A DNA stretch of 64,000 bases, from assembly GCA_014799385.1 (NCBI GenBank), contig JAAVIC010000025.1, forward strand, positions 62,001 to 126,000. Reading direction: 5' to 3'. The notes beneath the pieces were generated by a model, which saw nothing but the letters and a program-made list of their open reading frames with translations, had not been told where the DNA came from and ran no database searches. This DNA is from Oscillospiraceae bacterium (lineage in GTDB: Bacteria > Bacillota > Clostridia > Oscillospirales > Ruminococcaceae). A program made the translations under genes and the position numbers. This document shows, piece by piece, positions 1 through 64,000 of this stretch. How positions within the stretch are numbered: the stretch's first letter is position 1; every line of letters starts with the position of its first letter.

Positions 1-30
1 GATTTTTCAAATTAAGCCTTCGCCGGCAAT

Positions 31-54
31 GCGGACGTTTGCGCAAACGTCCGC
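31..54. repeat. 24-bp perfect palindrome in rpsJ leader
   Basis: GCGGACGTTTGC is followed directly by its exact reverse complement. It lies 110 bases before the rpsJ start, in a region that also has a CCGATT/AATCGG inverted pair (about 66-98). It could be a cruciform, a dimeric operator or an RNA hairpin. No function can be assigned from sequence alone. Confidence 0.6.
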
Positions 55-102
55 AAAGAGAAATCCGATTCCGGGAGAAGTTACTCGCTTCCAATCGGAG
101 CA

Positions 103-133
103 GGGCAAACTCGGCGCGCTGCCGGATTTGCCC
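103..133 (+). repeat. Hairpin before rpsJ, minimal Family A-like element
   Basis: GGGCAAACTCGGC pairs with GCCGGATTTGCCC across a 5-base loop with one mismatch. The right side ends in TTTGCCC, followed by an A-rich stretch and the rpsJ ribosome-binding site. That is the same arrangement as the larger Family A repeats elsewhere in the window, but without inner arms. Confidence 0.45.
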
Positions 134-163
134 ACCCAAATAAGAGAAAGGTTGAAAAATCAA

Positions 164-472
164 ATGGCAAACGAGAAGGTAAGAATCAAGGTTAAGGGTT
201 ACGAGCACAGCGTAGTTGACGCTGCGGCTGCAAAGATCGTTGACGCGGCTAAGCGCGGCGGCGCGAGAGTTGCAGGTCCGATTCCGCTTCCCACGGGCAA
301 GCAGGTTGTAACCATTTTGAGAGCGGTTCACAAGTATAAGGATTCCCGCGAGCAGTTCGAGCTGAGAACTCACAAGCGCCTTATCGATGTGATTCACCCC
401 ACTCAGAAGACCATCGAGGCTCTCCAGAGTCTGGAGCTGCCCGCAGGTGTAGAGATTTCAATGGACATCTAA
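164..472 (+). CDS. rpsJ: 30S ribosomal protein S10
   Basis: S10 of the small-subunit head, 102 residues, the normal bacterial length; the family also serves as NusE in transcription antitermination. The sequence reads as S10 from [15 protein letters not shown] to the end and includes [14 protein letters not shown] start it at the ATG at 164, where family similarity begins; AGAAAGG lies about 12 bases upstream. The frame stays open back to position 29, but that stretch is the palindromic leader and does not look like protein. It is the first gene of the S10-spc-alpha cluster; whatever precedes it (often tuf) is outside the window. Confidence 0.97.
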
Positions 473-484
473 TTATAGATTCGA

Positions 485-575
485 TTGGAGTTATGTTGGC
501 AAACGCTTTGGCGTCCGCCAACCACTAACCAAGCGTCGAAAGACGTGAGGTCACGTTGAGGAAACTCAACCAATA
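485..575 (+). promoter_or_regulatory. Structured intercistronic leader of rplC (three hairpins)
   Basis: Between rpsJ and rplC three stems follow each other: GTTGGC...GCCAAC (492-519), CGTC-GAAA-GACG, and GTTGAG-GAAA-CTCAAC. Two have GNRA tetraloops, as structured RNA often does. The position just before rplC would suit an autogenous r-protein control site, since S10 operons are controlled by L4 in gamma-proteobacteria. That role is inference. Confidence 0.5.
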
Positions 576-597
576 ACCAAAAGGAGGATATGCCGAA

Positions 598-1230
598 ATG
601 AAAAAAGCTATCATCGGCAAGAAGATCGGTATGACGCAGATCTTCGACGAGGCAGGCAAGGTTGTTCCCGTAACCGTTATCGAAGCGGGTCCCTGCGTAG
701 TGGTTCAGAAAAAGACAACCGAAAATGACGGCTATGAGGCTGTTCAGATGGGCTTCGGAGATGTTTCTCCAAAGCACGTAAACAAGCCCGAGCAGGGTCA
801 TTTCAAGAAGAACGATGTTGCGTTCAAGAAAACCCTTAAGGAGTTCCGTTTTGACGATATTTCCGGATTCAACACCGGCGATGTTATCAAGGCAGACGTG
901 TTCGCAGAGGGCGATGTAATCGACGTTGCGGGCGTTTCCAAGGGTAAAGGATACGCAGGCGCGATCAAGCGTCACAATCAGCACAGACTCAGAGAGTCTC
1001 ACGGTACGGGTCCCGTAGCTCGTGAGGCTGGTTCTATGGGCGCGTGCTCCAGCCCTTCGAGAATCTTCAAGGGCAAGAAAATGGCAGGTCATCTGGGTGC
1101 GGAGAACGTTACCGTTCAGAACCTCGTAATCGTAAAGGTTGACGTTGAAAACAACCTCATTGCGGTTAAGGGCGCGGTTCCCGGACCTAAGGGCGGCGTG
1201 GTAACAATCTGCGACGCGGTTAAGGCTTAA
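598..1230 (+). CDS. rplC: 50S ribosomal protein L3
   Basis: L3, 210 residues, an early-assembly protein of the large subunit whose loop reaches towards the peptidyl-transferase centre. It opens with [20 protein letters not shown], the standard L3 start, and keeps the conserved central loop (GYAGAIKRH, then [17 protein letters not shown]). AAAGGAGG stands just upstream. It follows rpsJ after a 125-bp structured gap and precedes rplD by 17 bp, so it belongs to the same transcript. Confidence 0.98.
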
Positions 1231-1247
1231 GAGGGGAGGACGATACT

Positions 1248-1871
1248 ATGTCAAAGATTAATGTAGTTGATATGTCGGGTAAAGTCGTTTCCGAGCTTGA
1301 GCTTAACGACGCGGTTTTCGGCATCGAGCCGAATAAGACCGTTATGCATTCCGCAGTTGTAAACTATCTCGCAAATCAGCGTCAGGGCACACAGTCGACC
1401 CTTACCAGAACAGAGGTAAGCGGCGGCGGAAGAAAGCCGTGGCGTCAGAAGGGAACCGGTCACGCAAGACAGGGTTCGACAAGATCTCCGCAGTGGAGAC
1501 ACGGCGGTATTGCGCTTGGTCCGAAGCCCCGTTCTTACAGATTCTCGCTGAATAAGAAGGTAAGACAGCTTGCGATGAAGTCTGCGCTTTCCTGCAAGGT
1601 AATCGACAATGAGATGATCGTTGTTGACGCTATCACGACCAACGAGTTCAAGACCAAGAATATGGTCAATATGCTTAAGGCTATCGGCGCAGAGGACAAG
1701 ACGCTCATCGTTTTGGACAGCGTTGATACTAAGGTAATCAAGTCCGCGAACAACATCGCGAACGTAAAGACCACACAGGTAAACACCCTGAACGTTTATG
1801 ATATTCTGAACTGCAACAAGTTCGTTATCGTAAAGGGCGCTGTTGAAAAGCTTGAGGAGGTGTACGCATAA
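1248..1871 (+). CDS. rplD: 50S ribosomal protein L4
   Basis: L4, 207 residues. It binds 23S rRNA and sends a long loop into the peptide exit tunnel; the loop is visible as the basic, glycine-rich segment from GGGRKPWRQKGTGHARQG to SPQWRHGG (residues about 60-90). In E. coli this protein represses its own operon; nothing here proves that for this organism. The stop codon overlaps the rplW start by one base (TAATG), which suggests translational coupling. Confidence 0.97.
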   Translation: MSKINVVDMSGKVVSELELNDAVFGIEPNKTVMHSAVVNYLANQRQGTQSTLTRTEVSGGGRKPWRQKGTGHARQGSTRSPQWRHGGIALGPKPRSYRFSLNKKVRQLAMKSALSCKVIDNEMIVVDAITTNEFKTKNMVNMLKAIGAEDKTLIVLDSVDTKVIKSANNIANVKTTQVNTLNVYDILNCNKFVIVKGAVEKLEEVYA

Positions 1872-2170
1872 TGGAAAAGGTTGCACAGGATATTATCCTC
1901 AAGCCCATCATCACCGAGCATTCTATGGAGTGCCTGGCGCAGGGCAAGTACACCTTTAAGGTTGCGAAGTCCGCGAATAAAATCGAGATCGCAAAGGCGG
2001 TTGAGAAGCTGTTTAAGGGCGTTAAGGTCGCAAAGGTAAACACTGTTTCCGTTCGCGGAAGAAAGAAGAGAATGGGCAGAAGCGAGGGATACACTTCCGA
2101 TTGGAAGAAGGCTATTGTAACACTCGCAGAGGGTTCTAAGACCATCGAGTTCTTTGATGGTATGATTTAA
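1871..2170 (+). CDS. rplW: 50S ribosomal protein L23
   Basis: L23, 99 residues, at the exit-tunnel rim, where trigger factor and SRP dock. ILKPIITEHSMECLAQGKYTF and the basic segment VRGRKKRMGRSEG match the family. It starts within the rplD stop codon. The next gene, rplB, is separated from it by a 169-bp gap holding a Family A repeat, so this normally tight junction is opened up here. Confidence 0.97.
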   Translation: MEKVAQDIILKPIITEHSMECLAQGKYTFKVAKSANKIEIAKAVEKLFKGVKVAKVNTVSVRGRKKRMGRSEGYTSDWKKAIVTLAEGSKTIEFFDGMI

Positions 2171-2220
2171 TCCGCATGGTAAAAGCGCGTATGGCGCAAG
2201 TCCATGCAGGAAAATCGCAG

Positions 2221-2314
2221 GCAAATCGCAAAATCGAGCGGCGCGGCATACCGCGCAGCGGTGTGCCGTGACGCTCGGATAGCACGGACGAAGTCCGCGC
2301 GGTTTGCGATTTGC
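2221..2314 (+). repeat. Family A structured repeat, copy before rplB
   Basis: The outer stem is perfect: GCAAATCGCAAA (2221-2232) against TTTGCGATTTGC (2303-2314). Inside are a long arm with GAGCG/CGCTC and CGGCATACC/GGTGTGCCG, and a short arm GCACGGAC-gaa-GTCCGCGC. The right edge runs through AAATTAAAAC into AAGGAG and the rplB ATG at 2340. A separate GCATGG/CCATGC pair lies to the left (about 2174-2206). Confidence 0.8.
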
Positions 2315-2339
2315 AAATTAAAACAAGGAGTGAAATAAT

Positions 2340-3173
2340 ATGGCTATTAAAGCATATAAGCCCGTCAATAACAGCCGCAGAAATATGACTGTTACCGATT
2401 ACAGCGGCTTATCAAAGGTAGCTCCCGAAAAAAGCCTTCTGGAGCCCGTTAAAAAGACTGCCGGCAGAAACAGCTACGGCAGAATCACCGTTCGCCATAT
2501 CGGCGGCGGAAACAGAAAGAAGTACCGTGTAATCGACTTCAAGCGCGACAAGAGAGGTATGAATGCCACTGTTGCTACTCTTGAGTACGATCCGAACAGA
2601 AGCGCGTTTATCGCGTTGGTTAAGTACGAGGACGGCGAGAAGAGATACATCATCGCTCCCGACGGATTGAAAGTCGGCGACATCGTTCGCGCGGGTTCGG
2701 ACGCGGATATCAAGCCCGGCAACGCATTGCCGCTTGCTGATATTCCCGTTGGTACTATTATCCACAATATCGAGCTTTACCCCGGCAAGGGCGGACAGTT
2801 GGTTCGCTCGGCAGGTAATATGGCTCAGCTGATGGCTAAGGAGAACGGCTATGCGCTGCTCCGTCTGCCCAGCGGCGAGCTGAGAAACGTTTCCGTTAGC
2901 TGCTATGCAACAGTAGGAACTGTTTCCAACCTCGACCACGAGAACGTAAACAGAGGTAAGGCAGGTAAGACCCGTCACCTCGGTATCAGACCGACCGTCC
3001 GCGGTTCCGTTATGAACCCGAACGACCACCCGCACGGCGGTGGTGAGGGTAAGTCCCCTGTTGGACGTCCCGGACCTGTTACTCCGTGGGGCAAGCCCGC
3101 TCTCGGATACAAGACTCGTTCGACCAAGAAAGCATCGAACAAGTTTATTGTTAAGAGAAGAAACGGCAAGTAA
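2340..3173 (+). CDS. rplB: 50S ribosomal protein L2
   Basis: L2, 277 residues, one of the largest and most conserved large-subunit proteins, needed for subunit joining and peptidyl transfer. The N-terminal OB-like fold ([19 protein letters not shown]) and the C-terminal SH3-like part with the conserved [10 protein letters not shown] loop, which holds the functionally important histidine, are both intact. AAGGAG precedes the ATG and is contiguous with the Family A element upstream. Confidence 0.98.
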
Positions 3174-3312
3174 TTCATCAATAGCAAATCGGTTGCTGTT
3201 AATAAGAACGGCGTTGCGCATAACAAATTTCATAACGAATTTGATGTTTGCGGCGCGTGTAAAAATATCGCCGTTCATTAACTTGCAGCTCAACTGAAAG
3301 GAAATTATACAA
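3174..3312 (+). other. Intercistronic gap rplB-rpsS
   Basis: A 139-bp spacer, long for an r-protein operon. AACGGCG near its left part can pair with CGCCGTT (about 3271-3277), enclosing an AT-rich loop. I see no promoter or open frame. It may be a decayed structured element. Confidence 0.3.
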
Positions 3313-3588
3313 ATGGGAAGAAGCATTAAGAAAGGCCCTTTCGTGCAAGAAGTTCTTATGAAAAGAGTTCTTGAGATGAACGAAAAGGGCGAAAAAAAGG
3401 TTCTCAAGACTTGGAGCCGCGCATCAACGATTTTCCCCGAGTTCGTAGGTCACACATTTGCCGTTCATGACGGCAGAAAGCACGTTCCGGTATACGTTAC
3501 CGAGGATATGGTAGGTCACAAGCTCGGTGAGTTTGCTCCCACACGTACCTTTAAGGGTCACGCGGGAAGCAAGACTACCAATAAGTAA
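3313..3588 (+). CDS. rpsS: 30S ribosomal protein S19
   Basis: S19, 91 residues, in the 30S head next to S13 and close to the A site. [11 protein letters not shown] at the start and [17 protein letters not shown] near the end are diagnostic. A GAAAGGA site precedes the ATG. rplV follows after 12 bp with its own AAGGAGG. Confidence 0.98.
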
Positions 3589-3600
3589 GGAGGAGAAAAT

Positions 3601-3936
3601 ATGGAAGCTAGAGCAGAGCTTAGACAGGTTCGTATTTCTCCGAGAAAGGTAGGCATTGTGCTTGACCTTATCAGAAACAAGCCTGTGGAGATTGCAATGG
3701 CAATTCTCAACAATACTCCCAAGTCCGCCTCCGAGCCGCTTGCGAAGCTGCTGAAAAGCGCGGTTGCAAACGCCGAGAACAATCACAATATGGATACCTC
3801 CAGATTGTACGTTTCCGAGGCTCACGTTGGACCCGGGATCACGCTGAAGCGTATCAGAGCCAAGGATCACGGACGCGCTCACAGAATTTTGAAGAGAACG
3901 TCCAACATCACGCTGGTTGTTAAAGAAGCTGAATAA
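3601..3936 (+). CDS. rplV: 50S ribosomal protein L22
   Basis: L22, 111 residues, with a globular part and a beta-hairpin that lines the exit tunnel (macrolide resistance changes occur there in other species). [17 protein letters not shown] and the hairpin region [17 protein letters not shown] are canonical. AAGGAGG lies directly upstream; rpsC begins 14 bp after the stop. Confidence 0.98.
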
Positions 3937-3950
3937 GGAGGAGAATAACA

Positions 3951-4769
3951 ATGGGTCAAAAGGTTAATCCCCACGGTCTTAGAGTGGGAGTAATCAAGGA
4001 TTGGGATTCTCGCTGGTTCGCCGACAAAGCAACCTTCGGTGATACATTGGTCGAGGACCACAAAATCCGCGATTATCTTATGAATAAGAGAAAGTTCGTT
4101 AATGTCAAGGGCGAGGCTACTCCCCAGCTGCTCTCCAGAGCGGTTGGCATTGCGAAGGTTGAAATCGAGCGCACAGGCGCGGACAAAATCAAGGTTTTCA
4201 TTCACACCGCAAAGCCCGGTATGCTTATCGGACAGAAGGGTGCTGAAATCGAGAAGATCCGCGGCGAGATCGAGAAGATGGCTCCCGGTAAGAGCGTTTC
4301 TCTGGACGTTATCGAAATCAAGAATCCCGATACCAACGCACAGCTCGTTGCCGACAATATCGCTATGCAGCTTGAGGGACGTGTTTCCTTCAGACGCGCA
4401 ATGAAGCAGGTTATCGGCAGAACAATGAAGAGCGGCGCAAAGGGAATCAAGACTATGGTAAGCGGTCGTTTGGGCGGCGCGGAAATCGCGCGTTCGGAGA
4501 GCTACCACGAGGGTACTATCCCGCTGCAGACTCTTCGCGCAGACATCGACTACGGTGTAGCAAGAGCAAACACAACTTACGGCGTTATCGGCGTTAAGGT
4601 GTGGATCTACAACGGCGAAGTTCTCAAGGGTGAGATTCCCGCGCAGAGAACCGAACGTAACGACAGACGCCGCAATGACAGAAACGACAGAAACGGCGGC
4701 AGAGCGAACGGCGACAGACGTCCCCGCAAGCCCGCAAGAGAAAACAAAAAAGAAGGAGGTAACGAATAA
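3951..4769 (+). CDS. rpsC: 30S ribosomal protein S3
   Basis: S3, 272 residues; with S4 and S5 it forms the mRNA entry channel. The KH domain is present with the [15 protein letters not shown] segment (GxxG-type loop). The last 45 or so residues are an Arg/Asn/Asp-rich tail ([15 protein letters not shown]), longer than in E. coli S3 and probably disordered. Its stop overlaps the rplP start by one base. Confidence 0.98.
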
Positions 4770-5191
4770 TGCTGCTTCCTAAGAGAGTAAAGTACAGAAG
4801 AGTGCAGAGAGGCCGCCGCAAGGGTGTTGCAACACGCGGCAACAAGGTAACCAACGGTCAGTTCGGTCTTCAAGCACTTGAGGCTGCATGGATAAAGTCC
4901 AACCAGATCGAGGCGGCTCGTATCGCGATGACTCGTTACATTAAGCGTGGCGGTCAGGTTTGGATCAAGATTTTCCCGGATAAGCCCGTTACAAGCAAGC
5001 CGCTTGGAACTCGTATGGGTTCAGGTAAGGGCGCACCGGAGTACTGGGTGGCTGTTGTAAAGCCCGGACGCGTAATGTTCGAGATCGCGGGCGTTCCCGA
5101 GGAAACCGCAAGAGAGGCGCTGCGTCTGGCAATGCATAAGCTGCCGATCAAGTGCAAATTTGTGAAAAAGGAAGATGGGGGTGAGCTTTAA
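4769..5191 (+). CDS. rplP: 50S ribosomal protein L16
   Basis: L16, 140 residues, contacts the elbow of A-site tRNA and is a late assembly protein. [16 protein letters not shown] at the start and [19 protein letters not shown] in the middle are family signatures. Both ends overlap neighbouring genes by one base (rpsC before, rpmC after), pointing to coupled translation of S3-L16-L29. Confidence 0.98.
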
Positions 5192-5391
5192 TGAAGGCTT
5201 CGGAAATTAAATATCTTTCGGAAACAGAGCTTGAAACTAAGCTCGCCGAACTCAAGGCGGAGCTTTTCAATCTGCGCTTCCAGCTTGCTGTAAACCAGCT
5301 TGACAATCCTACGAGAATCAAGGCTGTCAAGAAGGACATCGCCCGCATCAAGACAATTCAGCGCGAGCGTGAGCTTACAGCACAGAATTAA
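5191..5391 (+). CDS. rpmC: 50S ribosomal protein L29
   Basis: L29, 66 residues, a small helical-hairpin protein near the tunnel exit, neighbour of L23. [20 protein letters not shown] and the ending [13 protein letters not shown] match the family. It begins inside the rplP stop codon; the ribosome-binding site (GGGGGTGAG) lies within the end of rplP. Confidence 0.97.
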
Positions 5392-5414
5392 GGAAGGAGG
5401 ATAAGAACCAAACT

Positions 5415-5669
5415 ATGGAAAGAGCTTTAAGAAAGACCAGAGTCGGCAGAGTAGTCAGCAACAAGATGGACAAGACAATCGTCGTTGCCATCGAGGATAA
5501 TGTTCGTCATCCTCTTTATAAGAAGATCGTAAAGCGCACCATCAAGCTCAAGGCGCACGATGAGCAGAACACCTGCAACATCGGCGACAGAGTTGAAATT
5601 ATGGAAACTCGTCCGCTTTCCAAGGACAAGAGATGGCGTCTTGTGAACGTAATCGAACGCGCTAAGTAA
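5415..5669 (+). CDS. rpsQ: 30S ribosomal protein S17
   Basis: S17, 84 residues, an OB-fold primary binder of 16S r[22 protein letters not shown] and the ending [16 protein letters not shown] are diagnostic. A GGAAGGAGG site sits about 14 bases before the ATG. rplN follows after 41 bp. Confidence 0.97.
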
Positions 5670-5710
5670 TTGGCGGAACTTTTTAATTTTACGAAAGGAG
5701 AAGTAATGCC

Positions 5711-6079
5711 ATGATTCAGATGCAGACATTGCTTAAGGTTGCCGACAACACCGGCGCTAAGGAGCTTATGTGTATCAGAGTGCTGGGCGGAACCCGCAGA
5801 AGATACGCAAACATTGGCGATATAATCGTTGCCAGCGTTAAAAAAGCTACACCCGGCGGAGTTGTTAAGAAGGGCGACGTTGTAAAGGCTGTCGTAGTGC
5901 GTTCCGCAAAGGGACTCAGACGCGATGACGGCACATATATCCGCTTTGACGAAAATGCGGCGGTTATTATCAAAGAGGACAAGAACCCGAGAGGTACCCG
6001 TATTTTCGGGCCGGTTGCCAGAGAGCTGAGAGATAAGGACTTTATGAAGATTTTGTCGCTCGCTCCCGAAGTGCTTTAA
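5711..6079 (+). CDS. rplN: 50S ribosomal protein L14
   Basis: L14, 122 residues, standard length; it contacts 16S rRNA helix 14 across the subunit interface and is where the silencing factor RsfS binds. [20 protein letters not shown] and [20 protein letters not shown] are canonical. GAAAGGAG precedes the start. Confidence 0.98.
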
Positions 6080-6094
6080 TGGAGGTGCGCTGAG

Positions 6095-6442
6095 ATGGAA
6101 AAAGTGAAGAAGCTTCATGTTAAGGTCGGCGACACCGTTATGCTCATGACCGGTGACAAGCCCTCAAAGGGCGGCGACAGAGGAAAGACCGGCAAGGTTC
6201 TTTCCGTTTCCCCGAAAGAGGGAAAGGTTATCGTTGAGGGCATCAATATGGTAACCAAGCACGTTAAGCCCCGTCAGCAGGGTCAGCTCGGCGGCAGAGT
6301 TCAGGCGGAAAGCCCGATTTACGCATGCAAGGTAATGCCCGTTTGCCCCAAGTGCGATAAGCCCACAAGAGTCGGTCACAAGATCGAGGACGGCAAGAAG
6401 ATCAGAATCTGCAAGCACTGCGGCGCAGAACTGAAGTATTGA
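6095..6442 (+). CDS. rplX: 50S ribosomal protein L24
   Basis: L24, 115 residues, an assembly-initiating protein with a KOW motif (KVGDTVMLMTGDKPSKGGDRG). The C-terminal part carries two Cys pairs, CPKC and CKHC, about 21 residues apart, suggesting a bound metal ion; such pairs are seen in many Firmicutes L24 proteins and are absent in E. coli. GGAGG lies just before the ATG. Confidence 0.97.
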   Translation: MEKVKKLHVKVGDTVMLMTGDKPSKGGDRGKTGKVLSVSPKEGKVIVEGINMVTKHVKPRQQGQLGGRVQAESPIYACKVMPVCPKCDKPTRVGHKIEDGKKIRICKHCGAELKY

Positions 6443-6547
6443 TAAATCTATACGGTCGGATACAAGCAGCCGCGGGCGATAGCGGCGGAGCAATTCCGCA
6501 AGGCTCTCCGCGAGCTAAAATCCGGCAGTGGAACAGGAGATTTTACA

Positions 6548-7087
6548 ATGGCAAGAATGAAAGAATTCTACAAGGATTCCGTAGCTCCCGCGTTGTTTAA
6601 GAAGTTTGGCTACAAGTCGGTTATGCAGGTTCCGAAAATCGACAAGGTAGTTGTAAACGTTGCTTGCGGCGAGGCTAAGGAAAACGCGAAAATCATCGAG
6701 AACGTAATGTCGGATCTTGCGGCTATCACCGGTCAGAAGCCCGTTGCTTGCCGCGCTAAGAAGTCCGTTGCGAACTTCAAGCTCAGAGAGGGTCAGATCA
6801 TCGGCGTTAAGGTAACACTGCGCGGAGAGATCATGTACGAGTTTATCGACAGACTCTTCAATGTTGCTCTTCCTCGTGTACGTGATTTCCGCGGAATCAA
6901 CCCCAACTCGTTCGACGGAAGAGGAAACTACTCGTTCGGTCTGAAAGAGCAGCTCATTTTCCCCGAGATCGAGTACGACAAGATTGACGCGGTTCGCGGT
7001 ATGGATATCAACTTCATCACTACCGCCAAGACCGATGAGGAATCGAGAGAGCTGCTCACGCTTATGGGCGCTCCGTTTGAGAAGTAA
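6548..7087 (+). CDS. rplE: 50S ribosomal protein L5
   Basis: L5, 179 residues, binds 5S rRNA together with L18 and L25 and contacts P-site t[23 protein letters not shown], the central [20 protein letters not shown] and the ending [11 protein letters not shown] are all as expected. The 105-bp gap upstream contains complementary GC-rich stretches around GCGGAGC/GCTCTCCGC, so the junction may be structured. Confidence 0.98.
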
Positions 7088-7101
7088 TTTGGAGGAAAAC
7101 G

Positions 7102-7287
7102 ATGGCTAAAACATCCTTAAAGCAAAAGCAGCAGAGAGCGCCGAAGTTCTCCACCCGCGCTTACAACAGATGCAAAATTTGCGGCAGACCTCACTCGTAT
7201 ATGCGCAAGTTCGGCATTTGCAGAATCTGCTTCAGAGAGCTTGCTTACAAGGGCGAGATCCCGGGCGTTAAGAAAGCAAGCTGGTAA
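7102..7287 (+). CDS. rpsZ: 30S ribosomal protein S14, zinc-binding (type Z)
   Basis: S14 of the short zinc form, 61 residues. CKIC and CRIC form a C-x2-C-x12-C-x2-C site. Zinc-containing and zinc-free S14 replace each other in many Firmicutes according to zinc supply; any paralogue would be elsewhere. GGAGG lies upstream. A 155-bp spacer with a GAGATTC/GAATCTC hairpin separates it from rpsH. Confidence 0.97.
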
Positions 7288-7442
7288 TTAAGAGGTCAGA
7301 GATTCAGAGGTAAGAATCTCAATCAGAAAACGGCTTTACCTCATCGGGGGACAAGTTGCATTTAACCCCGATTAAGAGGAGATTATGTGAGTACGACGGA
7401 CAAAATCGAGTCCGTAACGGCTTATGTTTAGGAGGTAAATGA

Positions 7443-7841
7443 ATGCAGATTACAGATACCATTGCGGATATGCTTACAAGAATCCGCAACGCAAACTCCG
7501 CAAAGCACCCCACGGTTGATATCCCCGCTTCCAATATGAAAAAGCAGATCGCGCAGATCCTGCTTGACGAGGGTTACATCAAGAACTTCAAGGTTATTGA
7601 CGATAACAAGCAGGGTACAATCAGGGTTACTTTGAAGTACACCGACAGCCGCGCGCAGGTAATCACCGGTTTGCGCCGCGTGTCGAAACCGGGCTTAAGA
7701 ATCTACTCAAACTGCAAGGATATGCCTAGGGTTATGAAGGGTCTCGGAATCGCGATTGTTTCCACTTCCAAGGGAATTATGACCGATAAGAAGGCTCGCG
7801 AAATGAACGTTGGCGGCGAAGTCCTCGCGTTTGTATGGTAA
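7443..7841 (+). CDS. rpsH: 30S ribosomal protein S8
   Basis: S8, 132 residues, binds helix 21 of 16S rRNA and is the spc-operon repressor in E. coli. [18 protein letters not shown] and the C-terminal [19 protein letters not shown] are diagnostic. AGGAGG precedes the start. rplF begins 16 bp after the stop. Confidence 0.98.
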
Positions 7842-7857
7842 TAGGAGGAATAGTAAT

Positions 7858-8403
7858 ATGTCAAGAATCGGTAAAATGCCTATTGCTGTTCCTGCGGGCG
7901 TTGATGTAAAAATCGACGGATCGGTCGTAACAGTAAAGGGCCCCAAGGGCACACTCACCAAGGAATTTAATCACTTGATGACAATCAATCAAGAGGGCAG
8001 CGATATTATCGTAACCCGCCCCAATGATGAGAATGTTTCCAAGTCGCTTCACGGTCTTACAAGAACGCTTATCCACAATATGGTAGTGGGCGTTACGGAG
8101 GGCTTCAAGAAGGAGCTTGAGATCAACGGCGTCGGCTTCAGATGCGAAAAGCAGGGCAAGAAAGTCATTATGACGCTCGGTTTCTCTCACAAGGTAGAGG
8201 TTGAGGACACCGACGACATCAAGTTGGAAGTTCCGGCTCCCAATAAGATTATCGTTAATGGCATCGACAAGCAGAAGGTTGGTCAGATGGCAAGCGAAAT
8301 CAGAGGCAAGCGTCCCCCCGAGCCTTACAAGGGCAAGGGCATTAAGTACGCAGATGAAGTTATCCGCCGCAAGGAAGGTAAAGCTGCGAAGGGTAAGAAG
8401 TAA
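7858..8403 (+). CDS. rplF: 50S ribosomal protein L6
   Basis: L6, 181 residues, two similar domains near the factor-binding centre. [15 protein letters not shown] at the start and [18 protein letters not shown] at the end match. The frame is open further upstream to 7810, but that lies inside rpsH; the ATG at 7858 has TAGGAGG about 9 bases before it and gives the normal length. Confidence 0.98.
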
Positions 8404-8421
8404 GGAAAGGACTGAAACGAA

Positions 8422-8781
8422 ATGGTTAAAGCTATTGATAAAAACAAGAGCAGACTGCGCCGTCACAAGCGCGTTCGCTCCAAGATCTCCGGCACGTCCG
8501 CGTGTCCGCGTCTTAACGTTTTCCGTTCTTCTATGCACATTTACGCGCAGATCATCGATGATGTAAAGGGCGTAACTCTTGCAGCGGCTTCTTCCAATGA
8601 GAAGGACTTCGGTGCTTACGGCGGAAACTGCGAGGCAGCTAAGAAGGTTGGTCTTAAGATCGCCGAGAGAGCAAAGGCGGCAGGCGTGACCGATGTCGTA
8701 TTCGACAGAGGCGGTTATGTTTACCACGGCAGAGTAGCGGCTCTTGCGGACGGCGCAAGAGAAGGCGGACTTAATTTCTGA
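8422..8781 (+). CDS. rplR: 50S ribosomal protein L18
   Basis: L18, 119 residues, a 5S rRNA binder with a basic N-terminus ([21 protein letters not shown]). The C-terminal [22 protein letters not shown] is the family signature. AAGGA lies upstream of the ATG; the rpsE start follows within 20 bp. Confidence 0.98.
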
Positions 8782-8797
8782 TAAGGAGGGAAATGAC

Positions 8798-9292
8798 TTG
8801 GCTAATTTTGAGCAGACAGAAAACGAGTTTTCCGAGAAGGTTGTTGCCATTAACCGCGTATCCAAGACCGTAAAGGGCGGACGCATTATGAAGTTCTCCG
8901 CGCTGGTGGTTGTAGGTGACGGAAAGGGCACAGTCGGTTTCGGAATGGGCAAATCCAACGAAGTTCCCGACGCGATTCGCAAGGGAATTGACGATGCGAA
9001 GAAGAATCTTCACAAGATTGCACTCAAGGGAAACACCATTCCCCACGAGGTTACCGGAAAGTTCGGCGCGGGCGCTGTGCTTATGCGTCCGGCTCCCGAG
9101 GGTACCGGCGTTATCGCGGGTGGTCCCGTTCGTGCGGTAATCGAGATGGCGGGTATCAAGAATATCCGTACAAAGTCGCTGCGTTCCAACAATCCGTGCA
9201 ACGTGGTAAGAGCAACAATGCAGGGTCTTACCTCGCTGCGTACCGCGGAAGAGGTTGCGGCACTGAGAGGCAAGAGCGTTAAAGAGCTTTAA
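8798..9292 (+). CDS. rpsE: 30S ribosomal protein S5
   Basis: S5, 164 residues, at the mRNA entry channel. It has an N-terminal double-stranded-RNA-binding fold ([18 protein letters not shown]) and a C-terminal domain with [22 protein letters not shown] choose the TTG at 8798: AAGGAGGG ends 7 bases before it, whereas the ATG at 8793 is out of frame and the next upstream in-frame start lies inside rplR. A TTG start on a highly expressed gene is mildly unusual. Confidence 0.95.
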
Positions 9293-9331
9293 TTGCGCGG
9301 TAAGTAAATAGAGCATCTTTAGTTGAGCAGT

Positions 9332-9451
9332 GCAAATTTTCGCAAGCGAGTGACGCGGCATGACGCGCACAGCGCGGCGTGCCGTGTCGCTCAGCTAACA
9401 CGGACGATAGTCCGTGTGGCTGGGGGCAGCTTCTGCCTGCGAAAGATTTGC
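9332..9451 (+). repeat. Family A structured repeat, copy before rpmD
   Basis: The outer stem GCAAATTTTCGCA pairs with TGCGAAAGATTTGC with two mismatches. There are three inner arms: a long GAGTGACGCGGCA.../...TGCCGTGTCGCTC, ACACGGAC-gata-GTCCGTGT, and GGCAG-ctt-CTGCC. This is the most branched copy. The right edge passes through TTCTAAATT into AAGGAG and the rpmD ATG at 9474. Confidence 0.8.
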
Positions 9452-9473
9452 TTCTAAATTAAGGAGAAATATC

Positions 9474-9650
9474 ATGGCATTGAAAATCAAACTTGTGCGT
9501 TCGCTGAACAGCTGCAAGAAGAATCAGATTGCCACCGCGCATTCTTTGGGACTGCGCAAGGTAAACTCTGAAACTACTCAGCCCGACAACGAGGCGACAA
9601 AGGGTAAAATCAAAATAATCTCTCACCTTGTAAAGGTTGAGGAGGTTTAA
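9474..9650 (+). CDS. rpmD: 50S ribosomal protein L30
   Basis: L30, 58 residues, the normal size; a small peripheral large-subunit protein. KIKLVRSLNSCKKNQIATAH is typical. I use the ATG at 9474 with AAGGAG upstream; the longer open frame from 9414 is inside the Family A repeat. The gap upstream (181 bp) is occupied almost entirely by that repeat. Confidence 0.96.
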   Translation: MALKIKLVRSLNSCKKNQIATAHSLGLRKVNSETTQPDNEATKGKIKIISHLVKVEEV

Positions 9651-9730
9651 TCAATGAGGTTGAATGAAACAGTGAAAAAACTGTTGAATGTCAACTACCA
9701 ACTGTACACTAAAATGGGGGGTGCAAAGTA

Positions 9731-10174
9731 ATGAAGCTTCACGAATTACAGCCGGCAGCAGGTTCGGTTAAGGACGTAAAGCGCATTGGCCGCGGTCACG
9801 GCTCGGGACAGGGCAAGACAGCGGGCAAGGGTCACAAGGGTCAGAAGGCTCGTTCCGGCGGCTCTATCAGACCCGGCTTTGAGGGCGGTCAGATGCCGCT
9901 TCAGAGAAGAATGCCGAAGAGAGGATTCAACAACATCTTCGCAAAGGAATACGCTACTGTTAACGTTTCCGAGCTGGAGAAGAGATTCAACAGCGGCGAC
10001 GAGGTTACCGCAGAAACTCTTATCGCAAGCGGTGCTATCAAAGAGGCACTGGACGGCATTAAGATTTTGGGCAATGGTGAACTCACCAAGAGCCTTACCG
10101 TAAAGGCGGTTAAGTTTACCGCCGCTGCACAGGAGAAAATCGAAAAGGCAGGCGGAAAGGCAGAGGTGGTTTAA
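9731..10174 (+). CDS. rplO: 50S ribosomal protein L15
   Basis: L15, 147 residues, a late-assembly protein. It begins [20 protein letters not shown] and has the Gly/Lys-rich extension ([21 protein letters not shown]) that threads into rRNA. GGGGGGTG lies before the ATG. Its stop overlaps the secY start by one base, the usual arrangement at this junction. Confidence 0.97.
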
Positions 10175-11505
10175 TGAACGGAATGCTTACGGTCTTTCGC
10201 AACGCATGGGTCGATACCCAGCTTCGCAAAAAGATTCTGTACACGCTGTTTATTCTGGTTCTGTTCCGCCTCGGCTCATGCATTTTCGTTCCGTTTCTTA
10301 ACAATGCGGCGATAACCCAAATGATCTCGGGTGCTTCGCTGTTGAATTACCTTGATGTTATGACGGGCGGCGCGCTCGGAAACGGCACGCTGCTTGCGAT
10401 GTCGATTACACCGTACATCAACGCGTCGATTATTATTCAGTTGCTGACTGTCGCGATTCCGCCGCTTGAGCGAATGCAAAAAGAGGGCGAAGCGGGTCAG
10501 AAAAAGCTGAATATGATTACGAAGTTCACATCGTTGGGCATTGCGATATTTCAAGCAACATCGTTCTATTTCATGTTGCGCAATGCCAAGGATTCGGACG
10601 GCAACTCGCTGAATATTCTTAAGTACAGCGGCAATGATTTTTCGAGCATACTCTCGGCTATTACCATTATCGCTTGCCTTGTGGCGGGCGCGTCGGTAAT
10701 TATCTGGCTGGGCGACAGAATCAACGAAAAGGGAATCGGCAACGGTATTTCGATGATACTCTTTGCGGGTATCGTGGCTCGTTTGCCCGACTCGATCGTG
10801 GGTCTTGTCAGAACCTGTCAGGCGGATAACAGCAAAATCCCGTTTGTGGCACTTATTGCGGTAGTTTTCGTTGCGATGATCTGGTTCGTTGTGTTTATGA
10901 CAAATGCCGAACGCAGAATCCCCGTTCAATACGCAAAACGCGTTGTTGGACGGAAAATGTACGGCGGACAGTCTACACACATTCCGATTAAGGTCGCAAT
11001 GAGCGGTGTAATGCCGATTATCTTCGCGATGTCGCTGATGAGCCTGCCTCAGACCATTCTGTCGTTCTTCCGCATTACGGGAGACGGCACAAGCGGTCAC
11101 GACTTTTGGGAGGGCGTTGCGCGATTCTTCTCGCATACGTCGCCCTGGTACGCTATTATCTACTTCTTCTTGATTATAGCGTTCAACTACTTCTATGTGG
11201 CGATTTCTTACAATCCCATAGAGATTGCCAACAACCTCAAAAAGAATAACGGAGCGATTCCGGGTTATCGTCCCGGAAAGCCGACATCTGACTTTATCTA
11301 CAACTCGCTTAACAAGATTACCTTGATTGGAGCGATTTTCCTCGGAATTATCGCAATATTCCCAATCATATTCCAGCAGTTTACGGGAATACAGGTGTCG
11401 TTGGGCGGTACAACGATGCTTATCGTTGTGGGCGTTGCGCTCGAAACCGTGCGCTCGCTTGAGAGCCAGATTATGATGCGTCATCACCCGGGATTCTTGG
11501 ACTAA
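10174..11505 (+). CDS. secY: Protein translocase subunit SecY
   Basis: Central pore subunit of the Sec translocon in the cytoplasmic membrane, 443 residues, about ten hydrophobic spans. Family motifs include the plug/TM2 region (ITPYINASIIIQLLTVAIPPLERM), the cytoplasmic loop GIGNGISMILFAGIVARLP and the C-terminal GTTMLIVVGVALETVRSLE. It is coupled to rplO by a one-base overlap and followed by a 205-bp gap containing a Family A repeat before adk. SecE and SecG are not in the window. Confidence 0.98.
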   Translation: MNGMLTVFRNAWVDTQLRKKILYTLFILVLFRLGSCIFVPFLNNAAITQMISGASLLNYLDVMTGGALGNGTLLAMSITPYINASIIIQLLTVAIPPLERMQKEGEAGQKKLNMITKFTSLGIAIFQATSFYFMLRNAKDSDGNSLNILKYSGNDFSSILSAITIIACLVAGASVIIWLGDRINEKGIGNGISMILFAGIVARLPDSIVGLVRTCQADNSKIPFVALIAVVFVAMIWFVVFMTNAERRIPVQYAKRVVGRKMYGGQSTHIPIKVAMSGVMPIIFAMSLMSLPQTILSFFRITGDGTSGHDFWEGVARFFSHTSPWYAIIYFFLIIAFNYFYVAISYNPIEIANNLKKNNGAIPGYRPGKPTSDFIYNSLNKITLIGAIFLGIIAIFPIIFQQFTGIQVSLGGTTMLIVVGVALETVRSLESQIMMRHHPGFLD

Positions 11506-11580
11506 AGCCGGTTGAAAATTGACAGCAGTCGGTTGAAGGTCGTTTAACGGCGACCGACAGCCGGTTAGCGGAATGAAGCC

Positions 11581-11660
11581 GCAAATTGCGAAATCGAGCG
11601 TGGTAACGCTCAAACGGTGCGGACAGAGCGTCAGCGGTGTCCGCGCGGTTCGCGATTTGC
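11581..11660 (+). repeat. Family A structured repeat, copy before adk
   Basis: GCAAATTGCGAA (11581-11592) pairs with TTCGCGATTTGC (11649-11660), with one G.T wobble. Inner arms are GAGCGT-ggta-ACGCTC and GCGGAC...GTCCGC. About 50 bases separate it from the adk ATG, more than in most copies, with an extra TCCGGAAATTTTTGGA stretch between. A GTCGG...CCGAC hairpin also lies to its left (about 11528-11560). Confidence 0.75.
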
Positions 11661-11710
11661 AAATTAAAATCCGGAAATTTTTGGATTTTAATTAAAACAG
11701 AGGTATTGTT

Positions 11711-12343
11711 ATGAATATGATTTTTTTGGGCGCTCCGGGCGCCGGCAAAGGCACACAGGCAGAGGTGGTCTGCAAGGAACTGAACATTCCCGCGATTTCT
11801 ACGGGAAATATGCTCCGCGAGGCGGTTGCGAACGGCACCGAGGTAGGACTTAAAGCGAAAGCGTTTATGGACGCGGGCGACTTGGTTCCCGATGAGATCA
11901 TTATCGGAATCCTCAAGGACAGAATCGCACAGCCCGACGCCAAGAACGGCTTCATTCTCGATGGCTTCCCCAGAACGGTGGCTCAGGCTGAGGCGCTGGA
12001 TTCGATGGGAGTTCAGATCGACAAGGTTGTGGAAATCAACGTTGCCGATGAGAAAATCACTGCTCGTATGAGCGGCAGACGCGTTTGCGAGAAGTGCGGG
12101 AATTCGTACCATATCGAGTTTAAGCCCACTAAGGTTGAGGGAATCTGCGACGCTTGCGGCGCGAAGGTCGTTCAGAGAATTGACGACAAGCCCGAAACCG
12201 TTCAGGCAAGACTCAAGACCTACCACGAAAAGACCGCTCCGCTTAAGGATTATTATCAGTCCCGCGGCAAGCTGGTTACAGTCGAGGGTCAGGAAGAAAT
12301 CGCCGATACCTCTAAACTGGTTCTTGCGGCGGTAAAGGGCTGA
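11711..12343 (+). CDS. adk: Adenylate kinase
   Basis: Catalyses ATP + AMP to 2 ADP in the cytoplasm. 210 residues; P-loop GAPGAGKGT at residues 7-15, AMP-binding segment with TGNMLREAVANGTEVG, and a LID domain with two Cys pairs, CEKCG and CDACG, giving the structural zinc site of Gram-positive enzymes. AGAGG lies 7 bases before the ATG at 11711 (a second in-frame ATG follows two codons later). secY-adk-map is the usual order in Firmicutes. Confidence 0.97.
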   Translation: MNMIFLGAPGAGKGTQAEVVCKELNIPAISTGNMLREAVANGTEVGLKAKAFMDAGDLVPDEIIIGILKDRIAQPDAKNGFILDGFPRTVAQAEALDSMGVQIDKVVEINVADEKITARMSGRRVCEKCGNSYHIEFKPTKVEGICDACGAKVVQRIDDKPETVQARLKTYHEKTAPLKDYYQSRGKLVTVEGQEEIADTSKLVLAAVKG

Positions 12344-12348
12344 TTGTA

Positions 12349-13104
12349 ATGATTCAGATTAAAAATCCATCCGAGCTTAAGGCTATGATGAAAGCGGGGG
12401 AGCTTGCGGCGCAGGCACTCGCGCTTGCGGGGAAACACGCTGTTGCGGGAATCTCCACATGGGAGCTTGACAAGATCGTTGATGAGTTCATACGCTCTAA
12501 AGGCGGGCATTGCCCGTGCAAGGGGTATGGCGGATTTCCAGGGCATAACTGTTTTTCGATAAACGAGGAGCTTATCCACGGAATCCCGTCCAAAAGAAAG
12601 GTTCTCAAGGACGGCGACATCATCTCCTGTGACATTGTAGCGGAGCTTGACGGCTTTATGGGTGACAACACCAAGACATTCAAGGTCGGAACGGTATCTC
12701 CCGAGGCAGAGCGCATTATGAAGTTCACCGAAGAGGCGCTCTACAAGGGAATCGAACAGGCGGTCGCGGGGAATCGCATAGGCGACATCTCGCACGCGAT
12801 ACAAGCCCACGTTGAAAGCGGCGGATACCGCTGCGCCGAGAAGTTCTGCGGTCACGGGCTGGGGCGCGAAATGCACGAAGATCCCGAGGTTGCAAATGAG
12901 GGCAAGGCGGGGCATGGTCCGCGGCTTGTTCCCGGAATGACTATCGCCATAGAGCCAATGGTTAATTCCAATTCCCGCAAGGTCAAGGTTTTGAACGATA
13001 AATGGACAGTAGTGACGACAGATGGCAGCTTGTCCTGTCATTTCGAACACTCCATCGCGATAACGGACGGCGCGCCCGTTATCCTGACATTGGAGAGCCA
13101 CTGA
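12349..13104 (+). CDS. map: Methionine aminopeptidase, type I
   Basis: Removes N-terminal methionine from new proteins. 251 residues; metal ligands are visible in SCDIVAELDGFMGDNT (two Asp), CGHGLGREMHEDPEV (His), IEPM (Glu) and SCHFEHSIAIT (Glu). It lacks a long N-terminal extension. It starts 5 bp after adk and its stop overlaps the next ATG by one base, so adk-map-KOW gene-infA are probably translated as a coupled set. Confidence 0.97.
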   Translation: MIQIKNPSELKAMMKAGELAAQALALAGKHAVAGISTWELDKIVDEFIRSKGGHCPCKGYGGFPGHNCFSINEELIHGIPSKRKVLKDGDIISCDIVAELDGFMGDNTKTFKVGTVSPEAERIMKFTEEALYKGIEQAVAGNRIGDISHAIQAHVESGGYRCAEKFCGHGLGREMHEDPEVANEGKAGHGPRLVPGMTIAIEPMVNSNSRKVKVLNDKWTVVTTDGSLSCHFEHSIAITDGAPVILTLESH

Positions 13105-13364
13105 TGAGATTTGACGCGGGAAGAGTGGTTATAAGCTCCGCGGGGCACGATTCGGGAAGGTTTATGGTCGTGACGGGAGCTGACGGCGGCTTTGTTTATG
13201 TTGCCGATGGTAAAGAGCGCAAGCTCGAATCCCCGAAAAAGAAGAACATTAAGCACGTTCGTTACACCGAAAGCACAATAGAGCTTTCGGGGCTGACGGA
13301 CAGGAAACTGCGGCAGACGCTGAGGGCGCTCGCCACAAAGAGCACGTTACAGGAGAGTGAATAA
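13104..13364 (+). CDS. KOW-domain RNA-binding protein (L14e-like)
   Basis: 86 residues. The N-terminal half ([20 protein letters not shown]) is a KOW-like beta-barrel as in eukaryotic L14e/L27e-like proteins; the rest ([18 protein letters not shown] region) is basic. Such a gene between map and infA is a common Firmicutes feature; its precise role is not known to me, though RNA or ribosome binding is likely. The ATG at 13104 lies in the map stop (TGATG). The earlier in-frame ATG at 13002 is inside map and is rejected. Confidence 0.85.
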
Positions 13365-13365
13365 C

Positions 13366-13584
13366 TTGTCTAAGGAAGATGTACTGGAAGTAGAGGGCAC
13401 GATACTGGAGGCACTGCCGGACGCGAAGTTCAAGGTGGAGCTTTCCAACGGACACCAAATCTTGGCGCATATCAGCGGCAAACTGCGTATGAATTACATT
13501 CGCATTCTGCCGGGCGATAAGGTTACGGTAGAGATGTCCCCCTATGACCTTACAAAGGGCAGAATCACCTGGCGCGCCAAGTGA
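13366..13584 (+). CDS. infA: Translation initiation factor IF-1
   Basis: IF-1 occupies the A site during initiation. With the TTG at 13366 as start the protein is 72 residues, exactly the usual length ([20 protein letters not shown] to the ending [15 protein letters not shown]), and AGGAG lies 10 bases upstream. The GTG at 13357 would put that AGGAG one base from the start, so I reject it. The fold is a single S1/OB domain. Coupled closely to the KOW gene upstream. Confidence 0.96.
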
Positions 13585-13615
13585 GTAAGCTCTGAGTAAT
13601 CGGCAGTTTTAAGCA

Positions 13616-13700
13616 AATCCCGAAAAGCGTTCGGGGACGCAAGGCAAATCTCGCGAAATGTTCCGGAGTGTAGGACGAATCTCGAAAAACGTTTGAGGGG
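13616..13700 (+). repeat. Degenerate Family A left-end repeats
   Basis: Three imperfect repeats of the type GCAAATCCCGAAAAGCGTT, GCAAATCTCGCGAAATGTT, CGAATCTCGAAAAACGTT, spaced about 35 bases apart, lead into the full copy that follows. They look like decayed or partial left sides of the element without matching right sides. Confidence 0.45.
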
Positions 13701-13706
13701 TGCAGG

Positions 13707-13803
13707 GCAAATCCAAAACGCGCGTGATGTGACATACCGCGAAGCGGTGTGTCACATCACGCAGGCGAGTGCACACCGTAGGTGTGCACGGTTTTGGATT
13801 TGC
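13707..13803 (+). repeat. Family A structured repeat, copy before rpmJ
   Basis: Perfect 13-bp outer stem: GCAAATCCAAAAC (13707-13719) and GTTTTGGATTTGC (13791-13803). The first arm is a perfect long hairpin, GCGTGATGTGACATACC against GGTGTGTCACATCACGC (with one G.T), around the loop GCGAAGC; the second is GTGCACACC-gta-GGTGTGCAC. AAATTAAGAT then AGGAGG lead to the rpmJ ATG at 13828. Confidence 0.85.
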
Positions 13804-13827
13804 AAATTAAGATAGGAGGTTATATCC

Positions 13828-13941
13828 ATGAAAGTTAGACCTTCGGTAAAGCCCATGTGCGATAAGTGCAAAGTTATCAAGCGCAAGGGTAAGGTTATGG
13901 TTATTTGTGTTGAACCCAAGCACAAACAAAGACAGGGTTAA
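13828..13941 (+). CDS. rpmJ: 50S ribosomal protein L36
   Basis: L36, 37 residues. It starts [19 protein letters not shown] and ends with PKHKQRQG. The zinc ligands are Cys11, Cys14, Cys27 and His32, so this is the zinc-binding form. AGGAGG lies upstream of the ATG. Position between infA and rpsM is standard. It may have a zinc-free paralogue elsewhere, as S14 may. Confidence 0.97.
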
Positions 13942-14007
13942 ATCCCGGATATTCACCGGGCGGAGTGCAGAATCCGCAACGCGGTGAACCAATAAGGAGG
14001 AGAAAGT

Positions 14008-14379
14008 ATGGCAAGAATCGCCGGTGTGGACCTGCCCAAGGAGAAGCGCGTAGAAATCGGGCTTACCTATGTATACGGAATCGGCAGAAAGTCCGCAAAT
14101 GATATTCTGGCAAAGGCGGGAATCAATCCCGATACCCGCGTTAAGGATCTTACCGATGATGAAGAGGCGAAGATTCGTGACGTAATCGACAAGGACGGCT
14201 ATGTTGTAGAGGGTGACCTGAGAAGAATGGTAGCCCTTAACATCAAGCGTCTGGTGGAAATCAACTGCTATCGCGGCACTCGTCACCGCAAGGGACTGCC
14301 CGTTCGCGGTCAGCGCACCAAGACCAACGCCAGAACTCGCAAGGGTCCGAAGAAGACCATCGCGAACAAGAAGAAGTAA
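14008..14379 (+). CDS. rpsM: 30S ribosomal protein S13
   Basis: S13, 123 residues, in the 30S head, contacting P-site tRNA and bridging to L5. [21 protein letters not shown] and the C-terminal [20 protein letters not shown] are diagnostic. GGAGG lies upstream; rpsK begins 19 bp later. Confidence 0.98.
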
Positions 14380-14398
14380 TAGGAAAGGCGGTAAATAA

Positions 14399-14794
14399 AT
14401 GGCACAGGCTAAGAAACAGGTTATTCGCAGACGCCGTGAGCGCAAGAACGTTGAAAACGGCGCGGCTCATATCCAGTCGAGCTTCAATAACACGATCGTT
14501 ACCATCACCGACCTTCAGGGCAACGCGCTTTCGTGGGCTTCCGCGGGCGGACTGGGCTTCAGAGGCTCAAGAAAATCCACCCCGTTTGCTGCGCAGACCG
14601 CCGCTGATGTTGCGGCAAAGGCTGCTATGGAGCATGGTCTGAAGACGGTTGAGGTTTATGTAAAGGGACCGGGTCAGGGACGCGAGGCGGCTATCCGCGC
14701 GCTTCAGGCAGCAGGTCTTGAGGTTAAGCTCATCAAGGACGTTACACCTATCCCTCACAACGGATGCAGACCTCCTAAGAGAAGAAGAGTCTGA
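14399..14794 (+). CDS. rpsK: 30S ribosomal protein S11
   Basis: S11, 131 residues, on the platform near the E site. The central [20 protein letters not shown] and the C-terminal [18 protein letters not shown] are family signatures. GGAAAGGCGG precedes the ATG. The next gene, rpsD, lies beyond a 161-bp gap with a short Family A-like element. Confidence 0.98.
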
Positions 14795-14816
14795 TCGCAG
14801 AGGTAAGAAGTCAGGC

Positions 14817-14868
14817 GCAAATCCTGTAAGATGCCGCGAAGTCAAATATTTCACAGCGCGGGATTTGC
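14817..14868 (+). repeat. Short, degenerate Family A repeat before rpsD
   Basis: GCAAATCCTG (14817-14826) can pair with CGGGATTTGC (14859-14868), with one mismatch, around a short interior without a clear hairpin. It lies about 88 bases before the rpsD ATG, further than other copies. I consider it a decayed member. Confidence 0.45.
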
Positions 14869-14955
14869 AAATCAGAATCAGTTAAGCTGAGCGCAACGTT
14901 TGCTCGGCGTCGGCGGGATTGCCGATATGTTTTGAAATAACGGAGGATTTTAATT

Positions 14956-15561
14956 ATGGCAGTAAATCGTGACCCGATACTGAAAAAGTGCAGAAGCCTG
15001 GACATCAGTCCGGCAGTGCTCGGTTATTCCGAGAATAAGAAGTCTAAGAGATTCCAGAAGGACGGCAACCGCCGCAAGAAGGTTTCCGAGTATGGTCAGC
15101 AGCTTAAAGAGAAGCAGAAGCTGAAGTTCGTTTACGGCGTTCTCGAAAAGCAGTTCTATCACTACTATGAGCTGGCAACCAAGGAATCCGGTATCGCCGG
15201 TGAAAACCTTATCCGCCTGCTCGAAAGCAGACTTGACAACATCGTTTTCAGAATGGGTCTGGCTATTACCCGCCGCGAGGCTCGTCAGCTTGTATCTCAC
15301 GGTCATTTCTGTGTGAACGGCAAGAGAGTGGATATTCCCTCTTACAGAGTTAAGGTTGGCGATGTTATCACTCTTCGCGAGAAGAGCAAGAAGAGCAAGA
15401 AGTTTGAGCAGATTGCAGAGGTTGCGGGCGGAAGACTTACACCCATGTGGCTTGAAGTTGACCGTGAGAAGCAGTCCGCTAAGGTTACCCGTATGTTCCA
15501 GCGCGAGGATCTCGATTTCGAGATTTCCGAGCACCTGATTATCGAGTTGTATTCTAAATAA
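14956..15561 (+). CDS. rpsD: 30S ribosomal protein S4
   Basis: S4, 201 residues, a primary 16S rRNA binder. It has an N-terminal domain and the S4 RNA-binding domain (ESRLDNIVFRMGLAITRREA, then SHGHFCVNGKRVDIPSY). No N-terminal Cys cluster is seen. GGAGG precedes the ATG. In E. coli S4 represses the alpha operon; here a 221-bp leader separates it from rpoA. Confidence 0.98.
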   Translation: MAVNRDPILKKCRSLDISPAVLGYSENKKSKRFQKDGNRRKKVSEYGQQLKEKQKLKFVYGVLEKQFYHYYELATKESGIAGENLIRLLESRLDNIVFRMGLAITRREARQLVSHGHFCVNGKRVDIPSYRVKVGDVITLREKSKKSKKFEQIAEVAGGRLTPMWLEVDREKQSAKVTRMFQREDLDFEISEHLIIELYSK

Positions 15562-15782
15562 TTGCATAATTGCATACAGATATTTAGTGCGGTTATTTTT
15601 AATTCATATCGGCGGGGTGTTTATGCCGCGTGAAATTTGTCAATACTTGAATTGGAATTATCGGTATGATTTGAAATTAACGTGAATACGACAAAATCCG
15701 CATATGTGGATTTTAAGCACAGGATAATTAATTCGGGGTAATTGCGAAATTACCTCCAGATAAGCTGGTGGGAGGGTACAAA
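15562..15782 (+). promoter_or_regulatory. rpoA leader region with two hairpins
   Basis: This 221-bp gap contains AAAATCC-gcatatgt-GGATTTT (about 15694-15715) and GGTAATT-gcg-AAATTACC (about 15738-15755) shortly before the rpoA ribosome-binding site. I see no convincing -35/-10 pair. It may be a control region of the rpoA-rplQ section. Confidence 0.35.
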
Positions 15783-16742
15783 ATGCTAGAAAAAATCGAA
15801 AAGCTCAACATCGAGACTTTCAAATTAAGGTCAGACGGAACTTATGGAATGTTTGTTCTGGAGCCTCTCCAGACCGGATATGGAAACACCTTGGGCAACA
15901 GCTTAAGAAGGGTGTTACTCTCCTCATTGCCGGGAGTTGCAGCAACATCTGTCAAGATTGACGGAGTTCAGCACGAGTTTTCCACGATTCCCGGAGTTAA
16001 AGAAGACGTTACGGAAATAGTCCTTAATATCAAGGGACTTAGGGCTAAAATGCACGGCGAATCCCCGAAGACGATCTACATCGAATCCGAGGGCGAATGC
16101 GAGGTTACGGCGGGCGACATCAAGACCGATTCAGAGGTGGAGATCCTCGACCCCGGTATGCACATCGCAACCTTGTCCGCCGGAGCAAAGCTGTATATGG
16201 ATATCACGCTCGATAAGGGCAGAGGCTATGTTTCTGCCGAGCAGAACAAAGCGCAGCTTCAGCCTGTCATCGGTGTGATTCCGATTGACAGTATCTACAC
16301 GCCTGTATTGAAGTGCAACTACACAGTGGAAAACACCCGTGTCGGTCAGAGAACGGATTACGAAAAGTTGATCATCGAAATCTGGACGGACGGCACGATC
16401 TCCGCGAAAGAAGCGGTTTCTTACGCGGCGAAGATTCTTATTGAGAGATTGCAGCTCTTTGCGGAGCTGTCCGATGAAATCAATCCTCAGGAGTTTATGG
16501 AAACCAAGGAAGAGAGCCAGAAGGACAAGGTTCTTGAGATGACTATCGAAGACCTCGAGCTTTCCGTGCGCTCGTTCAACTGCTTGAAGAGAGCGGGCAT
16601 AAACACCGTGGGCGACCTTGTTAAGATGTCGCCGGACGATATGATGAAAATCAGAAATCTCGGTAAGAAGTCCTATGATGAGGTTATGGCAAGGCTCGAT
16701 TCACTGGGCTGCGAGCTTCCCTCTTCCGAGGATAACAACTGA
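15783..16742 (+). CDS. rpoA: RNA polymerase subunit alpha
   Basis: 319 residues. The N-terminal domain (dimerisation and polymerase assembly) includes [20 protein letters not shown]. The C-terminal domain with helix-hairpin-helix motifs ([20 protein letters not shown], then [12 protein letters not shown]) binds UP elements and activators. I use the ATG at 15783, 6 bases after GGAGGG; an in-frame GTG at 15768 would precede that site and is rejected. rplQ follows after 78 bp. Confidence 0.98.
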
Positions 16743-16820
16743 TTTATTCGGCGTTTGAGCCTTGGGAATTGCAGAGCCCGAGGGTCATAACGCGTTAATC
16801 CACCGAAAGGAGAAATTGAA

Positions 16821-17171
16821 ATGCCGGGATCAAGAAAGCTGGGCAGAACCAGCGACCACAGAAAGGCTATGCTGAGAGGTATGGTTACATTTCTGTTTGA
16901 GAATGGAAAAATCGAAACAACCGTAACCCGCGCGAAAGAAGTACGCGCGGAGGCTGAGAAGATGATTACCTTAAGCAAGGCAAACACTCTTCATACAAAG
17001 CGTCAGGTATTTTCCTACATCACTAAGGAGGGTGTGGCGAAAAAGCTGTTTGATGACGTTGCGGAAAACAAGTACGCAAGCCGCAACAGTGGTTACACCA
17101 GAATCTACAAGATAGGTCCGCGCCGCGGCGATGCTGCCGAGATGGCGATTATTGAGCTTATCCAGGATTGA
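16821..17171 (+). CDS. rplQ: 50S ribosomal protein L17
   Basis: L17, 116 residues, near the tunnel exit. [20 protein letters not shown] at the start and [20 protein letters not shown] at the end are canonical. GAAAGGAG precedes the ATG. It is the last gene of the cluster; the ECF-transporter genes often found next in Firmicutes are absent and a strong terminator follows. Confidence 0.98.
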
Positions 17172-17182
17172 TAAATAAGAAG

Positions 17183-17210
17183 CCCCCTCCCGTTTCGGGA
17201 GGGGGTTATT
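17183..17210 (+). terminator. Rho-independent terminator after rplQ
   Basis: CCCCCTCCCG pairs with CGGGAGGGGG around a TTT loop and is followed by TTATTTGT. It ends the S10-spc-alpha transcription unit. Confidence 0.9.
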
Positions 17211-17278
17211 TGTAATAATAAATAAAAAATTCCTGCAAATTTGCGAATATTGACCGAAGGTATACTTGTGCTTGCGGG

Positions 17279-17307
17279 TTGACAAAGAAATATTATTGTG
17301 ATATAAT
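17279..17307 (+). promoter_or_regulatory. Promoter of the lipoprotein gene
   Basis: TTGACA (17279-17284) and TATAAT (17302-17307) are separated by exactly 17 bp: a consensus sigma-A type promoter about 60 bp before the ATG at 17365. Confidence 0.85.
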
Positions 17308-17364
17308 AAAGATGAAACCAAAATGTGGTGACCGCGTTTTTCAAAAGAGAGGCGATTTGCAAAA

Positions 17365-17889
17365 ATGAAAGATTTACTTGCGTTGTTGATTATCACGACA
17401 GTGTTACTATGCGCAGGCTGCTCACAAAATCGGAATGAGTTTTCTGACCGAAGATCCGATGAGGTCATTGCGGCAAGTGCGGATTTGTACCAAAAATTTG
17501 ACTCCGGCAATAGAATCGTTTACCCCGATTATTATGCAGGAAGATATTTCAGCGAGGACGGTAAGAAGCTTTTTATCAATGTTACATCGGCATACAATTC
17601 CGAGTTGGACTTTCTGTTGGAGAAATATGACTGTGTGGAATTTAGCGAGGTTAAATACAGCAAAAACGAGCTTTATTCATTGTCGGATCAATACAAAACA
17701 GAGCTTGCGTACAGTTTTCCCGAATTGGAATTTTTTCAACCAAAATTAGATGAAAAAGACAATTGCGTTTTCATTGAATTAGAACTTCAAACCCTTGAAA
17801 ATGAGGATATTATGGGCAAGCTAAAGAATCATTTCAATGGCAAATCGGTTACATTTGGTGAACCATCAACGAATTACTTATTGGATTAA
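17365..17889 (+). CDS. Putative lipoprotein, unknown function
   Basis: 174 residues. The N-terminus (MKDLLALLIITTVLLCAGC) is a lipoprotein signal peptide with a lipobox ending at Cys19, so the product is probably anchored outside the membrane. The rest is acidic and soluble (EFSDRRSDEVIAASADLYQK onward); I do not recognise a family. It has its own consensus promoter and no partner gene in the same unit. A second promoter follows at 17930. Confidence 0.8.
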   Translation: MKDLLALLIITTVLLCAGCSQNRNEFSDRRSDEVIAASADLYQKFDSGNRIVYPDYYAGRYFSEDGKKLFINVTSAYNSELDFLLEKYDCVEFSEVKYSKNELYSLSDQYKTELAYSFPELEFFQPKLDEKDNCVFIELELQTLENEDIMGKLKNHFNGKSVTFGEPSTNYLLD

Positions 17890-17929
17890 TTGACAAAATT
17901 GGCAGTCGTGAGGGATTTTTGTATATTGA

Positions 17930-17958
17930 TTGACATTCAATTTGTGATGTGGTATAAT
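17930..17958 (+). promoter_or_regulatory. Promoter of the SUKH gene
   Basis: TTGACA (17930-17935), a 17-bp spacer and TATAAT (17953-17958). The Family B repeat begins 13 bp downstream, so it would lie at the very 5' end of the RNA. Confidence 0.85.
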
Positions 17959-17970
17959 AAATACAACCCA

Positions 17971-18029
17971 ATATCCTTACAGAAAATATCGTTTGACTAT
18001 AGTCAACATAATATTGGGAACTGAAAAAA
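17971..18029 (+). repeat. Family B repeat, copy 1
   Basis: It runs from ATATCCTTACAG through a GTTTGACTATAGTCAAC hairpin to ATTGGGAACTGAAAA, immediately downstream of a consensus promoter and upstream of the SUKH gene. Shared with copy 2 are the ATATCCTTACAG start, the TTGGGAACTGAAAA end and a following TATAAT. Confidence 0.7.
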
Positions 18030-18091
18030 TGGTATAATGCAATAAATACACTTCACAGATGAAACAAATGGAATTACAGAAAGGACAGACA

Positions 18092-18619
18092 ATGGACGAG
18101 TTTGTAAAATACCTGAGCCGAAAAGGGAAAAGCAACTTTTCCAAAGCAACAGACGAGGAGATGAAACAGCTTGAGGAGTGGGGAAAGGGAAAACTCCCGA
18201 AGGAGTTCCTTTACGTCTATCAAAATATGATGCCTACGGGAGTGCTGACAATCAAGGATATTCGCATTTACGGTATGGAGCGAATCAAAGCCGAGAATTT
18301 TGACTATGTTCCCGGAGCGAATATCTATCCGTTGGGATTATTCACCTTTGCGTCGGCTATGGACGGAGACGCGTTCTGTATAGATTTGAACGATGAAACC
18401 GGAAGCGTTTATCAATGCTCCCACTCACTTTTGTCAGATGAAAACGAGATAAGAGTTTACGGCTTCGGCAGAACAAAGAATCTGGAATTTACTTACGAAA
18501 ATGTTATTGGCTGCTCAATGAAGATTGCGGACAATTATCGTGAGTTTACCGAAGTGCTTAGAAAAAGAAGAAGTATATCCTATGATGTTGAGAGTTATGC
18601 AGCAGACATGTATATATGA
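18092..18619 (+). CDS. SUKH (SMI1/KNR4-like) domain protein
   Basis: 175 residues from the ATG at 18092, which has AAAGGA about 7 bases upstream; an upstream in-frame ATG at 18059 has no such site. LKEFLYVYQNMMPTG-like sequence (LPKEFLYVYQNMMPTGVL) followed by FTFASAMDGDAFCIDL resembles the SMI1/KNR4 superfamily, whose bacterial members often neutralise contact-dependent or polymorphic toxins. No toxin gene is adjacent, so an orphan immunity role is inference. A terminator follows at once. Confidence 0.7.
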   Translation: MDEFVKYLSRKGKSNFSKATDEEMKQLEEWGKGKLPKEFLYVYQNMMPTGVLTIKDIRIYGMERIKAENFDYVPGANIYPLGLFTFASAMDGDAFCIDLNDETGSVYQCSHSLLSDENEIRVYGFGRTKNLEFTYENVIGCSMKIADNYREFTEVLRKRRSISYDVESYAADMYI

Positions 18620-18629
18620 CTTTTTAGTT

Positions 18630-18655
18630 CCTCCCCAACGCGGGGAGGGATTTTT
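18630..18655 (+). terminator. Terminator after the SUKH gene
   Basis: CCTCCCC pairs with GGGGAGG around a 5-base loop, followed by GATTTTTGTTTT. Confidence 0.85.
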
Positions 18656-18731
18656 GTTTTCCCAGAAACAACTGCCAAAACACTTTCGGAAAATTTGTGC
18701 AAAAACCCCCAAGGGATATTGCCGACTTTTG

Positions 18732-18760
18732 TTGACAAAAGGCTCGAAATATGATATAAT
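18732..18760 (+). promoter_or_regulatory. Promoter of the 38-residue membrane peptide gene
   Basis: TTGACA (18732-18737), 17 bp, TATAAT (18755-18760). A Family B repeat starts 12 bp after the -10 box, as at the SUKH gene. Confidence 0.85.
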
Positions 18761-18772
18761 AAAAATAGAATT

Positions 18773-18829
18773 ATATCCTTACAGCGATTTGTGTTCGATT
18801 CAAATCAACGCAAATTGGGAACTGAAAAG
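18773..18829 (+). repeat. Family B repeat, copy 2
   Basis: It has ATATCCTTACAG at the left, a TTCGATTCAAATCAACG middle and ATTGGGAACTGAAAA at the right, then GATGATATAAT. It sits in the putative 5' untranslated region of the small membrane-peptide gene. Confidence 0.7.
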
Positions 18830-18896
18830 ATGATATAATATCAGTAAAACAAAGTACGGTTACACAGGCGTTTTAATCAAGAAAGGGCTGAACGAT

Positions 18897-19013
18897 ATGA
18901 GAAGAAGACCCATAAGCAGATTGAACAGAATACAGAAGATGGTTGCGGTCGGTATTACCGTAATAATGTTGTTGATAGCCGGTGTTGCTGTGGCAATGCT
19001 TTCTATAATGTGA
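18897..19013 (+). CDS. Small single-span membrane protein (38 residues)
   Basis: An arginine-rich N-terminus (MRRRPISRLNRIQKM) is followed by one hydrophobic helix (VAVGITVIMLLIAGVAVAML). The ATG at 18897 has GAAAGGG about 11 bases upstream. The unit is complete, with its own consensus promoter, the open frame and a terminator directly after the stop, which makes a real gene more likely than chance. The function is unknown; the basic head and single helix predict an N-in membrane peptide. Confidence 0.6.
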   Translation: MRRRPISRLNRIQKMVAVGITVIMLLIAGVAVAMLSIM

Positions 19014-19021
19014 CAGTCTGT

Positions 19022-19046
19022 TCCGCCCTTTCGGGGGCGGATTTTT
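19022..19046 (+). terminator. Terminator after the small membrane peptide
   Basis: CCGCCC-tttcgg-GGGCGG is followed by ATTTTTATTT. It lies 9 bp after the stop codon of the 38-residue frame. Confidence 0.85.
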
Positions 19047-19184
19047 ATTTCCGCGGAAATAAAAAAGTTTTGATAAAAATGCAACGATTTTGAAATTCTG
19101 TCGTATATACAAGTGAGAGGGTCAGAGCGTGTTCACATTACCGCTCTAAAAATGTTGCGCAGCATTTCTCTTGGAGGCTATCAT

Positions 19185-19739
19185 ATGCAGACAAACGAAA
19201 AAAGGCTTGCCGCCAAGCTGAGAAACGGCGACACGGAAGCCCTGAAGGAGATTATCGACCGCTACACGGGATATGTACGCACGGTTATCCGAAATTTCTC
19301 GCGCGGTTCGCTCTCCGAGCAGGACATTGATGAGCTTTGCTCGGATGTGTTTTTTTCGCTCTGGCAGCATAGGGAGGGTATCAAAGCGGACGATGGGTTT
19401 CGTTCGTATCTCTCCGCGATAGCGCGAAATGCCGTAAAGGATAGGTTCAAGTCGGCTAATCCGCCGAGCGAGGATATTTCGGAACTGGAGATTCCGAGCG
19501 GAATCGAAGTCGAGGATATGGCGCAGCTGCGAGAAACGCTCCGCTGTATGGACAAAGGTCTTTCAACGCTCCCCGAGCGGGACAGTGAGATTTTCGCGAG
19601 GTTTTATTTCTACGGCGAGACCGCTCCCGAAATCGCGCGGCGAATGGACATTCCCGAAGGTACGGTGCGTTCGTCCCTCTCAAGAACACGCAATAAGCTG
19701 AAAGAATATCTGACGAAAAGAGGTTTTGAATATGCTTGA
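19185..19739 (+). CDS. ECF-type RNA polymerase sigma factor
   Basis: 184 residues. The region 2 part (DRYTGYVRTVIRNFSRGSLS through DIDELCSDVFFSLWQH) binds the -10 element and core polymerase; the region 4 part (LPERDSEIFARFYFYGETAP through IPEGTVRSSLSRTRNKLKEY) is the -35 helix-turn-helix. I use the ATG at 19185, 7 bases after GGAGG; upstream ATGs lack a site. Its last codons overlap the next gene by 8 bases, so the two are coupled. It is an alternative sigma factor whose signal is unknown. Confidence 0.9.
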   Translation: MQTNEKRLAAKLRNGDTEALKEIIDRYTGYVRTVIRNFSRGSLSEQDIDELCSDVFFSLWQHREGIKADDGFRSYLSAIARNAVKDRFKSANPPSEDISELEIPSGIEVEDMAQLRETLRCMDKGLSTLPERDSEIFARFYFYGETAPEIARRMDIPEGTVRSSLSRTRNKLKEYLTKRGFEYA

Positions 19740-20445
19740 GAAACTGTTGAAAAAATGCTATGACGAGGAATTTCCGGCAAACGGCGATTCCGAGAACATC
19801 AAGACCGTTGTTTTGTCGCGAATAGAAAAGGAGAATCATATGAAACGCTTTAGAATAAAGCCGCTTATAATTGCGGCGGCGGTGGCTGCTTTTTCAGTGG
19901 TTTCGCTCCTCGTGGTCAATGCTGCTATGCAAGGAGCGTTAGTTAAATTCATTATGGGTGGCGAAGAGATTGAGGGCGAATACAACGATTATGTAGACAG
20001 AAAGGGATTTAGGAATATATCCTTTGAAACAGTACTGCCGAGCCATGTGAAGAATTTCGCGATAATATACGATGTTGACGCACCCGCGGGTGAAAATGTT
20101 CGGGTAATCACCAAGGAAACAGATCCCGAATTTATGGAAAATCTTGTTCGGTATGCAGAAGCGATCGATACATTTCGGGAAAAATATGCACAAACACAAA
20201 ATTATGAGGAAATCGATCCCGAGAACTTCGGGCTTGTTCTCAAGGACAGCGAGCTTTGCTCATACAATCTGGGTTCCGATATGTGGAATTGCGGTGGTCA
20301 TTTCGGCGGGAATTTTATGCACACCGGGGCAGCCGAGGGAACTCCCTCCGGAGTTTATATTGAAAATATTCCCAATGACGCTGACACGACAAACGAAACC
20401 ACAATATATAGGGAAACATTATATTACTATGTGGGCATAGAATAA
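19732..20445 (+). CDS. Putative membrane anti-sigma partner
   Basis: 237 residues. A short cytoplasmic N-terminus (MLEKLLKKCYDEEFPANGDS) is followed by a basic stretch and one transmembrane helix (PLIIAAAVAAFSVVSLLVV, residues about 43-62); the remaining 170 residues lie outside. Size, single span and the 8-base overlap with the sigma gene suggest a cognate regulator, but no known anti-sigma motif is evident. The ATG at 19732 has GAGG 8 bases upstream; a TTG at 19726 is also possible. Confidence 0.7.
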   Translation: MLEKLLKKCYDEEFPANGDSENIKTVVLSRIEKENHMKRFRIKPLIIAAAVAAFSVVSLLVVNAAMQGALVKFIMGGEEIEGEYNDYVDRKGFRNISFETVLPSHVKNFAIIYDVDAPAGENVRVITKETDPEFMENLVRYAEAIDTFREKYAQTQNYEEIDPENFGLVLKDSELCSYNLGSDMWNCGGHFGGNFMHTGAAEGTPSGVYIENIPNDADTTNETTIYRETLYYYVGIE

Positions 20446-20451
20446 CAAATT

Positions 20452-20649
20452 CAGACTGTCGATAAACCCTCGCACCGCCCCGCCGCATTGCGGCGGGGCT
20501 TACTTCGTCAAAGCCCTAACGGCAACAGGACGTTGCTGCAAGGTCGCCAAAAGGCGGCAAGGATGCCGCCAACATAGCGACCTCGGCGGCAGGCATAAAG
20601 CCTAGCCGTTAGGGCTTTTCCTCGTCTGCGAGTGTTTCTCGACAGTCTG
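20452..20649 (+). repeat. Family D multibranched element, copy 1
   Basis: The outer stem CAGACTGTCGA/TCGACAGTCTG is perfect. A second stem is CTCGCA/TGCGAG. Arm A is GCCCCGCCGC-att-GCGGCGGGGC, followed by the unpaired TTACTTCGTCAA. Arm B is AGCCCTAACGGC (20512-20523) with GCCGTTAGGGCT (20605-20616), enclosing further GC-rich hairpins. It fills most of the 400-bp gap between the anti-sigma and RING-like genes. Confidence 0.75.
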
Positions 20650-20687
20650 AGAAATGCGAGTAAAAAAGGCTTTTTCTACAAACTGAA

Positions 20688-20716
20688 AATCCCCCTTACC
20701 GGAGGGGGATTTTTTC
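20688..20716 (+). terminator. Rho-independent terminator
   Basis: AATCCCCCT-taccgg-AGGGGGATT is followed by TTTT. It lies after the Family D element and before the promoter of the RING-like gene. Confidence 0.8.
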
Positions 20717-20736
20717 GTTATTTTTACAATAAAAGG

Positions 20737-20765
20737 TTGATTTATCCGTAAAAATGTGCTATAAT
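20737..20765 (+). promoter_or_regulatory. Promoter of the RING-like gene
   Basis: TTGATT (20737-20742), 17 bp, TATAAT (20760-20765). The start of the RNA would carry TTGAATATCA (20770-20779), which is exactly complementary to TGATATTCAA (20817-20826) just before the ribosome-binding site. Confidence 0.75.
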
Positions 20766-20846
20766 TATATTGAATATCAATTATGCCGCAGGAAGATTCA
20801 CATAAACGGCTTATTGTGATATTCAAGGATATGAAAGGATAAAACA

Positions 20847-21749
20847 ATGTCTGAATCAAGATTTGAAAATAAATTATGCCCCGTGTGCCGAAAGCGCTTT
20901 GGCAAGGACGACGAAATCGTGGTTTGCCCCGAGTGCGGAACTCCCCACCATAGGGCTTGCTGGAACTCCCTGAACCATTGCGGAGTTGAGGAGTTTCACG
21001 GTATGAACTATGTCTGGAACGGCAGACTGCCCGATGAGGACGAGCCTGTCAAATCCGAAACGGAGGAGTTTGCGGAACACGTTATGAATGTCGCGCAATC
21101 CGTAAAAGAAGCCGAAAACGACCCTCATCACGCGGAATATCCGAATATTCACCCGAACAACACCGAAAATCAGATTTTCAATATGATGGACGACCCGATA
21201 ATAGACGAGCTTGTCAAGAGCATACAGAATAACGAAAAGGGCGCGGACGGCGTAAGTATGCGCGAGCTGGCGGCATTTTCTGCGACCTCGGTGTGGCATT
21301 ACGCGCGCGCGTTCGGTACGTTCCGCGATGGAAAAAAACGCAAGGTGTTTTTTAACTTCTGCAGCGGTTTTTTCGCTCCGCTTTTCCAGTTCTACCGTAA
21401 GATGGATTGGCTTGGAATTTTGACAACGATTCTGATGGTCGTTCCGACAATTGCCGCTATAAAGCTTGCCGGCGGCGCAGCCGTGCAGCCCTCCGACAAA
21501 GCGTCCAATATGCTGCTTCTGGTGAATATCGTTATAGAGGCGCTGTGGTGTCTTTTCGGGGACTATATCTACTATCGCCACGCGGTGAAGAGAATTTTGA
21601 AGATACGCGCGAATTATGAGGGCGATACCGAGTCGGACGAATATTTTATGGCTCTGTACGAAAGCGGAAAGCCCTCTTTCGCGAGAGTTGTGTTGGGCTT
21701 TTTGGGAATCTGGCTGATTGAGGCTTGCGTGGAGCTGATGCTGAAATGA
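20847..21749 (+). CDS. RING-like zinc-finger membrane protein
   Basis: 300 residues. The N-terminal part has CPVC, CPEC, a following H-H pair and C (CPECGTPHHRACWNSLNHC), the cross-brace pattern of the prokaryotic RING-finger family (Prok-RING_1 type). A long acidic linker follows, then about three hydrophobic segments (LGILTTILMVVPTIAAIKL, LLLVNIVIEALWCLFG, VVLGFLGIWLIEACVELML). Cytosolic zinc domain plus membrane anchor is likely; the function is unknown. It ends in an ATGA overlap with the next gene. Confidence 0.75.
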   Translation: MSESRFENKLCPVCRKRFGKDDEIVVCPECGTPHHRACWNSLNHCGVEEFHGMNYVWNGRLPDEDEPVKSETEEFAEHVMNVAQSVKEAENDPHHAEYPNIHPNNTENQIFNMMDDPIIDELVKSIQNNEKGADGVSMRELAAFSATSVWHYARAFGTFRDGKKRKVFFNFCSGFFAPLFQFYRKMDWLGILTTILMVVPTIAAIKLAGGAAVQPSDKASNMLLLVNIVIEALWCLFGDYIYYRHAVKRILKIRANYEGDTESDEYFMALYESGKPSFARVVLGFLGIWLIEACVELMLK

Positions 21750-23581
21750 AACAACGGTTAGAACTGTTTTATGAAACACTGGGCGACCGCGGGATAATGT
21801 TCATACTTTATGCGTTTTCCGTGGTGGTGAATACGCTGTTTTCGCTGAGTATGGAGCTTCCCGCGATTTATCCCGATGAGATAAACACGGCGGGCATAGC
21901 GGCAATGTATTCGGGGCGCGATTGGTCCGGTCTGCTGCGCGATACGGGTATCTCCGGGGGATATATCGGAGCGCTGTTCTACGCGCCGATATTCGTTGTA
22001 TTTAACAATCCATTTGCGGCTTATAAGGCTATGCTGGTGGTAAATGCTCTGCTTATCAGCTTTATCCCGCTGATAGCCTACTATATGGCGGCGAAATTGG
22101 GCGTTCCGCGTCTGCGGTACAAGGTGCTCATCGCCTTATGCTGCGGAATGTACGTTTCTTATGTCGCGAACTCGAAATTCATCTGGAACGAAACCATTAC
22201 CTGCCTTATCGGGTGGATTTTGGCATTGTGCCTGTTTACATCGTGGAGTAAAAAGGACGTTTACTCGCGTATCTCGATGTCGATTCTGTTGGGATTTCTG
22301 TGTGCAGTGGCATATGCCGCGAACGTGCGCCTTATTGCCGAAACGGCGGCGATTTTACTTACCGTATTGCTGGCGCGTATCATATTCCGCGAGAAGCTGG
22401 TAAATGTGCCGGTGCTTTTGATTTCACTGTGTGTATCGTTTTTCGCGGAGAGCTTCACTCGAAAGGCGGTTTTAGGCTCGGCTTTCGGAGATTCGGGAAA
22501 TGCGCAGATAATCTCACCGCATTCCTCGAACGCGAATTTTTTCGGAGTGCTGTTTTCGCACATATACTCGCTGATGACCTCTTCATTGGGATTGGGGGCG
22601 ATGGCGGCGGCGCTTACGGCGATATTGGTTATCAAGTGGATAAGCGAGGGAATAAAAAGCCGCGAGCGAACGCTCGAGGACGGAACAAAAGTCTACGAAC
22701 CGAACACGCATATGTACAGCGCGCGGATCTCGGTGTTCGCGATGATGCAATTTCTGATGGCGGGGTGTACGGCAATATTTTCGGCGCTTTTTACTGTCGG
22801 TACGGGTAAGTTCGCCGCAGAATCGACCGTATTCGGCAGATACACCGACAATATCGCGCCGTTGGCGATTTTCCTTGTTTTGACATTTATCTTCACATAC
22901 GGAATAGACCTTAAAAAGCTCTGGCTCTGCGCGGGGGTCTACGCCTATGCGTGCATATGCTTCGCGATTGTCGGTTTCCCGATCGTAAGCAGCTCGGAGA
23001 ATTATTTGCAGTCCTCCGTGCCGGGAATGTTCCCTATTGGGGTAAGGGCGGGCGCGGAAAGCTCCATCACCGCGATGAGTTATGTTATTATGTCGTCTTG
23101 CGTGTTTTCAATGCTCACGATATTTATTGTTATTGTAAGCTGCTCGAAAAAGCACCGCAAAACGTTTATCGGATTTGTTATGTTATGTATGATAAGCTAC
23201 ACCACTGTTTATACGGGATTTGTGTATCTTCCGCGAGTGGGCAGCGAAAATGCCGAAAAAAGCGAACCTTACCGTGCGGTGTCCAAGCTGCTGTACAACG
23301 ACCCGCAATCTCCGCCGATTGTGGTGTATGACGAGGATACGTCACTGGCGGCAACTATTCAGTTTCTGAACCCCAAAGCAAGGGTCGGGATTCTGTCGGC
23401 GGGTGAGCGCGTTCCCGAATCGTGTCTGCTTATCGCCTCCAATGGCGTTCAAATGCCTACCCAGCTCGAAGGGTCATACGATTTGGCGGGACGCACCGAT
23501 AAATATTCGGTTTACGCGTATGGAGAGGCGGCGCGCGACTTCATACGGTACAATTCCGAAAAAGGGAACACATCACAATAA
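21746..23581 (+). CDS. Multispanning membrane protein, GT-C glycosyltransferase-like
   Basis: 611 residues with 10 or more hydrophobic spans. After the first span comes a loop with YPDE (LPAIYPDEINTAGIAAMYSG), the kind of acidic pair found in lipid-linked sugar transferases of the GT-C fold (PMT/ArnT-like). The last 120 residues form a soluble domain. The assignment rests on topology and that motif only. The ATG at 21746 overlaps the RING-like gene's stop by four bases; the two are probably translated together. Confidence 0.6.
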   Translation: MKQRLELFYETLGDRGIMFILYAFSVVVNTLFSLSMELPAIYPDEINTAGIAAMYSGRDWSGLLRDTGISGGYIGALFYAPIFVVFNNPFAAYKAMLVVNALLISFIPLIAYYMAAKLGVPRLRYKVLIALCCGMYVSYVANSKFIWNETITCLIGWILALCLFTSWSKKDVYSRISMSILLGFLCAVAYAANVRLIAETAAILLTVLLARIIFREKLVNVPVLLISLCVSFFAESFTRKAVLGSAFGDSGNAQIISPHSSNANFFGVLFSHIYSLMTSSLGLGAMAAALTAILVIKWISEGIKSRERTLEDGTKVYEPNTHMYSARISVFAMMQFLMAGCTAIFSALFTVGTGKFAAESTVFGRYTDNIAPLAIFLVLTFIFTYGIDLKKLWLCAGVYAYACICFAIVGFPIVSSSENYLQSSVPGMFPIGVRAGAESSITAMSYVIMSSCVFSMLTIFIVIVSCSKKHRKTFIGFVMLCMISYTTVYTGFVYLPRVGSENAEKSEPYRAVSKLLYNDPQSPPIVVYDEDTSLAATIQFLNPKARVGILSAGERVPESCLLIASNGVQMPTQLEGSYDLAGRTDKYSVYAYGEAARDFIRYNSEKGNTSQ

Positions 23582-23603
23582 AACGCAAAGAAGGTAATAT
23601 CAA

Positions 23604-24968
23604 ATGCCTGTATTCAAAAAGCAGAGTAAACGATTTTCGCCGTCACGAATCCTTGTATTGGGATTCCTGGCGATTATCGCGGCGGGGACACTTCTGCTGT
23701 GTCTGCCGATTTCCTCAAAATCACGCGAGTTTACACCCGTCTTTGACTGTCTGTTTACCGCAACCTCAGCAAGCTGTGTTACGGGACTTTCGATATATGA
23801 CACATGGACGCATTGGTCGCTGTTCGGGCAGATAGTCATCGCACTGATGATTCAAGTCGGCGGATTGGGATTCGTTACCATCATCACGTTTTTCAACGTT
23901 GCTGCAGGTAAGAAGCTGGGCTACCGCACATTGAAAAACGCCGCGGGCGATCTCTCCGAGAGCAGCTTTGAGGGCGGAAAGCGAATCTTTATCCGCATTA
24001 TGAAGTACAGCTTTATTTTTGAGGGAATCGGCGCGGCGGTGCTGGCAGCGGTGCTTATCCCGGGTCACGGAATCTACGGCGCATGGATGGGAATATTTAT
24101 GAGCATTTCGGCGTTCTGCAACGCGGGCTTCGACCTGATGGGAATGGAGGGCGCGGGCACAAGTCTTATCGCCTGTCAAGGAAATCCCGTAGTGCTGATT
24201 ACGTTGTCTCTGTTGATCATCGTGGGCGGATTGGGATTTATTGTCTGGGAGAACTTTCTGAATATCCGCATACGCAAGAAACTGACGCTCCATACGCAGG
24301 TCGTGCTGATTATGACGGGGATCCTGGTGGTAAGCGGAACGGTATTCTATATGATTGCCGAGGGCGGTAATCCCAAGACTATGGGCGAAATGTCGTTCGG
24401 CGAAAAACTTTTGAACTCGTTTTTTTCGTCCGTATCGGCAAGAACGGCGGGATTCGACAGTATCGGAATGTCCGACACATCGGAATTTTCGCAGCTTGGC
24501 ACGATAATTCTGATGTTTGTGGGAGCGGCTCCCGGTTCTACGGGCGGCGGAATCAAGGTCACTACGCTGATGGTAATGATAATGACAGTGGTTTCGTATA
24601 TACGCAATAAAAACGATGTGGAGCTGCTGGGACACAAGCTCGACAAGTTGACTATCTACCGCACACTGGTTATTTCGGTGCTGTCGCTGTTCGCGGTGGG
24701 AGTTTGCTTTGTGGCACTGTACTTCTCGATGCCCGTGAACACCGAGGCGGGTGCGGTTCAGTGCCTGTTTGACGCGGTAAGCGCGTTCTCCACTGCAGGA
24801 TTATCGGCGGGAGCGACTGCCCTTACCGGAATTGCCGGGAAGATACTGTTGATATTCACGATGTTTATCGGAAGAGTGGGACCGGTATCACTGATAATGT
24901 CGCTTGTATTGAACAGCCAGAAACGCAAGAATATTGTCGTTCCCGATGGACAGATACTAATCGGATAA
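23604..24968 (+). CDS. TrkH/KtrB-type potassium uptake protein
   Basis: Membrane pore subunit for K+ (or Na+/K+) uptake, 454 residues. Four pore repeats are visible: FTATSASCVTGLSIYDT, SISAFCNAGFDLMG, SVSARTAGFDSIG and DAVSAFSTAGLSAGAT, each with the filter glycine. AAGAAGG lies before the ATG. TrkH/KtrB normally works with a cytoplasmic TrkA/KtrA gating subunit; none is adjacent, so it must be elsewhere. Confidence 0.93.
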   Translation: MPVFKKQSKRFSPSRILVLGFLAIIAAGTLLLCLPISSKSREFTPVFDCLFTATSASCVTGLSIYDTWTHWSLFGQIVIALMIQVGGLGFVTIITFFNVAAGKKLGYRTLKNAAGDLSESSFEGGKRIFIRIMKYSFIFEGIGAAVLAAVLIPGHGIYGAWMGIFMSISAFCNAGFDLMGMEGAGTSLIACQGNPVVLITLSLLIIVGGLGFIVWENFLNIRIRKKLTLHTQVVLIMTGILVVSGTVFYMIAEGGNPKTMGEMSFGEKLLNSFFSSVSARTAGFDSIGMSDTSEFSQLGTIILMFVGAAPGSTGGGIKVTTLMVMIMTVVSYIRNKNDVELLGHKLDKLTIYRTLVISVLSLFAVGVCFVALYFSMPVNTEAGAVQCLFDAVSAFSTAGLSAGATALTGIAGKILLIFTMFIGRVGPVSLIMSLVLNSQKRKNIVVPDGQILIG

Positions 24969-25031
24969 ACGTTATATCCTTACAGAAAATCGCGCTCGAC
25001 CAAAATCAACGTTTTATTGGGAGCTGAAAAA
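24963..25031 (+). repeat. Family B repeat, copy 3 (tandem)
   Basis: It begins GGATAAACGTTATATCC, continues TTACAGAAAATCGCGCTCGAC and ends TTTTATTGGGAGCTGAAAAA. Copy 4 repeats it with an 82-bp period. The trkH stop codon lies inside the left edge. Confidence 0.75.
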
Positions 25032-25044
25032 ACAGATTTTGAAT

Positions 25045-25110
25045 GGATAAACGTTATATCCTTACAGAAAATCACGCTAGACTTAAATCAACATTTTATT
25101 GGGAGCTAAA
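25045..25110 (+). repeat. Family B repeat, copy 4 (tandem)
   Basis: Nearly identical to copy 3. Its terminal TTGGGAGC supplies GGGAG (25101-25105) exactly 8 bases before the ATG at 25114, so the element's end acts as the Shine-Dalgarno sequence of the next gene. Confidence 0.75.
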
Positions 25111-25113
25111 AAG

Positions 25114-25548
25114 ATGGAGAGTTATATTAATATAACCGATGAAGTTCTCGGGGAATTAAATGGTCGCGACTGCATTTTTATCGATAAGGTAACCTTTGAA
25201 GATGTTGCAGGCTTGACGTTTGAGGGCGAAATCAACGGTTGGCTTGCGTCAAAAATCCGTGAGGAGAAGTGGATTCCGTATAAGTTGATGTTCAAGAGAG
25301 TTATTTCGCACTTTGTCTGCGAATTGGATACTTATGAGAACATGATGGGATTTGTCGGGTGCAGTGACTTTGCGATAATTGAGAACAGCAAAATGATGTC
25401 GAAAATCCCGATTCGCAGTGATTATGACAAATCCCGGTATAAGCATTTTCGGGTGTTTACCTATGACTATGTGTTTGATATTCTCGCCGAAAGCTATGAG
25501 CTTGCGGCAGACTTGGATAAGGCAAAGCCAATGGGGAATGGGGGATAA
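25114..25548 (+). CDS. Hypothetical protein
   Basis: 144 residues, soluble and acidic, beginning MESYINITDEVLGELNGRDC. I do not recognise a family. The ATG at 25114 uses the GGGAG of a Family B repeat; a TTG at 25099 is in frame but has no site. It ends 4 bp before the methyltransferase gene, so the two are probably co-transcribed, although nothing links their functions. Confidence 0.7.
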   Translation: MESYINITDEVLGELNGRDCIFIDKVTFEDVAGLTFEGEINGWLASKIREEKWIPYKLMFKRVISHFVCELDTYENMMGFVGCSDFAIIENSKMMSKIPIRSDYDKSRYKHFRVFTYDYVFDILAESYELAADLDKAKPMGNGG

Positions 25549-25552
25549 ATAA

Positions 25553-26263
25553 ATGAAAAACGAAGCATTCCAATTAGGCAACATAAAGATGTATGTGTCG
25601 GAGGTTCACCGATTCGGCACGGACGCGTTTCTGCTCGCATATTACGCGGGAATCCGTCACGGCAGCGTGGTGTGCGATTTGTGCACTGGCTGCGGGATAG
25701 TTCCGCTGATATTCTGCAAGAACACTCACCCATCGCTGATTTACGCGATGGATATTCAGAGTGAGGCGATTGCTCTGCTGCAAAAAACGGTGGACGAAAA
25801 CGACCTTCAGAACATAATTCAGCCGATCGTGTGCGATCTGCGGAATATTCCGCAAAGCGTAATGCCGTATGAAAGCGTGGATATAGTCACTGCCAATCCG
25901 CCGTATATGACGGGCGGTTCGGGATTTTACAAGCCCAACGAGGCGCAGGCAATCGCTCGGCACGAGCTGATGTGCACGGTGGAGGACGTCTGCAACGCGG
26001 CGGCAAAGCTGCTGAAATACGGCGGAATGCTGAAAATGTGCCACCGTCCCGAGCGGCTGTCGGACGTGATCGTTGCTATGCGCAAGAGCAAAATCGAGCC
26101 TAAATCCGTTACATTCGTGCACAACAACATCAACGAAAAGCCGTGGCTGTTTCTGATAAGCGGCAAAAAGGGCGGAAACCCCGGAATGATTGTAGAAAAG
26201 CCTATGATTCTGCGTAATGACGATAAGTCCTATACAGATGAGTATTCGAGGATATACGAATGA
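25553..26263 (+). CDS. tRNA1(Val) A37 N6-methyltransferase-like (TrmN6/YfiC family)
   Basis: 236 residues, class I SAM-dependent methyltransferase. The SAM-binding segment is CDLCTGCGIVPLIF and the N6-adenine catalytic motif is NPPYM (TANPPYMTGGSGF). The start FQLGNIKMYVSEVHRFGTDAFLLA matches the TrmN6/YabB group, which methylates N6 of adenine, at A37 of tRNA-Val in E. coli. In Firmicutes this gene commonly neighbours rsmI, as here (115 bp downstream). Confidence 0.88.
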   Translation: MKNEAFQLGNIKMYVSEVHRFGTDAFLLAYYAGIRHGSVVCDLCTGCGIVPLIFCKNTHPSLIYAMDIQSEAIALLQKTVDENDLQNIIQPIVCDLRNIPQSVMPYESVDIVTANPPYMTGGSGFYKPNEAQAIARHELMCTVEDVCNAAAKLLKYGGMLKMCHRPERLSDVIVAMRKSKIEPKSVTFVHNNINEKPWLFLISGKKGGNPGMIVEKPMILRNDDKSYTDEYSRIYE

Positions 26264-26290
26264 TGACAGCCGACATGTTACAATAAAGGC

Positions 26291-26366
26291 AAACGCAATA
26301 TCAGCACGCAGTGCGTACAGCAAATAATGTTCGACTGAGGTCAAGGTTTCATTGGGAGTTGAAAAA
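26291..26366 (+). repeat. Family B repeat, copy 5 (divergent)
   Basis: It has AACGCAATATC, an ACGCA/TGCGT hairpin insert, GTACAG, GTTCGACTGAGGTCAAGG and a right end CATTGGGAGTTGAAAAA. It lies between the TrmN6-like gene and rsmI; the rsmI ATG begins 13 bases after it. Confidence 0.6.
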
Positions 26367-26378
26367 GAGGTGATTGAT

Positions 26379-27200
26379 ATGGGCAAGCTCTTTATTGTCG
26401 GCACTCCGATAGGGAATCTCGGGGATTTCAGTCCGCGCGGGGTTGAAACGCTCCAAAACGCGGATTACATTGCCGCCGAGGACACACGCGTTACATTGGG
26501 ACTGCTTACGCATTTTGGGATAAAAAAGCCGATGTTGTCTTGTTACAAGCCCAAGGAGCAGGAAAAGAGCGAACGAATAATTGCGCTTCTGGAGGAGGGA
26601 AACTCCGTTGCGTTGGTAAGCGACGCGGGAATGCCGTGCGTTTCCGACCCGGGCGCGGTGCTCGTGAAAAAGTGCCGAGCGCGCGGTATCCCGGTGGAGG
26701 TGATTCCCGGGTGTAACGCGGCAATCGCGGCGGTTGCCGCAAGCGGTCTGGAGGTCGGGCAGTTCACGTTCGAGGGGTTCTTGCCCGTTCCCCAAAAGGA
26801 GCGTATCGAGCGGCTTGAAATCGTCAAAAACCTCCCCCACGCGTTGGTGCTATACGAAGCTCCGCATAAAATAAAACAAACTCTGGCGGATTTGTGTTCC
26901 GTCCTCGGCGGAGAACGCGAAACCGCGTTATGCCGCGAGCTTACCAAAATCCACGAGGAGGTTATCCGCGGCTCTCTCGGGGAGCTTTCTCACTACTATG
27001 ACGAAATCACACCTCGCGGCGAATACGTGATAGTGGTAAGCGGCGCGGTCTCTCCGCGTGAGGAGTTTACAATCGAACAGGCGGTTCAGTTGGCGCGGCA
27101 ATTGGCGGAGGGCGGCGAAAAGCTCTCGGACGCGTGCCGCGAAGCCGCCAAAGCAACGGGAATCCCCAAACGGGAGATATACACGCGGATAGTTGAGTAG
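26379..27200 (+). CDS. rsmI: 16S rRNA 2'-O-ribose C1402 methyltransferase
   Basis: RsmI, 273 residues, methylates the ribose of C1402 in the decoding centre; SAM-dependent tetrapyrrole-methylase fold. LFIVGTPIGNLGDFSPRGVE, AAEDTRVTLGLL and the VSDAGMPCVSDPGAVLV segment are diagnostic, and HALVLYEAPHKIKQTL follows. I start at the ATG at 26379, 6 bases after GAGGTG; the longer frame from 26352 lies in the Family B repeat. Confidence 0.96.
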   Translation: MGKLFIVGTPIGNLGDFSPRGVETLQNADYIAAEDTRVTLGLLTHFGIKKPMLSCYKPKEQEKSERIIALLEEGNSVALVSDAGMPCVSDPGAVLVKKCRARGIPVEVIPGCNAAIAAVAASGLEVGQFTFEGFLPVPQKERIERLEIVKNLPHALVLYEAPHKIKQTLADLCSVLGGERETALCRELTKIHEEVIRGSLGELSHYYDEITPRGEYVIVVSGAVSPREEFTIEQAVQLARQLAEGGEKLSDACREAAKATGIPKREIYTRIVE

Positions 27201-27229
27201 TTGACAATCCTCGTGATTTGGTGTATAAT
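27201..27229 (+). promoter_or_regulatory. Promoter of the zinc-ribbon membrane gene
   Basis: TTGACA (27201-27206), 17 bp, TATAAT (27224-27229), starting at the base after the rsmI stop codon. Confidence 0.85.
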
Positions 27230-27280
27230 AGAAGTATGGGAGAGATGGAGTAATCTATAACCTCTGATAGGAGAATTGTT

Positions 27281-28456
27281 ATGGTTTGTCAGAATTGCGG
27301 AAAATCGTTGGTGCGGGGGTATTCGTTCTGTATGGAGTGCGGTTCGCCCGTGCCGCCCGAGGCTCTTGAAGAGGCGGGTATGCCCCCAAGAACGGGAGAT
27401 CACGTGGAAAATCCCCGTGAGAATCCATCCAAGCCGACATCCGATTCCAAGGACACGACCCGAGCTTCGGGTACAACCGGAGCTTCCGGCACGGCTCAAG
27501 CCTCGGGCACAACCCGAGCTTCGGGGGGAATGCCCGATATAAGCCCGCTTTCGGCGGGGGATAATGACGATTCCGAAGATTCCACGGAAAAGTCGCTGGT
27601 GTTCTGCAAAAACTGCGGTACGGTTATGCAAAGCAATCCGTACACTTGCGAGAAGTGCGGAGAGCCGCTTGCGGGAGGTCACGGCGGAATCCCGCTGTTT
27701 CGTGACCCCGATTTGCTTTCCGAGGGAATGGAAGATATTGGCGAGGATATGAACCTCAGCGAAATGCTCGGCGTTGACGGAAGTCCGTTAGACGATGAAA
27801 TGGACGCCGAGGCTGCAAAAATGTTCGGGATCGGCAGCGAAACACATTCCAATATCGACAGCGGCAGTCAATTCTCGGCGGCGGATCTGGAAATGTTGAA
27901 TATGCAGATGTCCAAATACAGCCAGTCCACATCAAGCGAAATGCCGATGGTTGGGCGCGATATACCAGAACCCGAGCCTCCCAAACCGCCTCAGCCACCC
28001 CAACCAGTTGATAAGAACGCGCCCATTATTGCCGAGGAGGAATTTATTCCCGAAAGCAGCGATTTTGGCGACTTCGGGGACTTTACAGAGGAGCCGTCCA
28101 ATGAGACGGGCGCTTCCGTTGAGCCAATGCAGTCAAATCCCGTGGATTTGGACAAATCGCATACAGTGTACTCCGAGCCAAAGCCCGAGGTATCGAATCC
28201 CGTATATTCCGAGCCAAAGCCGATTCCCGAAAGCCCCGTTATCGAGCAGGCACCGATTATTGAGGAAGCTCCCGTAATTGAGGAAATTTCCGAAAATCCT
28301 CCCGATTCAGACAATGACGGCAGGGACGACTATCTGCTTCCGCCCGAGGAGCTTCCGCCGCCTGAAAAACCACCAATGCCAAGGTATATGTTTATCGGCA
28401 TAATTATAGTTATTCTGTGTATTACCGCGGGTATAATCCTCGCAAATGCGAAGTAA
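27281..28456 (+). CDS. Zinc-ribbon protein with disordered linker and C-terminal membrane anchor
   Basis: 391 residues. Two Cys-pair ribbons (CQNCGKSLVRGYSFCMECG at residues 3-21 and CKNCGTVMQSNPYTCEKCG near 108-126) are followed by a long acidic, proline-rich, low-complexity region and a C-terminal hydrophobic helix (MFIGIIIVILCITAGIILA). Four tandem 18-bp units (27455-27526) encode TTRASG-like hexapeptides between the ribbons. Probably a tail-anchored membrane protein with the ribbons in the cytoplasm; the function is unknown. Similar architecture recurs in the minus-strand gene at 31705-32247. Confidence 0.8.
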   Translation: MVCQNCGKSLVRGYSFCMECGSPVPPEALEEAGMPPRTGDHVENPRENPSKPTSDSKDTTRASGTTGASGTAQASGTTRASGGMPDISPLSAGDNDDSEDSTEKSLVFCKNCGTVMQSNPYTCEKCGEPLAGGHGGIPLFRDPDLLSEGMEDIGEDMNLSEMLGVDGSPLDDEMDAEAAKMFGIGSETHSNIDSGSQFSAADLEMLNMQMSKYSQSTSSEMPMVGRDIPEPEPPKPPQPPQPVDKNAPIIAEEEFIPESSDFGDFGDFTEEPSNETGASVEPMQSNPVDLDKSHTVYSEPKPEVSNPVYSEPKPIPESPVIEQAPIIEEAPVIEEISENPPDSDNDGRDDYLLPPEELPPPEKPPMPRYMFIGIIIVILCITAGIILANAK

Positions 28457-28460
28457 ACCA

Positions 28461-28486
28461 AACGCTCCCGAAAAACGGGAGCGTTT
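28461..28486 (+). terminator. Terminator after the zinc-ribbon gene
   Basis: AACGCTCCCG-aaaaaa-CGGGAGCGTT is a strong hairpin directly after the stop; the following TCAGTCTG is not T-rich, so termination may be weak on this strand. Confidence 0.6.
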
Positions 28487-28536
28487 CAGTCTGTATATAA
28501 ACTCGCAGTTCCCCCCGCCGCAAGCGGGGGAAACCG
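28487..28536. repeat. Family C palindromic repeat, short copy
   Basis: CAGTCTGTATATAAACTCGC is followed by a TTCCCCCCGC/GCGGGGGAA hairpin. The left flank matches, in reverse complement, the right flank of the Family C copy at 40.6 kb. Confidence 0.5.
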
Positions 28537-28592
28537 CACAAAAAACTTTGAAGCACGGAAATATTTAATTGGAAGAACAATAGTAACACAAT

Positions 28593-29669
28593 TCACATTT
28601 CCGGAAATAAAGAGCATCCTGTTTGTGCGATTTCATGCAATATATCTGAAAATTCCTCTGACTTCGACTCTAGCAAACCATGTGTAGTATCTTCCATAAT
28701 ATACATTTTTTTACGAGGAGCGTTTACCGATTCAAAATAATCTTGCGCAATCAGATAATTGGTCTGGTAATCCTTACCGCCGTTTATATTATAAAATGGC
28801 ACTTGATAATCGGTTTTGCCAAGTAATGAGAATTTGTTAAATTCATCTGACCTTAAAAATTCAATATATACGCTATAATCCGAATTGATATAATTGTAAA
28901 AATCTCCAAGTGAATAGTATGGATTAAATACTTGTGCGGCAACCAAATTATAATCTGTTCCATCAACAAGCATATTATAACCGTATTTTTCCATTAGTGC
29001 ATTTCTAGTCGCGAAATATTCCATCGAAAAATCATCAACATTCAATTTCTCAATGAGGCGGAGGCTTTCTTCATCATTTCCTGCCCATTTGATGGCTTCT
29101 TCCTTAAAGGCAATTTCATTCTGATAGAAGTCAACAAGCTGTCCTGTTCCTATATAACATTCGTAATATTCGGGATATTCAAGAGCAAGGTTACACCCAA
29201 AATATGTTCCCCACGAATGACCAAGCAATGTTATCTTATCCTTGCCAAGATAGTCTAATAGAAATTTTGTCATTTCCACGCCGTCACTCATCATGATGTC
29301 ATATGTCAATGTGGTGTCATTCTGGTCAGAAGAATAGCTTTTTCCGCAATTTCTCTGATCCCATGTGACAACAGTGTACACATCAGACCATTTTCTGGTG
29401 AAGGCATAATCATAAAGGCTTGTAGACGAGCCCGGTCCGCCATGCAGATATAATAAAACGGGGTTGTCTTTATCTTGTCCGTAAATACTTATCCACTGCT
29501 TTGTGCCGTTTATATCTACATATACTGTCTCATTTATGCCGCCCTCAGGTGTTTGGTCATAAATCCTCTGCCCGATAAATCGAACAATTAGAAAAAGTAC
29601 AATGACAGCAGCAAGTACAATGAATATCCATTTCAGTATTTTAGAAGTAACTTTAAAGAACTTTTTCAT
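28593..29669 (-). CDS. Membrane-anchored alpha/beta hydrolase, proline-iminopeptidase-like
   Basis: 358 residues from the ATG at 29669. An N-terminal hydrophobic helix (ILKWIFIVLAAVIVLFLIV) anchors it. The hydrolase core has the oxyanion HGGPGSS motif, the nucleophile elbow GHSWGT, and a C-terminal His in DTTHGLLE, the pattern of proline iminopeptidases and related S33 enzymes. The catalytic domain is probably outside the cell; the substrate is unknown. Base composition is more AT-rich than its neighbours, so recent transfer is possible. It has its own promoter. Confidence 0.85.
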   Translation of the reverse strand: MKKFFKVTSKILKWIFIVLAAVIVLFLIVRFIGQRIYDQTPEGGINETVYVDINGTKQWISIYGQDKDNPVLLYLHGGPGSSTSLYDYAFTRKWSDVYTVVTWDQRNCGKSYSSDQNDTTLTYDIMMSDGVEMTKFLLDYLGKDKITLLGHSWGTYFGCNLALEYPEYYECYIGTGQLVDFYQNEIAFKEEAIKWAGNDEESLRLIEKLNVDDFSMEYFATRNALMEKYGYNMLVDGTDYNLVAAQVFNPYYSLGDFYNYINSDYSVYIEFLRSDEFNKFSLLGKTDYQVPFYNINGGKDYQTNYLIAQDYFESVNAPRKKMYIMEDTTHGLLESKSEEFSDILHEIAQTGCSLFPEM

Positions 29670-29715
29670 TATATACCATACCTTCCTCAAAATCGATTTG
29701 TTGCACTGTATAGAT

Positions 29716-29744
29716 ATTATACCACATTGTATCGTGCTTTGCAA
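29716..29744 (-). promoter_or_regulatory. Promoter of the alpha/beta hydrolase gene
   Basis: Read on the minus strand: TTGCAA (29744-29739), 17 bp, TATAAT (29721-29716), about 45 bases before the ATG. Confidence 0.8.
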
Positions 29745-29840
29745 TATATACAATCCACAAATTGGCGTGTTTTAACTTGGATTGTTTGTGTGTATTGCAT
29801 AAATTGACTTTAAGTACACCATAATTATTCTGATTATTTA

Positions 29841-30533
29841 TTATCCTTTGAGTAGATTGTTCCACTTGTAATACTCGGGGTAATATCGTTCCAGAAACGC
29901 GTAAAATGCCCGCGAGTGGTCATGGTGCCAATAATGCGCGTATTCGTGCCAAAAGACGGACTTCACCGTTTCGCGCGGGTAGGCGGCAAGCCTGATGTTG
30001 ATTGAGATGTGCCCGCGCGTGTAGGAGCAGCTACCCCAACGCGTTTTCATATCCTTAATCGTGATTTGTGTTGGCGGCGCGGTTAGTCCATTCTCCGCAA
30101 GCTCCGCGCGGACTTCGGCATTTATCTCGCGGCAAAGCTCCGGGAATCGCTCGTTTACCGAGCGTTGAATCAACGATAGAATATACTCATTGTTATCTAT
30201 GTCTCGCGTGAAAACGCGACATTCCGTTTCGTCAAAAACAGCGATTTCCCGTGCGTTTTGAATAATACGCACGGGATATTCACGTCCAAGCCAGTTTACC
30301 AACTCGGTGTTTACGGAGCTTTTGCTTTCGCGCTCACGCAGCTTGTCAAATGCGTTAAGGAAGAAATCCGCGCGCTGAATCAGAAAGTTCTCGATTTCCT
30401 TGACCGTAACGCGCGGGTTTGCCGAAATGTGAACGATTCCGTCACCTTTCGCACGGAAGTTGACATTTTTCACGCGTTTTCGTGTAAGTTCGTAGGTGAG
30501 AGTTTGCCCATTGGGGAGAGTTATCGTTTTCAA
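29841..30533 (-). CDS. YgjP-like zinc metallopeptidase (M48/DUF45 family)
   Basis: 230 residues. The zinc motif HExxH is in FWHEYAHYWHHDHSRAF, and the preceding TRWGSCSYTRGHISINIRLA is the conserved segment of the YgjP/DUF45 group. The start is TTG (30533-30531) with GGAG 5 bases upstream; no better ATG exists. It lies 19 bases after the preceding minus-strand gene and is the last of a four-gene unit. A role in proteolysis is inferred from family only. Confidence 0.88.
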   Translation of the reverse strand: MKTITLPNGQTLTYELTRKRVKNVNFRAKGDGIVHISANPRVTVKEIENFLIQRADFFLNAFDKLRERESKSSVNTELVNWLGREYPVRIIQNAREIAVFDETECRVFTRDIDNNEYILSLIQRSVNERFPELCREINAEVRAELAENGLTAPPTQITIKDMKTRWGSCSYTRGHISINIRLAAYPRETVKSVFWHEYAHYWHHDHSRAFYAFLERYYPEYYKWNNLLKG

Positions 30534-30552
30534 GTCTGCTCCATTCTATTGC

Positions 30553-30888
30553 CTATGCCAAAATGCTTTTCGCTTCCTCATAAGATCGAACCCAGTCCGA
30601 AAGCCCGTTATCGGCAGCCAATTTCGCCATATTATCTATTTCTTTATAAAGCTCCGAAACGGTGATGTTTTTGGTGTAGTTTTCGTCTTCATAGACATCG
30701 TTTTCACACCACTTATACATCTCATACGGTTTTCCGCCGCTGTCGATTCCCCACTCGTAAACCTCCAGCGGACCAAATGAAGCCTTGAAGATTATAACGA
30801 TATTCCCATTCTTATCGGGAGTCAATATCGGCGGGCTGTAAACCCATCTGTCAGCGAAAAGTTGATTTCCGATAACCTTACTTTCCAT
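30553..30888 (-). CDS. Hypothetical protein
   Basis: 111 residues beginning MESKVIGNQLFADRWVYSPP, soluble, with a Trp/Tyr/Glu-rich centre (FGPLEVYEWGIDSGGKPYEM). Family not recognised. The ATG at 30888 overlaps the end of the upstream gene by 11 bases, which indicates translational coupling. Confidence 0.7.
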   Translation of the reverse strand: MESKVIGNQLFADRWVYSPPILTPDKNGNIVIIFKASFGPLEVYEWGIDSGGKPYEMYKWCENDVYEDENYTKNITVSELYKEIDNMAKLAADNGLSDWVRSYEEAKSILA

Positions 30889-31360
30889 TGACGCGCTCCA
30901 ATGTCCGCCGCTCGGTATCGGCGCAGTATGCCTTGATTTCAATGCTGTTCATATAGTTGTCGAAAAGGTGAGCGTTCTCGGAAAGCTCCTTTTTAATCGG
31001 ATTATTGTCGGGAATCTGCCCTACGGGAATATCCAGCACGACCGTGTTGGTCTGATTATAGAAGTTCACCTGTATCGGACACTCCATAATGCCACTTACC
31101 CCCGCCACGACAAGCACTCCACATTCTTCGCCGAGGGACTCGCACTTGCGGAGCTTCCCTTGGCAGTCCATAACCTCTTCCATGATGTCGTCCGTGTTTG
31201 CGCCTGCGATTTCGGATATGGCAACACACTGCAAATCCTCGCCGAAATCGGCAAGAACCACCTGCGCCGCGTCAAGCATAAAGTCGAACCCATATCCCCA
31301 AGTGGCAGCATATCTCACGGTTATCCAACCGTTATCCTCGATTGATTCCTTGAATATCAT
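30878..31360 (-). CDS. Hypothetical protein
   Basis: 160 residues beginning MIFKESIEDNGWITVRYAAT. The ATG at 31360 has GGAGGAG upstream. Soluble, mixed alpha/beta, no clear motif; there is some resemblance in style to small immunity or regulatory proteins, but I would not assign it. It lies in a four-gene unit: 62-residue membrane protein, this gene, the overlapping gene at 30888 and the YgjP-like protease. Confidence 0.7.
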   Translation of the reverse strand: MIFKESIEDNGWITVRYAATWGYGFDFMLDAAQVVLADFGEDLQCVAISEIAGANTDDIMEEVMDCQGKLRKCESLGEECGVLVVAGVSGIMECPIQVNFYNQTNTVVLDIPVGQIPDNNPIKKELSENAHLFDNYMNSIEIKAYCADTERRTLERVNGK

Positions 31361-31379
31361 ATCGCTCCTCCGCAATCGC

Positions 31380-31568
31380 TCAGTGCCAGCCGCACTCGTC
31401 ATAGTCCTTCCATTTGTCGCGGTAACGCATATCGTCCGCGAGCTTCAGGCAGATGTACGCCACTGCCGCCGCGACAACGATTACCGCGCCGATTATCGGA
31501 ATGACTGTCTTGCCGACAGGTCCGACCTTTTTGTCGAGCTTGTTCTTGATTTCGCCTTTGATTTTCAT
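31380..31568 (-). CDS. Small membrane protein (62 residues)
   Basis: A lysine-rich start (MKIKGEIKNKLDKKVGPVGK), one hydrophobic helix (TVIPIIGAVIVVAAAVAYI) and an acidic, Trp-containing tail. GAGGAGG lies upstream of the ATG, and the next gene starts 19 bases after the stop. Probably the first gene of the unit; function unknown. Confidence 0.65.
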   Translation of the reverse strand: MKIKGEIKNKLDKKVGPVGKTVIPIIGAVIVVAAAVAYICLKLADDMRYRDKWKDYDECGWH

Positions 31569-31620
31569 AGTAATGTCCTCCTCTTAGGAAAACGATGATT
31601 AAATCGTTTTAATAAAATCT

Positions 31621-31685
31621 TAAGCCTTATTTTATACGGTTTTCCCTGCCAACCCGGCTCGGGTCGCCGCAGGCGGGGAAAACCG
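31621..31685. repeat. Family C palindromic repeat, copy at 31.6 kb
   Basis: CGGTTTTCCCTGCC (31637-31650) pairs with GGCGGGGAAAACCG (31672-31685); inside is CCCG-gct-CGGG. The left flank TAAGCCTTATTTTATA recurs at 40.57 kb, where the core is inverted. It lies just after the minus-strand zinc-ribbon gene and may double as its terminator (the minus strand has no T-run). Confidence 0.7.
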
Positions 31686-31704
31686 CCATTGAATCAATGT
31701 TTAC

Positions 31705-32247
31705 TTAGCTGCCAAAGTATAATCCTGCGAATATTCCCGCAACGATTGCCATAACCGCCACTGCCGCCAGACACATTATGATATGTCCCAAGGTGTATTT
31801 CCGCTCGGGCATTGGCTTTTCTGAGAACTGCAAAGTCGGCGGAGCCTGATATGGCTGTGGCTGAATCCCGGACTGAAGCTCCGAAGCCTCTCCCATATTC
31901 GGGATATTTTCGGGCTGCGGCTGAATCCCGGGCCGCATTTCCGAAACCTCCCCCATATTGGGGATAACTTCGGGACGCGGCGCGTTGGTCGGCTCGGGCA
32001 GCGTCACGGGAACGCTTTCCGCCGCTTGCGCGGATTCCGAAATCGTCTCGGGGGTGTTCTCCACCGCCTCTACTACCGAAATCGGCTCTGAAACCGGTTC
32101 ATAAATCGGCTGTGAAATCGATTCCGAAACGGGTTGTGAAATCTGCTGTGAAACAGGCTGCGAAAACGGTTGTGATACGGGAAGTCCGCAGAAGTTGCAG
32201 AACTTCGCATTGTCGCCTATCTCTCTGCCGCAATTTGAACAAAACAT
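31705..32247 (-). CDS. Zinc-ribbon protein with repeat linker and C-terminal membrane helix
   Basis: 180 residues. An N-terminal double ribbon (CSNCGREIGDNAKFCNFCG) is followed by Ser/Gln/Pro/Val-rich repeats (QPVSQQISQPVSESISQP) and two copies of an IPNMGEVSE...GIQPQP unit, then a C-terminal span (IIMCLAAVAVMAIVAGIFAG). Same plan as the protein at 27281-28456. It begins 14 bases after the glycosylase gene, so the two are co-transcribed. Confidence 0.8.
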   Translation of the reverse strand: MFCSNCGREIGDNAKFCNFCGLPVSQPFSQPVSQQISQPVSESISQPIYEPVSEPISVVEAVENTPETISESAQAAESVPVTLPEPTNAPRPEVIPNMGEVSEMRPGIQPQPENIPNMGEASELQSGIQPQPYQAPPTLQFSEKPMPERKYTLGHIIMCLAAVAVMAIVAGIFAGLYFGS

Positions 32248-32261
32248 AATATCAAATCCTT

Positions 32262-33071
32262 TCAGGTTGTTACCAAACCATTGTTATTTCTCACATAATC
32301 GAACAGGTATTGCTGAGCTATGCCCTCAATGCCCTCGGTACACTGCGGAAGTCCGTTTGGGTAGAACTCCGCCATAATGCGCTTGACCCACACATCCTTG
32401 GGGAACGCGTCTAATTTATGGAACGCGAACAACAGCACGCAGTCCGCGACCTTATCCCCAACGCCGACTATGGTTTTCAGCTTTTTTCGGGCGGGTTCGA
32501 GCGGGAGCACGTCAATTTTCGAGAAGTCGATTTCGCCGCTGTTCACCTTTTGGACTGCGTCAACTATGTACCGCGCGCGGAATCCCGCTTTGAGGGGAGC
32601 AAGCTCCTCGACTGTGACCTTGCGCATCCGCTCGGCGGTCGGGAACGTATAATCGCCCTCGCTGATCCTCTCGCCGAAGTTCTCGCATAATCTGCTTATA
32701 ATCAGCGAAATTCGTGGGATATTGTTGTTCTGCGAGATGATAAAGCTGATCAGTGTTTCAAACGGCTCTTGCCGCAGAATCCTGATTCCCGGTGAGCACT
32801 CGCAAGCTGCACGGAGCGTCTTATCCGCCGATAAACGGGAAATGAACGCGCCGTAATCGGTTTCAAGGTCAAAATAATTTCGCCACAGAGGAATATCTTT
32901 CTCCGAGATTCCCGAGAGTATAATATTTTCGCCCTCGCGTTTCACGGATATTTTACGTCCGTGAGCGATTCCCGAAAACACATTATTTTCCGACTCTTTC
33001 CAACGGAAGCACTGTCCGCACAGAAATGTCTGCCGCAAGTCAAAATGCGGGCTTGTTATCGTGTATTCCAT
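32262..33071 (-). CDS. 8-oxoguanine DNA glycosylase/AP lyase, OGG1 type
   Basis: 269 residues, excises 8-oxoguanine opposite C. The N-terminal beta domain (FDLRQTFLCGQCFRWKES) precedes the HhH-GPD core with SFIISQNNNIPRI; the catalytic Lys lies in the hairpin VGVGDKVADCVLL and the catalytic Asp in AFPKDVWVKR. OGG1-type enzymes are known in clostridia. The ATG at 33071 is preceded 7 bases upstream by GGGGAG, which is the terminal sequence of a MITE-like element. Confidence 0.92.
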   Translation of the reverse strand: MEYTITSPHFDLRQTFLCGQCFRWKESENNVFSGIAHGRKISVKREGENIILSGISEKDIPLWRNYFDLETDYGAFISRLSADKTLRAACECSPGIRILRQEPFETLISFIISQNNNIPRISLIISRLCENFGERISEGDYTFPTAERMRKVTVEELAPLKAGFRARYIVDAVQKVNSGEIDFSKIDVLPLEPARKKLKTIVGVGDKVADCVLLFAFHKLDAFPKDVWVKRIMAEFYPNGLPQCTEGIEGIAQQYLFDYVRNNNGLVTT

Positions 33072-33074
33072 AGT

Positions 33075-33410
33075 ATTGCTCCCCCAATTAACTTATGAAT
33101 TTTTCGCTTGCTCAAACACCGAACTTCTGCGTCAAACTCCCTTGCTGTACATACAGTACAGCGGCGGTCGTTTTCCTTGAATTTCGGCGTTTGCGCCGCA
33201 CGAAATTCTTCAAGAGTTAAGGCAACACCGCACAAAGACCGCGCTACGAGCTTTGCACGTCATCTGCTTGCAAATTTTCCGCCATTTTTGCACAAAACTC
33301 CTCGAAATACGCCAGTATTACTTCGTCGTTTTGTGCAATCTGACGAAAAATTTACTTAACGCATCTGACGTACAATCTTTGTGCGGTGTTGCCTTAATTG
33401 GTGGAGCAAT
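33075..33410. mobile_element. MITE-like element with nested terminal inverted repeats
   Basis: Ends: ATTGCTCCCCCAATTAA (33075-33091) and TTAATTGGTGGAGCAAT (33394-33410), one mismatch. Nested within is a perfect 22-bp pair starting TTAAGGCAACACCGCACAAAG (33217-33238 with 33376-33397), and inside that a TTGCACAAAAC/GTTTTGTGCAA hairpin. No transposase frame is present. The left part has a GCTGTAC...GTACAGC hairpin and a GAATTTCGGCG/CGCCGCACGAAATTC hairpin. It could be a non-autonomous transposon or two elements inserted into each other. Confidence 0.65.
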
Positions 33411-33426
33411 AATTGAAAATTACCCC

Positions 33427-33455
33427 TTGACTATTCGAGATGTTTGTACTACAAT
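33427..33455 (+). promoter_or_regulatory. Promoter of the DUF6062-like gene
   Basis: TTGACT (33427-33432), 17 bp, TACAAT (33450-33455). It is just outside the MITE-like element and about 130 bp before the ATG. Confidence 0.7.
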
Positions 33456-33582
33456 ATAAGTATGGGGCAGTGCCGCGCAAGTATGGCGGCGCATATGCCT
33501 ATTTCAATTATACAACAAATCTGCCGAGATTTCAAGTGTTTTGTGAGAATTTCGGTAAATATACACGAAAGGATTGTGAGAA

Positions 33583-34284
33583 ATGCGAGAAAGTTTACTT
33601 ACCATTCCGATTAACGAGGTGTTTGAGCCGCGCTGCGGGTGTCCTATCTGCGCTATGCGCGACACCGTGGAACAGCACATCTGCGAGTACATTATGGGCG
33701 CGGCGATGATGGAGCCGGACGTTCGCGAGGAAACCAACGCGCTTGGGTTCTGCCGCGAGCATTTCAACTGCCTGCTCAAACAGAACAACCGCCTGTCGCT
33801 CGGATTAATGCTTAATACGCGCTTACAGACGCTCCGCGCGGAGATATTTGAGAAGAAAACCACCGCGCTGAACAAATCCGCGAAAGCCAAGAAATCCGCC
33901 GAGGTGGAATCCACCTGCTTTGTTTGCTCTAAAGTGGACTGGGGTATTATGCATATGCTGGAAACCGTGTTTGATATGTGGAAGGACGAGGGTTTCCGCA
34001 AGCTCTATTCTTCGCAGGAGTACATCTGCATTCCGCATTACAATCTGCTGATGTCTGCCGCGCAAACCAAGCTCAAAAAGGACGCGCTCAAGTCGTTTTG
34101 TGACGCTACCGAAAAGCTGGTCGGGGATTATATCAAGCAGCTTAACGATGACGTGAACGAGTTTTGCGACAGCTTTGATTACCGCAACGCGCGCAAGCTC
34201 CACAACGAGGATATGGAACACGTGCGCAATTCAATAGACCGCGCGATACAATTTATAACATCGAGAAAGCCTAACGAGAAGTGA
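33583..34284 (+). CDS. DUF6062-like protein
   Basis: 233 residues. It has CGCPIC near residue 19, GFCREHFNCL near 65 and CFVC near 112, probable metal-binding Cys/His positions, in the layout of the clostridial DUF6062 group (ITIPINEVFEPRCGCPICAM-like start). It is soluble and mostly helical. Function unknown. GAAAGGA precedes the ATG. tsaD follows 81 bp later across a Family C palindrome. Confidence 0.75.
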   Translation: MRESLLTIPINEVFEPRCGCPICAMRDTVEQHICEYIMGAAMMEPDVREETNALGFCREHFNCLLKQNNRLSLGLMLNTRLQTLRAEIFEKKTTALNKSAKAKKSAEVESTCFVCSKVDWGIMHMLETVFDMWKDEGFRKLYSSQEYICIPHYNLLMSAAQTKLKKDALKSFCDATEKLVGDYIKQLNDDVNEFCDSFDYRNARKLHNEDMEHVRNSIDRAIQFITSRKPNEK

Positions 34285-34290
34285 TTTGAT

Positions 34291-34347
34291 TCTCGGTTTC
34301 TCCCTGCCAGCCCGGTTCGGGTCGCCGTAGGCAGGGAGAAATCGAGA
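34291..34347. repeat. Family C palindromic repeat, copy at 34.3 kb
   Basis: TCTCGgTTTCTCCCTGCC pairs with GGCAGGGAGAAAtCGAGA; the inside CCCGGTTCGGG matches the other copies. It fills the gap between the DUF6062-like gene and tsaD. On the plus strand there is no T-run after it. Confidence 0.7.
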
Positions 34348-34365
34348 AATGGGGAGATACGCAAA

Positions 34366-35379
34366 ATGGATATTCTTGCAATAGAAAGCTCTTGTGACGA
34401 AACCGCCGCGGCGGTTATCCGTGATGGGCGGGAGATCATATCCTCGGTGGTGGCGACACAAATCGAGGAGCATAAATTATACGGCGGGGTAGTACCGGAG
34501 ATAGCCTCGCGGCGGCACTGTGAAAGCATTTGCGGAGTAGTCAATGAGGCTCTTGAACAGGCGCATACCACCGCCCGCGATGTGGACGCTATTGCCGTGA
34601 CATACGCGCCGGGGCTTATCGGAGCGTTGCTGGTAGGCGTGAATTACGCGAAAGGGCTTGCGTTTGCGACAGACAAGCCGCTGATTCCCGTGCATCATAT
34701 CAGAGGGCATATCGCGGCGAATTACCTCGCTTATCCGCAGCTTGAGCCGCCGTATTTGTGCCTTGTCGCTTCGGGCGGACATTCCCATATTATTGAAGTG
34801 ACTGACTATACGGAGTTCACCACCATCGGCAGAACCGTTGATGACGCGGCGGGAGAGGCGTTCGATAAGGCGGCGCGGGCTATGGGATTTCCGTATCCGG
34901 GCGGAGTGTATATAGACAAAGCGTCCAAACTCGGCAATCCAGCGAAGTATAAGCTGCCAAAGCCGCACACGGCGAATCCGTATGATTTCAGTTTTTCGGG
35001 GCTGAAAACGGCGGTTATAAATCTGATTCACAATGCCGAACAAAAGGGCGAGGAGATTAACGTGAACAGCCTTGCCGCGTGCTTTCAGACTACCGTGAGC
35101 GAGATTCTGACGGACAAGTTTATTGCTGCGGCGAACGAGCGAAAGGTCAAGAAAATCGTGCTGGCGGGCGGAGTTGCCGCAAACAGCGGTCTGAGAGAAA
35201 CGCTCTCCAAGGCAGCCGAAAAGAACGCAATGGAGCTGTTCATTCCGCCGATTTCGTTGTGCGGTGATAACGCGGCGATGATAGGCGCGCAGGCGTTCTA
35301 TGAGTTTCAAAAGGGTGTAATTGCAGACGAGAGCCTGAACGCGTATCCCACGATGAGTTTGGATAATCCGAGGATATAA
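34366..35379 (+). CDS. tsaD: tRNA N6-threonylcarbamoyladenosine (t6A37) synthase subunit TsaD
   Basis: 337 residues, transfers threonylcarbamoyl to A37 of ANN-decoding tRNAs together with TsaB and TsaE. MDILAIESSCDETAAAVI at the start, the metal site HHIRGHIAANYL (His pair) and SGGHSHIIEV plus the C-terminal CGDNAAMIGAQ are diagnostic of the Kae1/YgjD family. GGGGAG precedes the ATG. TsaB/TsaE are not in the window. Confidence 0.97.
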   Translation: MDILAIESSCDETAAAVIRDGREIISSVVATQIEEHKLYGGVVPEIASRRHCESICGVVNEALEQAHTTARDVDAIAVTYAPGLIGALLVGVNYAKGLAFATDKPLIPVHHIRGHIAANYLAYPQLEPPYLCLVASGGHSHIIEVTDYTEFTTIGRTVDDAAGEAFDKAARAMGFPYPGGVYIDKASKLGNPAKYKLPKPHTANPYDFSFSGLKTAVINLIHNAEQKGEEINVNSLAACFQTTVSEILTDKFIAAANERKVKKIVLAGGVAANSGLRETLSKAAEKNAMELFIPPISLCGDNAAMIGAQAFYEFQKGVIADESLNAYPTMSLDNPRI

Positions 35380-35405
35380 TACATATCAACGTTTGGGGGT
35401 GAAGT

Positions 35406-35469
35406 GCAAATTCAAAGTCACGCTTGATTGAAGAAGGAAATCCCGAAATCTGCGTGGTTTTGAATTTGC
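35406..35469 (+). repeat. Family A structured repeat, copy before the aroK-like gene
   Basis: GCAAATTCAAA (35406-35416) pairs with TTTGAATTTGC (35459-35469). The interior has no strong hairpin, so this is a small copy. The right edge TTTGCTATTAAAATA runs straight into the ATG at 35480; unlike the other copies there is no AAGGAG. Confidence 0.65.
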
Positions 35470-35479
35470 TATTAAAATA

Positions 35480-35986
35480 ATGAAAAATATAGTACTTATT
35501 GGAATGCCGGCTGTCGGCAAGTCCACAATTGGGGTTTTGCTTGCTAAAGCACTCGGGTTTTCGTTTATTGATACGGATCTGATTATCCAACAGGACACGG
35601 GGCAGCTGTTACAGGACATAATCGACAAGGACGGCTTGGACGCTTTTTGTGCCGCCGAGGAACACGCGATATGCTCGGTGACGGCGGAGCGTAACTCTGT
35701 GATTGCAACGGGCGGAAGCGCGGTTTACAGCCGCAAGGCAATGCTTCACCTCAAAAAACACGGGGTCGTGTATTATCTGAGGATTTCCACGGAGGAGCTT
35801 AAAAAGCGTTTGTCTAACATAAAAACACGCGGAATCGCCATGCACCCCGGAGAAACAATCGAGGACGTCTTCACGCAAAGAGCCGAGCTGTACGCAGAAT
35901 ACGCAGATTACACTATGGAATGCGAGGGCAAATCCGCAGAGGATATTGTCACGGAGATTTATGATTATCACCGAAATCTGTCTTGA
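35480..35986 (+). CDS. Shikimate kinase-like P-loop kinase
   Basis: 168 residues. Walker A is GMPAVGKST (residues 8-16), followed by FIDTD. Overall length and layout match AroK, but two shikimate-site features differ: the expected FR...E pair is FCAAE (Arg to Cys) and the GGG loop reads ATGGSAV. The lid region has RGIAMHP rather than RPLL. It may be a true but diverged shikimate kinase or a paralogue with another substrate. Start: the ATG directly follows a Family A repeat without a Shine-Dalgarno. Confidence 0.7.
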   Translation: MKNIVLIGMPAVGKSTIGVLLAKALGFSFIDTDLIIQQDTGQLLQDIIDKDGLDAFCAAEEHAICSVTAERNSVIATGGSAVYSRKAMLHLKKHGVVYYLRISTEELKKRLSNIKTRGIAMHPGETIEDVFTQRAELYAEYADYTMECEGKSAEDIVTEIYDYHRNLS

Positions 35987-36011
35987 CAAATTTGAATTAA
36001 TGTGGTATACT
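35983..36011 (+). promoter_or_regulatory. Promoter of the CPBP protease gene
   Basis: TTGACA (35983-35988), 17 bp, TATACT (36006-36011). The -35 box overlaps the stop codon of the upstream kinase gene. Confidence 0.8.
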
Positions 36012-36070
36012 GTTTATATAGGTTATTAACAGTTTTGCAATACGAATCCAAATAAGGAGGGATAATATTA

Positions 36071-37153
36071 ATGTCAGACGAGGAAGTTGTTTTCTATTCG
36101 CAAGAAGTGCGTACCGAGGAAAAGCAGTCGCTTGAGCCGGGGTTTCGGAGCATATGCACTCGAATCGGCTTGGTGATGATTGTCACGTTCGTATCACGTG
36201 TAGTCGCCGAAATTGCCGGTGTTCCGATTATGATGAGCCCGTTTTACTACGAAATCAGCCCCGCGATGAGGCAATTAATAAACTTCGCGTTGTCAGCGGT
36301 GTTCCTGAATTTCGTTCCGATGGTATCGGCGGTGTTTATTCTGAAACACCCGTTCAAGTCCGCAGGGAAAAGGGTATACGAAAAGCCGAAATATCTCGGT
36401 CGGGCGTTGGCGATGTTCCCCGCATGTTATGGACTGGCGATGGCGGTGAACATACTTACGATGTTGGTCGGAAGCCTGTTTCAGGGAACGGCGGTCGGCG
36501 ATTCGTTCAACGCCATGCAGGACGCGTTTGTTGCTCCCGATATGGCAAGCGCGTGGATCGTGTTCATTCAAGTGGCGATTTTCGCGCCGATTTGCGAGGA
36601 GCTGTGGTTCCGCGGGCTGATTATGGAGAGCCTTCGCCCTTACGGAAACGGGTTCGCAATATTTATTTCGGCGATTCTGTTCGGAATCACTCACGGAAAT
36701 TTCGCGCAGTTTTTCTACGCGGCAACACTGGGAATTGTCCTCGGCTATCTGGCGGTCTCCACAAACAGTATTGTCACGACTACTATCATACACGCGATGT
36801 TCAACAGCATTGCGGGAATAATGACGCTGCTGACAGCGAATCCCGAGGTGCAGGAATATGTGCTTGGAATGGGGGATACCAAAAACAAGCATATACCCAC
36901 TCCGGTTATGCTTTATAACGCGTGGGCGACGTTTGTGTTGATTCTGCTGCTGGCGGGCGTGATTATGGCGATTTTCAAGCTCGTGAAAATCAAGCGGTAT
37001 AAAGTTCCGAAGGTTCAGACGGAGATTTCCGCGCCCCGCCGTTGGGGAATCTTCCTCTCACGCGCGACTGTAATCGTTACGTTGGTGCTTGCCGTGTTGA
37101 CGTTTATCTCGCCGTTTATCTATCGAAAAATCGCCGAGATAATAAACGCGTAG
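36071..37153 (+). CDS. CPBP-family intramembrane metalloprotease
   Basis: 360 residues with about eight hydrophobic spans. The CPBP (Abi/CaaX protease-like) signatures are all present: EELWFRG (EExxxR, near residue 178), FGITHGNFAQF and IIHAMFNSIAG (glutamate and histidine zinc ligands). Family members process prenylated or membrane peptides, including self-immunity to bacteriocins; no peptide gene is adjacent. AAGGAGGG precedes the ATG and a consensus promoter overlaps the previous stop. Confidence 0.9.
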   Translation: MSDEEVVFYSQEVRTEEKQSLEPGFRSICTRIGLVMIVTFVSRVVAEIAGVPIMMSPFYYEISPAMRQLINFALSAVFLNFVPMVSAVFILKHPFKSAGKRVYEKPKYLGRALAMFPACYGLAMAVNILTMLVGSLFQGTAVGDSFNAMQDAFVAPDMASAWIVFIQVAIFAPICEELWFRGLIMESLRPYGNGFAIFISAILFGITHGNFAQFFYAATLGIVLGYLAVSTNSIVTTTIIHAMFNSIAGIMTLLTANPEVQEYVLGMGDTKNKHIPTPVMLYNAWATFVLILLLAGVIMAIFKLVKIKRYKVPKVQTEISAPRRWGIFLSRATVIVTLVLAVLTFISPFIYRKIAEIINA

Positions 37154-37233
37154 AGCAGGCGGTTAAGTCAATTGAAGCCTAATGTGGTACGGTTTGGCGC
37201 GTTATGATTTAAGGCAAGTTAATGGTGATTAGT

Positions 37234-37286
37234 GCAAATTCGAAACGCAAGCGAGCGTTAGCTCGTCTGTGTGGTTTTGAATTTGC
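37234..37286 (+). repeat. Family A structured repeat, copy before the TM2 gene
   Basis: GCAAATTCGAAAC (37234-37246) pairs with GTTTTGAATTTGC (37274-37286), with one G.T. There is one inner arm, GCGAGC-gtta-GCTCGT. The right edge TTTGCTATTTAGATAGGAG leads to the ATG at 37306. To the left, GCGCGTTATGATTT...AAGTTAATGGTGATTAGT matches the left-hand module seen at other copies. Confidence 0.8.
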
Positions 37287-37305
37287 TATTTAGATAGGAG
37301 TTAAT

Positions 37306-37944
37306 ATGGATAACAATCAAAGCAGTGTAAATTTAAGCAAGTCGGCGCAGCCGTGGACAGACCCGGTTACGGGTGAGATCTATCCCGGAGGGAATCCCAA
37401 TGCCGTGCCGCAGCCGTTCAGCGGTGTGGTTCAGCCTAATTCTGCGGTGTATCCCAATCAGCAGCCGTACGCTCAGGCACAGTATGCGCAGCCCATGCCC
37501 AATGAACAGCCGATTTATCCGCAGAACAATCAGGGCGGAGTCCCCGGGCAACAGCCGTATCAGCACAATGTTCCGAATGGCGCAACGAAATTTTGCAGTC
37601 ATTGCGGAAGCGTGATTGCAAAAGAGGCGGTGTTCTGTCCCGCGTGCGGCTGCCAGGTCGCACAGGTTCAGACGGCACAGCAGCAGATTATAATCAACAA
37701 CAGCAACAATAACTATAACGATCACCTTGCGGTTGCCCCGAATGTGGTGTACAAGGGCACACCAAAGGACAAATGGGTTGCGTTTATATTGTGCTTTTTC
37801 TTGGGTGTAGTAGGCGCACACCGTTTTTATGAGGGGAAGGTCGGAACAGGTCTGTTATATTTCTTCACCGGCGGACTGCTCGGAATCGGTTGGTTGGTGG
37901 ATTTGATAATCCTGCTCACTAAGCCGAATCCGTATTACGTTTAG
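37306..37944 (+). CDS. TM2-domain protein with zinc ribbon
   Basis: 212 residues. A Gln/Pro/Tyr-rich N-terminus (disordered) is followed by a zinc ribbon (CSHCGSVIAKEAVFCPACG), an Asn-rich linker and a C-terminal TM2 domain with two spans (KDKWVAFILCFFLGVVGAHR, FYEGKVGTGLLYFFTGGLLG). TM2 proteins are small membrane proteins of uncertain function. The stop region overlaps the convergent HAD gene by four bases. Confidence 0.88.
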   Translation: MDNNQSSVNLSKSAQPWTDPVTGEIYPGGNPNAVPQPFSGVVQPNSAVYPNQQPYAQAQYAQPMPNEQPIYPQNNQGGVPGQQPYQHNVPNGATKFCSHCGSVIAKEAVFCPACGCQVAQVQTAQQQIIINNSNNNYNDHLAVAPNVVYKGTPKDKWVAFILCFFLGVVGAHRFYEGKVGTGLLYFFTGGLLGIGWLVDLIILLTKPNPYYV

Positions 37945-38555
37945 ACGTTCGTCAATTCATACCAGTTATTCACAAATACATCACAAAATCGCCTTGTTTC
38001 GCCCTCCGCTTTGGGCGTTCGACATCGTGTCGAACGCTTTGTTGCGGATGCGCAAACATCCGTGTTTGCGCCCTCCGACTCGGCGATTTTGTCATTGATT
38101 CCTACAACGAAAAATCCCGCGCGTTGGGCGGTGAGGGCGCAGTATTCCGCGTCCTCGAACACCGCGCAGTCGGAAACAGACGCGCCCAGACGCGCCGCCG
38201 ATTGAAGATAGATGTCGGGGCGCTCCTTAAACGCGCCGACCTCCCAACAGTCGATGTAGAACTCCATAAAGTCAAGAAGTCCCGACCGAACAAGGAACGG
38301 CTCGGAAACATCACGGCGCGTTGCGCTGGCAATACACATATGGATTCCCAATTCACGCGAACGCTCTAGAAATTCGATTACGCCCGGTTTAAGCTGTACA
38401 TCATTTCTGTAATGTTCGCGCATTTTGTCATAGGCAGGCTCGGCAATCAGCGGGTCACTGTATTGCTCCGGCGCAATGTGGTCGGTTTCATCTCGCCAGA
38501 AACCCATACTATCGCATAAAGTGCCGTCCAGGTCGAATATGTAAAAGTGTTTCAT
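37941..38555 (-). CDS. HAD-superfamily hydrolase with in-frame palindromic insertion
   Basis: 204 residues. The nucleophile motif is FDLDGTLCDS (Asp8, Asp10); ASATRRDVSEP is motif II, and FEDAEYCALTAQRAGFFVVG is motif IV, as in beta-phosphoglucomutase-like phosphatases. After DKIAES the C-terminus turns into an unusual Cys/Arg/Thr-rich stretch (DVCASATKRSTRCRTPK) that is encoded by a palindromic element at 37983-38092; the final residues then resume. The core enzyme looks intact. Confidence 0.85.
   Translation of the reverse strand: MKHFYIFDLDGTLCDSMGFWRDETDHIAPEQYSDPLIAEPAYDKMREHYRNDVQLKPGVIEFLERSRELGIHMCIASATRRDVSEPFLVRSGLLDFMEFYIDCWEVGAFKERPDIYLQSAARLGASVSDCAVFEDAEYCALTAQRAGFFVVGINDKIAESEGANTDVCASATKRSTRCRTPKAEGETRRFCDVFVNNWYELTNV
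37983..38092. repeat. Palindromic element inside the HAD gene
   Basis: The outer stem ACAAAATCGCC (37983-37993) pairs with GGCGATTTTGT (38082-38092). Inner hairpins are GCGTTCGACA-TCG-TGTCGAACGC and a GCGCAAACA/TGTTTGCGC pair. The layout (outer stem plus two arms) is that of Family A but the stem sequence differs. It adds about 36 codons in frame near the C-terminus of the HAD protein. Confidence 0.75.
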
Positions 38556-38647
38556 TATATCAAATCCCCTATATCATTGATAGTTGATGTTCCGCCAAGG
38601 GTACAATAATAATTATATCATATTTTTCCGAAATTGTCAAATACCCC

Positions 38648-38676
38648 TTGACAAACGGGAAATAATATGATAAACT
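38648..38676 (+). promoter_or_regulatory. Promoter of the ABC transporter pair
   Basis: TTGACA (38648-38653), 17 bp, TAAACT (38671-38676), about 42 bp before the ATG. Confidence 0.75.
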
Positions 38677-38717
38677 GTATATATCGGATATAAACACTCA
38701 TTGAAGAGAGGAGTACT

Positions 38718-39611
38718 ATGGTTAAAATCAGAAATCTGAAAAAGAGCTACAAGGGCTTTCCCGTGCTGCGGGGGCTTTGTATGGACATCAATAATGGCGA
38801 TGTTTATGGTTTCCTCGGGCGAAACGGCTGCGGAAAAACCACCACAATGAACATCATCTGCGATATAATCCCCAAGGACGAGGGTGAGATTACGTTAGGT
38901 GATTCCCCGGAATCGAAAGTCACTATCGGCTATCTGCCCGAAAGCCCGATGATTTTCGGGTATATGACCGCGCGGGAGTATCTTGAATACATCGCCGCGT
39001 GCAACGAGTATGAGGGCGATATCAAGAAACGCACCAATGAGGTGTTGGACATCATCGGACTTACAAACTCGGCGGACAGGCGCACTAAGGGATTTTCGCG
39101 CGGAATGACGCAGCGGCTGGGAATCGGCGCGGCGATTTTCCGCAATCCCGATTTGCTGATTTTCGATGAGCCGACCTCCGCGCTCGACCCGCAGGGTCGT
39201 ATGGAGGTTGTCGATATAATCAACCGCCTGAAAGATATGGGGCGCACTATCGTTCTTTCCACGCACATTCTGTCGGACGTTGAGCGCGTGGCGAACCGAA
39301 TCGGCATTATTAACGGCGGATTCCTTGCCGAGGAGGGTGATCTCAAGGACATTTTGAAGAAATACGGCGGCGATGTGATCTCTCTGTCGGTGCGGAATCT
39401 TACGCAAGAGAACAAAATCGCGCTGCTTAAGGTGGATTTCGCCCGCGCGGAATACAACGACCAAACGGGAATATTCCGTTTTGGCGCGGATAACGCGGAG
39501 GACGCGGCAAAGCGGCTGATGAAGCTGCTTGCGGACAACGAAATGATAGTTGACAGTTTTCAAATCGGTACGGCAACCCTTGAGGAAGTATTCAAGAAGG
39601 TGGTGGAATAA
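38718..39611 (+). CDS. ABC transporter ATP-binding protein
   Basis: 297 residues. Walker A is LGRNGCGKTT, the signature is FSRGMTQRLG, Walker B is LLIFDEPTSALDP and the switch His is in VLSTHILSDV. The C-terminal extension of about 90 residues is typical of ABC-2-type exporters of the CcmA/NatA class. GAGAGGAG precedes the ATG. The permease gene follows directly; the two form one exporter of unknown substrate. Confidence 0.94.
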   Translation: MVKIRNLKKSYKGFPVLRGLCMDINNGDVYGFLGRNGCGKTTTMNIICDIIPKDEGEITLGDSPESKVTIGYLPESPMIFGYMTAREYLEYIAACNEYEGDIKKRTNEVLDIIGLTNSADRRTKGFSRGMTQRLGIGAAIFRNPDLLIFDEPTSALDPQGRMEVVDIINRLKDMGRTIVLSTHILSDVERVANRIGIINGGFLAEEGDLKDILKKYGGDVISLSVRNLTQENKIALLKVDFARAEYNDQTGIFRFGADNAEDAAKRLMKLLADNEMIVDSFQIGTATLEEVFKKVVE

Positions 39612-40490
39612 ATGCAGTTGAAATACAGCTTTAATAAGGAATGGATTCACTTTTGGCGCACGGGAAGATTCTGGGGTGTACTCGGCGGAATCATAGCGTT
39701 CGCGTTTACTTATCCGCTGATGTTTAAGTTTATGGATTTTGCCATGGGGCAGATGCAACAGCAGTCAGCCATTGTGCAGACCGCAACGGCGGCAATTCAA
39801 GACGGAACGGGTACCGCTGCCGATGAGAATATATTCGGCGATATGACGGGTATGTATTCCGATGGCGGAATGATGTTCGCGACAAGCGTTGTCGGGCTGG
39901 CGACCTACTCTCTGCTTATCGTAATGTTGGTGCTGATGTCAGCGGCGGGCGGCGAACAGAAAAAACGCGCAACGATAATTCCAATGTGCGCGGGCTTGAA
40001 GTACGAAAATTATCTGCTGCCCAAGTTCGTGATTTATCCGCTTGTGGTGATGGTTGAAACGTTTTTATGCAGCCTGTTGTCGGGCGCGTTATGCAGCTCG
40101 CTGTTTGAGATAAATCCGCCGACTGCGGAGAATATTGTTCTCTCGTCCGCGCTGATGGCGGTGTATATGGCGTTTATTACGGCGGTTTATCTGTCGGTTG
40201 GATTGTGTACCTCGCACCCCGGAGCAATGACTCCCGTGGTGTTCCTCGGGCAGAGTTTGCTGCAAAGTATTCTTGAAGCCTCCGGGTTGACGGATTATCA
40301 CCCGTTCGCTCTGACGACAATGATTTCACGAATCAATTCGGGAGAATTTGACCTCTCCGAAAACCTCACAAGTATTATGGTTTCTGTCGCGCTTGCTGTG
40401 GTGATTGCCGTGATGATGTATTTCCTCGCTCTCGGAGTGCTGAAGGCAAGGAGGGTAGACAACCAATCGGAAGAAAAACCGGAGTTCTGA
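39612..40490 (+). CDS. ABC-2-type transporter permease
   Basis: 292 residues with about six hydrophobic spans (first one GVLGGIIAFAFTYPLMFKFM; last one SVALAVVIAVMMYFLALGVL). The start ATG immediately follows the TAA of the ATPase gene, so translation is coupled. No signature for a specific substrate is visible. A terminator follows. Confidence 0.88.
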   Translation: MQLKYSFNKEWIHFWRTGRFWGVLGGIIAFAFTYPLMFKFMDFAMGQMQQQSAIVQTATAAIQDGTGTAADENIFGDMTGMYSDGGMMFATSVVGLATYSLLIVMLVLMSAAGGEQKKRATIIPMCAGLKYENYLLPKFVIYPLVVMVETFLCSLLSGALCSSLFEINPPTAENIVLSSALMAVYMAFITAVYLSVGLCTSHPGAMTPVVFLGQSLLQSILEASGLTDYHPFALTTMISRINSGEFDLSENLTSIMVSVALAVVIAVMMYFLALGVLKARRVDNQSEEKPEF

Positions 40491-40509
40491 TTCATAATGA
40501 ATGTAAAAT

Positions 40510-40534
40510 ATGCGCGCTCCTTCGGAGCGCGCAT
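40510..40534 (+). terminator. Terminator after the ABC pair
   Basis: ATGCGCGCTCC-ttc-GGAGCGCGCAT, followed by CAGTTTG. The same hairpin sequence recurs at 41679-41706 (GATGCGCGCTCC-aaa-GGAGCGCGCAT). Confidence 0.65.
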
Positions 40535-40567
40535 CAGTTTGTAGAAAAAGTTGTTTTTACAGAATAT

Positions 40568-40660
40568 AAGCCTTGATTTTATGCGGTTCTCCCCGCCTGC
40601 GGCGACCCGAGCCGGGCTAGCGGGGAGAACCGCAGGTTTATATACAGTCTGAAATCTATT
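40568..40660. repeat. Family C palindromic repeat, copy at 40.6 kb (core inverted)
   Basis: TAAGCCTTGATTTTATGCGG at the left matches the flank at 31.6 kb in the same orientation, but the core CCCCGCCTGCGGCGACCCGA is the reverse complement of the core there. GCGGTTCTCCCCG (40583-40595) pairs with CGGGGAGAACCGC (40621-40633). The right flank GTTTATATACAGTCTGAAA recurs near 28.49 kb. Confidence 0.7.
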
Positions 40661-40774
40661 GCTCAGCAATAGATTTATGTTTTTCGTTTGATAAAATTCT
40701 GACTTTATTTCCCAAAACAAATCTCTTAACTGTATTATATCACACCTGTTTCGCTATGTTAAGCGTTTTTGGAA

Positions 40775-41644
40775 TTATTTTCTAAAATCAGCGCGGATAA
40801 ACGGCGGATTTTTAACCTCGGAAATCATCTGCTTATACAGCTCGGGGCGGCGGTAAGAATCTCCGTGAACCTCGCGTGAACGGTATTCTCTTATCATATC
40901 CATATCAAGCTCCGAGAGGTAAATACCCTCTTGCTCCCCCGATTCCAGAACGCACATATCGCGTGAACCGGGCATATCCGGCAGATACGCAATCCCGTCA
41001 AACGCGCTTGAATGCCCATTGCAGTCGGGGTGTGGCGCGGGATAATTGCAAGTCGCGATTGCCGTCATATTCTCGTATGCCCTAGCACGGAGCTGAGACA
41101 GACGATTTATCTCCATCGGACACGCGTTCGGAACAAGAATCACTTCCGCGCCTTTAAGCATCAAAATCCGCGCGCTTTCGGGAAATTCTCTGTCATAGCA
41201 GATCATCGCGCCGACCCTCACATCTCCGCACTCGGTATCCAGATTGCAGACGAAAAATTCATTACCGTGGGTCAGCACGCGCTCGTCACCGAAGTCACAA
41301 GTATGCACCTTCGCATAGGTGAATTTCCGCTCCCCATGTCTGTCGAACAGCGTCAGACTGTTCCTCGGCAGCGGCGAAAATTTCTCAAGAAACGTAATCC
41401 CGATTGCCATATTCAGACTCTTTGCCAGCTCTCCGAACGCGTTTACAAACTCGCCGTTCGCGCTTACGGCAAGCGAATTTGGGTCTGTTTCGGAGATTCG
41501 ATAGCCGCAGCTCCACATTTCCGGGAAAAGCGCGATGTCCGCGCCCATTTGTTTCGCCTTTTCGCACGCGGATTTTCCAAGCTCCAGCTGTTCACTCAGC
41601 GTATTTTTCGGTAATAATTGCAGTAACGCGATTTTCAACTTCAT
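40775..41644 (-). CDS. Carbon-nitrogen hydrolase (nitrilase superfamily)
   Basis: 289 residues. The catalytic triad is visible: Glu in IALFPEMWSCGY, Lys in FTYAKVHTCDF, Cys in VGAMICYDREFPE. Family members hydrolyse amides or N-carbamoyl compounds; the substrate cannot be read from sequence. I use the ATG at 41644 with GGGGA upstream rather than the ATG at 41659, which overlaps that site. Single gene, no clear partner. Confidence 0.9.
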   Translation of the reverse strand: MKLKIALLQLLPKNTLSEQLELGKSACEKAKQMGADIALFPEMWSCGYRISETDPNSLAVSANGEFVNAFGELAKSLNMAIGITFLEKFSPLPRNSLTLFDRHGERKFTYAKVHTCDFGDERVLTHGNEFFVCNLDTECGDVRVGAMICYDREFPESARILMLKGAEVILVPNACPMEINRLSQLRARAYENMTAIATCNYPAPHPDCNGHSSAFDGIAYLPDMPGSRDMCVLESGEQEGIYLSELDMDMIREYRSREVHGDSYRRPELYKQMISEVKNPPFIRADFRK

Positions 41645-41678
41645 AATTTCCCCAATCATAATCTCACAATTTCATCTG

Positions 41679-41706
41679 CCAGATGCGCGCTCCAAAGGAG
41701 CGCGCA
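41679..41706. repeat. Hairpin between nitrilase and htpG genes
   Basis: GATGCGCGCTCC-aaa-GGAGCGCGCAT is nearly identical to the hairpin after the ABC genes at 40510. On the plus strand it is followed by ATTTATTA; htpG ends 18 bp away on the minus strand. A shared terminator-like repeat. Confidence 0.5.
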
Positions 41707-41723
41707 TATTTATTATCAAGTAG

Positions 41724-43631
41724 TTATTCCGCCATAATCTCGCAAATCTTGTTGGAGAACTCCACGGGGTTTTCGATGGGCATACCCTCGATAAGGAGAG
41801 CCTGTGAGTAGAGTATATCCGTGTAATCGGCGGCTTTGTCCTTGTCGGATTCGTAGAGGGACTTCAGCTTGTCATAAATCGCATGGTTGGGGTTGATTTC
41901 GAGAACCTTTTCGGCTTTCGCGCCCTCGCCGTTGGGCATTGCGGAGAGCACTTTCTCCATTTCTACTGAGAGATTGCCCTCGCTGGTAATGCAAACCGGG
42001 TGATTTTTCAGACGCTGTGACAGCTTGACCGCCTTAACCTTGCCGCCGAGCTTTTCGGTCATAAAGTCGAACAGCGGCTGGCTGCTCTCTTGTTCTTTTT
42101 TGATTTCTTCCTTTTCCGCTTCGGTTTCCAGACCCAAATCGTCCGCGGATACCGACTTGTACTCCTTGCCGTCAAAATCGTGCATCATCTGCAAGCAGAA
42201 CTCGTCAACGTGGTCGGTGAGGTAGAGAATCTCATAGCCCTTGTCGCGAACCTGTTCGGTTTGCGGAAGGCTCTCGATTCTGGTAACGGAGGAACCGCTT
42301 GCGAAATAGATGTACTTCTGTTCCTCTTTCATACGGGAAACGTACTCTTCAAGGGTAGTCATTCCGCCATTAGAGGTCTTGAACATCAGCAGGTCCTGGA
42401 GTTCTGCCTTGTTCATTCCGTAGCTTTCGTAGATTCCGTACTTGATTTGCGTGCCGAATGTTTCAAAAAACTTTTCGTACTTTTCGCGGTCATTCTTCTG
42501 GAGCTTTTTCAGCTCGTTCTTGATGGATTTCTCGATAGATTTCGCGATGATTTTCAACTGGCGGTCATGCTGGAGCATTTCGCGGGAGATGTTCAGCGAC
42601 AAGTCCTCGCTGTCCACAAGACCCTTTACAAAGCTGAAATAATCCGGCAGCAAGTCGCCGCACTTCTCCATAATCATTACACCCGAGGAGTAGAGCTGCA
42701 AGCCCTTTTCAAAGGACTTCGAGTAGTAGTCATACGGAGCTTGTGAGGGAATATACAGCAGCGCGGAGTATGTCGCCGTGCCCTCGGTCTTGCTGTGGAT
42801 ATGCAAAATCGGGTCGGTGTAATCGTAGAACTTTTCCTTATAGAACTGATTGTAGTCTTCGTCTTTAAGCTCGGACTTTGCCTTTTTCCAAATCGGAATC
42901 ATCGAGTTGAGCGTTTCGGTAACGATTTCCTTTTCGTATTCGGGTTCAACTCCGTTTTCACCCGTGCCCTCTTTGAGCTTTTCGTGCTCCACGTCCATCT
43001 TGATCGGATAACGGATATAATCCGAATAACGCTTTATAAGCTCCTTGATTTTGTACGGCGTGAGGAACTCGTCATAATTTTCGTCCTCGGTATTGTCCTT
43101 GATTTCGAGAGTGATTATCGTGCCGTGGGAATCCTTTTCCGCGTTGGAAATCGTGTATCCGTCAACGCCCTCGCTCTCCCATTTGTACGCGGAGTCGCCG
43201 CCGTAAGCCTTGGATACCACGGTAACTCTTTTCGCGACCATAAACGCGGAATAGAATCCTACGCCGAACTGTCCGATGATGTCAACGTCCTCGGTTTTTT
43301 CGTTCTCATTTTTGAATGCGAACGAGCCGCTTTGGGCAATCGTTCCGAGGTTGTTTTCCAACTCGTCACGCGTCATTCCGATACCGTTATCGGTGATGAC
43401 CAGCGTGCGTGCGTCCTTGTCTGCCGAGATGGTAATCGCCATATCCGTGCGGGAAACGGATTCTCCCTCGCCACTCATCGACTTGAAGTACAGCTTATCC
43501 ATAGCGTCAGACGCGTTGGAAATCAGCTCGCGCAGGAATATCTCCTTGTGCGTGTAGATGGAGTTTATCATCATCTCCAGCAAACGTTTGGATTCCGCCT
43601 TAAATTCCTTCGTTTCATTTTGTCCGCTCAT
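41724..43631 (-). CDS. htpG: Molecular chaperone HtpG (Hsp90)
   Basis: 635 residues from the ATG at 43631 (AGGGGGA upstream). The GHKL ATPase domain has [21 protein letters not shown] and [12 protein letters not shown]; the middle and C-terminal dimerisation domains are complete. It is an ATP-dependent cytoplasmic chaperone. A CIRCE operator and a promoter lie upstream, so HrcA repression is expected. The in-frame ATG at 43661 lies inside the operator and is rejected. Confidence 0.97.
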
Positions 43632-43654
43632 TGTGTAAATCCCCCTGTCTTGTT

Positions 43655-43681
43655 CTGGCACTCTTGTTAATTGAGTGCTAA
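43655..43681 (-). promoter_or_regulatory. CIRCE operator (HrcA site)
   Basis: On the minus strand: TTAGCACTC, a 9-base spacer, then GAGTGCCAG; consensus is TTAGCACTC-N9-GAGTGCTAA, so 7 of 9 bases in the second half match. It lies between the -10 box and the htpG start, the usual repressing position. Confidence 0.9.
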
Positions 43682-43692
43682 CTCTTAATTAT

Positions 43693-43720
43693 ATTATACA
43701 CCTTTTTTCGGAAAAATCAA
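43693..43720 (-). promoter_or_regulatory. Promoter of htpG
   Basis: Minus strand: TTGATT (43720-43715), 16 bp, TATAAT (43698-43693). The spacer contains TTTTTCCGAAAAAA, a near-palindrome also found in the duplicate promoter at 44.5 kb. Confidence 0.75.
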
Positions 43721-43780
43721 GGGGTTTTCTGTAAAAAAGTTATGGAAATTTGCAAGGGTTTTTGTGCAATATTATAAAAA

Positions 43781-43806
43781 CAGTGTGGGGATTTGCCTCC
43801 ACACTG
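43781..43806 (-). terminator. Terminator of the HEAT-like gene (minus strand)
   Basis: CAGTGTGG/CCACACTG hairpin followed on the minus strand by TTTTTATAAT, 14 bp beyond the stop of the gene at 43820-44455. Confidence 0.85.
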
Positions 43807-43819
43807 GTTTTTGCCTTAA

Positions 43820-44455
43820 TTACTCCCTGCAGCTTCTTTTGCCCGCCAATGTGTTCTCAACACAATGCGTATACTGTGGCATATCTTTGTATTGATTCAG
43901 AAATGGCATTATCAATTCGTTCGGCCACTTATGCATGGCGGAAATAATCCGCTGAATAGGGTTTGAAAAGGGGCGGTCATATACGGACTTTCTTTTGTTC
44001 AGTATTTCCAGTACCTTTTTCATTTCCGGCTCGGTCGGAATAACATCATCGTATGCCATAGCCATAACAGCCCCGCTAAATACCATCGCGTTTCCGTTTT
44101 TGAGAAAATCGAGGATTACCGTCATGTCATTAACATCGTTTCTTGTCAGTCTTATATACGATAACGCGGCGTATGCGGTTATCGTATCCTCGTCCTTGTT
44201 TATGTCGACAATTTCCTTCAAATACGGTATGGCGGCTTTACAATCGAGCTTTCCTAAAGCCTTAATCATTTCGGTCTGGGTTTCCCATGTTCTGGAATCC
44301 TCCCGCTCCTTAATGTAAGCGTCCAACAGCAATTGCTCTAAGGACTTTATTTTGCTTTTCCCAATCTTCTTTGCCGCGCTGCGTCTTTTAACGGATTTAT
44401 TTGAAAGCAAATCCTCTTTTATTGCCGAAATTTCCTCTTCGGTCATTATCTTCAT
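43820..44455 (-). CDS. HEAT-repeat-like protein
   Basis: 211 residues, nearly all helical, with repeated helix pairs (EMIKALGKLDCKAAIPYLKE, then TAYAALSYIRLTRNDVNDM, then FSGAVMAMAYDDVIPTEPEM) in the manner of HEAT/ARM scaffolds. It is probably a protein-binding module; no enzymatic motif is seen. AAAGGAA lies upstream of the ATG; another in-frame ATG occurs three codons later. Its promoter and terminator regions duplicate those of neighbouring genes. Confidence 0.7.
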   Translation of the reverse strand: MKIMTEEEISAIKEDLLSNKSVKRRSAAKKIGKSKIKSLEQLLLDAYIKEREDSRTWETQTEMIKALGKLDCKAAIPYLKEIVDINKDEDTITAYAALSYIRLTRNDVNDMTVILDFLKNGNAMVFSGAVMAMAYDDVIPTEPEMKKVLEILNKRKSVYDRPFSNPIQRIISAMHKWPNELIMPFLNQYKDMPQYTHCVENTLAGKRSCRE

Positions 44456-44505
44456 ATTGCATAATGTTCCTTTCGTCTAGTTTTTGCGCGATTTCTGTTA
44501 ATTAT

Positions 44506-44533
44506 ATTATACACCTTTTTCCGGAAAAATCAA
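44506..44533 (-). promoter_or_regulatory. Promoter of the HEAT-like gene
   Basis: Minus strand: TTGATT (44533-44528), 16 bp, TATAAT (44511-44506); the spacer holds a perfect TTTTTCCGGAAAAA palindrome. The whole block duplicates the htpG promoter region, but without the CIRCE site. Confidence 0.75.
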
Positions 44534-44603
44534 GAGGTTTAATGTAAAAAATCACAAATTTTCGAGCAATTTTTATGCAATATTATAAAGACAAGCAAAA
44601 ATC

Positions 44604-44627
44604 AGTGTGGGGGCAGCCCCCCACACT
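44604..44627 (-). terminator. Terminator of tag (minus strand)
   Basis: AGTGTGGGGG-c-a-g-CCCCCCACACT hairpin touching the tag stop codon, followed on the minus strand by GATTTTTGC. Confidence 0.8.
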
Positions 44628-45211
44628 TAATTTCTTTGCAATTTCCCGTTATCGGTATGGCAAAAACAGAAAACCAAATGGTCGTTCACCATTCCGACTG
44701 CCTGCATAAACGAGTAGATTATGGTCGAGCCTACATATTTGAACCCGCGCTTTTTCAGCTCCGCGCTGATTTTGTCGGAAAGCTCCGTTTTCGCGGGAAC
44801 TTCCGCGAGTGTTTCAAAGTGGTTGATAATTGGCTTGAAATCCACGAATTTCCAGATAAAGGCGTCAAACGAGCCGAACTCGCGCTGAATCTCAAGGAAA
44901 TGCTGCGCATTAGTTACGGCGGCGGTGATTTTGCCGCGATTGCGGATAATCCCCGCGTTCTGGAGCAGCTCCGTGATTTTCGTATCATCGTAGGCGGCGA
45001 CTTTTTCTGGGTCGAAATTGTTAAACGCGGCGCGGAAGTTTTCACGTTTCCGAAGAATCGTAATCCACGACAAGCCCGCCTGCATTCCCTCGAGAATCAA
45101 CATCTCGAACAGTTTGCGGTCGTTGTGTTCGGGGATTCCCCATTCGTTGTCGTGATACGCAATGTAGACGGGGTCGCTGCCCTCCCAGCCGCAGCGGTTT
45201 ACTTCATTCAT
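44627..45211 (-). CDS. tag: DNA-3-methyladenine glycosylase I
   Basis: 194 residues, removes 3-methyladenine from alkylated DNA. RCGWEGSDPVYIAYHDNEWG and FEMLILEGMQAGLSWITILR are the Tag signatures, including the Glu/Trp of the base pocket. The usual C-terminal zinc site has a HLVFCFCHTD ending (His, Cys). AAAGGAG precedes the ATG. The tag start is 28 bp from a divergent promoter for two small plus-strand genes. Confidence 0.95.
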   Translation of the reverse strand: MNEVNRCGWEGSDPVYIAYHDNEWGIPEHNDRKLFEMLILEGMQAGLSWITILRKRENFRAAFNNFDPEKVAAYDDTKITELLQNAGIIRNRGKITAAVTNAQHFLEIQREFGSFDAFIWKFVDFKPIINHFETLAEVPAKTELSDKISAELKKRGFKYVGSTIIYSFMQAVGMVNDHLVFCFCHTDNGKLQRN

Positions 45212-45238
45212 AATTTTGCTCCTTTCATAAGTTTCGGC

Positions 45239-45267
45239 TTGACATTTTGAAAAAAAACTGTTATAAT
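45239..45267 (+). promoter_or_regulatory. Promoter of the tandem mini-genes
   Basis: TTGACA (45239-45244), 17 bp, TATAAT (45262-45267), just upstream of the first ATAAGGGGG site. Confidence 0.8.
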
Positions 45268-45287
45268 ATGAGTAACATCATAAGGGG

Positions 45288-45452
45288 GTGATTAAAACGG
45301 AACAAAGCGATATCCAATTTAAGGATAAATTGCGCAGGGATTTAATCACGTTCAATCGCCTTAAAGACTTTTTGAACTCAGACAAAAAAGAGGAGTTATT
45401 AAAAGAGCTTGACAGAGAAATTGAACGTATTAATGCAAGTTTACAGGACTAA
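45288..45452 (+). CDS. Small protein, tandem paralogue 1 (start uncertain)
   Basis: Up to 54 residues: (V/M)IKTEQSDIQFKDKLRRDLI to INASLQD, hydrophilic and helical. The ribosome-binding site CATAAGGGGGTG is identical to that of the next gene, but the position corresponding to that gene's ATG reads ACG (45297). It may start at the GTG (45288), at a non-standard codon, or be a pseudogene that lost its start. Similar sequence (EQSDIQFK versus GQTDSQFK) shows it is a duplicate of the next gene. Confidence 0.5.
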   Translation: MIKTEQSDIQFKDKLRRDLITFNRLKDFLNSDKKEELLKELDREIERINASLQD

Positions 45453-45472
45453 TATCATAAGGGGGTGTTAAA

Positions 45473-45619
45473 ATGGGACAAACCGACAGTCAGTTCAAGG
45501 CGTTTATCCGTTTTGTTCTTGATGCGTTAAAAGAGGCAATTCAAGAAAAAGATGAGGAAAAACGCAAAGCCAAAATGGAAAAAATCATTGAAAACCTCCA
45601 AAAAACTTTGGAAGACTAA
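45473..45619 (+). CDS. Small helical protein, tandem paralogue 2 (48 residues)
   Basis: MGQTDSQFKAFIRFVLDALK continues with a Glu/Lys-rich amphipathic helix to ENLQKTLED. The ATG has AAGGGGG upstream. It shares a promoter with paralogue 1 and ends in a strong terminator, so it is very likely expressed. I do not know the function; short proteins of this style occur in other Clostridia, which I recall only in general. Confidence 0.65.
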   Translation: MGQTDSQFKAFIRFVLDALKEAIQEKDEEKRKAKMEKIIENLQKTLED

Positions 45620-45627
45620 CAAAATCG

Positions 45628-45661
45628 GGTGTTAAGTTCACACGGGGCTTAACACCTTTTT
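45628..45661 (+). terminator. Terminator after the mini-genes
   Basis: GGTGTTAAG pairs with CTTAACACC around an 11-base loop, followed by TTTTT. Confidence 0.88.
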
Positions 45662-45716
45662 CCGTGTATAATCATCGGAATTTCACGCATAATATTCCCG
45701 AAAGCGAGGAATCCGT

Positions 45717-46160
45717 ATGAATAAGCTGAAAAACAAGCAGAGCAACGAAATATTGAACAGCGTTTACCGAAACGCGCAAATGGCTTACGAGCAGACCTCG
45801 GATATAATCAAGGTGTGCCGAAACCGCGACTTGTGCCGCGAAATTACCGCCCAACAAAAGCGTTATCATAATGTGGCAATGAGCGCGCGCCGTGAGCTTG
45901 CCCGTCGAGGTGAACCCGCGTGCCAGGCTTCGCCTTATGCAAAGACCATGGCGAAAATGGGAATCGCGATGAAAACCGCCGTGAATCAGAGCGCGTCAAA
46001 CATTGCGCGGATTATGTTTAACGGCACGACTATGGGCATTATCGATATGCAGCACACAATCAACCGTTCGCACACCGCCGACCGCTCCGTTCGCGAGAGC
46101 GCACAAAAGCTCCTCGAACGCGAACAGCAGTTCTGTGATAATCTGAAGAGGTATCTGTGA
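45717..46160 (+). CDS. Hypothetical all-helical protein
   Basis: 147 residues, long helices without membrane spans (EILNSVYRNAQMAYEQTSDI to KLLEREQQFCDNLKRYL). Layout and length recall the four-helix DUF2383/ferritin-like group, but no metal ligands stand out, so the comparison is weak. GAGG precedes the ATG. It is isolated between two terminators. Confidence 0.65.
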   Translation: MNKLKNKQSNEILNSVYRNAQMAYEQTSDIIKVCRNRDLCREITAQQKRYHNVAMSARRELARRGEPACQASPYAKTMAKMGIAMKTAVNQSASNIARIMFNGTTMGIIDMQHTINRSHTADRSVRESAQKLLEREQQFCDNLKRYL

Positions 46161-46290
46161 TGGCGGAATATGAAGAGATGATACCGTGTGATGTCAAAGT
46201 AGGGCGGGGGAAATCAGAGCATTCGCCGCTAGCGGTCAGAGGTAAGAGGTAGGGGTGCTATAACCCGAAACAATAATTTGCTATTTTAAT

Positions 46291-46319
46291 TGTAAAGCCG
46301 CCATTCAAGCGGCTTTACA
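46291..46319. terminator. Bidirectional terminator after lysS
   Basis: TGTAAAGCCGCC/GCGGCTTTACA hairpin with ATTTTTAT on the plus side and ATTAAAAT on the minus side. It ends lysS (minus) and possibly the helical protein gene (plus). Just left of it, a GTGCTATAACCCGAAACAAT...TTTGCTATTTTAA stretch looks like a remnant of Family A ends. Confidence 0.8.
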
Positions 46320-46327
46320 TATTTTTA

Positions 46328-47836
46328 TCAGAAATTGGGTTTCATAGTCGGGAACAGGAGAACGTCTCGAATGCTTGCCGAATCGGTCAGCAGCATTACC
46401 AAGCGGTCGAAGCCGAATCCCAGACCGCCCGTTGGGGGAAGTCCGTATTCCAACGCGGTGATGAAGTCCTCGTCTACCTGCGCGTCATTGCCGCCTTGCG
46501 CGCGCTTTGCGGCAACCTGCTTTTCAAAACGTTCGCGCTGGTCGATGGGGTCGTTCAGCTCGGAGAACGCGTTTCCAAATTCCACACCGTTGATGAAGTA
46601 CTCGAAACGCTCGGTAAACGCGGGGAACTCGGGCTTTCTCTTCGCCAGCGGAGAGTTCTCAACGGGGTAATCATAAATAATCGTTGGCTGAATCAGCTTA
46701 TCCTCGACAAATTCCTCAAAGAACGCAATCAGTACATCGCCCTTGGTGGAGGCAGCCGTTACTCCGTCTTCAACGCCCTTCGCCTTTGCGCAGGCGCGCG
46801 CGTCCTCATCGGTTGCCCAATCGTTGTAATCGACCTCGGCGTACTTTTTCACCGCCTCAATCATCGTCAGGCGTTCCCACGGCTTGCCCACGGCGATTTC
46901 CTTGCCTTGGTAAGTCACGGTGTCCGTGCCGCAGACGTTCAGCGTTACCGTGCGGTACAAATCTTCAATCAAGTCCATCATATCGAAGTAGTTGATATAC
47001 GCCTGATACATCTCAATGGACGTAAACTCGGGATTGTGGGTGGAATCCATACCCTCGTTGCGGAAGATTCTTCCAACCTCGTAAACCTTGTCGAAACCGC
47101 CGACAATCAGCCGCTTGAGGTACAGCTCCGTTTCGATACGCAGATACATATCGATATCTAACGCGTTGTGATGCGTCTTGAACGGTCTTGCCGCCGCGCC
47201 GATTTCCAACGGAAGAAGAACGGGAGTATCCACCTCTATATAGCCGTGTCCGTCAAGGAACTTGCGAATCTCGGAGAGTATCCGCGAACGTTTTACGAAC
47301 ACGTCCTTGATTTCGGGGTTTGCGATCAAGTCAAGATAACGCTTTCTGTAACGTTCCTCCTTGTCCTTTAAGCCGTGCCACTTTTCGGGCAGCGGCAAAA
47401 GGGACTTCGACAGCAGCGTGATCTCCTCCGCATGGACGGAGATCTCACCCGTTTTGGTCTTGAAAACGTAGCCCTTAACGCCGATTATATCGCCTAAGTC
47501 CCACTTCTTGAACTCGGAGAATTTCTCCTCGCCTATTGCGTCGATTCTCGCGTATACCTGCATTCTGTCGGAGCTGTCGCGAACATCGAAAAAGCTCGCC
47601 TTGCCCATAATTCTGCGGGACATCATTCTGCCCGCTATGAATACGGTTTGGTTTTCAAGCTCCTCGAATCTTTCGCGAATCTCGTTGTTCATAATCGTTA
47701 CGGGAAACTTGGTGATGGTATAGGGGTCTTGTCCCGCAGCCTTTAACCCGCGGAGCTTTTCTATACGCACGCGGTGCTGTTCGTCAAGCTCCTCAAGCGT
47801 CATTTCCGTAACTTCAACATTTTCCTCGTTTGCCAT
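46328..47836 (-). CDS. lysS: Lysyl-tRNA synthetase, class II
   Basis: 502 residues. The N-terminal OB anticodon-binding domain (VFIAGRMMSRRIMGKASFFD) and class II catalytic motifs are present: motif 2 in RIFRNEGMDSTHNPEFTSIE and motif 3 in GLGFGFDRLVMLLTDS. It charges tRNA-Lys. It starts 21 bases after greA and is the last gene of the unit S41 peptidase - greA - lysS. Confidence 0.98.
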   Translation of the reverse strand: MANEENVEVTEMTLEELDEQHRVRIEKLRGLKAAGQDPYTITKFPVTIMNNEIRERFEELENQTVFIAGRMMSRRIMGKASFFDVRDSSDRMQVYARIDAIGEEKFSEFKKWDLGDIIGVKGYVFKTKTGEISVHAEEITLLSKSLLPLPEKWHGLKDKEERYRKRYLDLIANPEIKDVFVKRSRILSEIRKFLDGHGYIEVDTPVLLPLEIGAAARPFKTHHNALDIDMYLRIETELYLKRLIVGGFDKVYEVGRIFRNEGMDSTHNPEFTSIEMYQAYINYFDMMDLIEDLYRTVTLNVCGTDTVTYQGKEIAVGKPWERLTMIEAVKKYAEVDYNDWATDEDARACAKAKGVEDGVTAASTKGDVLIAFFEEFVEDKLIQPTIIYDYPVENSPLAKRKPEFPAFTERFEYFINGVEFGNAFSELNDPIDQRERFEKQVAAKRAQGGNDAQVDEDFITALEYGLPPTGGLGFGFDRLVMLLTDSASIRDVLLFPTMKPNF

Positions 47837-47857
47837 TTTGCTATATCTGTCCTTTCT

Positions 47858-48343
47858 TTAATCATCGTCCTTGCGGATTTCGAGAACCTTGAACTGAACC
47901 GTTCCGCCGGGAGTTTCAACAGTTACGATTTCATCGGGTTTGCAGCCGATAATCGCCGCGCCGATAGGGGATTCGTCCGACATCTTGCCGTGGTCGATAT
48001 CCGCTTCCTTGGTGCCGACAATTTTGAACTCCATCTCCTCGTTCATTTCCATATCGAGGAGCTTTACGGTCGTGCCGATTCCGACTTTCTCGGTGGAAAT
48101 GTCATCGTCATCGATAATCTGCGCGTGAGCGAGAGTAGCCTCGATTTCGGCGATTCGCGCTTCCATAATGCCCTGTTCGTTTTTAGCTTCATCATACTCG
48201 CTGTTCTCGGACAAGTCGCCGAATGACAGCGCAACTTTGATCTTTTCGGCGATTTCCTGTCTGCGCACGCTGCGAAGCCAGTCAAGCTCCTTTTTAAGCT
48301 GCTCCTCGCCCTTTTTGGTCAATACTGTTAAAGGTTTGTTCAT
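47858..48343 (-). CDS. greA: Transcription elongation factor GreA
   Basis: 161 residues, rescues backtracked RNA polymerase by stimulating cleavage. The coiled-coil N-terminus carries the acidic tip (LSFGDLSENSEYDEAKNEQG) and the C-terminal FKBP-like domain has SPIGAAIIGCKPDEIVTVET. I start at the ATG at 48343 (MNKPLTVLTKKGEE); the longer frame extends into the intergenic region. greA-lysS adjacency is common in Firmicutes. Confidence 0.96.
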   Translation of the reverse strand: MNKPLTVLTKKGEEQLKKELDWLRSVRRQEIAEKIKVALSFGDLSENSEYDEAKNEQGIMEARIAEIEATLAHAQIIDDDDISTEKVGIGTTVKLLDMEMNEEMEFKIVGTKEADIDHGKMSDESPIGAAIIGCKPDEIVTVETPGGTVQFKVLEIRKDDD

Positions 48344-48380
48344 AATCAGTTGTCCTCCGAATAAATTTTTTCGAGACGCA

Positions 48381-49583
48381 CTATTGTGTGATTTTCGCCG
48401 TAGTGATCTCGATTGCTTTCTGAAGTTGGGTATCGTCCTGCTCGGAGAGATACTCAAACAAGATTCCCGTGGGAAGCTCGACCTGATAATCGGGTTTTAT
48501 CCCTACATTATCATATGAATCTGACTTTGACGGGATGATCTTTGCGGTGGTAAGAGTCAGCGCGCTGCCGTCCGGGAAGCTGATGACGCTCTGAATCGAC
48601 GCTTTTCCGTATGTCTGTGTGCCAACGATCGCCGCGCCGCGCTCGTCTTTCAGCGCAATGGCGAAAAGCTCCGCCGCAGAGGCTGTTCCGCCGTCTGCCA
48701 ACACTGTTATGGGCAGGTCGATATAGTTCGCGCCGTCTGTTTCAACAAGTGTTTTTCGCGCGCCGTACGCGTTTTCGGAATAGGCGATTATCGCCGCCGG
48801 TATCAGTCGATTGAGCATCGGCTGAATCGAGGAAACCGTTCCGCCGCCGTTCTGCCGCACATCGATGATCAGTGCCGCCGCACCCTGAGCGGTAAGTGTG
48901 TTCAGTGCCGTTGAGAACTGTTCGGCGGTTTTGGCGTTAAACGCCGTAATGCAGATAAACCCGATACGATTTTCGAGCATTTTTTCCGTTACCGATTCAA
49001 TGTCCACCTGTTGGCGAACCAATGTCACGGAGATTTCCTCGCCGTTTCTGACGAGCGTCAGAGAGATTTTCGTTCCGATTTCGCCCGAAAGCCGCTGAAG
49101 TCCATCATCGGGGGTCATCGAAAGCAGACTTTTTCCGTCTATCTCGGTGATTACGTCCCCCGCTTTGACACCGTTGCTTTCCGCGGAGCTGTTCTTATAT
49201 ACCCGCGTTACCGCGAGATAGCCGCTTCCGTTGTCTTCTGCCTCAAGCCCTGTGCCGTTTATTACGCCGTTTGTGGTTTGTTGAAGCTCATAATACGCGT
49301 TTGCTTGCATATAGCTTGCATATTTATCGCCGATTCCGTTTACATATCCCGACAGAATGGACGCTTGCAGAGTTTCATCATTTATTGCCCCTGCTCCGAT
49401 ATAATTTGCCCGAACCGCCGCGTCAAGCTCTTTCAATTTCTCGTAAACCCCGTCATACTTCTCGGAGCTTGCGATTTTTGAATTATAAATCCCAAGCGAT
49501 ACCGTCCAGGTAAGCACAAACGTGATTGCGCACCCGATAGCGATAAGGCTGATGGTTAAGCCAAGTGAAATCTTCCTGTTCAT
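48381..49583 (-). CDS. S41 carboxyl-terminal processing peptidase (CtpA/CtpB-like)
   Basis: 400 residues. An N-terminal transmembrane/signal segment (LGLTISLIAIGCAITFVLTW), a PDZ domain (residues about 105-185, GYLAVTRVYKNSSAESNGVK) and the S41 core: catalytic Ser in GGTASAAELFA and Lys in TYGKASIQS. Acts outside the membrane. It lies downstream of ftsEX, the usual place for the peptidase in many Firmicutes. The ATG at 49583 is preceded by AAGGAG at the edge of a Family A repeat. Confidence 0.93.
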   Translation of the reverse strand: MNRKISLGLTISLIAIGCAITFVLTWTVSLGIYNSKIASSEKYDGVYEKLKELDAAVRANYIGAGAINDETLQASILSGYVNGIGDKYASYMQANAYYELQQTTNGVINGTGLEAEDNGSGYLAVTRVYKNSSAESNGVKAGDVITEIDGKSLLSMTPDDGLQRLSGEIGTKISLTLVRNGEEISVTLVRQQVDIESVTEKMLENRIGFICITAFNAKTAEQFSTALNTLTAQGAAALIIDVRQNGGGTVSSIQPMLNRLIPAAIIAYSENAYGARKTLVETDGANYIDLPITVLADGGTASAAELFAIALKDERGAAIVGTQTYGKASIQSVISFPDGSALTLTTAKIIPSKSDSYDNVGIKPDYQVELPTGILFEYLSEQDDTQLQKAIEITTAKITQ

Positions 49584-49603
49584 AAAACTCCTTATTTTTA
49601 ATA

Positions 49604-49702
49604 GCAAATTCGGCACCGTGCAGATGAGCGCAGCTCATCTGCACTAGCCTCGCTGCGAAAGCTCCGCTGCGCTGCGCTTCCGCAGCGGCTTGCCGAATTT
49701 GC
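49604..49702 (-). repeat. Family A structured repeat, copy before the S41 gene
   Basis: GCAAATTCGGC pairs perfectly with GCCGAATTTGC. Arms include GTGCAGATGAGC/GCTCATCTGCAC and GCCGCTGCGGAAGCGCAGC-type GC hairpins. On the minus strand the right edge TTTGCTATTAAAAATAAGG is the same as at metG and leads to the ATG at 49583. Left of it (minus strand) lies a GCGCGTTATATACC...AAGTTATCGGCGACTAGT module (about 49703-49745). Confidence 0.85.
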
Positions 49703-49852
49703 ACTAGTCGCCGATAACTTGATGTGGTATATAACGCGCTAAACTCGCACACCAATGCGCGGTCGTGGATTATAACGTTCCAAATCCGACCTCAAACAGT
49801 GGATTATGGTTATAACCACAATAACTAACAACTATTCCCTATACAACTACCA

Positions 49853-50755
49853 TCACACCTTCAGGTATTTGCCCATACTGATCATTGTTCCCGCCGTGCC
49901 GAGGGCTGCGCCTGCCAGGCAGCAAGACAGCAGCACGATCCAGCTTACATTCCCGAACGGAATGAGGTCAAAGAAACCGAACATCTCCCACAGCGTAAGA
50001 TTATCCGTAAACAGCGAGAATATCGAATCATAGATAAACCACGACACTCCCCATGCGGCAACTCCTGCAAGAACTCCCACAAAGCAGCCCTCCACGAAGA
50101 ACGGCAGTTTTATAAACCCGTTGGTCGCGCCGACATACTTCATAATCGTGATTTCGTTTCGCCGCGCGAACACGCTCGTTCGTATCGTGTTGGAAACAAT
50201 TACCACACTTACTATGGTAAGCACAAGCAGGATAGCCACGATAATCACCGTGAACGTGTTTCTGATATTGACAAGCGCGCCCGCAAAGTCATACGGGGCG
50301 TTGACCTTCTCCACCAAGTTGATTGAGGAAATCTGTTCAACTATTCCGCGGATGTTCTTTATGTCTTTAACCCGCACGAAGAATGTTTCCGGCATCGGAT
50401 TCTCTTCGAGGTAATCCAACAAATCCGAAAATTCGCCCATTTGCTGACTGAATTTATCGTATGCCTCCTTTTTGGAGTAATACTTGACATCGGTAAGCTC
50501 GCTGTTGTTTTCAAGCACCGAACGGATATGCTCGATATCCTCCGTTGTCGCGCCCTCTTCAACAAATATCGCGATTTCGTTGGTGTCTTCGATGTTCCCC
50601 ATAACTATATTGAGATTCATCATTACCAACACGGTTATGCTGATTTGCAGCAGGCTCACCAACAGAATCGAAAAGCTGGCGAAGCTCATAATAAAGTTTT
50701 TCCAAACGGAGGAAACACCTTTTTTCACAAGGTAATTAACGTTACTGGTCCTCAT
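49853..50755 (-). CDS. ftsX: Cell division ABC permease FtsX
   Basis: 300 residues. An N-terminal span (IMSFASFSILLVSLLQISIT), a large extracellular loop (residues about 45-160) and three C-terminal spans with RRNEITIMKYVGATNGFI, the FtsX coupling motif. With FtsE it controls peptidoglycan hydrolases during division or elongation. I start at the ATG at 50755, 5 bases after GGAGG; the ATG at 50758 is also possible. The gene overlaps ftsE by 14 bases. Confidence 0.94.
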   Translation of the reverse strand: MRTSNVNYLVKKGVSSVWKNFIMSFASFSILLVSLLQISITVLVMMNLNIVMGNIEDTNEIAIFVEEGATTEDIEHIRSVLENNSELTDVKYYSKKEAYDKFSQQMGEFSDLLDYLEENPMPETFFVRVKDIKNIRGIVEQISSINLVEKVNAPYDFAGALVNIRNTFTVIIVAILLVLTIVSVVIVSNTIRTSVFARRNEITIMKYVGATNGFIKLPFFVEGCFVGVLAGVAAWGVSWFIYDSIFSLFTDNLTLWEMFGFFDLIPFGNVSWIVLLSCCLAGAALGTAGTMISMGKYLKV

Positions 50756-51428
50756 CATTACCTCCGATTGTTTCGTCAAAGGTGATTTCGCCCTTGTCGA
50801 TATTTATTATCCGCCCGCCGAAATAGCGTACCAAATCGTGCTCGTGGGTGATCATCACCACGGTCGTGCCGCAGCGGTTGATTTCTTTCAGCAGCCCCAC
50901 CAGTTTGTATGACTTTTCCGGGTCGAGATTTCCCGTAGGCTCGTCTACTATCAGCAGTCCCGGGTCATTTGCAAGCGCTCTCGCGATTGCCACACGCTGC
51001 TGTTCGCCGCCCGAAAGCTCCCTTGTTTTGTGCTTAGCCTTGCCCGCCATCTCCATAAGATTCAGCACATACGGAACGCGCTGACGTATATATCGATTGG
51101 ACTGGTCGGCGATTCGCAGCACGAAAGCCACGTTTTCATACACCGTATAATCCTGAATCAAGCGGAAATCCTGAAACACCAGCCCGATAGACCGCCGAAA
51201 CTTCGCGATTCGGTTGCCCTTGAGCTTTTCCAGATTATAGCCGTTTACGAATACTCTTCCCGAGCTTGGCATAAGCTCGCGCATCATCAGTTTCATCAGC
51301 GTGGACTTTCCCGCGCCGCTTTCCCCCACAATAAACACAAATTCTCCGTCGTTTATACGCAGATTCACGTTTACCAACGCGTCAATTCCGCTTGCGTAGT
51401 GGACATTGACGTTTTTCATTTCTACCAT
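50742..51428 (-). CDS. ftsE: Cell division ABC ATPase FtsE
   Basis: 228 residues. Walker A GESGAGKST, signature LSGGEQQRVAIARALA, Walker B LLIVDEPTGNLDP, switch His in MITHEHDLV. The ATG at 51428 has AAGGGGAG 9 bases upstream; the longer frame runs into a Family A repeat. First gene of the run ftsE-ftsX-S41 peptidase-greA-lysS, all on the minus strand. Confidence 0.96.
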   Translation of the reverse strand: MVEMKNVNVHYASGIDALVNVNLRINDGEFVFIVGESGAGKSTLMKLMMRELMPSSGRVFVNGYNLEKLKGNRIAKFRRSIGLVFQDFRLIQDYTVYENVAFVLRIADQSNRYIRQRVPYVLNLMEMAGKAKHKTRELSGGEQQRVAIARALANDPGLLIVDEPTGNLDPEKSYKLVGLLKEINRCGTTVVMITHEHDLVRYFGGRIINIDKGEITFDETIGGNDEDQ

Positions 51429-51453
51429 TAAAATTCTCCCCTTATTTTGATTT

Positions 51454-51546
51454 GAAATCCCGAAACCGCGCGGACTTACGTCCGCGCTATCCGAGCGAAA
51501 TTGCCTCCGTTTCACTGCGGCAATTTTACTCGATTTTCGGGATTTC
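51454..51546 (-). repeat. Family A structured repeat, copy before ftsE
   Basis: The outer stem is GAAATCCCGAAA/TTTCGGGATTTC (perfect), a variant of the usual GCAAAT form. Arms (minus strand) are AAAATTGCCGCAG...GGCAATTT-type and GCGCGGAC-gtaa-GTCCGCGC. The right edge CAAATCAAAATAAGG gives the ftsE ribosome-binding site. Confidence 0.8.
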
Positions 51547-51670
51547 CTGCGCCGCCGTTACGTTGACGGCAGTTTTGCAAAAACGTTCATCTATATCTCT
51601 CTGTGCGAAAAAATCCAAATCCCCATAACAAACCGTAAGGCTACCCGTGAAAAATCACACGGGCAGCCAA
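51547..51670. other. Intergenic sequence between two repeats
   Basis: 124 bp with a GGCTACCCGTG/CACACGGGCAGCC hairpin (about 51638-51667) immediately left of the Family D copy. On the minus strand this may act as terminator for the PucR-type regulator gene. No open frame or clear promoter is visible. Confidence 0.35.
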
Positions 51671-51807
51671 CAGACTAACGATAAATCCTCGCACCGCTCC
51701 GCCATCGCCTTGCGATGACGGAGCTTACTTCGTCAAGCCCCTCGCGGCAGCCAAATAGGCTAGCCGCGCGAGGCTTTCCTCGTATGCGAGGCTTTCTCGT
51801 CAGTCTG
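51671..51807 (+). repeat. Family D multibranched element, copy 2
   Basis: The outer stem CAGACT-aa-CGA pairs with TCG-tc-AGTCTG; second stem CCTCGCA/TGCGAGG; arm A GCTCCGCCATCGC/GCGATGACGGAGC; unpaired TTACTTCGTCAA identical to copy 1; arm B GCCCCTCGCGGC/GCCGCGCGAGGC with a different sequence but the same place. It lies between ftsE and the regulator gene, both on the minus strand. Confidence 0.75.
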
Positions 51808-51853
51808 ATAATCTGGCTTTACCCATAAGTTTTCAATCGGATAGCCGGAAAAA

Positions 51854-52939
51854 TCAGAACTTGGTCGGATTTGCGGCGAGGTACTTCTTGACCATCAGCG
51901 CGATCTTGAAGATTATTGCGTGGTCAAATTCGCGCAGATCCAGACCCGTCAGCTTCTTTATCTTATCTAAGCGGTACACCAGCGTATTGCGGTGAACGAA
52001 CAGCTTTCGCGAGGTTTCCGAAACGTTCAGGCTGTTTTCGAAGAATTTCTGAATCGTGAACAATGTTTCGTGGTCAAGACTCTCAATCGAGTTTTTCTTG
52101 AATACCTCCTTGAGGAACGTATCGCACAGCGTTGTCGGCAGGTGATAGATAAGACGCGCGATACCGAGGTTGTCATAGGACACAATGTTCTTGTCGGTAT
52201 CGAATACTTTTCCTACCTCCAAAGCCGTCTGCGCTTCTTTGAACGAACGCGCAAGCTCCTTGATTCCGAGTACCGGCGTGCCGATTCCGACATTCACCTT
52301 GGTGAAAAACTCGCTTGACAGCGTATCGGAGATACTGCGCGCCAACTTCTCCAAATCTTTTACATCGGTGTTGTTCTTAACTTCCTTAACCAGTACAATG
52401 TCGGTTTCGGTGATGTTGAACACGAAATCCTTGTTCTTGTCCGGGAATAGGTTCTGAATAACATCGTATGCGGAAACATCGTTGGAAGCAACCACGCTTA
52501 TGAGGAATACCACGCGGCTGATGTCGCCGTTAAAGTGCAGTTCACGCGCCTTAATGCTTATATCTCCGGGAAGAACATTGTCAAGAATGATGTTCTTGAC
52601 AAAGTTGTTGCGGTCGTATTTTTCATCGTAGTATTGCTTGATACTGGAAAGAGATATGGCGATAACTCCCGCATACTTTCCCGCGGCCTCGTCTGTACCC
52701 TCCACAAACACCGCGTAATCGGGCTTTATGTGAATCCCAAACGGCTTGTAGGTGTAACCGTCGCGAATAAAAATTTCGTGAGAATCTCCAAGCTCTATCG
52801 AGAAGTAGTCATTCCCGCCGCCAACTCGGGTAAGGTCGCTGCACGCAACTATCGTTCCGTTTTCGTCAATTACACCGATTACTCTGTTTACAGTATCTTT
52901 CATTTGGTGAACTATGCCCTGAAATAGTCTGTTTGACAT
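51854..52939 (-). CDS. PucR/CdaR-type transcriptional regulator
   Basis: 361 residues. The N-terminal half resembles a sugar-diacid recognition domain (CdaR type: GVIDENGTIVACSDLTRVGG); the C-terminal HTH_30 DNA-binding helix-turn-helix is clear (LNVSETSRKLFVHRNTLVYR, then LDKIKKLTGLDLR). Family members respond to sugar acids or purine-derived compounds; no such catabolic genes are nearby, so the target is unknown. AGAGGT precedes the ATG. Confidence 0.85.
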   Translation of the reverse strand: MSNRLFQGIVHQMKDTVNRVIGVIDENGTIVACSDLTRVGGGNDYFSIELGDSHEIFIRDGYTYKPFGIHIKPDYAVFVEGTDEAAGKYAGVIAISLSSIKQYYDEKYDRNNFVKNIILDNVLPGDISIKARELHFNGDISRVVFLISVVASNDVSAYDVIQNLFPDKNKDFVFNITETDIVLVKEVKNNTDVKDLEKLARSISDTLSSEFFTKVNVGIGTPVLGIKELARSFKEAQTALEVGKVFDTDKNIVSYDNLGIARLIYHLPTTLCDTFLKEVFKKNSIESLDHETLFTIQKFFENSLNVSETSRKLFVHRNTLVYRLDKIKKLTGLDLREFDHAIIFKIALMVKKYLAANPTKF

Positions 52940-53105
52940 CTTAGCTTTTACCTCTTTCTTGTATTCTCCGCTTTTCGAGTTGCATAAAAATGCACAATAT
53001 CAACACCGAATTTTTGTGCCTATCTCTATTGTACTAAAAAATATCAAAAAAATCAAGTGTTTTTTATGTAAAATGTTAAATTTTTATGGATTTTTTTCAC
53101 AACAC

Positions 53106-53134
53106 TTGAAAAATCAGCGAATATGTAATATAAT
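53106..53134 (+). promoter_or_regulatory. Probable promoter of metG
   Basis: TTGAAA (53106-53111), 17 bp, TATAAT (53129-53134), repeated once more as TATAAT five bases on. If used, the transcript has a leader of about 515 bases before metG. Confidence 0.6.
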
Positions 53135-53140
53135 ATAATT

Positions 53141-53532
53141 ATATAGGTGTAGTTTGTAGGTCGTGCCCAAAGTTCCCGGCGGCTTGACGAGGTGAATATT
53201 TGGAACGCGCGATCCAAAACACCCCTTCGGGGAGCAGACCCGAACCCCAATGCGGGGAACTCCCGCAGCCCCGAGGTGTGGGGGGACAACCCTTCGGGGG
53301 CGGGGGATTTCAAACCCTCAGGACGGAAAAGCCCCCGCCCCCTACGGGTTTTCCCCCCACTCCCCTCTTTCCCATCTCCCCCACCCCCTTTTTCCTGTGT
53401 CATCACGGGAGAGTTGCTATTGGTTATAGCACGCCTATCGGCGGCTCGTGACTAGTGCGTTATAACAAAAACAAGTTATTGGCGGCGCGAGTTTAGTACG
53501 CTATAACCAAAAACAAGTTATTGGTGATTCGT
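53141..53532 (+). other. Long GC-rich leader before metG with tandem Family A left-end modules
   Basis: 53160-53400 is rich in short C/G hairpins (CCCCTTCGGGG, CCCCAATGCGGGG, CCCTTCGGGGG, GCCCCCGCCCCC) and ends in a pyrimidine tract. From 53430 to 53530 three copies of a module follow each other: GCACGCC...CGGCGGCTCGTGACTAGT, GCGTTATAACAAAAACAAGT..., ACGCTATAACCAAAAACAAG..., each leading to TTATTGGYGRYKCGTG. I looked for T-box and SAM-box features and found none. Confidence 0.5.
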
Positions 53533-53634
53533 GCAAATTGCGAAAGCGAGCGTTGCAGCATACCGCAAAGCGGTGTGCTGTGACGCTCAGCTAGAGCAGA
53601 TGAGCGCAGCTCTTCTGCTCGGTTCGCAATTTGC
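53533..53634 (+). repeat. Family A structured repeat, copy before metG
   Basis: GCAAATTGCGAA/TTCGCAATTTGC is perfect. The main arm is GAGCGTtgCAGCATACC with GGTGTGCTGtgACGCTC around GCAAAGC; compared with the rplB copy, a C-G pair has become A-T with both sides changed. The second arm is AGAGCAGA...TCTGCTC. TTTGCTATTAAAAATAAGG leads to the ATG at 53656. Confidence 0.88.
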
Positions 53635-53655
53635 TATTAAAAATAAGGAGTTATT

Positions 53656-55587
53656 ATGCAGAAATATTATTTGACTACCCCGATTTATTATCCCTCGGGA
53701 AATCCGCATATCGGGCATTGCTACACAACGGTAGCGTGCGATACTATTGCGCGGTTCAAGAGAATGCAGGGCTATGACGTGATGTTCCTTACGGGTACGG
53801 ACGAGCATGGGCAGAAAATCGAGCAGAAAGCCCGCGAAAACGGCATTACCCCCAAGGAATACGTGGACCCGATAGTGGCGAACTTCAAGCGTTTGTGGGA
53901 GGTTATGGACGTAAGCTATGACAGGTTTATCCGCACCACGGACGAGTATCATGTCAAGAGCGTGCAGAAAATCTTCAAGGATTTGTATGACAAGGGTTAT
54001 ATTTACAAGGGCAAATACACGGGAAAATATTGTACTCCGTGTGAGAGCTTCTGGACGGCGTCGCAGCTTGATGAAAACGGCTGCTGCCCGGATTGTCACC
54101 GCCCCGTTATCGACGCTCACGAGGAGGCTTACTTCTTAAAGGTGTCGGCGTTCGCCGATAAGGTTGAGAAGTTCCTTACGGAAACGGATTATTTGAATCC
54201 GCAAAGCCGCGTAAACGAGATGGTGAACAACTTCATCAAGCCCGGACTGGAGGATCTGTGTGTTTCGCGGACGTCATTCACATGGGGAGTCCCCGTGGAG
54301 TTCGACCCCAAGCACGTGGTTTATGTCTGGGTAGACGCGCTCTCCAACTATATCAGCGCATTGGGCTATGCTAATGACGAATACAATGATTTCGAGAAAT
54401 ACTGGCCCGCGGATCTTCATATGACCGCCAAGGAGATCGTTCGTTTCCACTCAATCATATGGCCGATAATTCTGATGATGCTGGATCTGCCGCTGCCCAA
54501 GCACCTTTACGGACACGGGTGGATCAACTTCAACGGGCAGAAGATGGCGAAATCCGTTGGAAACGTAATCGACCCGTTTATACTCGCAGAGCGTTACGGT
54601 TCAGATTCCGTGCGGTATCAGATTCTGCGCGATATGCCTTACGGTTCGGATTCCAACTTCTCCAACGAGATTATGGTTAACCGCATAAATTCCGACCTTG
54701 CAAACTCCTGGGGCAACCTTGTTTCGCGCACGGTGGCGATGGCGGATAAGTATTTCGGCGGAACGCTCCCCGAGGAGCGCGAGGCGGAGGCTCTCGACAA
54801 TGAGCTTATAGATATAGCAAAGGCTCTGCGCGATACGGTTGCACCGCATATTGAGGAGGCGCAGCTCTCTAAGGCTCTGGAGGAGATTTTCAAGGTAGTT
54901 TCCCGCGCGAATAAGTATATTGACGAGACAGAGCCGTGGGTTCTCGGAAAGTCCGAGGATAAAAAGGCGCGTCTGGCGAGCGTTTTGTATAATCTGTTGG
55001 AAACGATTCGTATATGTTCGGGGCTGCTGTTCCCGTTTATGCCCAAGACCTGCCCGAAGGTATGGGAGCAAATCGGCGCGGATTCCTCTCTCACCGCATA
55101 TGATACGCTGAGCGGATTTGGAAAGCTCCCCGCGAATGTAACGGTTCACAAGGGCGAAATGCTGTTCCCGAGAATCGATGTGGACAAGGAAATTGACGAG
55201 CTGAACGTTCTGCTTGCTCCCAAAAAGGAGATTCGCGAGGACGAGGATTTAGACAAAGCGAACGTTATCACCATTGACCAATTCGCGGAGGTCAAGCTCC
55301 GCAGCGGCGAGATCACCGCGTGTGAGAAAATCAAGAAGGCGAAAAAGCTGCTGAAGCTCACCGTGGACGATGGACGCGGCGGACGGCAGATAGTTTCGGG
55401 AATCGCCAATTGGTACAGTCCCGAGGACTTGATCGGCAAGAAAATAGTGTTCGTGGCGAATCTCGCCCCCGCAAAGCTCTGCGGAGAGCTTTCGGAGGGA
55501 ATGATTCTCGCGTGTGACGCGGGCGAGGACGATGTAAGAGTGCTGTTTTTGGATAAGGACGTTCCCAACGGAAGTACTATAAGATAG
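53656..55587 (+). CDS. metG: Methionyl-tRNA synthetase
   Basis: 643 residues. Class I catalytic domain with YPSGNPHIGHCYTTV (HIGH motif), a zinc knuckle (CTPC, then CCPDC), KMAKSVGN (KMSKS variant), an alpha-helical anticodon domain, and a C-terminal tRNA-binding EMAP-like domain (FAEVKLRSGEITACEKIKKA). It charges both initiator and elongator tRNA-Met. AAGGAG comes from the edge of the Family A repeat. metG and tatD are commonly neighbours; here about 2 kb with vapBC lies between them. Confidence 0.98.
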   Translation: MQKYYLTTPIYYPSGNPHIGHCYTTVACDTIARFKRMQGYDVMFLTGTDEHGQKIEQKARENGITPKEYVDPIVANFKRLWEVMDVSYDRFIRTTDEYHVKSVQKIFKDLYDKGYIYKGKYTGKYCTPCESFWTASQLDENGCCPDCHRPVIDAHEEAYFLKVSAFADKVEKFLTETDYLNPQSRVNEMVNNFIKPGLEDLCVSRTSFTWGVPVEFDPKHVVYVWVDALSNYISALGYANDEYNDFEKYWPADLHMTAKEIVRFHSIIWPIILMMLDLPLPKHLYGHGWINFNGQKMAKSVGNVIDPFILAERYGSDSVRYQILRDMPYGSDSNFSNEIMVNRINSDLANSWGNLVSRTVAMADKYFGGTLPEEREAEALDNELIDIAKALRDTVAPHIEEAQLSKALEEIFKVVSRANKYIDETEPWVLGKSEDKKARLASVLYNLLETIRICSGLLFPFMPKTCPKVWEQIGADSSLTAYDTLSGFGKLPANVTVHKGEMLFPRIDVDKEIDELNVLLAPKKEIREDEDLDKANVITIDQFAEVKLRSGEITACEKIKKAKKLLKLTVDDGRGGRQIVSGIANWYSPEDLIGKKIVFVANLAPAKLCGELSEGMILACDAGEDDVRVLFLDKDVPNGSTIR

Positions 55588-55621
55588 TTGACAATTACAC
55601 ACAGTAAGTGGGGTGATAATT

Positions 55622-55861
55622 ATGGCAATAGCAAAAATTACTACTGATGGTGATACGCAAATAGTAAGATTGCCGATTGGTTTCCATTTCGATTGTGACG
55701 AGGTGGAGGTGGAGCAGATAGGCTCGGTGATCAGACTCGCACCGCAAAAGAGCAGCGAAGAGGGACTTTTGGAAGTGCTTACGGGTTTTTCCGATGATTT
55801 TGCGGATATTGTTGATGAAGCTCATAACAGCTTTACTCCATCGAAAAGAGAAGAATTATGA
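55622..55861 (+). CDS. vapB: VapB-type antitoxin
   Basis: 79 residues. The N-terminal part (MAIAKITTDGDTQIVRLPIG, then EVEVEQIGSVIRLAP) is an AbrB-like swapped-hairpin DNA-binding domain; the acidic C-terminal half (EVLTGFSDDFADIVDEAH) would wrap the toxin. The ATG at 55622 has GGGGTGAT upstream. Its stop overlaps the toxin start by four bases (ATGA). It probably represses its own operon. Confidence 0.88.
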   Translation: MAIAKITTDGDTQIVRLPIGFHFDCDEVEVEQIGSVIRLAPQKSSEEGLLEVLTGFSDDFADIVDEAHNSFTPSKREEL

Positions 55862-56265
55862 AATATGTGTTGGACACAAATATTTGCATTTATGCAATAA
55901 AGAAAGATCCTATCAAAGTTCATCAAAAGCTGATTGAACATCTTAATGATGGCATCTGTATATCCGCCATTACACTTGCCGAACTGGAACACGGTGTTTA
56001 CAAAAGTGCCAGTATTGAGAGGAATGCGGAAAACCTTACAAAATTGACCCGATATATTTCGGTTTTACCATTTGACAGTGCAGCTTCTGTGGAGTATGGC
56101 AAGATATGTGCGTATCTTCAAAAAGCTGGTACTCCGATAGGCACGATGGATACGCTGATAGCCGCGCATGCGCGGTCGCGGGGGTTGACGATTGTCACTA
56201 ATAACGTCCGCGAGTTTGAGCGTGTCCCCGATTTGATAATTGATAATTGGGTTGATTTTAATTGA
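55858..56265 (+). CDS. vapC: VapC-type PIN-domain ribonuclease toxin
   Basis: 135 residues. PIN active-site acids are visible: Asp6 in YVLDTNICIY, Glu in TLAELEHGV, Asp in GTMDTLIAAHA, and TNNVREFERV at the last site. It cleaves RNA when released from VapB; VapC toxins often target initiator tRNA or rRNA. It lies downstream of metG, whose product charges initiator tRNA, but that link is only positional. Confidence 0.92.
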   Translation: MKYVLDTNICIYAIKKDPIKVHQKLIEHLNDGICISAITLAELEHGVYKSASIERNAENLTKLTRYISVLPFDSAASVEYGKICAYLQKAGTPIGTMDTLIAAHARSRGLTIVTNNVREFERVPDLIIDNWVDFN

Positions 56266-56287
56266 CAATTAAAATAAGGAGGATATT

Positions 56288-56695
56288 ATGAAACCGATTC
56301 CCGGGCAAGTTTGGACAGACAAAAAGCGCACGTTTCTGGGATTGCCGTGGTCGTTTACGCGGTATATTCTCACGGAAAAGAAATTGATTACACGCAAGGG
56401 ATTCTTCAGTATCACCGAGGATGAGGTCGAACTGTATCGGATTCTGGACAAGAGCCTGAGGATCTCGTTCGGGCAGCGGCTGGACGGCACGGGTACGGTG
56501 ATCCTCAACTGCAAGGACGTGGACACACCTGTTAAGGAGATACAGTCCATAAAGAAACCGCGCGAGTTTATGGAGATTCTGGAGAAGTATGTGGACGAAC
56601 AGCGCGATAAATACGGAACGCGCGGTCGAGATATTATGGGATTCACTCCGCATGACCATAACGATGATATTTGTGGAGAGAATCACGAAGGGTAA
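56288..56695 (+). CDS. PH-domain-like protein (bacterial YdbS/bPH_2 type)
   Basis: 135 residues. TFLGLPWSFTRYILTEKKLI followed by TRKGFFSITEDEVELYRILD is the pattern of bacterial PH-like (DUF304/bPH_2) domains. No membrane span is evident, unlike many relatives. The C-terminus is acidic with His (GFTPHDHNDD). AAGGAGG lies before the ATG. Function unknown. Confidence 0.75.
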   Translation: MKPIPGQVWTDKKRTFLGLPWSFTRYILTEKKLITRKGFFSITEDEVELYRILDKSLRISFGQRLDGTGTVILNCKDVDTPVKEIQSIKKPREFMEILEKYVDEQRDKYGTRGRDIMGFTPHDHNDDICGENHEG

Positions 56696-56800
56696 TAACT
56701 CGCAGCAAGCTGTCGGCGGTTTGCGTAAATAAGTCATACGCAACGCTGTGGGGAGCAATCCAAGTGCGCTGTAACTCAAAGCAGCCTATGGGCTACTCGT

Positions 56801-56918
56801 GCAAATTCAAAACGCGAGTGGCGTGTTGCACTTTGCGAAGCAAAGTGAAGCGCGCCGCTCAGCGAACACAGATAAAATTTGGCAAAGCCAAATTTTATCT
56901 GTGTGGTTTTGAATTTGC
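56801..56918 (+). repeat. Family A structured repeat, copy before the 56.9-kb gene
   Basis: GCAAATTCAAAAC (56801-56813) and GTTTTGAATTTGC (56906-56918) pair perfectly. The second arm is an 18-bp perfect stem, ACACAGATAAAATTTGGC against GCCAAATTTTATCTGTGT around AAA. The right edge is TTTGCTATTTAGATAAGGG, then the ATG at 56940. The left module GCGCTGTAACTCAAAGCA... is present. Confidence 0.85.
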
Positions 56919-56939
56919 TATTTAGATAAGGGGTTAACT

Positions 56940-57590
56940 ATGGACATTTCAAGAATAGCCGATATAGGCACGATAAGTCAAACCAGTCAGACGCGCTCGG
57001 TAGAACGGCGGACGGAGGATAAAGCCTCCACGCTTGCAACTGAGCACACCGACAGCTTTGTGAAGTCCGAGGCGGCGTTTATGCCCGCGTATACCAAGAA
57101 GTCCGCTCAAAAGCAGACCGCGGACAATAATCTGCTGCAAAAGGAGAACTCCGAGCGAACGATAGACAAGGTCGAGGAGAGCGGCGAGCAGGTTTCGCGC
57201 GGCGAGCTTATGACAAAAGGAATAAGCCACATAATCCGCGCGATGTTCGTTAAGCAGGGCGAGGTGCTGTTGGGCAGCGTTCCGAGTATCGGCGCGAAAA
57301 TGTATGCCGAGGAGCTGTTGTCGCAGCTTCGCGCGTTGTACGGAAATTCCGCCGCCGAGGAGAACACTCCCGAGTATTGGCAGCCCGATGAAACCGCCGC
57401 GCGGCTGTTGATGTTCTTTGACAGTGTGGAATTGGGCGAGAGCGATGGGAGCGTTATGCTGGAGCGTTCGTTCCTCAGCGCGTTCAACGAAACCGAGCAG
57501 CTTTTCGGCGGTCGCGGTCGATTGCCGTTGGAGAGCTACGAAACCAAGCGGTTGGTTCTGGAAAGCTATTTTACAAAGGCGGTTTTATAA
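56940..57590 (+). CDS. Hypothetical protein
   Basis: 216 residues, hydrophilic. The first 85 residues are low-complexity and charged; the rest is helical (GISHIIRAMFVKQGEVLLGS to SYFTKAVL). I do not recognise the family. AAGGGG from the Family A edge precedes the ATG. Its stop overlaps the tatD start by one base, so it is co-translated with tatD. Confidence 0.7.
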   Translation: MDISRIADIGTISQTSQTRSVERRTEDKASTLATEHTDSFVKSEAAFMPAYTKKSAQKQTADNNLLQKENSERTIDKVEESGEQVSRGELMTKGISHIIRAMFVKQGEVLLGSVPSIGAKMYAEELLSQLRALYGNSAAEENTPEYWQPDETAARLLMFFDSVELGESDGSVMLERSFLSAFNETEQLFGGRGRLPLESYETKRLVLESYFTKAVL

Positions 57591-58360
57591 TGCCTATTTT
57601 TGATACTCACGCGCATTATTGGCGCGCGGATTTCGGCGATGAACTTGACGCGGTTCTGGAGCGGCTTCCGAGCCAAGGCGTGGAGCGCGTTCTGGCGATT
57701 GGCTGCGATATTCCCACAAGCGTTGAGGAAATCGCGCTTGCGGAAAGATACGATTATATCTATGCCGCTGTGGGATTCCACCCGGAAAACGCGGCAGAGC
57801 TGCCCGATGATTGGGAATCCAAACTGACGGAGCTGCTGAAACGCGATAAGGTTATGGCAGTCGGTGAAATCGGGCTGGATTATCACTATCCCGACGGCGC
57901 GCCCAAAGATGTTCAGCGAGAGGTGTTTATCAGACAGCTTGAGATTGCCGGGGGGCTGGGCTTGCCGGTGGTTATCCACTCGCGTGACGCAAGCGGAGAT
58001 ACGCTCGAAATCCTTAAAGAGTACAAGCCGCGCGGTGTGCTGCACTGTTTTTCGGGGAGCGCGGAAACCGCGCGCGAGGTGGTAAAGCTCGGAATGTATG
58101 TCGGGTTTACGGGAGTGCTGACGTTCAAGAACTCCAAAAAGGCTTGGGCGGCTTGCGCGGAAGTTCCGATTGAGCGGCTGCTGTTGGAAACGGATTGCCC
58201 GTATATGGCGCCCGTGCCGCACAGGGGCGAACGCTGCGACAGCTCTATGATAAAGTTCACCGCCGCGAAAATGGCGGAGATAAAAGGGATAGACACCGAG
58301 GAAATGATTGAAATCGCGCGGGAGAATGGGGAAAGGTTGTTTTTTAATGATAACATATAA
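57590..58360 (+). CDS. tatD: TatD-family metal-dependent deoxyribonuclease
   Basis: 256 residues, TIM-barrel amidohydrolase fold. Metal ligands are in FDTHAHYW, GEIGLDYHY, VVIHSRDA and LLETDCPYMAPVPHRG. Family members have 3'-5' DNase activity. Starts within the stop of the preceding gene; the acetyltransferase gene starts 14 bases before its end. Confidence 0.95.
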   Translation: MPIFDTHAHYWRADFGDELDAVLERLPSQGVERVLAIGCDIPTSVEEIALAERYDYIYAAVGFHPENAAELPDDWESKLTELLKRDKVMAVGEIGLDYHYPDGAPKDVQREVFIRQLEIAGGLGLPVVIHSRDASGDTLEILKEYKPRGVLHCFSGSAETAREVVKLGMYVGFTGVLTFKNSKKAWAACAEVPIERLLLETDCPYMAPVPHRGERCDSSMIKFTAAKMAEIKGIDTEEMIEIARENGERLFFNDNI

Positions 58361-58814
58361 AAAAGCGTGCTCAGTGGAACTTGAGATTGTCTTGAAAATG
58401 CGCCGAGAGTGCTGTGCATGCGTTTTCGGTAAGGACGAAAGTGCGTTTGATGGCGAATTTATGCGGATTTCCCGCGAATACTTTGCCAATTCCGACCAGA
58501 CCACGGTTCTCGCGTTTGATGGCGAGCGGGCGGAAGCCGCCTCCAAGGCTGTCGGCTGCGCGACAATGTGCTATATCACGCTTATGCCAACGGAGGAGCA
58601 CCCTACGGGGAAACGAGCTCACGTGATGAATGTCTACACTAATCCGAATTATCGGCGGCAGGGAATCGGGCGGAAGATGATGGAAATGCTGATTGACGAA
58701 GCCAAGGAGCGTGGAGTCACGCATATTTCGTTGGACGCTACTCCCGATGGAGCAAAGCTGTATAAATCGTTGGGATTTAAGTACTCAAACGAAAATATGG
58801 AGATTATACTTTAA
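58347..58814 (+). CDS. GNAT-family N-acetyltransferase
   Basis: 155 residues. The acetyl-CoA-binding motif A is VYTNPNYRRQGIGRKMMEML (R-x2-G-x-G), followed by LDATPDGAKLYKSLGF. The substrate is unknown. The ATG at 58347 lies inside tatD with GAAAGG upstream; an earlier in-frame ATG at 58308 lacks a site. Coupled to tatD. Confidence 0.9.
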   Translation: MITYKKACSVELEIVLKMRRECCACVFGKDESAFDGEFMRISREYFANSDQTTVLAFDGERAEAASKAVGCATMCYITLMPTEEHPTGKRAHVMNVYTNPNYRRQGIGRKMMEMLIDEAKERGVTHISLDATPDGAKLYKSLGFKYSNENMEIIL

Positions 58815-58923
58815 TGTGTTGCAACCTATCGAGGTGTAATCCCGGCGCGTTATAATTCATGCCAACAAATCGGCGATGCAATTTATGAGCGTTATAATTT
58901 TGAAAAAGTGTTTGGCGACTAGT

Positions 58924-59035
58924 GCAAATCCGAAATGCGAGCGTTGCGGCATACGCGCAGCGTGTGCCGTGACGCTCGGCAAGTGCTCTTGAAATGCCGC
59001 TTTGCGGCATTTCAAGAGCACGTTTTCGGATTTGC
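58924..59035 (+). repeat. Family A structured repeat, copy before the CorC-like gene
   Basis: GCAAATCCGAAA pairs with TTTCGGATTTGC. Arm 1 GAGCGTTGCGGCATAC/GTGTGCCGTGACGCTC around GCGCAGC; arm 2 a perfect 17-bp stem GTGCTCTTGAAATGCCG/CGGCATTTCAAGAGCAC. TTTGCTATCTAAATAAGGAG leads to the ATG at 59056. A GCGTTATAATTTTGAAAAAG module lies to its left. Confidence 0.85.
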
Positions 59036-59055
59036 TATCTAAATAAGGAGTCTAT

Positions 59056-60000
59056 ATGGATAGTGACGGCGGTCGAAGTGTAAATGAAAAGGAACACAAG
59101 GTGGCGAGGTTTTTCCTCGCGCCGCTTATAGGGCTTAACAGAGGACTTTCCGCGCTGTTGAAAAAGGCATTGGGCGCGAATTACGCGGACGTTTCCGAGG
59201 AGGAGGTGCGCGATTTGGTGGACGCGCTCGCTAAGGACGAGGACGAGGATGGAATAGAGGAGAAGTCTGCGGAGATGATAAACAACATCTTCGAGTTTGA
59301 CGACCTCACCGCCGGGGACGTGATGACTCACCGCACGTCTGTTGTTGGTGTGGACGTGAAGTCCATCACGCTCGATGATTTGATTTATCTCGCGCTGGAG
59401 ATGGGCTTTTCGCGAATCCCCGCGTATGAGGAGAGCGTGGATAAAATTGTCGGGATCGTTATTGTTAAGGATCTGCTGTGCCTTATCGGCAAAGGGGATC
59501 TGTCCGATTTTAATATCGTGGATTTTCTGCGCGATGTGCAGTTTATTCCCGAGGCTTGCAGCGCGTCCGATATTTTCAGGATACTCACCGAAAACCGCGC
59601 GGGTATGGCGGTGGTGGTGGACGAATACGGCGGCACGGCGGGAATCGTTACATTGGAGGACATAATCGAGGCGGTTATGGGCAATATTCAAGACGAATAC
59701 GATGACGAGCAGCAGTTGATCACCAAAATCGGAAACCAAGTGTATGAGGTGCTTGGCGAGGCAGACCCCGACGAGGTGTTTGAGCTGTTTGGTGTGGAGC
59801 TTCCCGAAGACCACGAGTATGAAACCATAGCGGGATTTGTCGCGGATAAGCTCGGCTATATCCCCGAGGATACGGACGGAACACACCGCGCGTCCGCTCT
59901 GCCGTCCGTGGACTATGAGGGCGTGAAATTGGTGGTTATGCGTGTCGAGGACAGGATAATGAGGAAAATTCGCGTGATTAAAATGCCCGAAAAGTCATAA
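59056..60000 (+). CDS. CBS-domain CorC/HlyC-like protein without DUF21
   Basis: 314 residues. Two CBS domains (VMTHRTSVVGVDVKSITLDD onwards; then IPEACSASDIFRILTENRAG with VVVDEYGGTAGIVTLEDIIE) and a C-terminal transporter-associated domain (DEVFELFGVELPEDHEYETI). The N-terminal DUF21 membrane domain of full-length family members is absent, as in E. coli CorC. It is probably involved in Mg/Co efflux or membrane regulation. AAGGAG comes from the Family A edge. Confidence 0.92.
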   Translation: MDSDGGRSVNEKEHKVARFFLAPLIGLNRGLSALLKKALGANYADVSEEEVRDLVDALAKDEDEDGIEEKSAEMINNIFEFDDLTAGDVMTHRTSVVGVDVKSITLDDLIYLALEMGFSRIPAYEESVDKIVGIVIVKDLLCLIGKGDLSDFNIVDFLRDVQFIPEACSASDIFRILTENRAGMAVVVDEYGGTAGIVTLEDIIEAVMGNIQDEYDDEQQLITKIGNQVYEVLGEADPDEVFELFGVELPEDHEYETIAGFVADKLGYIPEDTDGTHRASALPSVDYEGVKLVVMRVEDRIMRKIRVIKMPEKS

Positions 60001-60009
60001 TTCCTTTTT

Positions 60010-60232
60010 TCAGTTCCCAATATCGCGTGGATTTTAATTGAGCGTTTTCCCTGTACGGCTATAGGGTTCTCGACTATCATTACTGCGTATTTTCAGTTCC
60101 CAATATCGTGTGGACTTTAATTGAGTGTTTTTCCCTGTACGGCTATAGGGTTCTCGACTATCATTACTGCGTATTTTCAGTTTCCAATATCGTGTGGATT
60201 TTAATTTAGTGTTTTTCCCTGTACGGTTATAG
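60010..60232 (-). repeat. Family B repeats, three tandem copies
   Basis: Read on the minus strand, each unit is CTATARCCGTACAGGGAAAA, then a CACTCAATTAAARTCCACRC middle and ATATTGGGAACTGAAAA. Spacing is 83 and 84 bp. The left edge of one unit contains the last codons and stop (60227-60229) of the carboxypeptidase gene. The array lies between the ends of two convergent genes. Confidence 0.75.
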
Positions 60233-61111
60233 CGCAGCGTATTTTGTAACGAGCAAAAGCGTGGAGCTGTACCGCTCCTCGTCCGTGTTGCAGCCCATCA
60301 CCACCGAAATGTATGTATCGCTGTCTTTGACGAATGCCACAATAAGGCAGCAGCCCGCTTTTGATGTCGTTCCCGTTTTCAGACCGATCGCGTCTTTGCG
60401 GTAAAATTCGTCATCGGGATTCAAAAGGCGGTTTGTGTTCGTCCAGGTGATGTTCTCGCCCGACTCGAAAACAACATATTTTTGGTATTCCGTGACGATT
60501 TCCCGTATTTCGGGAACAGACAGCGCGTATTTCGCCAGAACGCTCAAGTCGCGCGCGGTGGAATATTGTCCGCGGCTGTCGCTGCCATCGGGAGTGGTGA
60601 AGTGGCTGTTGTTCATTCCGAGTTGTTTCGCGGATTCGTTCATAAGTTCGCAGAAATGTTCCACGGCGGCAGAGTCGGACAACTCCTCGTTCGGATTCTC
60701 CGCTCTCGCGACCGAAACCGCGACCGTATAAGCCGCGTCATTTCCCGACATCATCAGCATTCCGCGAATCAAATCGCGCAGCGTCAACTGATGCCCGGGC
60801 GCGATAAGGCAGACGCTTGATTCGGACGGGATAAGCTCTTGCTCACTTCCAACGGTAATCACCTCATCGGGACGCATAATTTTCAGCGCGACTGAGGCGG
60901 TCAGCAGCTTTGTAAGGCTTGCCGGAGCAACGCGCATATCGGCGTTGTATTCAAACAGTGTTTCGGCACTGCCTTCTCGGCATACTATCGCCGCCATTCC
61001 GGCAAATTCATTGTTATCGGGCTTTTTGTACTCGCAAATCAGTATTACCAATATCGTGACAAGCAAAAGCAGCGGAATGGCACATTTAATGATCCGTATA
61101 AATTTATTCAT
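60227..61111 (-). CDS. D-alanyl-D-alanine carboxypeptidase (S11, DacA/DacF-like)
   Basis: 294 residues, trims peptidoglycan stem peptides. An N-terminal membrane/signal segment (CAIPLLLLVTILVILICEY) is followed by the penicillin-binding motifs: SLTK (active-site Ser, residues about 65-68), SGN (in MMSGNDAAYT) and KTGTT. There is no long C-terminal domain, so it is a short S11 form. The final codons overlap a Family B repeat. Two more Family B units lie directly upstream of its start. Confidence 0.94.
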   Translation of the reverse strand: MNKFIRIIKCAIPLLLLVTILVILICEYKKPDNNEFAGMAAIVCREGSAETLFEYNADMRVAPASLTKLLTASVALKIMRPDEVITVGSEQELIPSESSVCLIAPGHQLTLRDLIRGMLMMSGNDAAYTVAVSVARAENPNEELSDSAAVEHFCELMNESAKQLGMNNSHFTTPDGSDSRGQYSTARDLSVLAKYALSVPEIREIVTEYQKYVVFESGENITWTNTNRLLNPDDEFYRKDAIGLKTGTTSKAGCCLIVAFVKDSDTYISVVMGCNTDEERYSSTLLLVTKYAAL

Positions 61112-61115
61112 TTTT

Positions 61116-61246
61116 TTAAGCTCCCAATATTATGTGGATTTTAATTTAGCGTTTTTTCTGTACGGTTATAGGGTTCTCGGTTTCCTGTTTTTAGCTCCCA
61201 ATGAAACGTTCATTTTAATCGAACGTTTTCACCGTACGCATTAGGC
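61116..61246 (-). repeat. Family B repeats, two copies before the carboxypeptidase gene
   Basis: The unit nearer the gene ends (minus strand) in ATATTGGGAGCTTAAAAAAA, running into the ATG at 61111 and giving GGGAG about 15 bases upstream. The other unit has AACGTTCGATTAAAATGAAC with a clean AACGTT/AACGTT pair and ends CATTGGGAGCTAAAAA. Spacing is 64 bp. Confidence 0.7.
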
Positions 61247-61365
61247 TTATCCTAACGCTGTTATAACGTTATCTTTATTATAACAGAAAATGGGGCGGAG
61301 TTTATTGAGATATTCTTACGAATTTATTAAGTTTTTCTTACAAAACATAATAGGAGTGGTGAATT

Positions 61366-62001
61366 ATGACAAAAAAACAACTCGCCGCCGAGGTTATCTC
61401 GCGGCTGAAAGATGAATATCCCGAGGTAAAGTGCGCGCTTGTCTACTCAAAGCCGCACGAGCTGCTTATCGCCACGCGGCTTTCGGCTCAATGCACGGAC
61501 GTCCGCGTGAACAAGGTTACTCCCGCGCTGTTTGAGCGTTTTACGAGTGTGGACAAGTTCGCGGACGCGGAGGTTTCCGAGGTTGAGGAATACATAAAGT
61601 CCTGCGGACTGTTCCACACGAAGGCGCGCGATATTGTGGATATGTGTTGCGTTTTGCGCGATGTTCACGGCGGGGAAGTTCCCGATTCGATTGAGGAGCT
61701 TGTAAAGCTGCCCGGAGTTGGACGGAAAACCGCGAATCTGATTGTCGGGGATTTATACGGCAAGCCCGCGATGGTGTGCGATACTCATGTGATTCGGCTT
61801 ACAAACCGTTTGGGACTGTCCACGGGTACGGACGCGGCAAAGGTGGAAAAGCAGCTCCGCGCGATCGTTCCTCCGGAGGAGGGGTTGATGTTGTGCCATA
61901 GACTGGTGTGGCACGGGCGGGGGGTCTGCGCGGCGCGGAATCCGAAGTGTGCGGAATGTGTGTTGTCGGGGATTTGCAAGGCGTATAAGTCCGATAAATA
62001 A
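61366..62001 (+). CDS. nth: Endonuclease III
   Basis: 211 residues, DNA glycosylase/AP lyase for oxidised pyrimidines. The helix-hairpin-helix is LPGVGRKTANLIVG with the catalytic Lys; the catalytic Asp is in CDTHVIRLTNRLG. The 4Fe-4S cluster is C-x6-C-x2-C-x5-C (VCAARNPKCAECVLSGIC). GGAGTGG precedes the ATG. Single gene with a terminator after it. Confidence 0.96.
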   Translation: MTKKQLAAEVISRLKDEYPEVKCALVYSKPHELLIATRLSAQCTDVRVNKVTPALFERFTSVDKFADAEVSEVEEYIKSCGLFHTKARDIVDMCCVLRDVHGGEVPDSIEELVKLPGVGRKTANLIVGDLYGKPAMVCDTHVIRLTNRLGLSTGTDAAKVEKQLRAIVPPEEGLMLCHRLVWHGRGVCAARNPKCAECVLSGICKAYKSDK

Positions 62002-62030
62002 AACCCGCTCCCGAAAGCGGGAGCGGGTTT
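62001..62030. terminator. Terminator after nth (possibly bidirectional)
   Basis: AAACCCGCTCCCG-aaag-CGGGAGCGGGTTT, a 13-bp perfect stem. The minus side continues ATTTATC after TTT, so it may also end the leucine-rich-repeat gene. Confidence 0.85.
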
Positions 62031-62033
62031 GGT

Positions 62034-62120
62034 TTATTCGCCGTATATTGCGTCATGAAGGTCGTCGAGATGGTCGTAGTCGTAGACTTTGCCCTTGTAG
62101 GTGATTTTTATTTTTTGCAT
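62034..62120 (-). pseudogene. Detached C-terminal tail of the leucine-rich-repeat lipoprotein
   Basis: Minus-strand frame reading MQKIKITYKGKVYDYDHLDD and ending AIYGE. It matches the tail of the related gene at the right edge (TYKGTSYDYQHIEDLYKAIN). It lies one frame back from the gene at 62108-62941, starting at the same A6 run (62111-62116) where that gene stops. Either a frameshift mutation or a recoding site. Confidence 0.6.
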
Positions 62121-62941
62121 AGTTCAAAGGTATAGAGGTCGTTGCAGCCTATTATTTCGGTAACACTGTCGGGTAACTTAAGGTCTGTAAGACTGACACA
62201 GCCACGAAAAGCAAAGTTGCCGATTGAGGTCACACCATCGGGGACATCAACGCTTTCCAGACTTGTACAACTCATAAACGTTTCTCTCTCAATTACGGTT
62301 ATGCCGGCGGGCAATTTAACACTTGTAAGACTTGTGCAGCTCTGAAATACCGAGTTGCCCAGGGTGGTGACTCCGTCGGGTATTTCAATGCTCTTCAGAC
62401 TTTCGCAGCCGCAGAAAGCAGCATTGTCTATCGTAGTTACGCCGTCGGGAATATCAATGCTTGTGATACCCGCGCAGTTGTAAAAAGCCTGGATTCCGAT
62501 TATGGTTACAGTATCGGGAATCTTGATGCTTTTGATACCCGTATTGTTCGAAAAGTCCTGCTCAAAGGCGCTGTCGCCGATTTTGACTACCGGCTTGTCC
62601 TCGATTGTATCGGGAATCACGATGTCCGTTGGTTCTCCCTCATAACCGGCGATTACAATGCCGTTAAGAGCGTCATCATAGAAATACTTAAATTCGCCGT
62701 TGCTCTTGATTTCGGGTTTGATATCCTGCGGGTCGCTGACATCTCCGCCCACTTGTGAATCCTCGATTGTATCTGTGGAGCTGTCATTTCCAACCGTTGA
62801 CGAGGGTTCGCTTGTCTGAGAGGAGTTATTGATCTGCGTGGAGCTGTTGTTTCCGCTCGGAGTTTTGTCATTGTTTCCGTTGCACGCTGTCAGAGTGAGG
62901 AGAATAGCCGCGCTTGCTAAAATCGGTATGATCTTTTTCAT
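62108..62941 (-). CDS. BspA-type leucine-rich-repeat lipoprotein
   Basis: 277 residues. The lipoprotein signal MKKIIPILASAAILLTLTAC ends at Cys20; a Ser/Thr/Asn-rich linker follows, then about five LRR_5 (BspA/TpLRR) repeats of 23 residues (IPDGVTTIDNAAFCGCESLK pattern). Such surface proteins bind host or matrix proteins. After SVTEI the sequence ends abruptly in FELCKK; the conserved family tail is present in the next frame. The frame break lies at a run of six A on the coding strand. Confidence 0.85.
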   Translation of the reverse strand: MKKIIPILASAAILLTLTACNGNNDKTPSGNNSSTQINNSSQTSEPSSTVGNDSSTDTIEDSQVGGDVSDPQDIKPEIKSNGEFKYFYDDALNGIVIAGYEGEPTDIVIPDTIEDKPVVKIGDSAFEQDFSNNTGIKSIKIPDTVTIIGIQAFYNCAGITSIDIPDGVTTIDNAAFCGCESLKSIEIPDGVTTLGNSVFQSCTSLTSVKLPAGITVIERETFMSCTSLESVDVPDGVTSIGNFAFRGCVSLTDLKLPDSVTEIIGCNDLYTFELCKK

Positions 62942-63058
62942 ATTCGGTTTCCTTTCTTAATGTCTTTGAGGATTGTTTGATATACATTATATCACAAATT
63001 TTGAAATTCCGTATTTGCGGAATTTGTTGATATTGTCAAAATTTAAGGAGATGATTTT

Positions 63059-63628
63059 ATGGATTTCGTCACCGAAGTAAAATCTCTTGCGGCATTGGCT
63101 CGCGAGAGAAATCCGAATCCGCAGGAGTTCGGAGCTATAAAGCACAAGTATCTGTTCGATCCGCCGATTGGAATTGACAAGGTGCGCGAGTTTGAAACGG
63201 CAAGCGGCTTGACGCTCCCCGAAGCGTATATACAATACCTTACGCAAATCGGAAACGGCGGCGCGGGACCGGATTACGGGCTGTTCCCGCTGGAGAAAAT
63301 CAAGGCGATTTACGACCCCAATGAGGAGATTTTTCTTGATAAGAAAGACATTGACGAGGAGTGGGCGGAGATATGCCGCGCGTATGATGAATCGCTTGAA
63401 AATGATGACAGCGAGTATCTGAAAATCGAGCAGCGCGCGTTTAACGGCTCGGTGATTATCGGAACGCCCGGCTGTACGATGTACACGATTCTGATGTGCA
63501 AGGGGGAAAATTACGGAAAAATCGGCATTATAGATTCCGATATGGTGGAGGAGTATGTGCCGCAAATTTTCGATAAAACCTTCGAGGAGTGGATTCTTGA
63601 ATATTTTCGGAAAGCGGCGGAGGGGTAA
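63059..63628 (+). CDS. SUKH (SMI1/KNR4) domain protein
   Basis: 189 residues. PIGIDKVREFETASGLTLPE followed by YLTQIGNGGAGPDYGLFPLE is the clear SMI1/KNR4 signature. Many bacterial members are immunity proteins against polymorphic toxins; no toxin gene is visible, and the flanking genes are surface LRR proteins. AAGGAG precedes the ATG. Second SUKH gene in the window (the other is at 18092). Confidence 0.88.
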   Translation: MDFVTEVKSLAALARERNPNPQEFGAIKHKYLFDPPIGIDKVREFETASGLTLPEAYIQYLTQIGNGGAGPDYGLFPLEKIKAIYDPNEEIFLDKKDIDEEWAEICRAYDESLENDDSEYLKIEQRAFNGSVIIGTPGCTMYTILMCKGENYGKIGIIDSDMVEEYVPQIFDKTFEEWILEYFRKAAEG

Positions 63629-63630
63629 AA

Positions 63631-63659
63631 AAATCCGCGCTCGTTGAGGGCGCGGATTT
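63631..63659. terminator. Bidirectional terminator
   Basis: AAATCCGCGC/GCGCGGATTT stem. The plus side continues GATTTTTAT, the minus side TTTTTT, so it serves both the SUKH gene and the convergent LRR gene. Confidence 0.85.
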
Positions 63660-63664
63660 GATTT

Positions 63665-64000
63665 TTATAAGCCGTTGATTGCCTTGTACAAATCTTCTAT
63701 ATGTTGATAGTCATAGGAAGTGCCCTTGTATGTTGCGTTTATGCTTTCACAATGAACAAATGCATCATAGCCGATTTCGGTTACGCTGTCGGGAATGGTT
63801 ATATTTGCAAGGCTTGAGCAATTATTAAATGCATAGTCGCCGATTTTGGTAATGTTGCTTGGGATAGTTATGCTTGTAAGGTTCATACAGTTGACAAACG
63901 TACTTACACCGATTTCGGTCAGACCACTGCCGATAGTCACACTTGTAAGCCCTGTGCAGTAATCAAAAACGTGGTCGCCCATTTTAATTACACTGTTTGG
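63665..64000 (-). CDS. BspA-type leucine-rich-repeat protein, 5' end outside the window
   Basis: C-terminal 111 residues only. About four LRR_5 repeats (IPSNITKIGDYAFNNCSSLA, IPDSVTEIGYDAFVHCESIN) and the family tail TYKGTSYDYQHIEDLYKAIN. The frame is open across the internal Met at 63982 to the window edge (PNSVIKMGDHVFDY), so the real start lies further upstream. It has the intact tail that the paralogue at 62108 lacks. Confidence 0.85.
   Translation of the reverse strand, partial: PNSVIKMGDHVFDYCTGLTSVTIGSGLTEIGVSTFVNCMNLTSITIPSNITKIGDYAFNNCSSLANITIPDSVTEIGYDAFVHCESINATYKGTSYDYQHIEDLYKAINGL

Follow-up and report, generated by a model that had tools for sequence, protein, structure and literature searches.

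The 64-kb window examined here, which is the whole stretch of DNA that was analysed, contains members of a family of self-contained RNA cassettes of ~65-120 nt. From sequence comparison, we consider it probable (about 0.6) that these are mobile cassettes restricted to one genus, which are tolerated and perhaps used by their hosts and whose folded core leaves the ribosome-binding site (RBS) working. In the preliminary description of the window, the elements were taken to fit either a class of RNA leader not described before or a mobile repeat whose structure is under strong selection. The two options were supported together: the predicted sense-strand fold has no match in Rfam, and the core appears to move or to be exchanged between loci.

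Fold and Covariation

The element is a predicted structured leader, with the folding signal on its sense strand. Alignment of 34 copies with covariance model R1 showed this predicted fold to be a three-way junction of ~100 nt, with an outer stem (P1), a long arm (P2), and a variable arm (P3). Changes on both sides of a base pair were found in 36 of the 46 pairs and in all three helices, in agreement with the earlier claim that stem bases change together, and 96.6% of the cells in the alignment were paired. After shuffling of the 3' letters, 81.0% of the cells still paired, and none of 500 shuffles reached the observed value on any of five measures; when the partners were slid by 1-3 columns, pairing was 30-47%. 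The 12-bp arms of P1 form terminal inverted repeats and were paired in 100% of cells, and the ends of the core are the P1 termini GCAAAT..ATTTGC. Near-invariant bases were confined to the ends of P1 and to a few positions in the junction or loops, there were few invariant unpaired bases, and the arms of the element were often perfect complements.

The mean fold z-score of the 150 own-genome matches listed was -10.6 (60 dinucleotide shuffles each), with z<-3 in 148. The sense strand folded better than the antisense strand in 141 of 149 own-genome cores, and the stem mismatches favoured sense RNA (269 G-U versus 37 A-C), indicating that the folding signal lies on the sense RNA. G-U pairs were kept at fixed sites; for example, alignment columns 29-43 were U-G in 21 of the 34 copies.

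Copies in the Window

The window was searched with R1 at E<=1. As shown in Table 1, 11 of the 13 elements in the preliminary description were found, several of which are model seeds and match by construction. The count of 13 therefore stood for these 11, one of them weakly (35406), whereas the degenerate element at 14817 and the minimal element at 103 were not found. The motif GCAAATYC occurred 24 times in the window versus 8.95 times expected, and none of 100 shuffles reached 24. Together with the genome-wide folding of the 150 listed matches, the recovery of 11 elements and the motif excess confirmed that the structured elements are real.

Table 1. Elements of the family and an associated repeat array in the 64-kb window (E, model R1).
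Feature	Position	Strand	Context	E
Minimal element	103..133	+	hairpin-like GGGCAAA..TTTGCCC before start codon	not found
Full core	2221..2314	+	gap between presumed rplW (L23) and rplB (L2, starts 2340); SD AAGGAG downstream	3e-17
Degenerate core	9332..9451	+	before ORF at ~9474 (presumably rpmD-like); R1 match 9342-9420	3e-6
Variant core	11581..11660	+	before adk (adenylate kinase, 11711)	3e-6
Full core	13707..13803	+	before short ORF at ~13828 (presumably rpmJ-like)	9e-18
Degenerate element	14817..14868	+	before rpsD (S4, 14956)	not found
Short core	35406..35469	+	apparently between SD GGGGGTGAAGT (ends 35405) and AUG at 35480; gene shikimate-kinase-like, NCBIfam matches below cut-off	0.18 (weak)
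Short core	37234..37286	+	before ORF at 37306 (no NCBIfam name)	0.007
Core, GGC-type P1	49604..49702	-	before minus-strand ORF at ~49583	9e-15
Core, GAAATCCC-type P1	51454..51546	-	before minus-strand ORF at ~51428	3e-12
Array of ~43-nt U units (..GYGCGTTATAACCAAAAACAAGTTATTGG..), by eye	53410..53532	+	5' of metG core	
Full core	53533..53634	+	before metG (53656)	8e-20
Full core	56801..56918	+	before ORF at 56940 (no NCBIfam name)	5e-15
Full core	58924..59035	+	before ORF at 59056 (CorC/GldE-like, NCBIfam matches below cut-off)	5e-17

Eight window genes were examined, and the six with family matches were of mixed function and shared no single pathway. The U unit contains TTATAAC, which by eye resembles a -10 box; a promoter role was set aside because TTGACA/TATAAT-like promoters lie further 5' of some copies and U units occur in tandem arrays. 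A short ORF across the core was also rejected, because by eye the TTGAG subtype carries a stop in that frame.

Copy Number and Distribution

The preliminary description had proposed a covariance-model search of the full genome and its relatives and a comparison with Rfam. R1 matched at least 150 copies in the host genome and 146 in its nearest relative, G062, and a second pattern suggests ~215 in the host; the dispersed family would thus be about 200 copies strong. Among 294 other genomes of the order, with the best 13 candidates per genome scanned, there was no match; at the reach of R1, these searches indicate that the family is restricted to one genus. Rfam 15 gave no match across the whole window at the gathering threshold, nor within 53400-53700 at E<=5, and the element was named in no title or abstract start found in the open-licence PMC literature. 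Copies are many, dispersed, non-coding and foldable, and they are present or absent between relatives, as in small interspersed structured repeats. Carriage by phages or plasmids was not supported: one query core had no match in plasmid and phage collections, one pattern scan of IMG/VR was empty, and the single IMG/VR pattern match (L378) was by eye a chance match within coding sequence.

Placement at Ribosome-Binding Sites

Placement was scored as an SD, a start codon and an ORF of at least 60 aa within 45 nt of the core end. Of the 150 listed own-genome copies, 123 had such a site on the sense side and one had it on the antisense side, versus 323 of 4538 random nearby places (7.1%); when the SD was not required, the counts were 130 and 19 of 150. 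This result, and the fact that both minus-strand copies in the window face minus-strand ORFs, bore out the earlier statement that copies point at the gene downstream. The median distance from core to start was 21 nt (IQR 20-22.5), and tandem copies occur in the genome. Of 18 copies examined in other species of the genus, 10 preceded an SD and start codon and none did so on the antisense side, suggesting that placement is looser there.

The predicted accessibility from SD to start was 0.525 with the core, versus 0.493 without it and 0.493 with a shuffled core. It was higher with the core in 81 of 123 copies relative to no core and in 78 of 123 relative to the shuffled core (p<0.001). A strong insulator effect was set aside, the predicted gain with the core being only small.

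Cores between SD and AUG

In six genes, including that at 35480, a core of 64-113 nt appears to lie between the SD and the AUG. The class was defined after seeing the data and comprises, in the own genome, five of the eight copies with a start but no SD; C29:25514, C6:100107 (start in the following core) and C2:77453 (likelier start further on) were set aside. A strong SD-like left flank was present in all five selected copies versus 13 of 123 others (Fisher p 3e-5, post hoc). The own genome and G062 carry different cores between the SD and the AUG of gene 35480, and neither reading frame is interrupted before the last four residues. In relatives other than G062, all 18 readable copies of this gene lacked a core (by eye), and 15 of the 18 had GGTG no more than 24 nt from the AUG. 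This comparison took in 22 of 25 kinase loci, 20 of which the search pattern located, and 16 of 25 TcdA-like loci, 15 of which it located.

With a core in this position, the fold may bridge SD and AUG, as in T4 genes 38 and 25, for which SD-AUG structures are described as cutting the functional spacing from 22 and 27 nt to 5 and 11 (PMC3014915). The T4 cases offer a precedent for the translation of genes with a structure between SD and AUG; they are native to two genes and span 22 and 27 nt, whereas the cores here span 64-113 nt and belong to a dispersed, exchangeable family.

Exchange and Turnover of Cores

Core pairs within 6 nt of length were compared among 149 of the 150 own cores (<=125 nt). 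Twenty pairs at different loci, including three of tandem neighbours, were at least 93% identical, and their flanks were little more alike than those of random pairs, which points to the core as the unit exchanged. Comparison with G062 covered the genes on the stretches compared (44 orthologues). By a stem test, the position of the core was shared by the two genomes in 32 of the 44, five of these being mis-bounded; the 27 pairs used for core matching left out five with mis-bounded stems or nested-insert matches. The best match of 25 of the 27 G062 cores was a non-orthologous own core, with identity up to 0.98, while coding identity averaged 0.92. Genes thus appear to have exchanged cores after these close species separated. 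Left flanks turn over too, identity across the left 40 nt being 0.67 at orthologous loci versus 0.63 in random pairs.

The 12 orthologues without the stem comprised, by eye, five without an element, two with deletion scars, and five in which the core was degraded or variant or the start was misplaced. Gene order also differed at one of the five without an element (C29:18778), and the two scars, both in G062, resemble hairpin deletions (GGTGATTTGC.. and GACGATTTGC..). At four of the five own/G062 sites without an element, where the right boundary was readable, identity resumed at the GGAG or GGGG of the SD; three of these boundaries were read by eye, the program alignment having been misplaced. 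No target-site duplication was recognised at these four sites, where the left boundaries of insertions were indistinct. The gap before rplB, readable in 23 of 29 relatives, was short in 19, held a core in three and was longer and ambiguous in one. No R1-type core was seen by eye upstream of metG in the 25 readable of 29 relatives, one of which (G025) has a different hairpin of similar look there. Taken together, these comparisons show sites that differ between close species and a core that probably moves or is exchanged between loci.

The Y1 transposase (PF01797) had no match in carriers G000, G062, G022, G027, G032 and G025 and one match each in two further carriers, G006 and G030. Transposition by a Y1/RAYT enzyme is unsupported, with no Y1 in the own genome or G062, and the presence of a reverse transcriptase (RVT_1) did not correlate with the family. 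The search for a mobilising protein or a related autonomous element covered these two families, Y1_Tnp and RVT_1, and neither pointed to one.

Discussion

Our favoured reading is that of mobile RNA cassettes which leave the RBS working. Cores would be copied into sites near RBSs and would also take the place of cores already there. Once transcribed, a core would fold on itself and hold the flanking SD and AUG unpaired and near each other, so that the host gene can still be translated; cores may persist for this reason. Under selection for a bridging or insulating fold, pairing would be kept even as core sequences drift and are exchanged. The host may benefit, for example through RBS insulation or mRNA stabilisation. 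We hold more tentatively a specific form of this reading, in which the cassette targets RBSs and is translationally silent, its fold joining SD to AUG in space and not in sequence. It would resemble an intron-like parasite or an insulator without splicing, and an RNA- or recombination-based copy-and-replace process would swap cassettes among ~200 leaders independently of their flanks.

Alternatively, the core could be a trans-regulated leader, recognised at its conserved junction or at an arm by a protein or small RNA that controls translation of a global regulon of ~200 genes, the sequence being free if the shape is kept. The sense orientation and fixed SD distance of 123 of 150 copies, the retention of shape with variable sequence, the cores at ribosomal-protein, metG and adk genes, and the 32 of 44 orthologues whose core is matched in position in G062 (five mis-bounded) fit such a regulator. 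However, besides the ends of P1 only a few bases of the junction or loops are nearly invariant, close species differ at several sites, metG lacks an R1-type core in the 25 readable relatives (by eye), the named window genes have no one common pathway, and the best 13 candidates in each of 294 other genomes of the order gave no match; we regard this explanation as unlikely.

The terminal inverted repeats, the gain and loss between species, the tandem copies and the movement of the core as a unit would also suit an ordinary MITE-like element of DNA, with palindromes serving as transposase sites, insertion at any position and selection purging all copies except those just 5' of an SD. This explanation seems improbable, since neither the strand asymmetry (123 versus 1) nor the bias of G-U over A-C would be expected if the element acted as DNA, no duplication of a target site was seen at readable empty sites, no Y1 transposase was found in the own genome or G062, and one query core had no match in plasmid and phage collections. 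Neutral palindromes whose arms are corrected by template switching, without selection, would suit the often perfect arms and the two apparent scars in G062, but are very improbable because such correction would remove the G-T pairs, whereas G-U is retained at fixed positions, and because orientation and spacing would be left unexplained.

Interspersed repeats known from bacteria are usually scattered across intergenic regions, in either orientation. Intervening sequences of 23S rRNA are structured insertions that are tolerated in RNA and close on their own stem; they sit in rRNA helices and are excised. The cassettes described here, unlike those insertions (PMC4990558), sit in mRNA leaders. 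BOX elements of Streptococcus pneumoniae are described as small modular repeats with a predicted RNA fold and variable inner modules, thought to be mobile, and their over-representation between convergent genes is read there as a sign of parasitic elements (PMC3049150). The present family shares the small, interspersed, modular and foldable form, the variable inner modules and the presumed mobility; unlike BOX, its copies lie nearly all in sense orientation at RBSs and its cores are exchanged, and its host clade and anatomy differ from those of BOX with its boxA, boxB and boxC modules. Correia/NEMIS, ERIC and other bacterial MITEs likewise have inverted repeats and no coding capacity (PMC10969869, PMC2229807), and transcribed Correia copies are reported as RNase III substrates (PMC10969869). 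In contrast to the Correia/NEMIS and ERIC elements described in these sources, the family has strong orientation, SD-adjacent placement and sense-RNA covariation, with no target duplication recognised at the four readable empty sites and no parent transposase found among the two protein families searched.

If true, the favoured reading would show how an mRNA can tolerate insertions in a region that is among its most sensitive. The family would provide about 200 natural cases of a structure next to an SD, and a few of a structure between SD and AUG, for testing how far a fold can bridge or insulate translation starts. Synthetic RBS insulators would have a counterpart in nature, and the family would pose a problem of mobility without a known enzyme.

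Structure of the Core and Probable Selection on the RNA

In an alignment of 34 copies (A1), the core of approximately 100 nt formed a three-way junction. The outer stem, P1, comprises 12 bp of the GCAAATYSNRAA/TTYNSRATTTGC or, alternatively, GAAATTCC types. The long arm, P2, opens with XGC/GCY, the X:Y pair usually being A:T, C:G, or T:A, and contains a 1-2-nt bulge and a triloop tip, often ACCGC-GNA-GCGGTG; the third arm, P3, varies in length. On the 3' side, the right flank NATTWARAT is followed by AAGGAG. Changes on both sides occurred in 36 of 46 pairs, with 230 compensatory cells compared with 57 in shuffles, and 96.6% of cells were paired versus 81.0% in shuffles and 30-47% when partners were slid. 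The mean z-score of fold energy for 150 own-genome copies was -10.6. Because the copies are mutually related and the larger alignment (A2) was fitted to the model, the covariation claim rests on A1, its slide control, and the energies.

In the stems of 147 distinct rows of the model-fitted A2, G-U exceeded A-C (269 versus 37, or 118 versus 35 once G-U-rich columns were omitted). Without recourse to an alignment, folding was better for the sense than for the antisense strand in 141 of 149 copies. Judged from sequence, this G-U excess and the better sense-strand fold argue that selection acts on the transcribed RNA.

A second hairpin repeat (..GACCGCC..GCGGCAAGGACGCCGCG..) was nested within P2 in 8 of the 150 own-genome matches, apparently in either orientation, as a repeat within a repeat. 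Coordinates of this and other features are collected in the table.

Locations of core copies with unusual placement and of other repeats
Feature	Location	Remarks
Core apparently between SD and AUG	C1:163003, C17:22636, C1:166387, C9:21238, C3:100081, window 35406	
Hairpin nested within P2	C20:164931, C2:20466, C4:50465, C20:130637, C1:223514, C27:171225, C17:90343, C1:9837	
Stacked U-unit array	window 53410-53532	~43-nt units (TTTAGYGCGTTATAACCAAAAACAAGTTATTGG)
Inverted repeat	window 53275-53363	G/C-rich, 36-nt arms
Sequence like the inverted repeat	C1:217959, C1:200261	examples 5' of other core-bearing leaders
Dispersed repeat GCGGCAGGCATAAAGCCTAGCCG	window 20586-20653, 51744-51811	
Family CAGTTCCCAATAT..GTGGATTTTAATT and TATATCCTTACAG	window 60005-60239, 61112-61253, 17947-18027, 24950-25112	spacing ~83 nt
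43-nt repeats	window 62181-63981	spaced 138 nt, overlapping minus-strand ORFs; perhaps encode a repeat protein

Copy Number and Distribution

The covariance model R1 matched at least 150 places in the 2.69 Mb draft genome containing the window (G000:C25:62001-126000), a lower bound because only 150 of 1886 first-look candidates were scored. The pattern ATTTGCNATNNARATAAGG gave 76 own-genome matches versus none in the reversed control, and 53 of these coincided with model matches; capture-recapture, assuming independent searches, gave an estimate of about 215 copies. The nearest relative, G062, contained at least 146 copies (146 of 150 scored candidates). The genus comparison set comprised 43 genomes, our own included. 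Matches at E<=0.01 were detected in 10 of 36 other genus genomes and in none of 24 genomes from other families, and a separate scan at E<=0.001 found them in 6 of 12 genus genomes; elsewhere in the order, 294 genomes gave no match among the best 13 candidates scored in each. Cores in relatives had the same design with different P1 sequences, such as GAAATTTC. The closest named metG records are MAGs, including uncultured Clostridia Lapin-013 bin27 (89%), Ruminococcaceae bacterium UBA5579 (88%), and similar ones.

Placement at Ribosome-Binding Sites

On the sense side, 123 of 150 copies had a Shine-Dalgarno site (SD), a start codon, and an ORF of at least 60 aa no more than 45 nt away, compared with 1 of 150 on the antisense side and 323 of 4538 random nearby places. 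Without the SD requirement, the counts were 130 and 19 of 150, respectively. By eye, many copies failing the criterion were the upstream member of a tandem, and ribosome-binding site (RBS) contexts varied among the listed window genes lacking a core. A unit of about 40 nt (U), often in tandem and ending in GGTGATTMGT or GGGGTGAAGT, preceded many cores. Stacked U arrays also occurred 5' of many copies and are possibly scars of lost cores.

Before rplB, 19 of 23 readable relatives had a short gap ending in TAAGGAGTG or similar. An element was present there in G062, G066 (also matched by the model), and G023, with stems differing among themselves and from our own; the G064 gap was longer and gave no clear reading. 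Inspection by eye revealed no R1-type core before metG in any of 25 readable relatives. Sequence resembling GCGGCAGGCATAAAGCCTAGCCG was seen in the metG leader of two relatives (L225, L230). In four comparisons with a readable right boundary (three by eye), the alignment with G062 resumed at the GGAG or GGGG of the SD.

Exchange of Cores between Loci

The stem test on compared G062 stretches placed the outer stem at the same position in 32 of 44 orthologues. Mean core identity was 0.695 for these 32 orthologous pairs versus 0.682 for non-orthologous pairs, and 0.72 for 27 orthologous pairs after removal of five mis-bounded rows; mean coding identity was 0.92. For 25 of 27 G062 cores, the best own match was a core at another locus (identity up to 0.98). 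Counter to exchange, the core was kept at two loci (0.99 and 0.93), and four others showed 0.80-0.88. Also counter to it, left flanks at orthologous loci turned over. In 20 own-genome core pairs at least 93% identical, flanks were barely more alike than in random pairs (left 10 nt, 0.60 versus 0.49; right 5 nt, 0.62 versus 0.61), so that for the most part the core travels as one unit bounded by the P1 ends. Cores may move by homologous conversion at their conserved ends, through a transposase yet unseen, or by way of RNA.

Cores Apparently between the SD and the Start Codon

In six copies, the start codon followed the core at 7-10 nt with no intervening SD; the left flank of these copies was strongly SD-like. 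One precedes the shikimate-kinase-like gene starting at 35480. By eye, all 18 readable relatives besides G062 lacked a core at this gene, and in 15 of the 18, GGTG lay no more than 24 nt from the AUG. The core between SD and AUG is 64 nt long in our genome, and that of G062 is longer and of another kind; the G062 frame meets a TGA four residues short of the usual end. For another case, a gene we take to be TcdA-like, the G062 orthologue without the core starts at the matching codon. G023 (L066) offers a possible further case, with GGGGGGGACAT, the core, and AAATCTAAATATG, although another start lies 37 nt further on. RNA structure between SD and AUG occurs in phage T4 genes 38 and 25, where, according to PMC3014915, it reduces spacing and helps translation.

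Rfam contained no match to the core, and in searches of the open-licence PMC literature we recognised no paper describing this element. Small interspersed structured repeats are already known as a general kind; what is new, as far as we found, is a family that combines placement in sense next to the SD, covariation at the RNA level, exchange of cores, and copies of the SD-core-AUG type. Structure, strand, place, and exchange of the cores are demonstrated at the level of sequence. Predicted SD-to-start accessibility was slightly higher with the core (0.525) than without it (0.493), which is the expected direction. We propose that the cores are RNA cassettes, mobile or exchanged, and that their closed fold would keep the RBS functional; folding would bridge or insulate the RBS, and copies may be retained owing to this fold.
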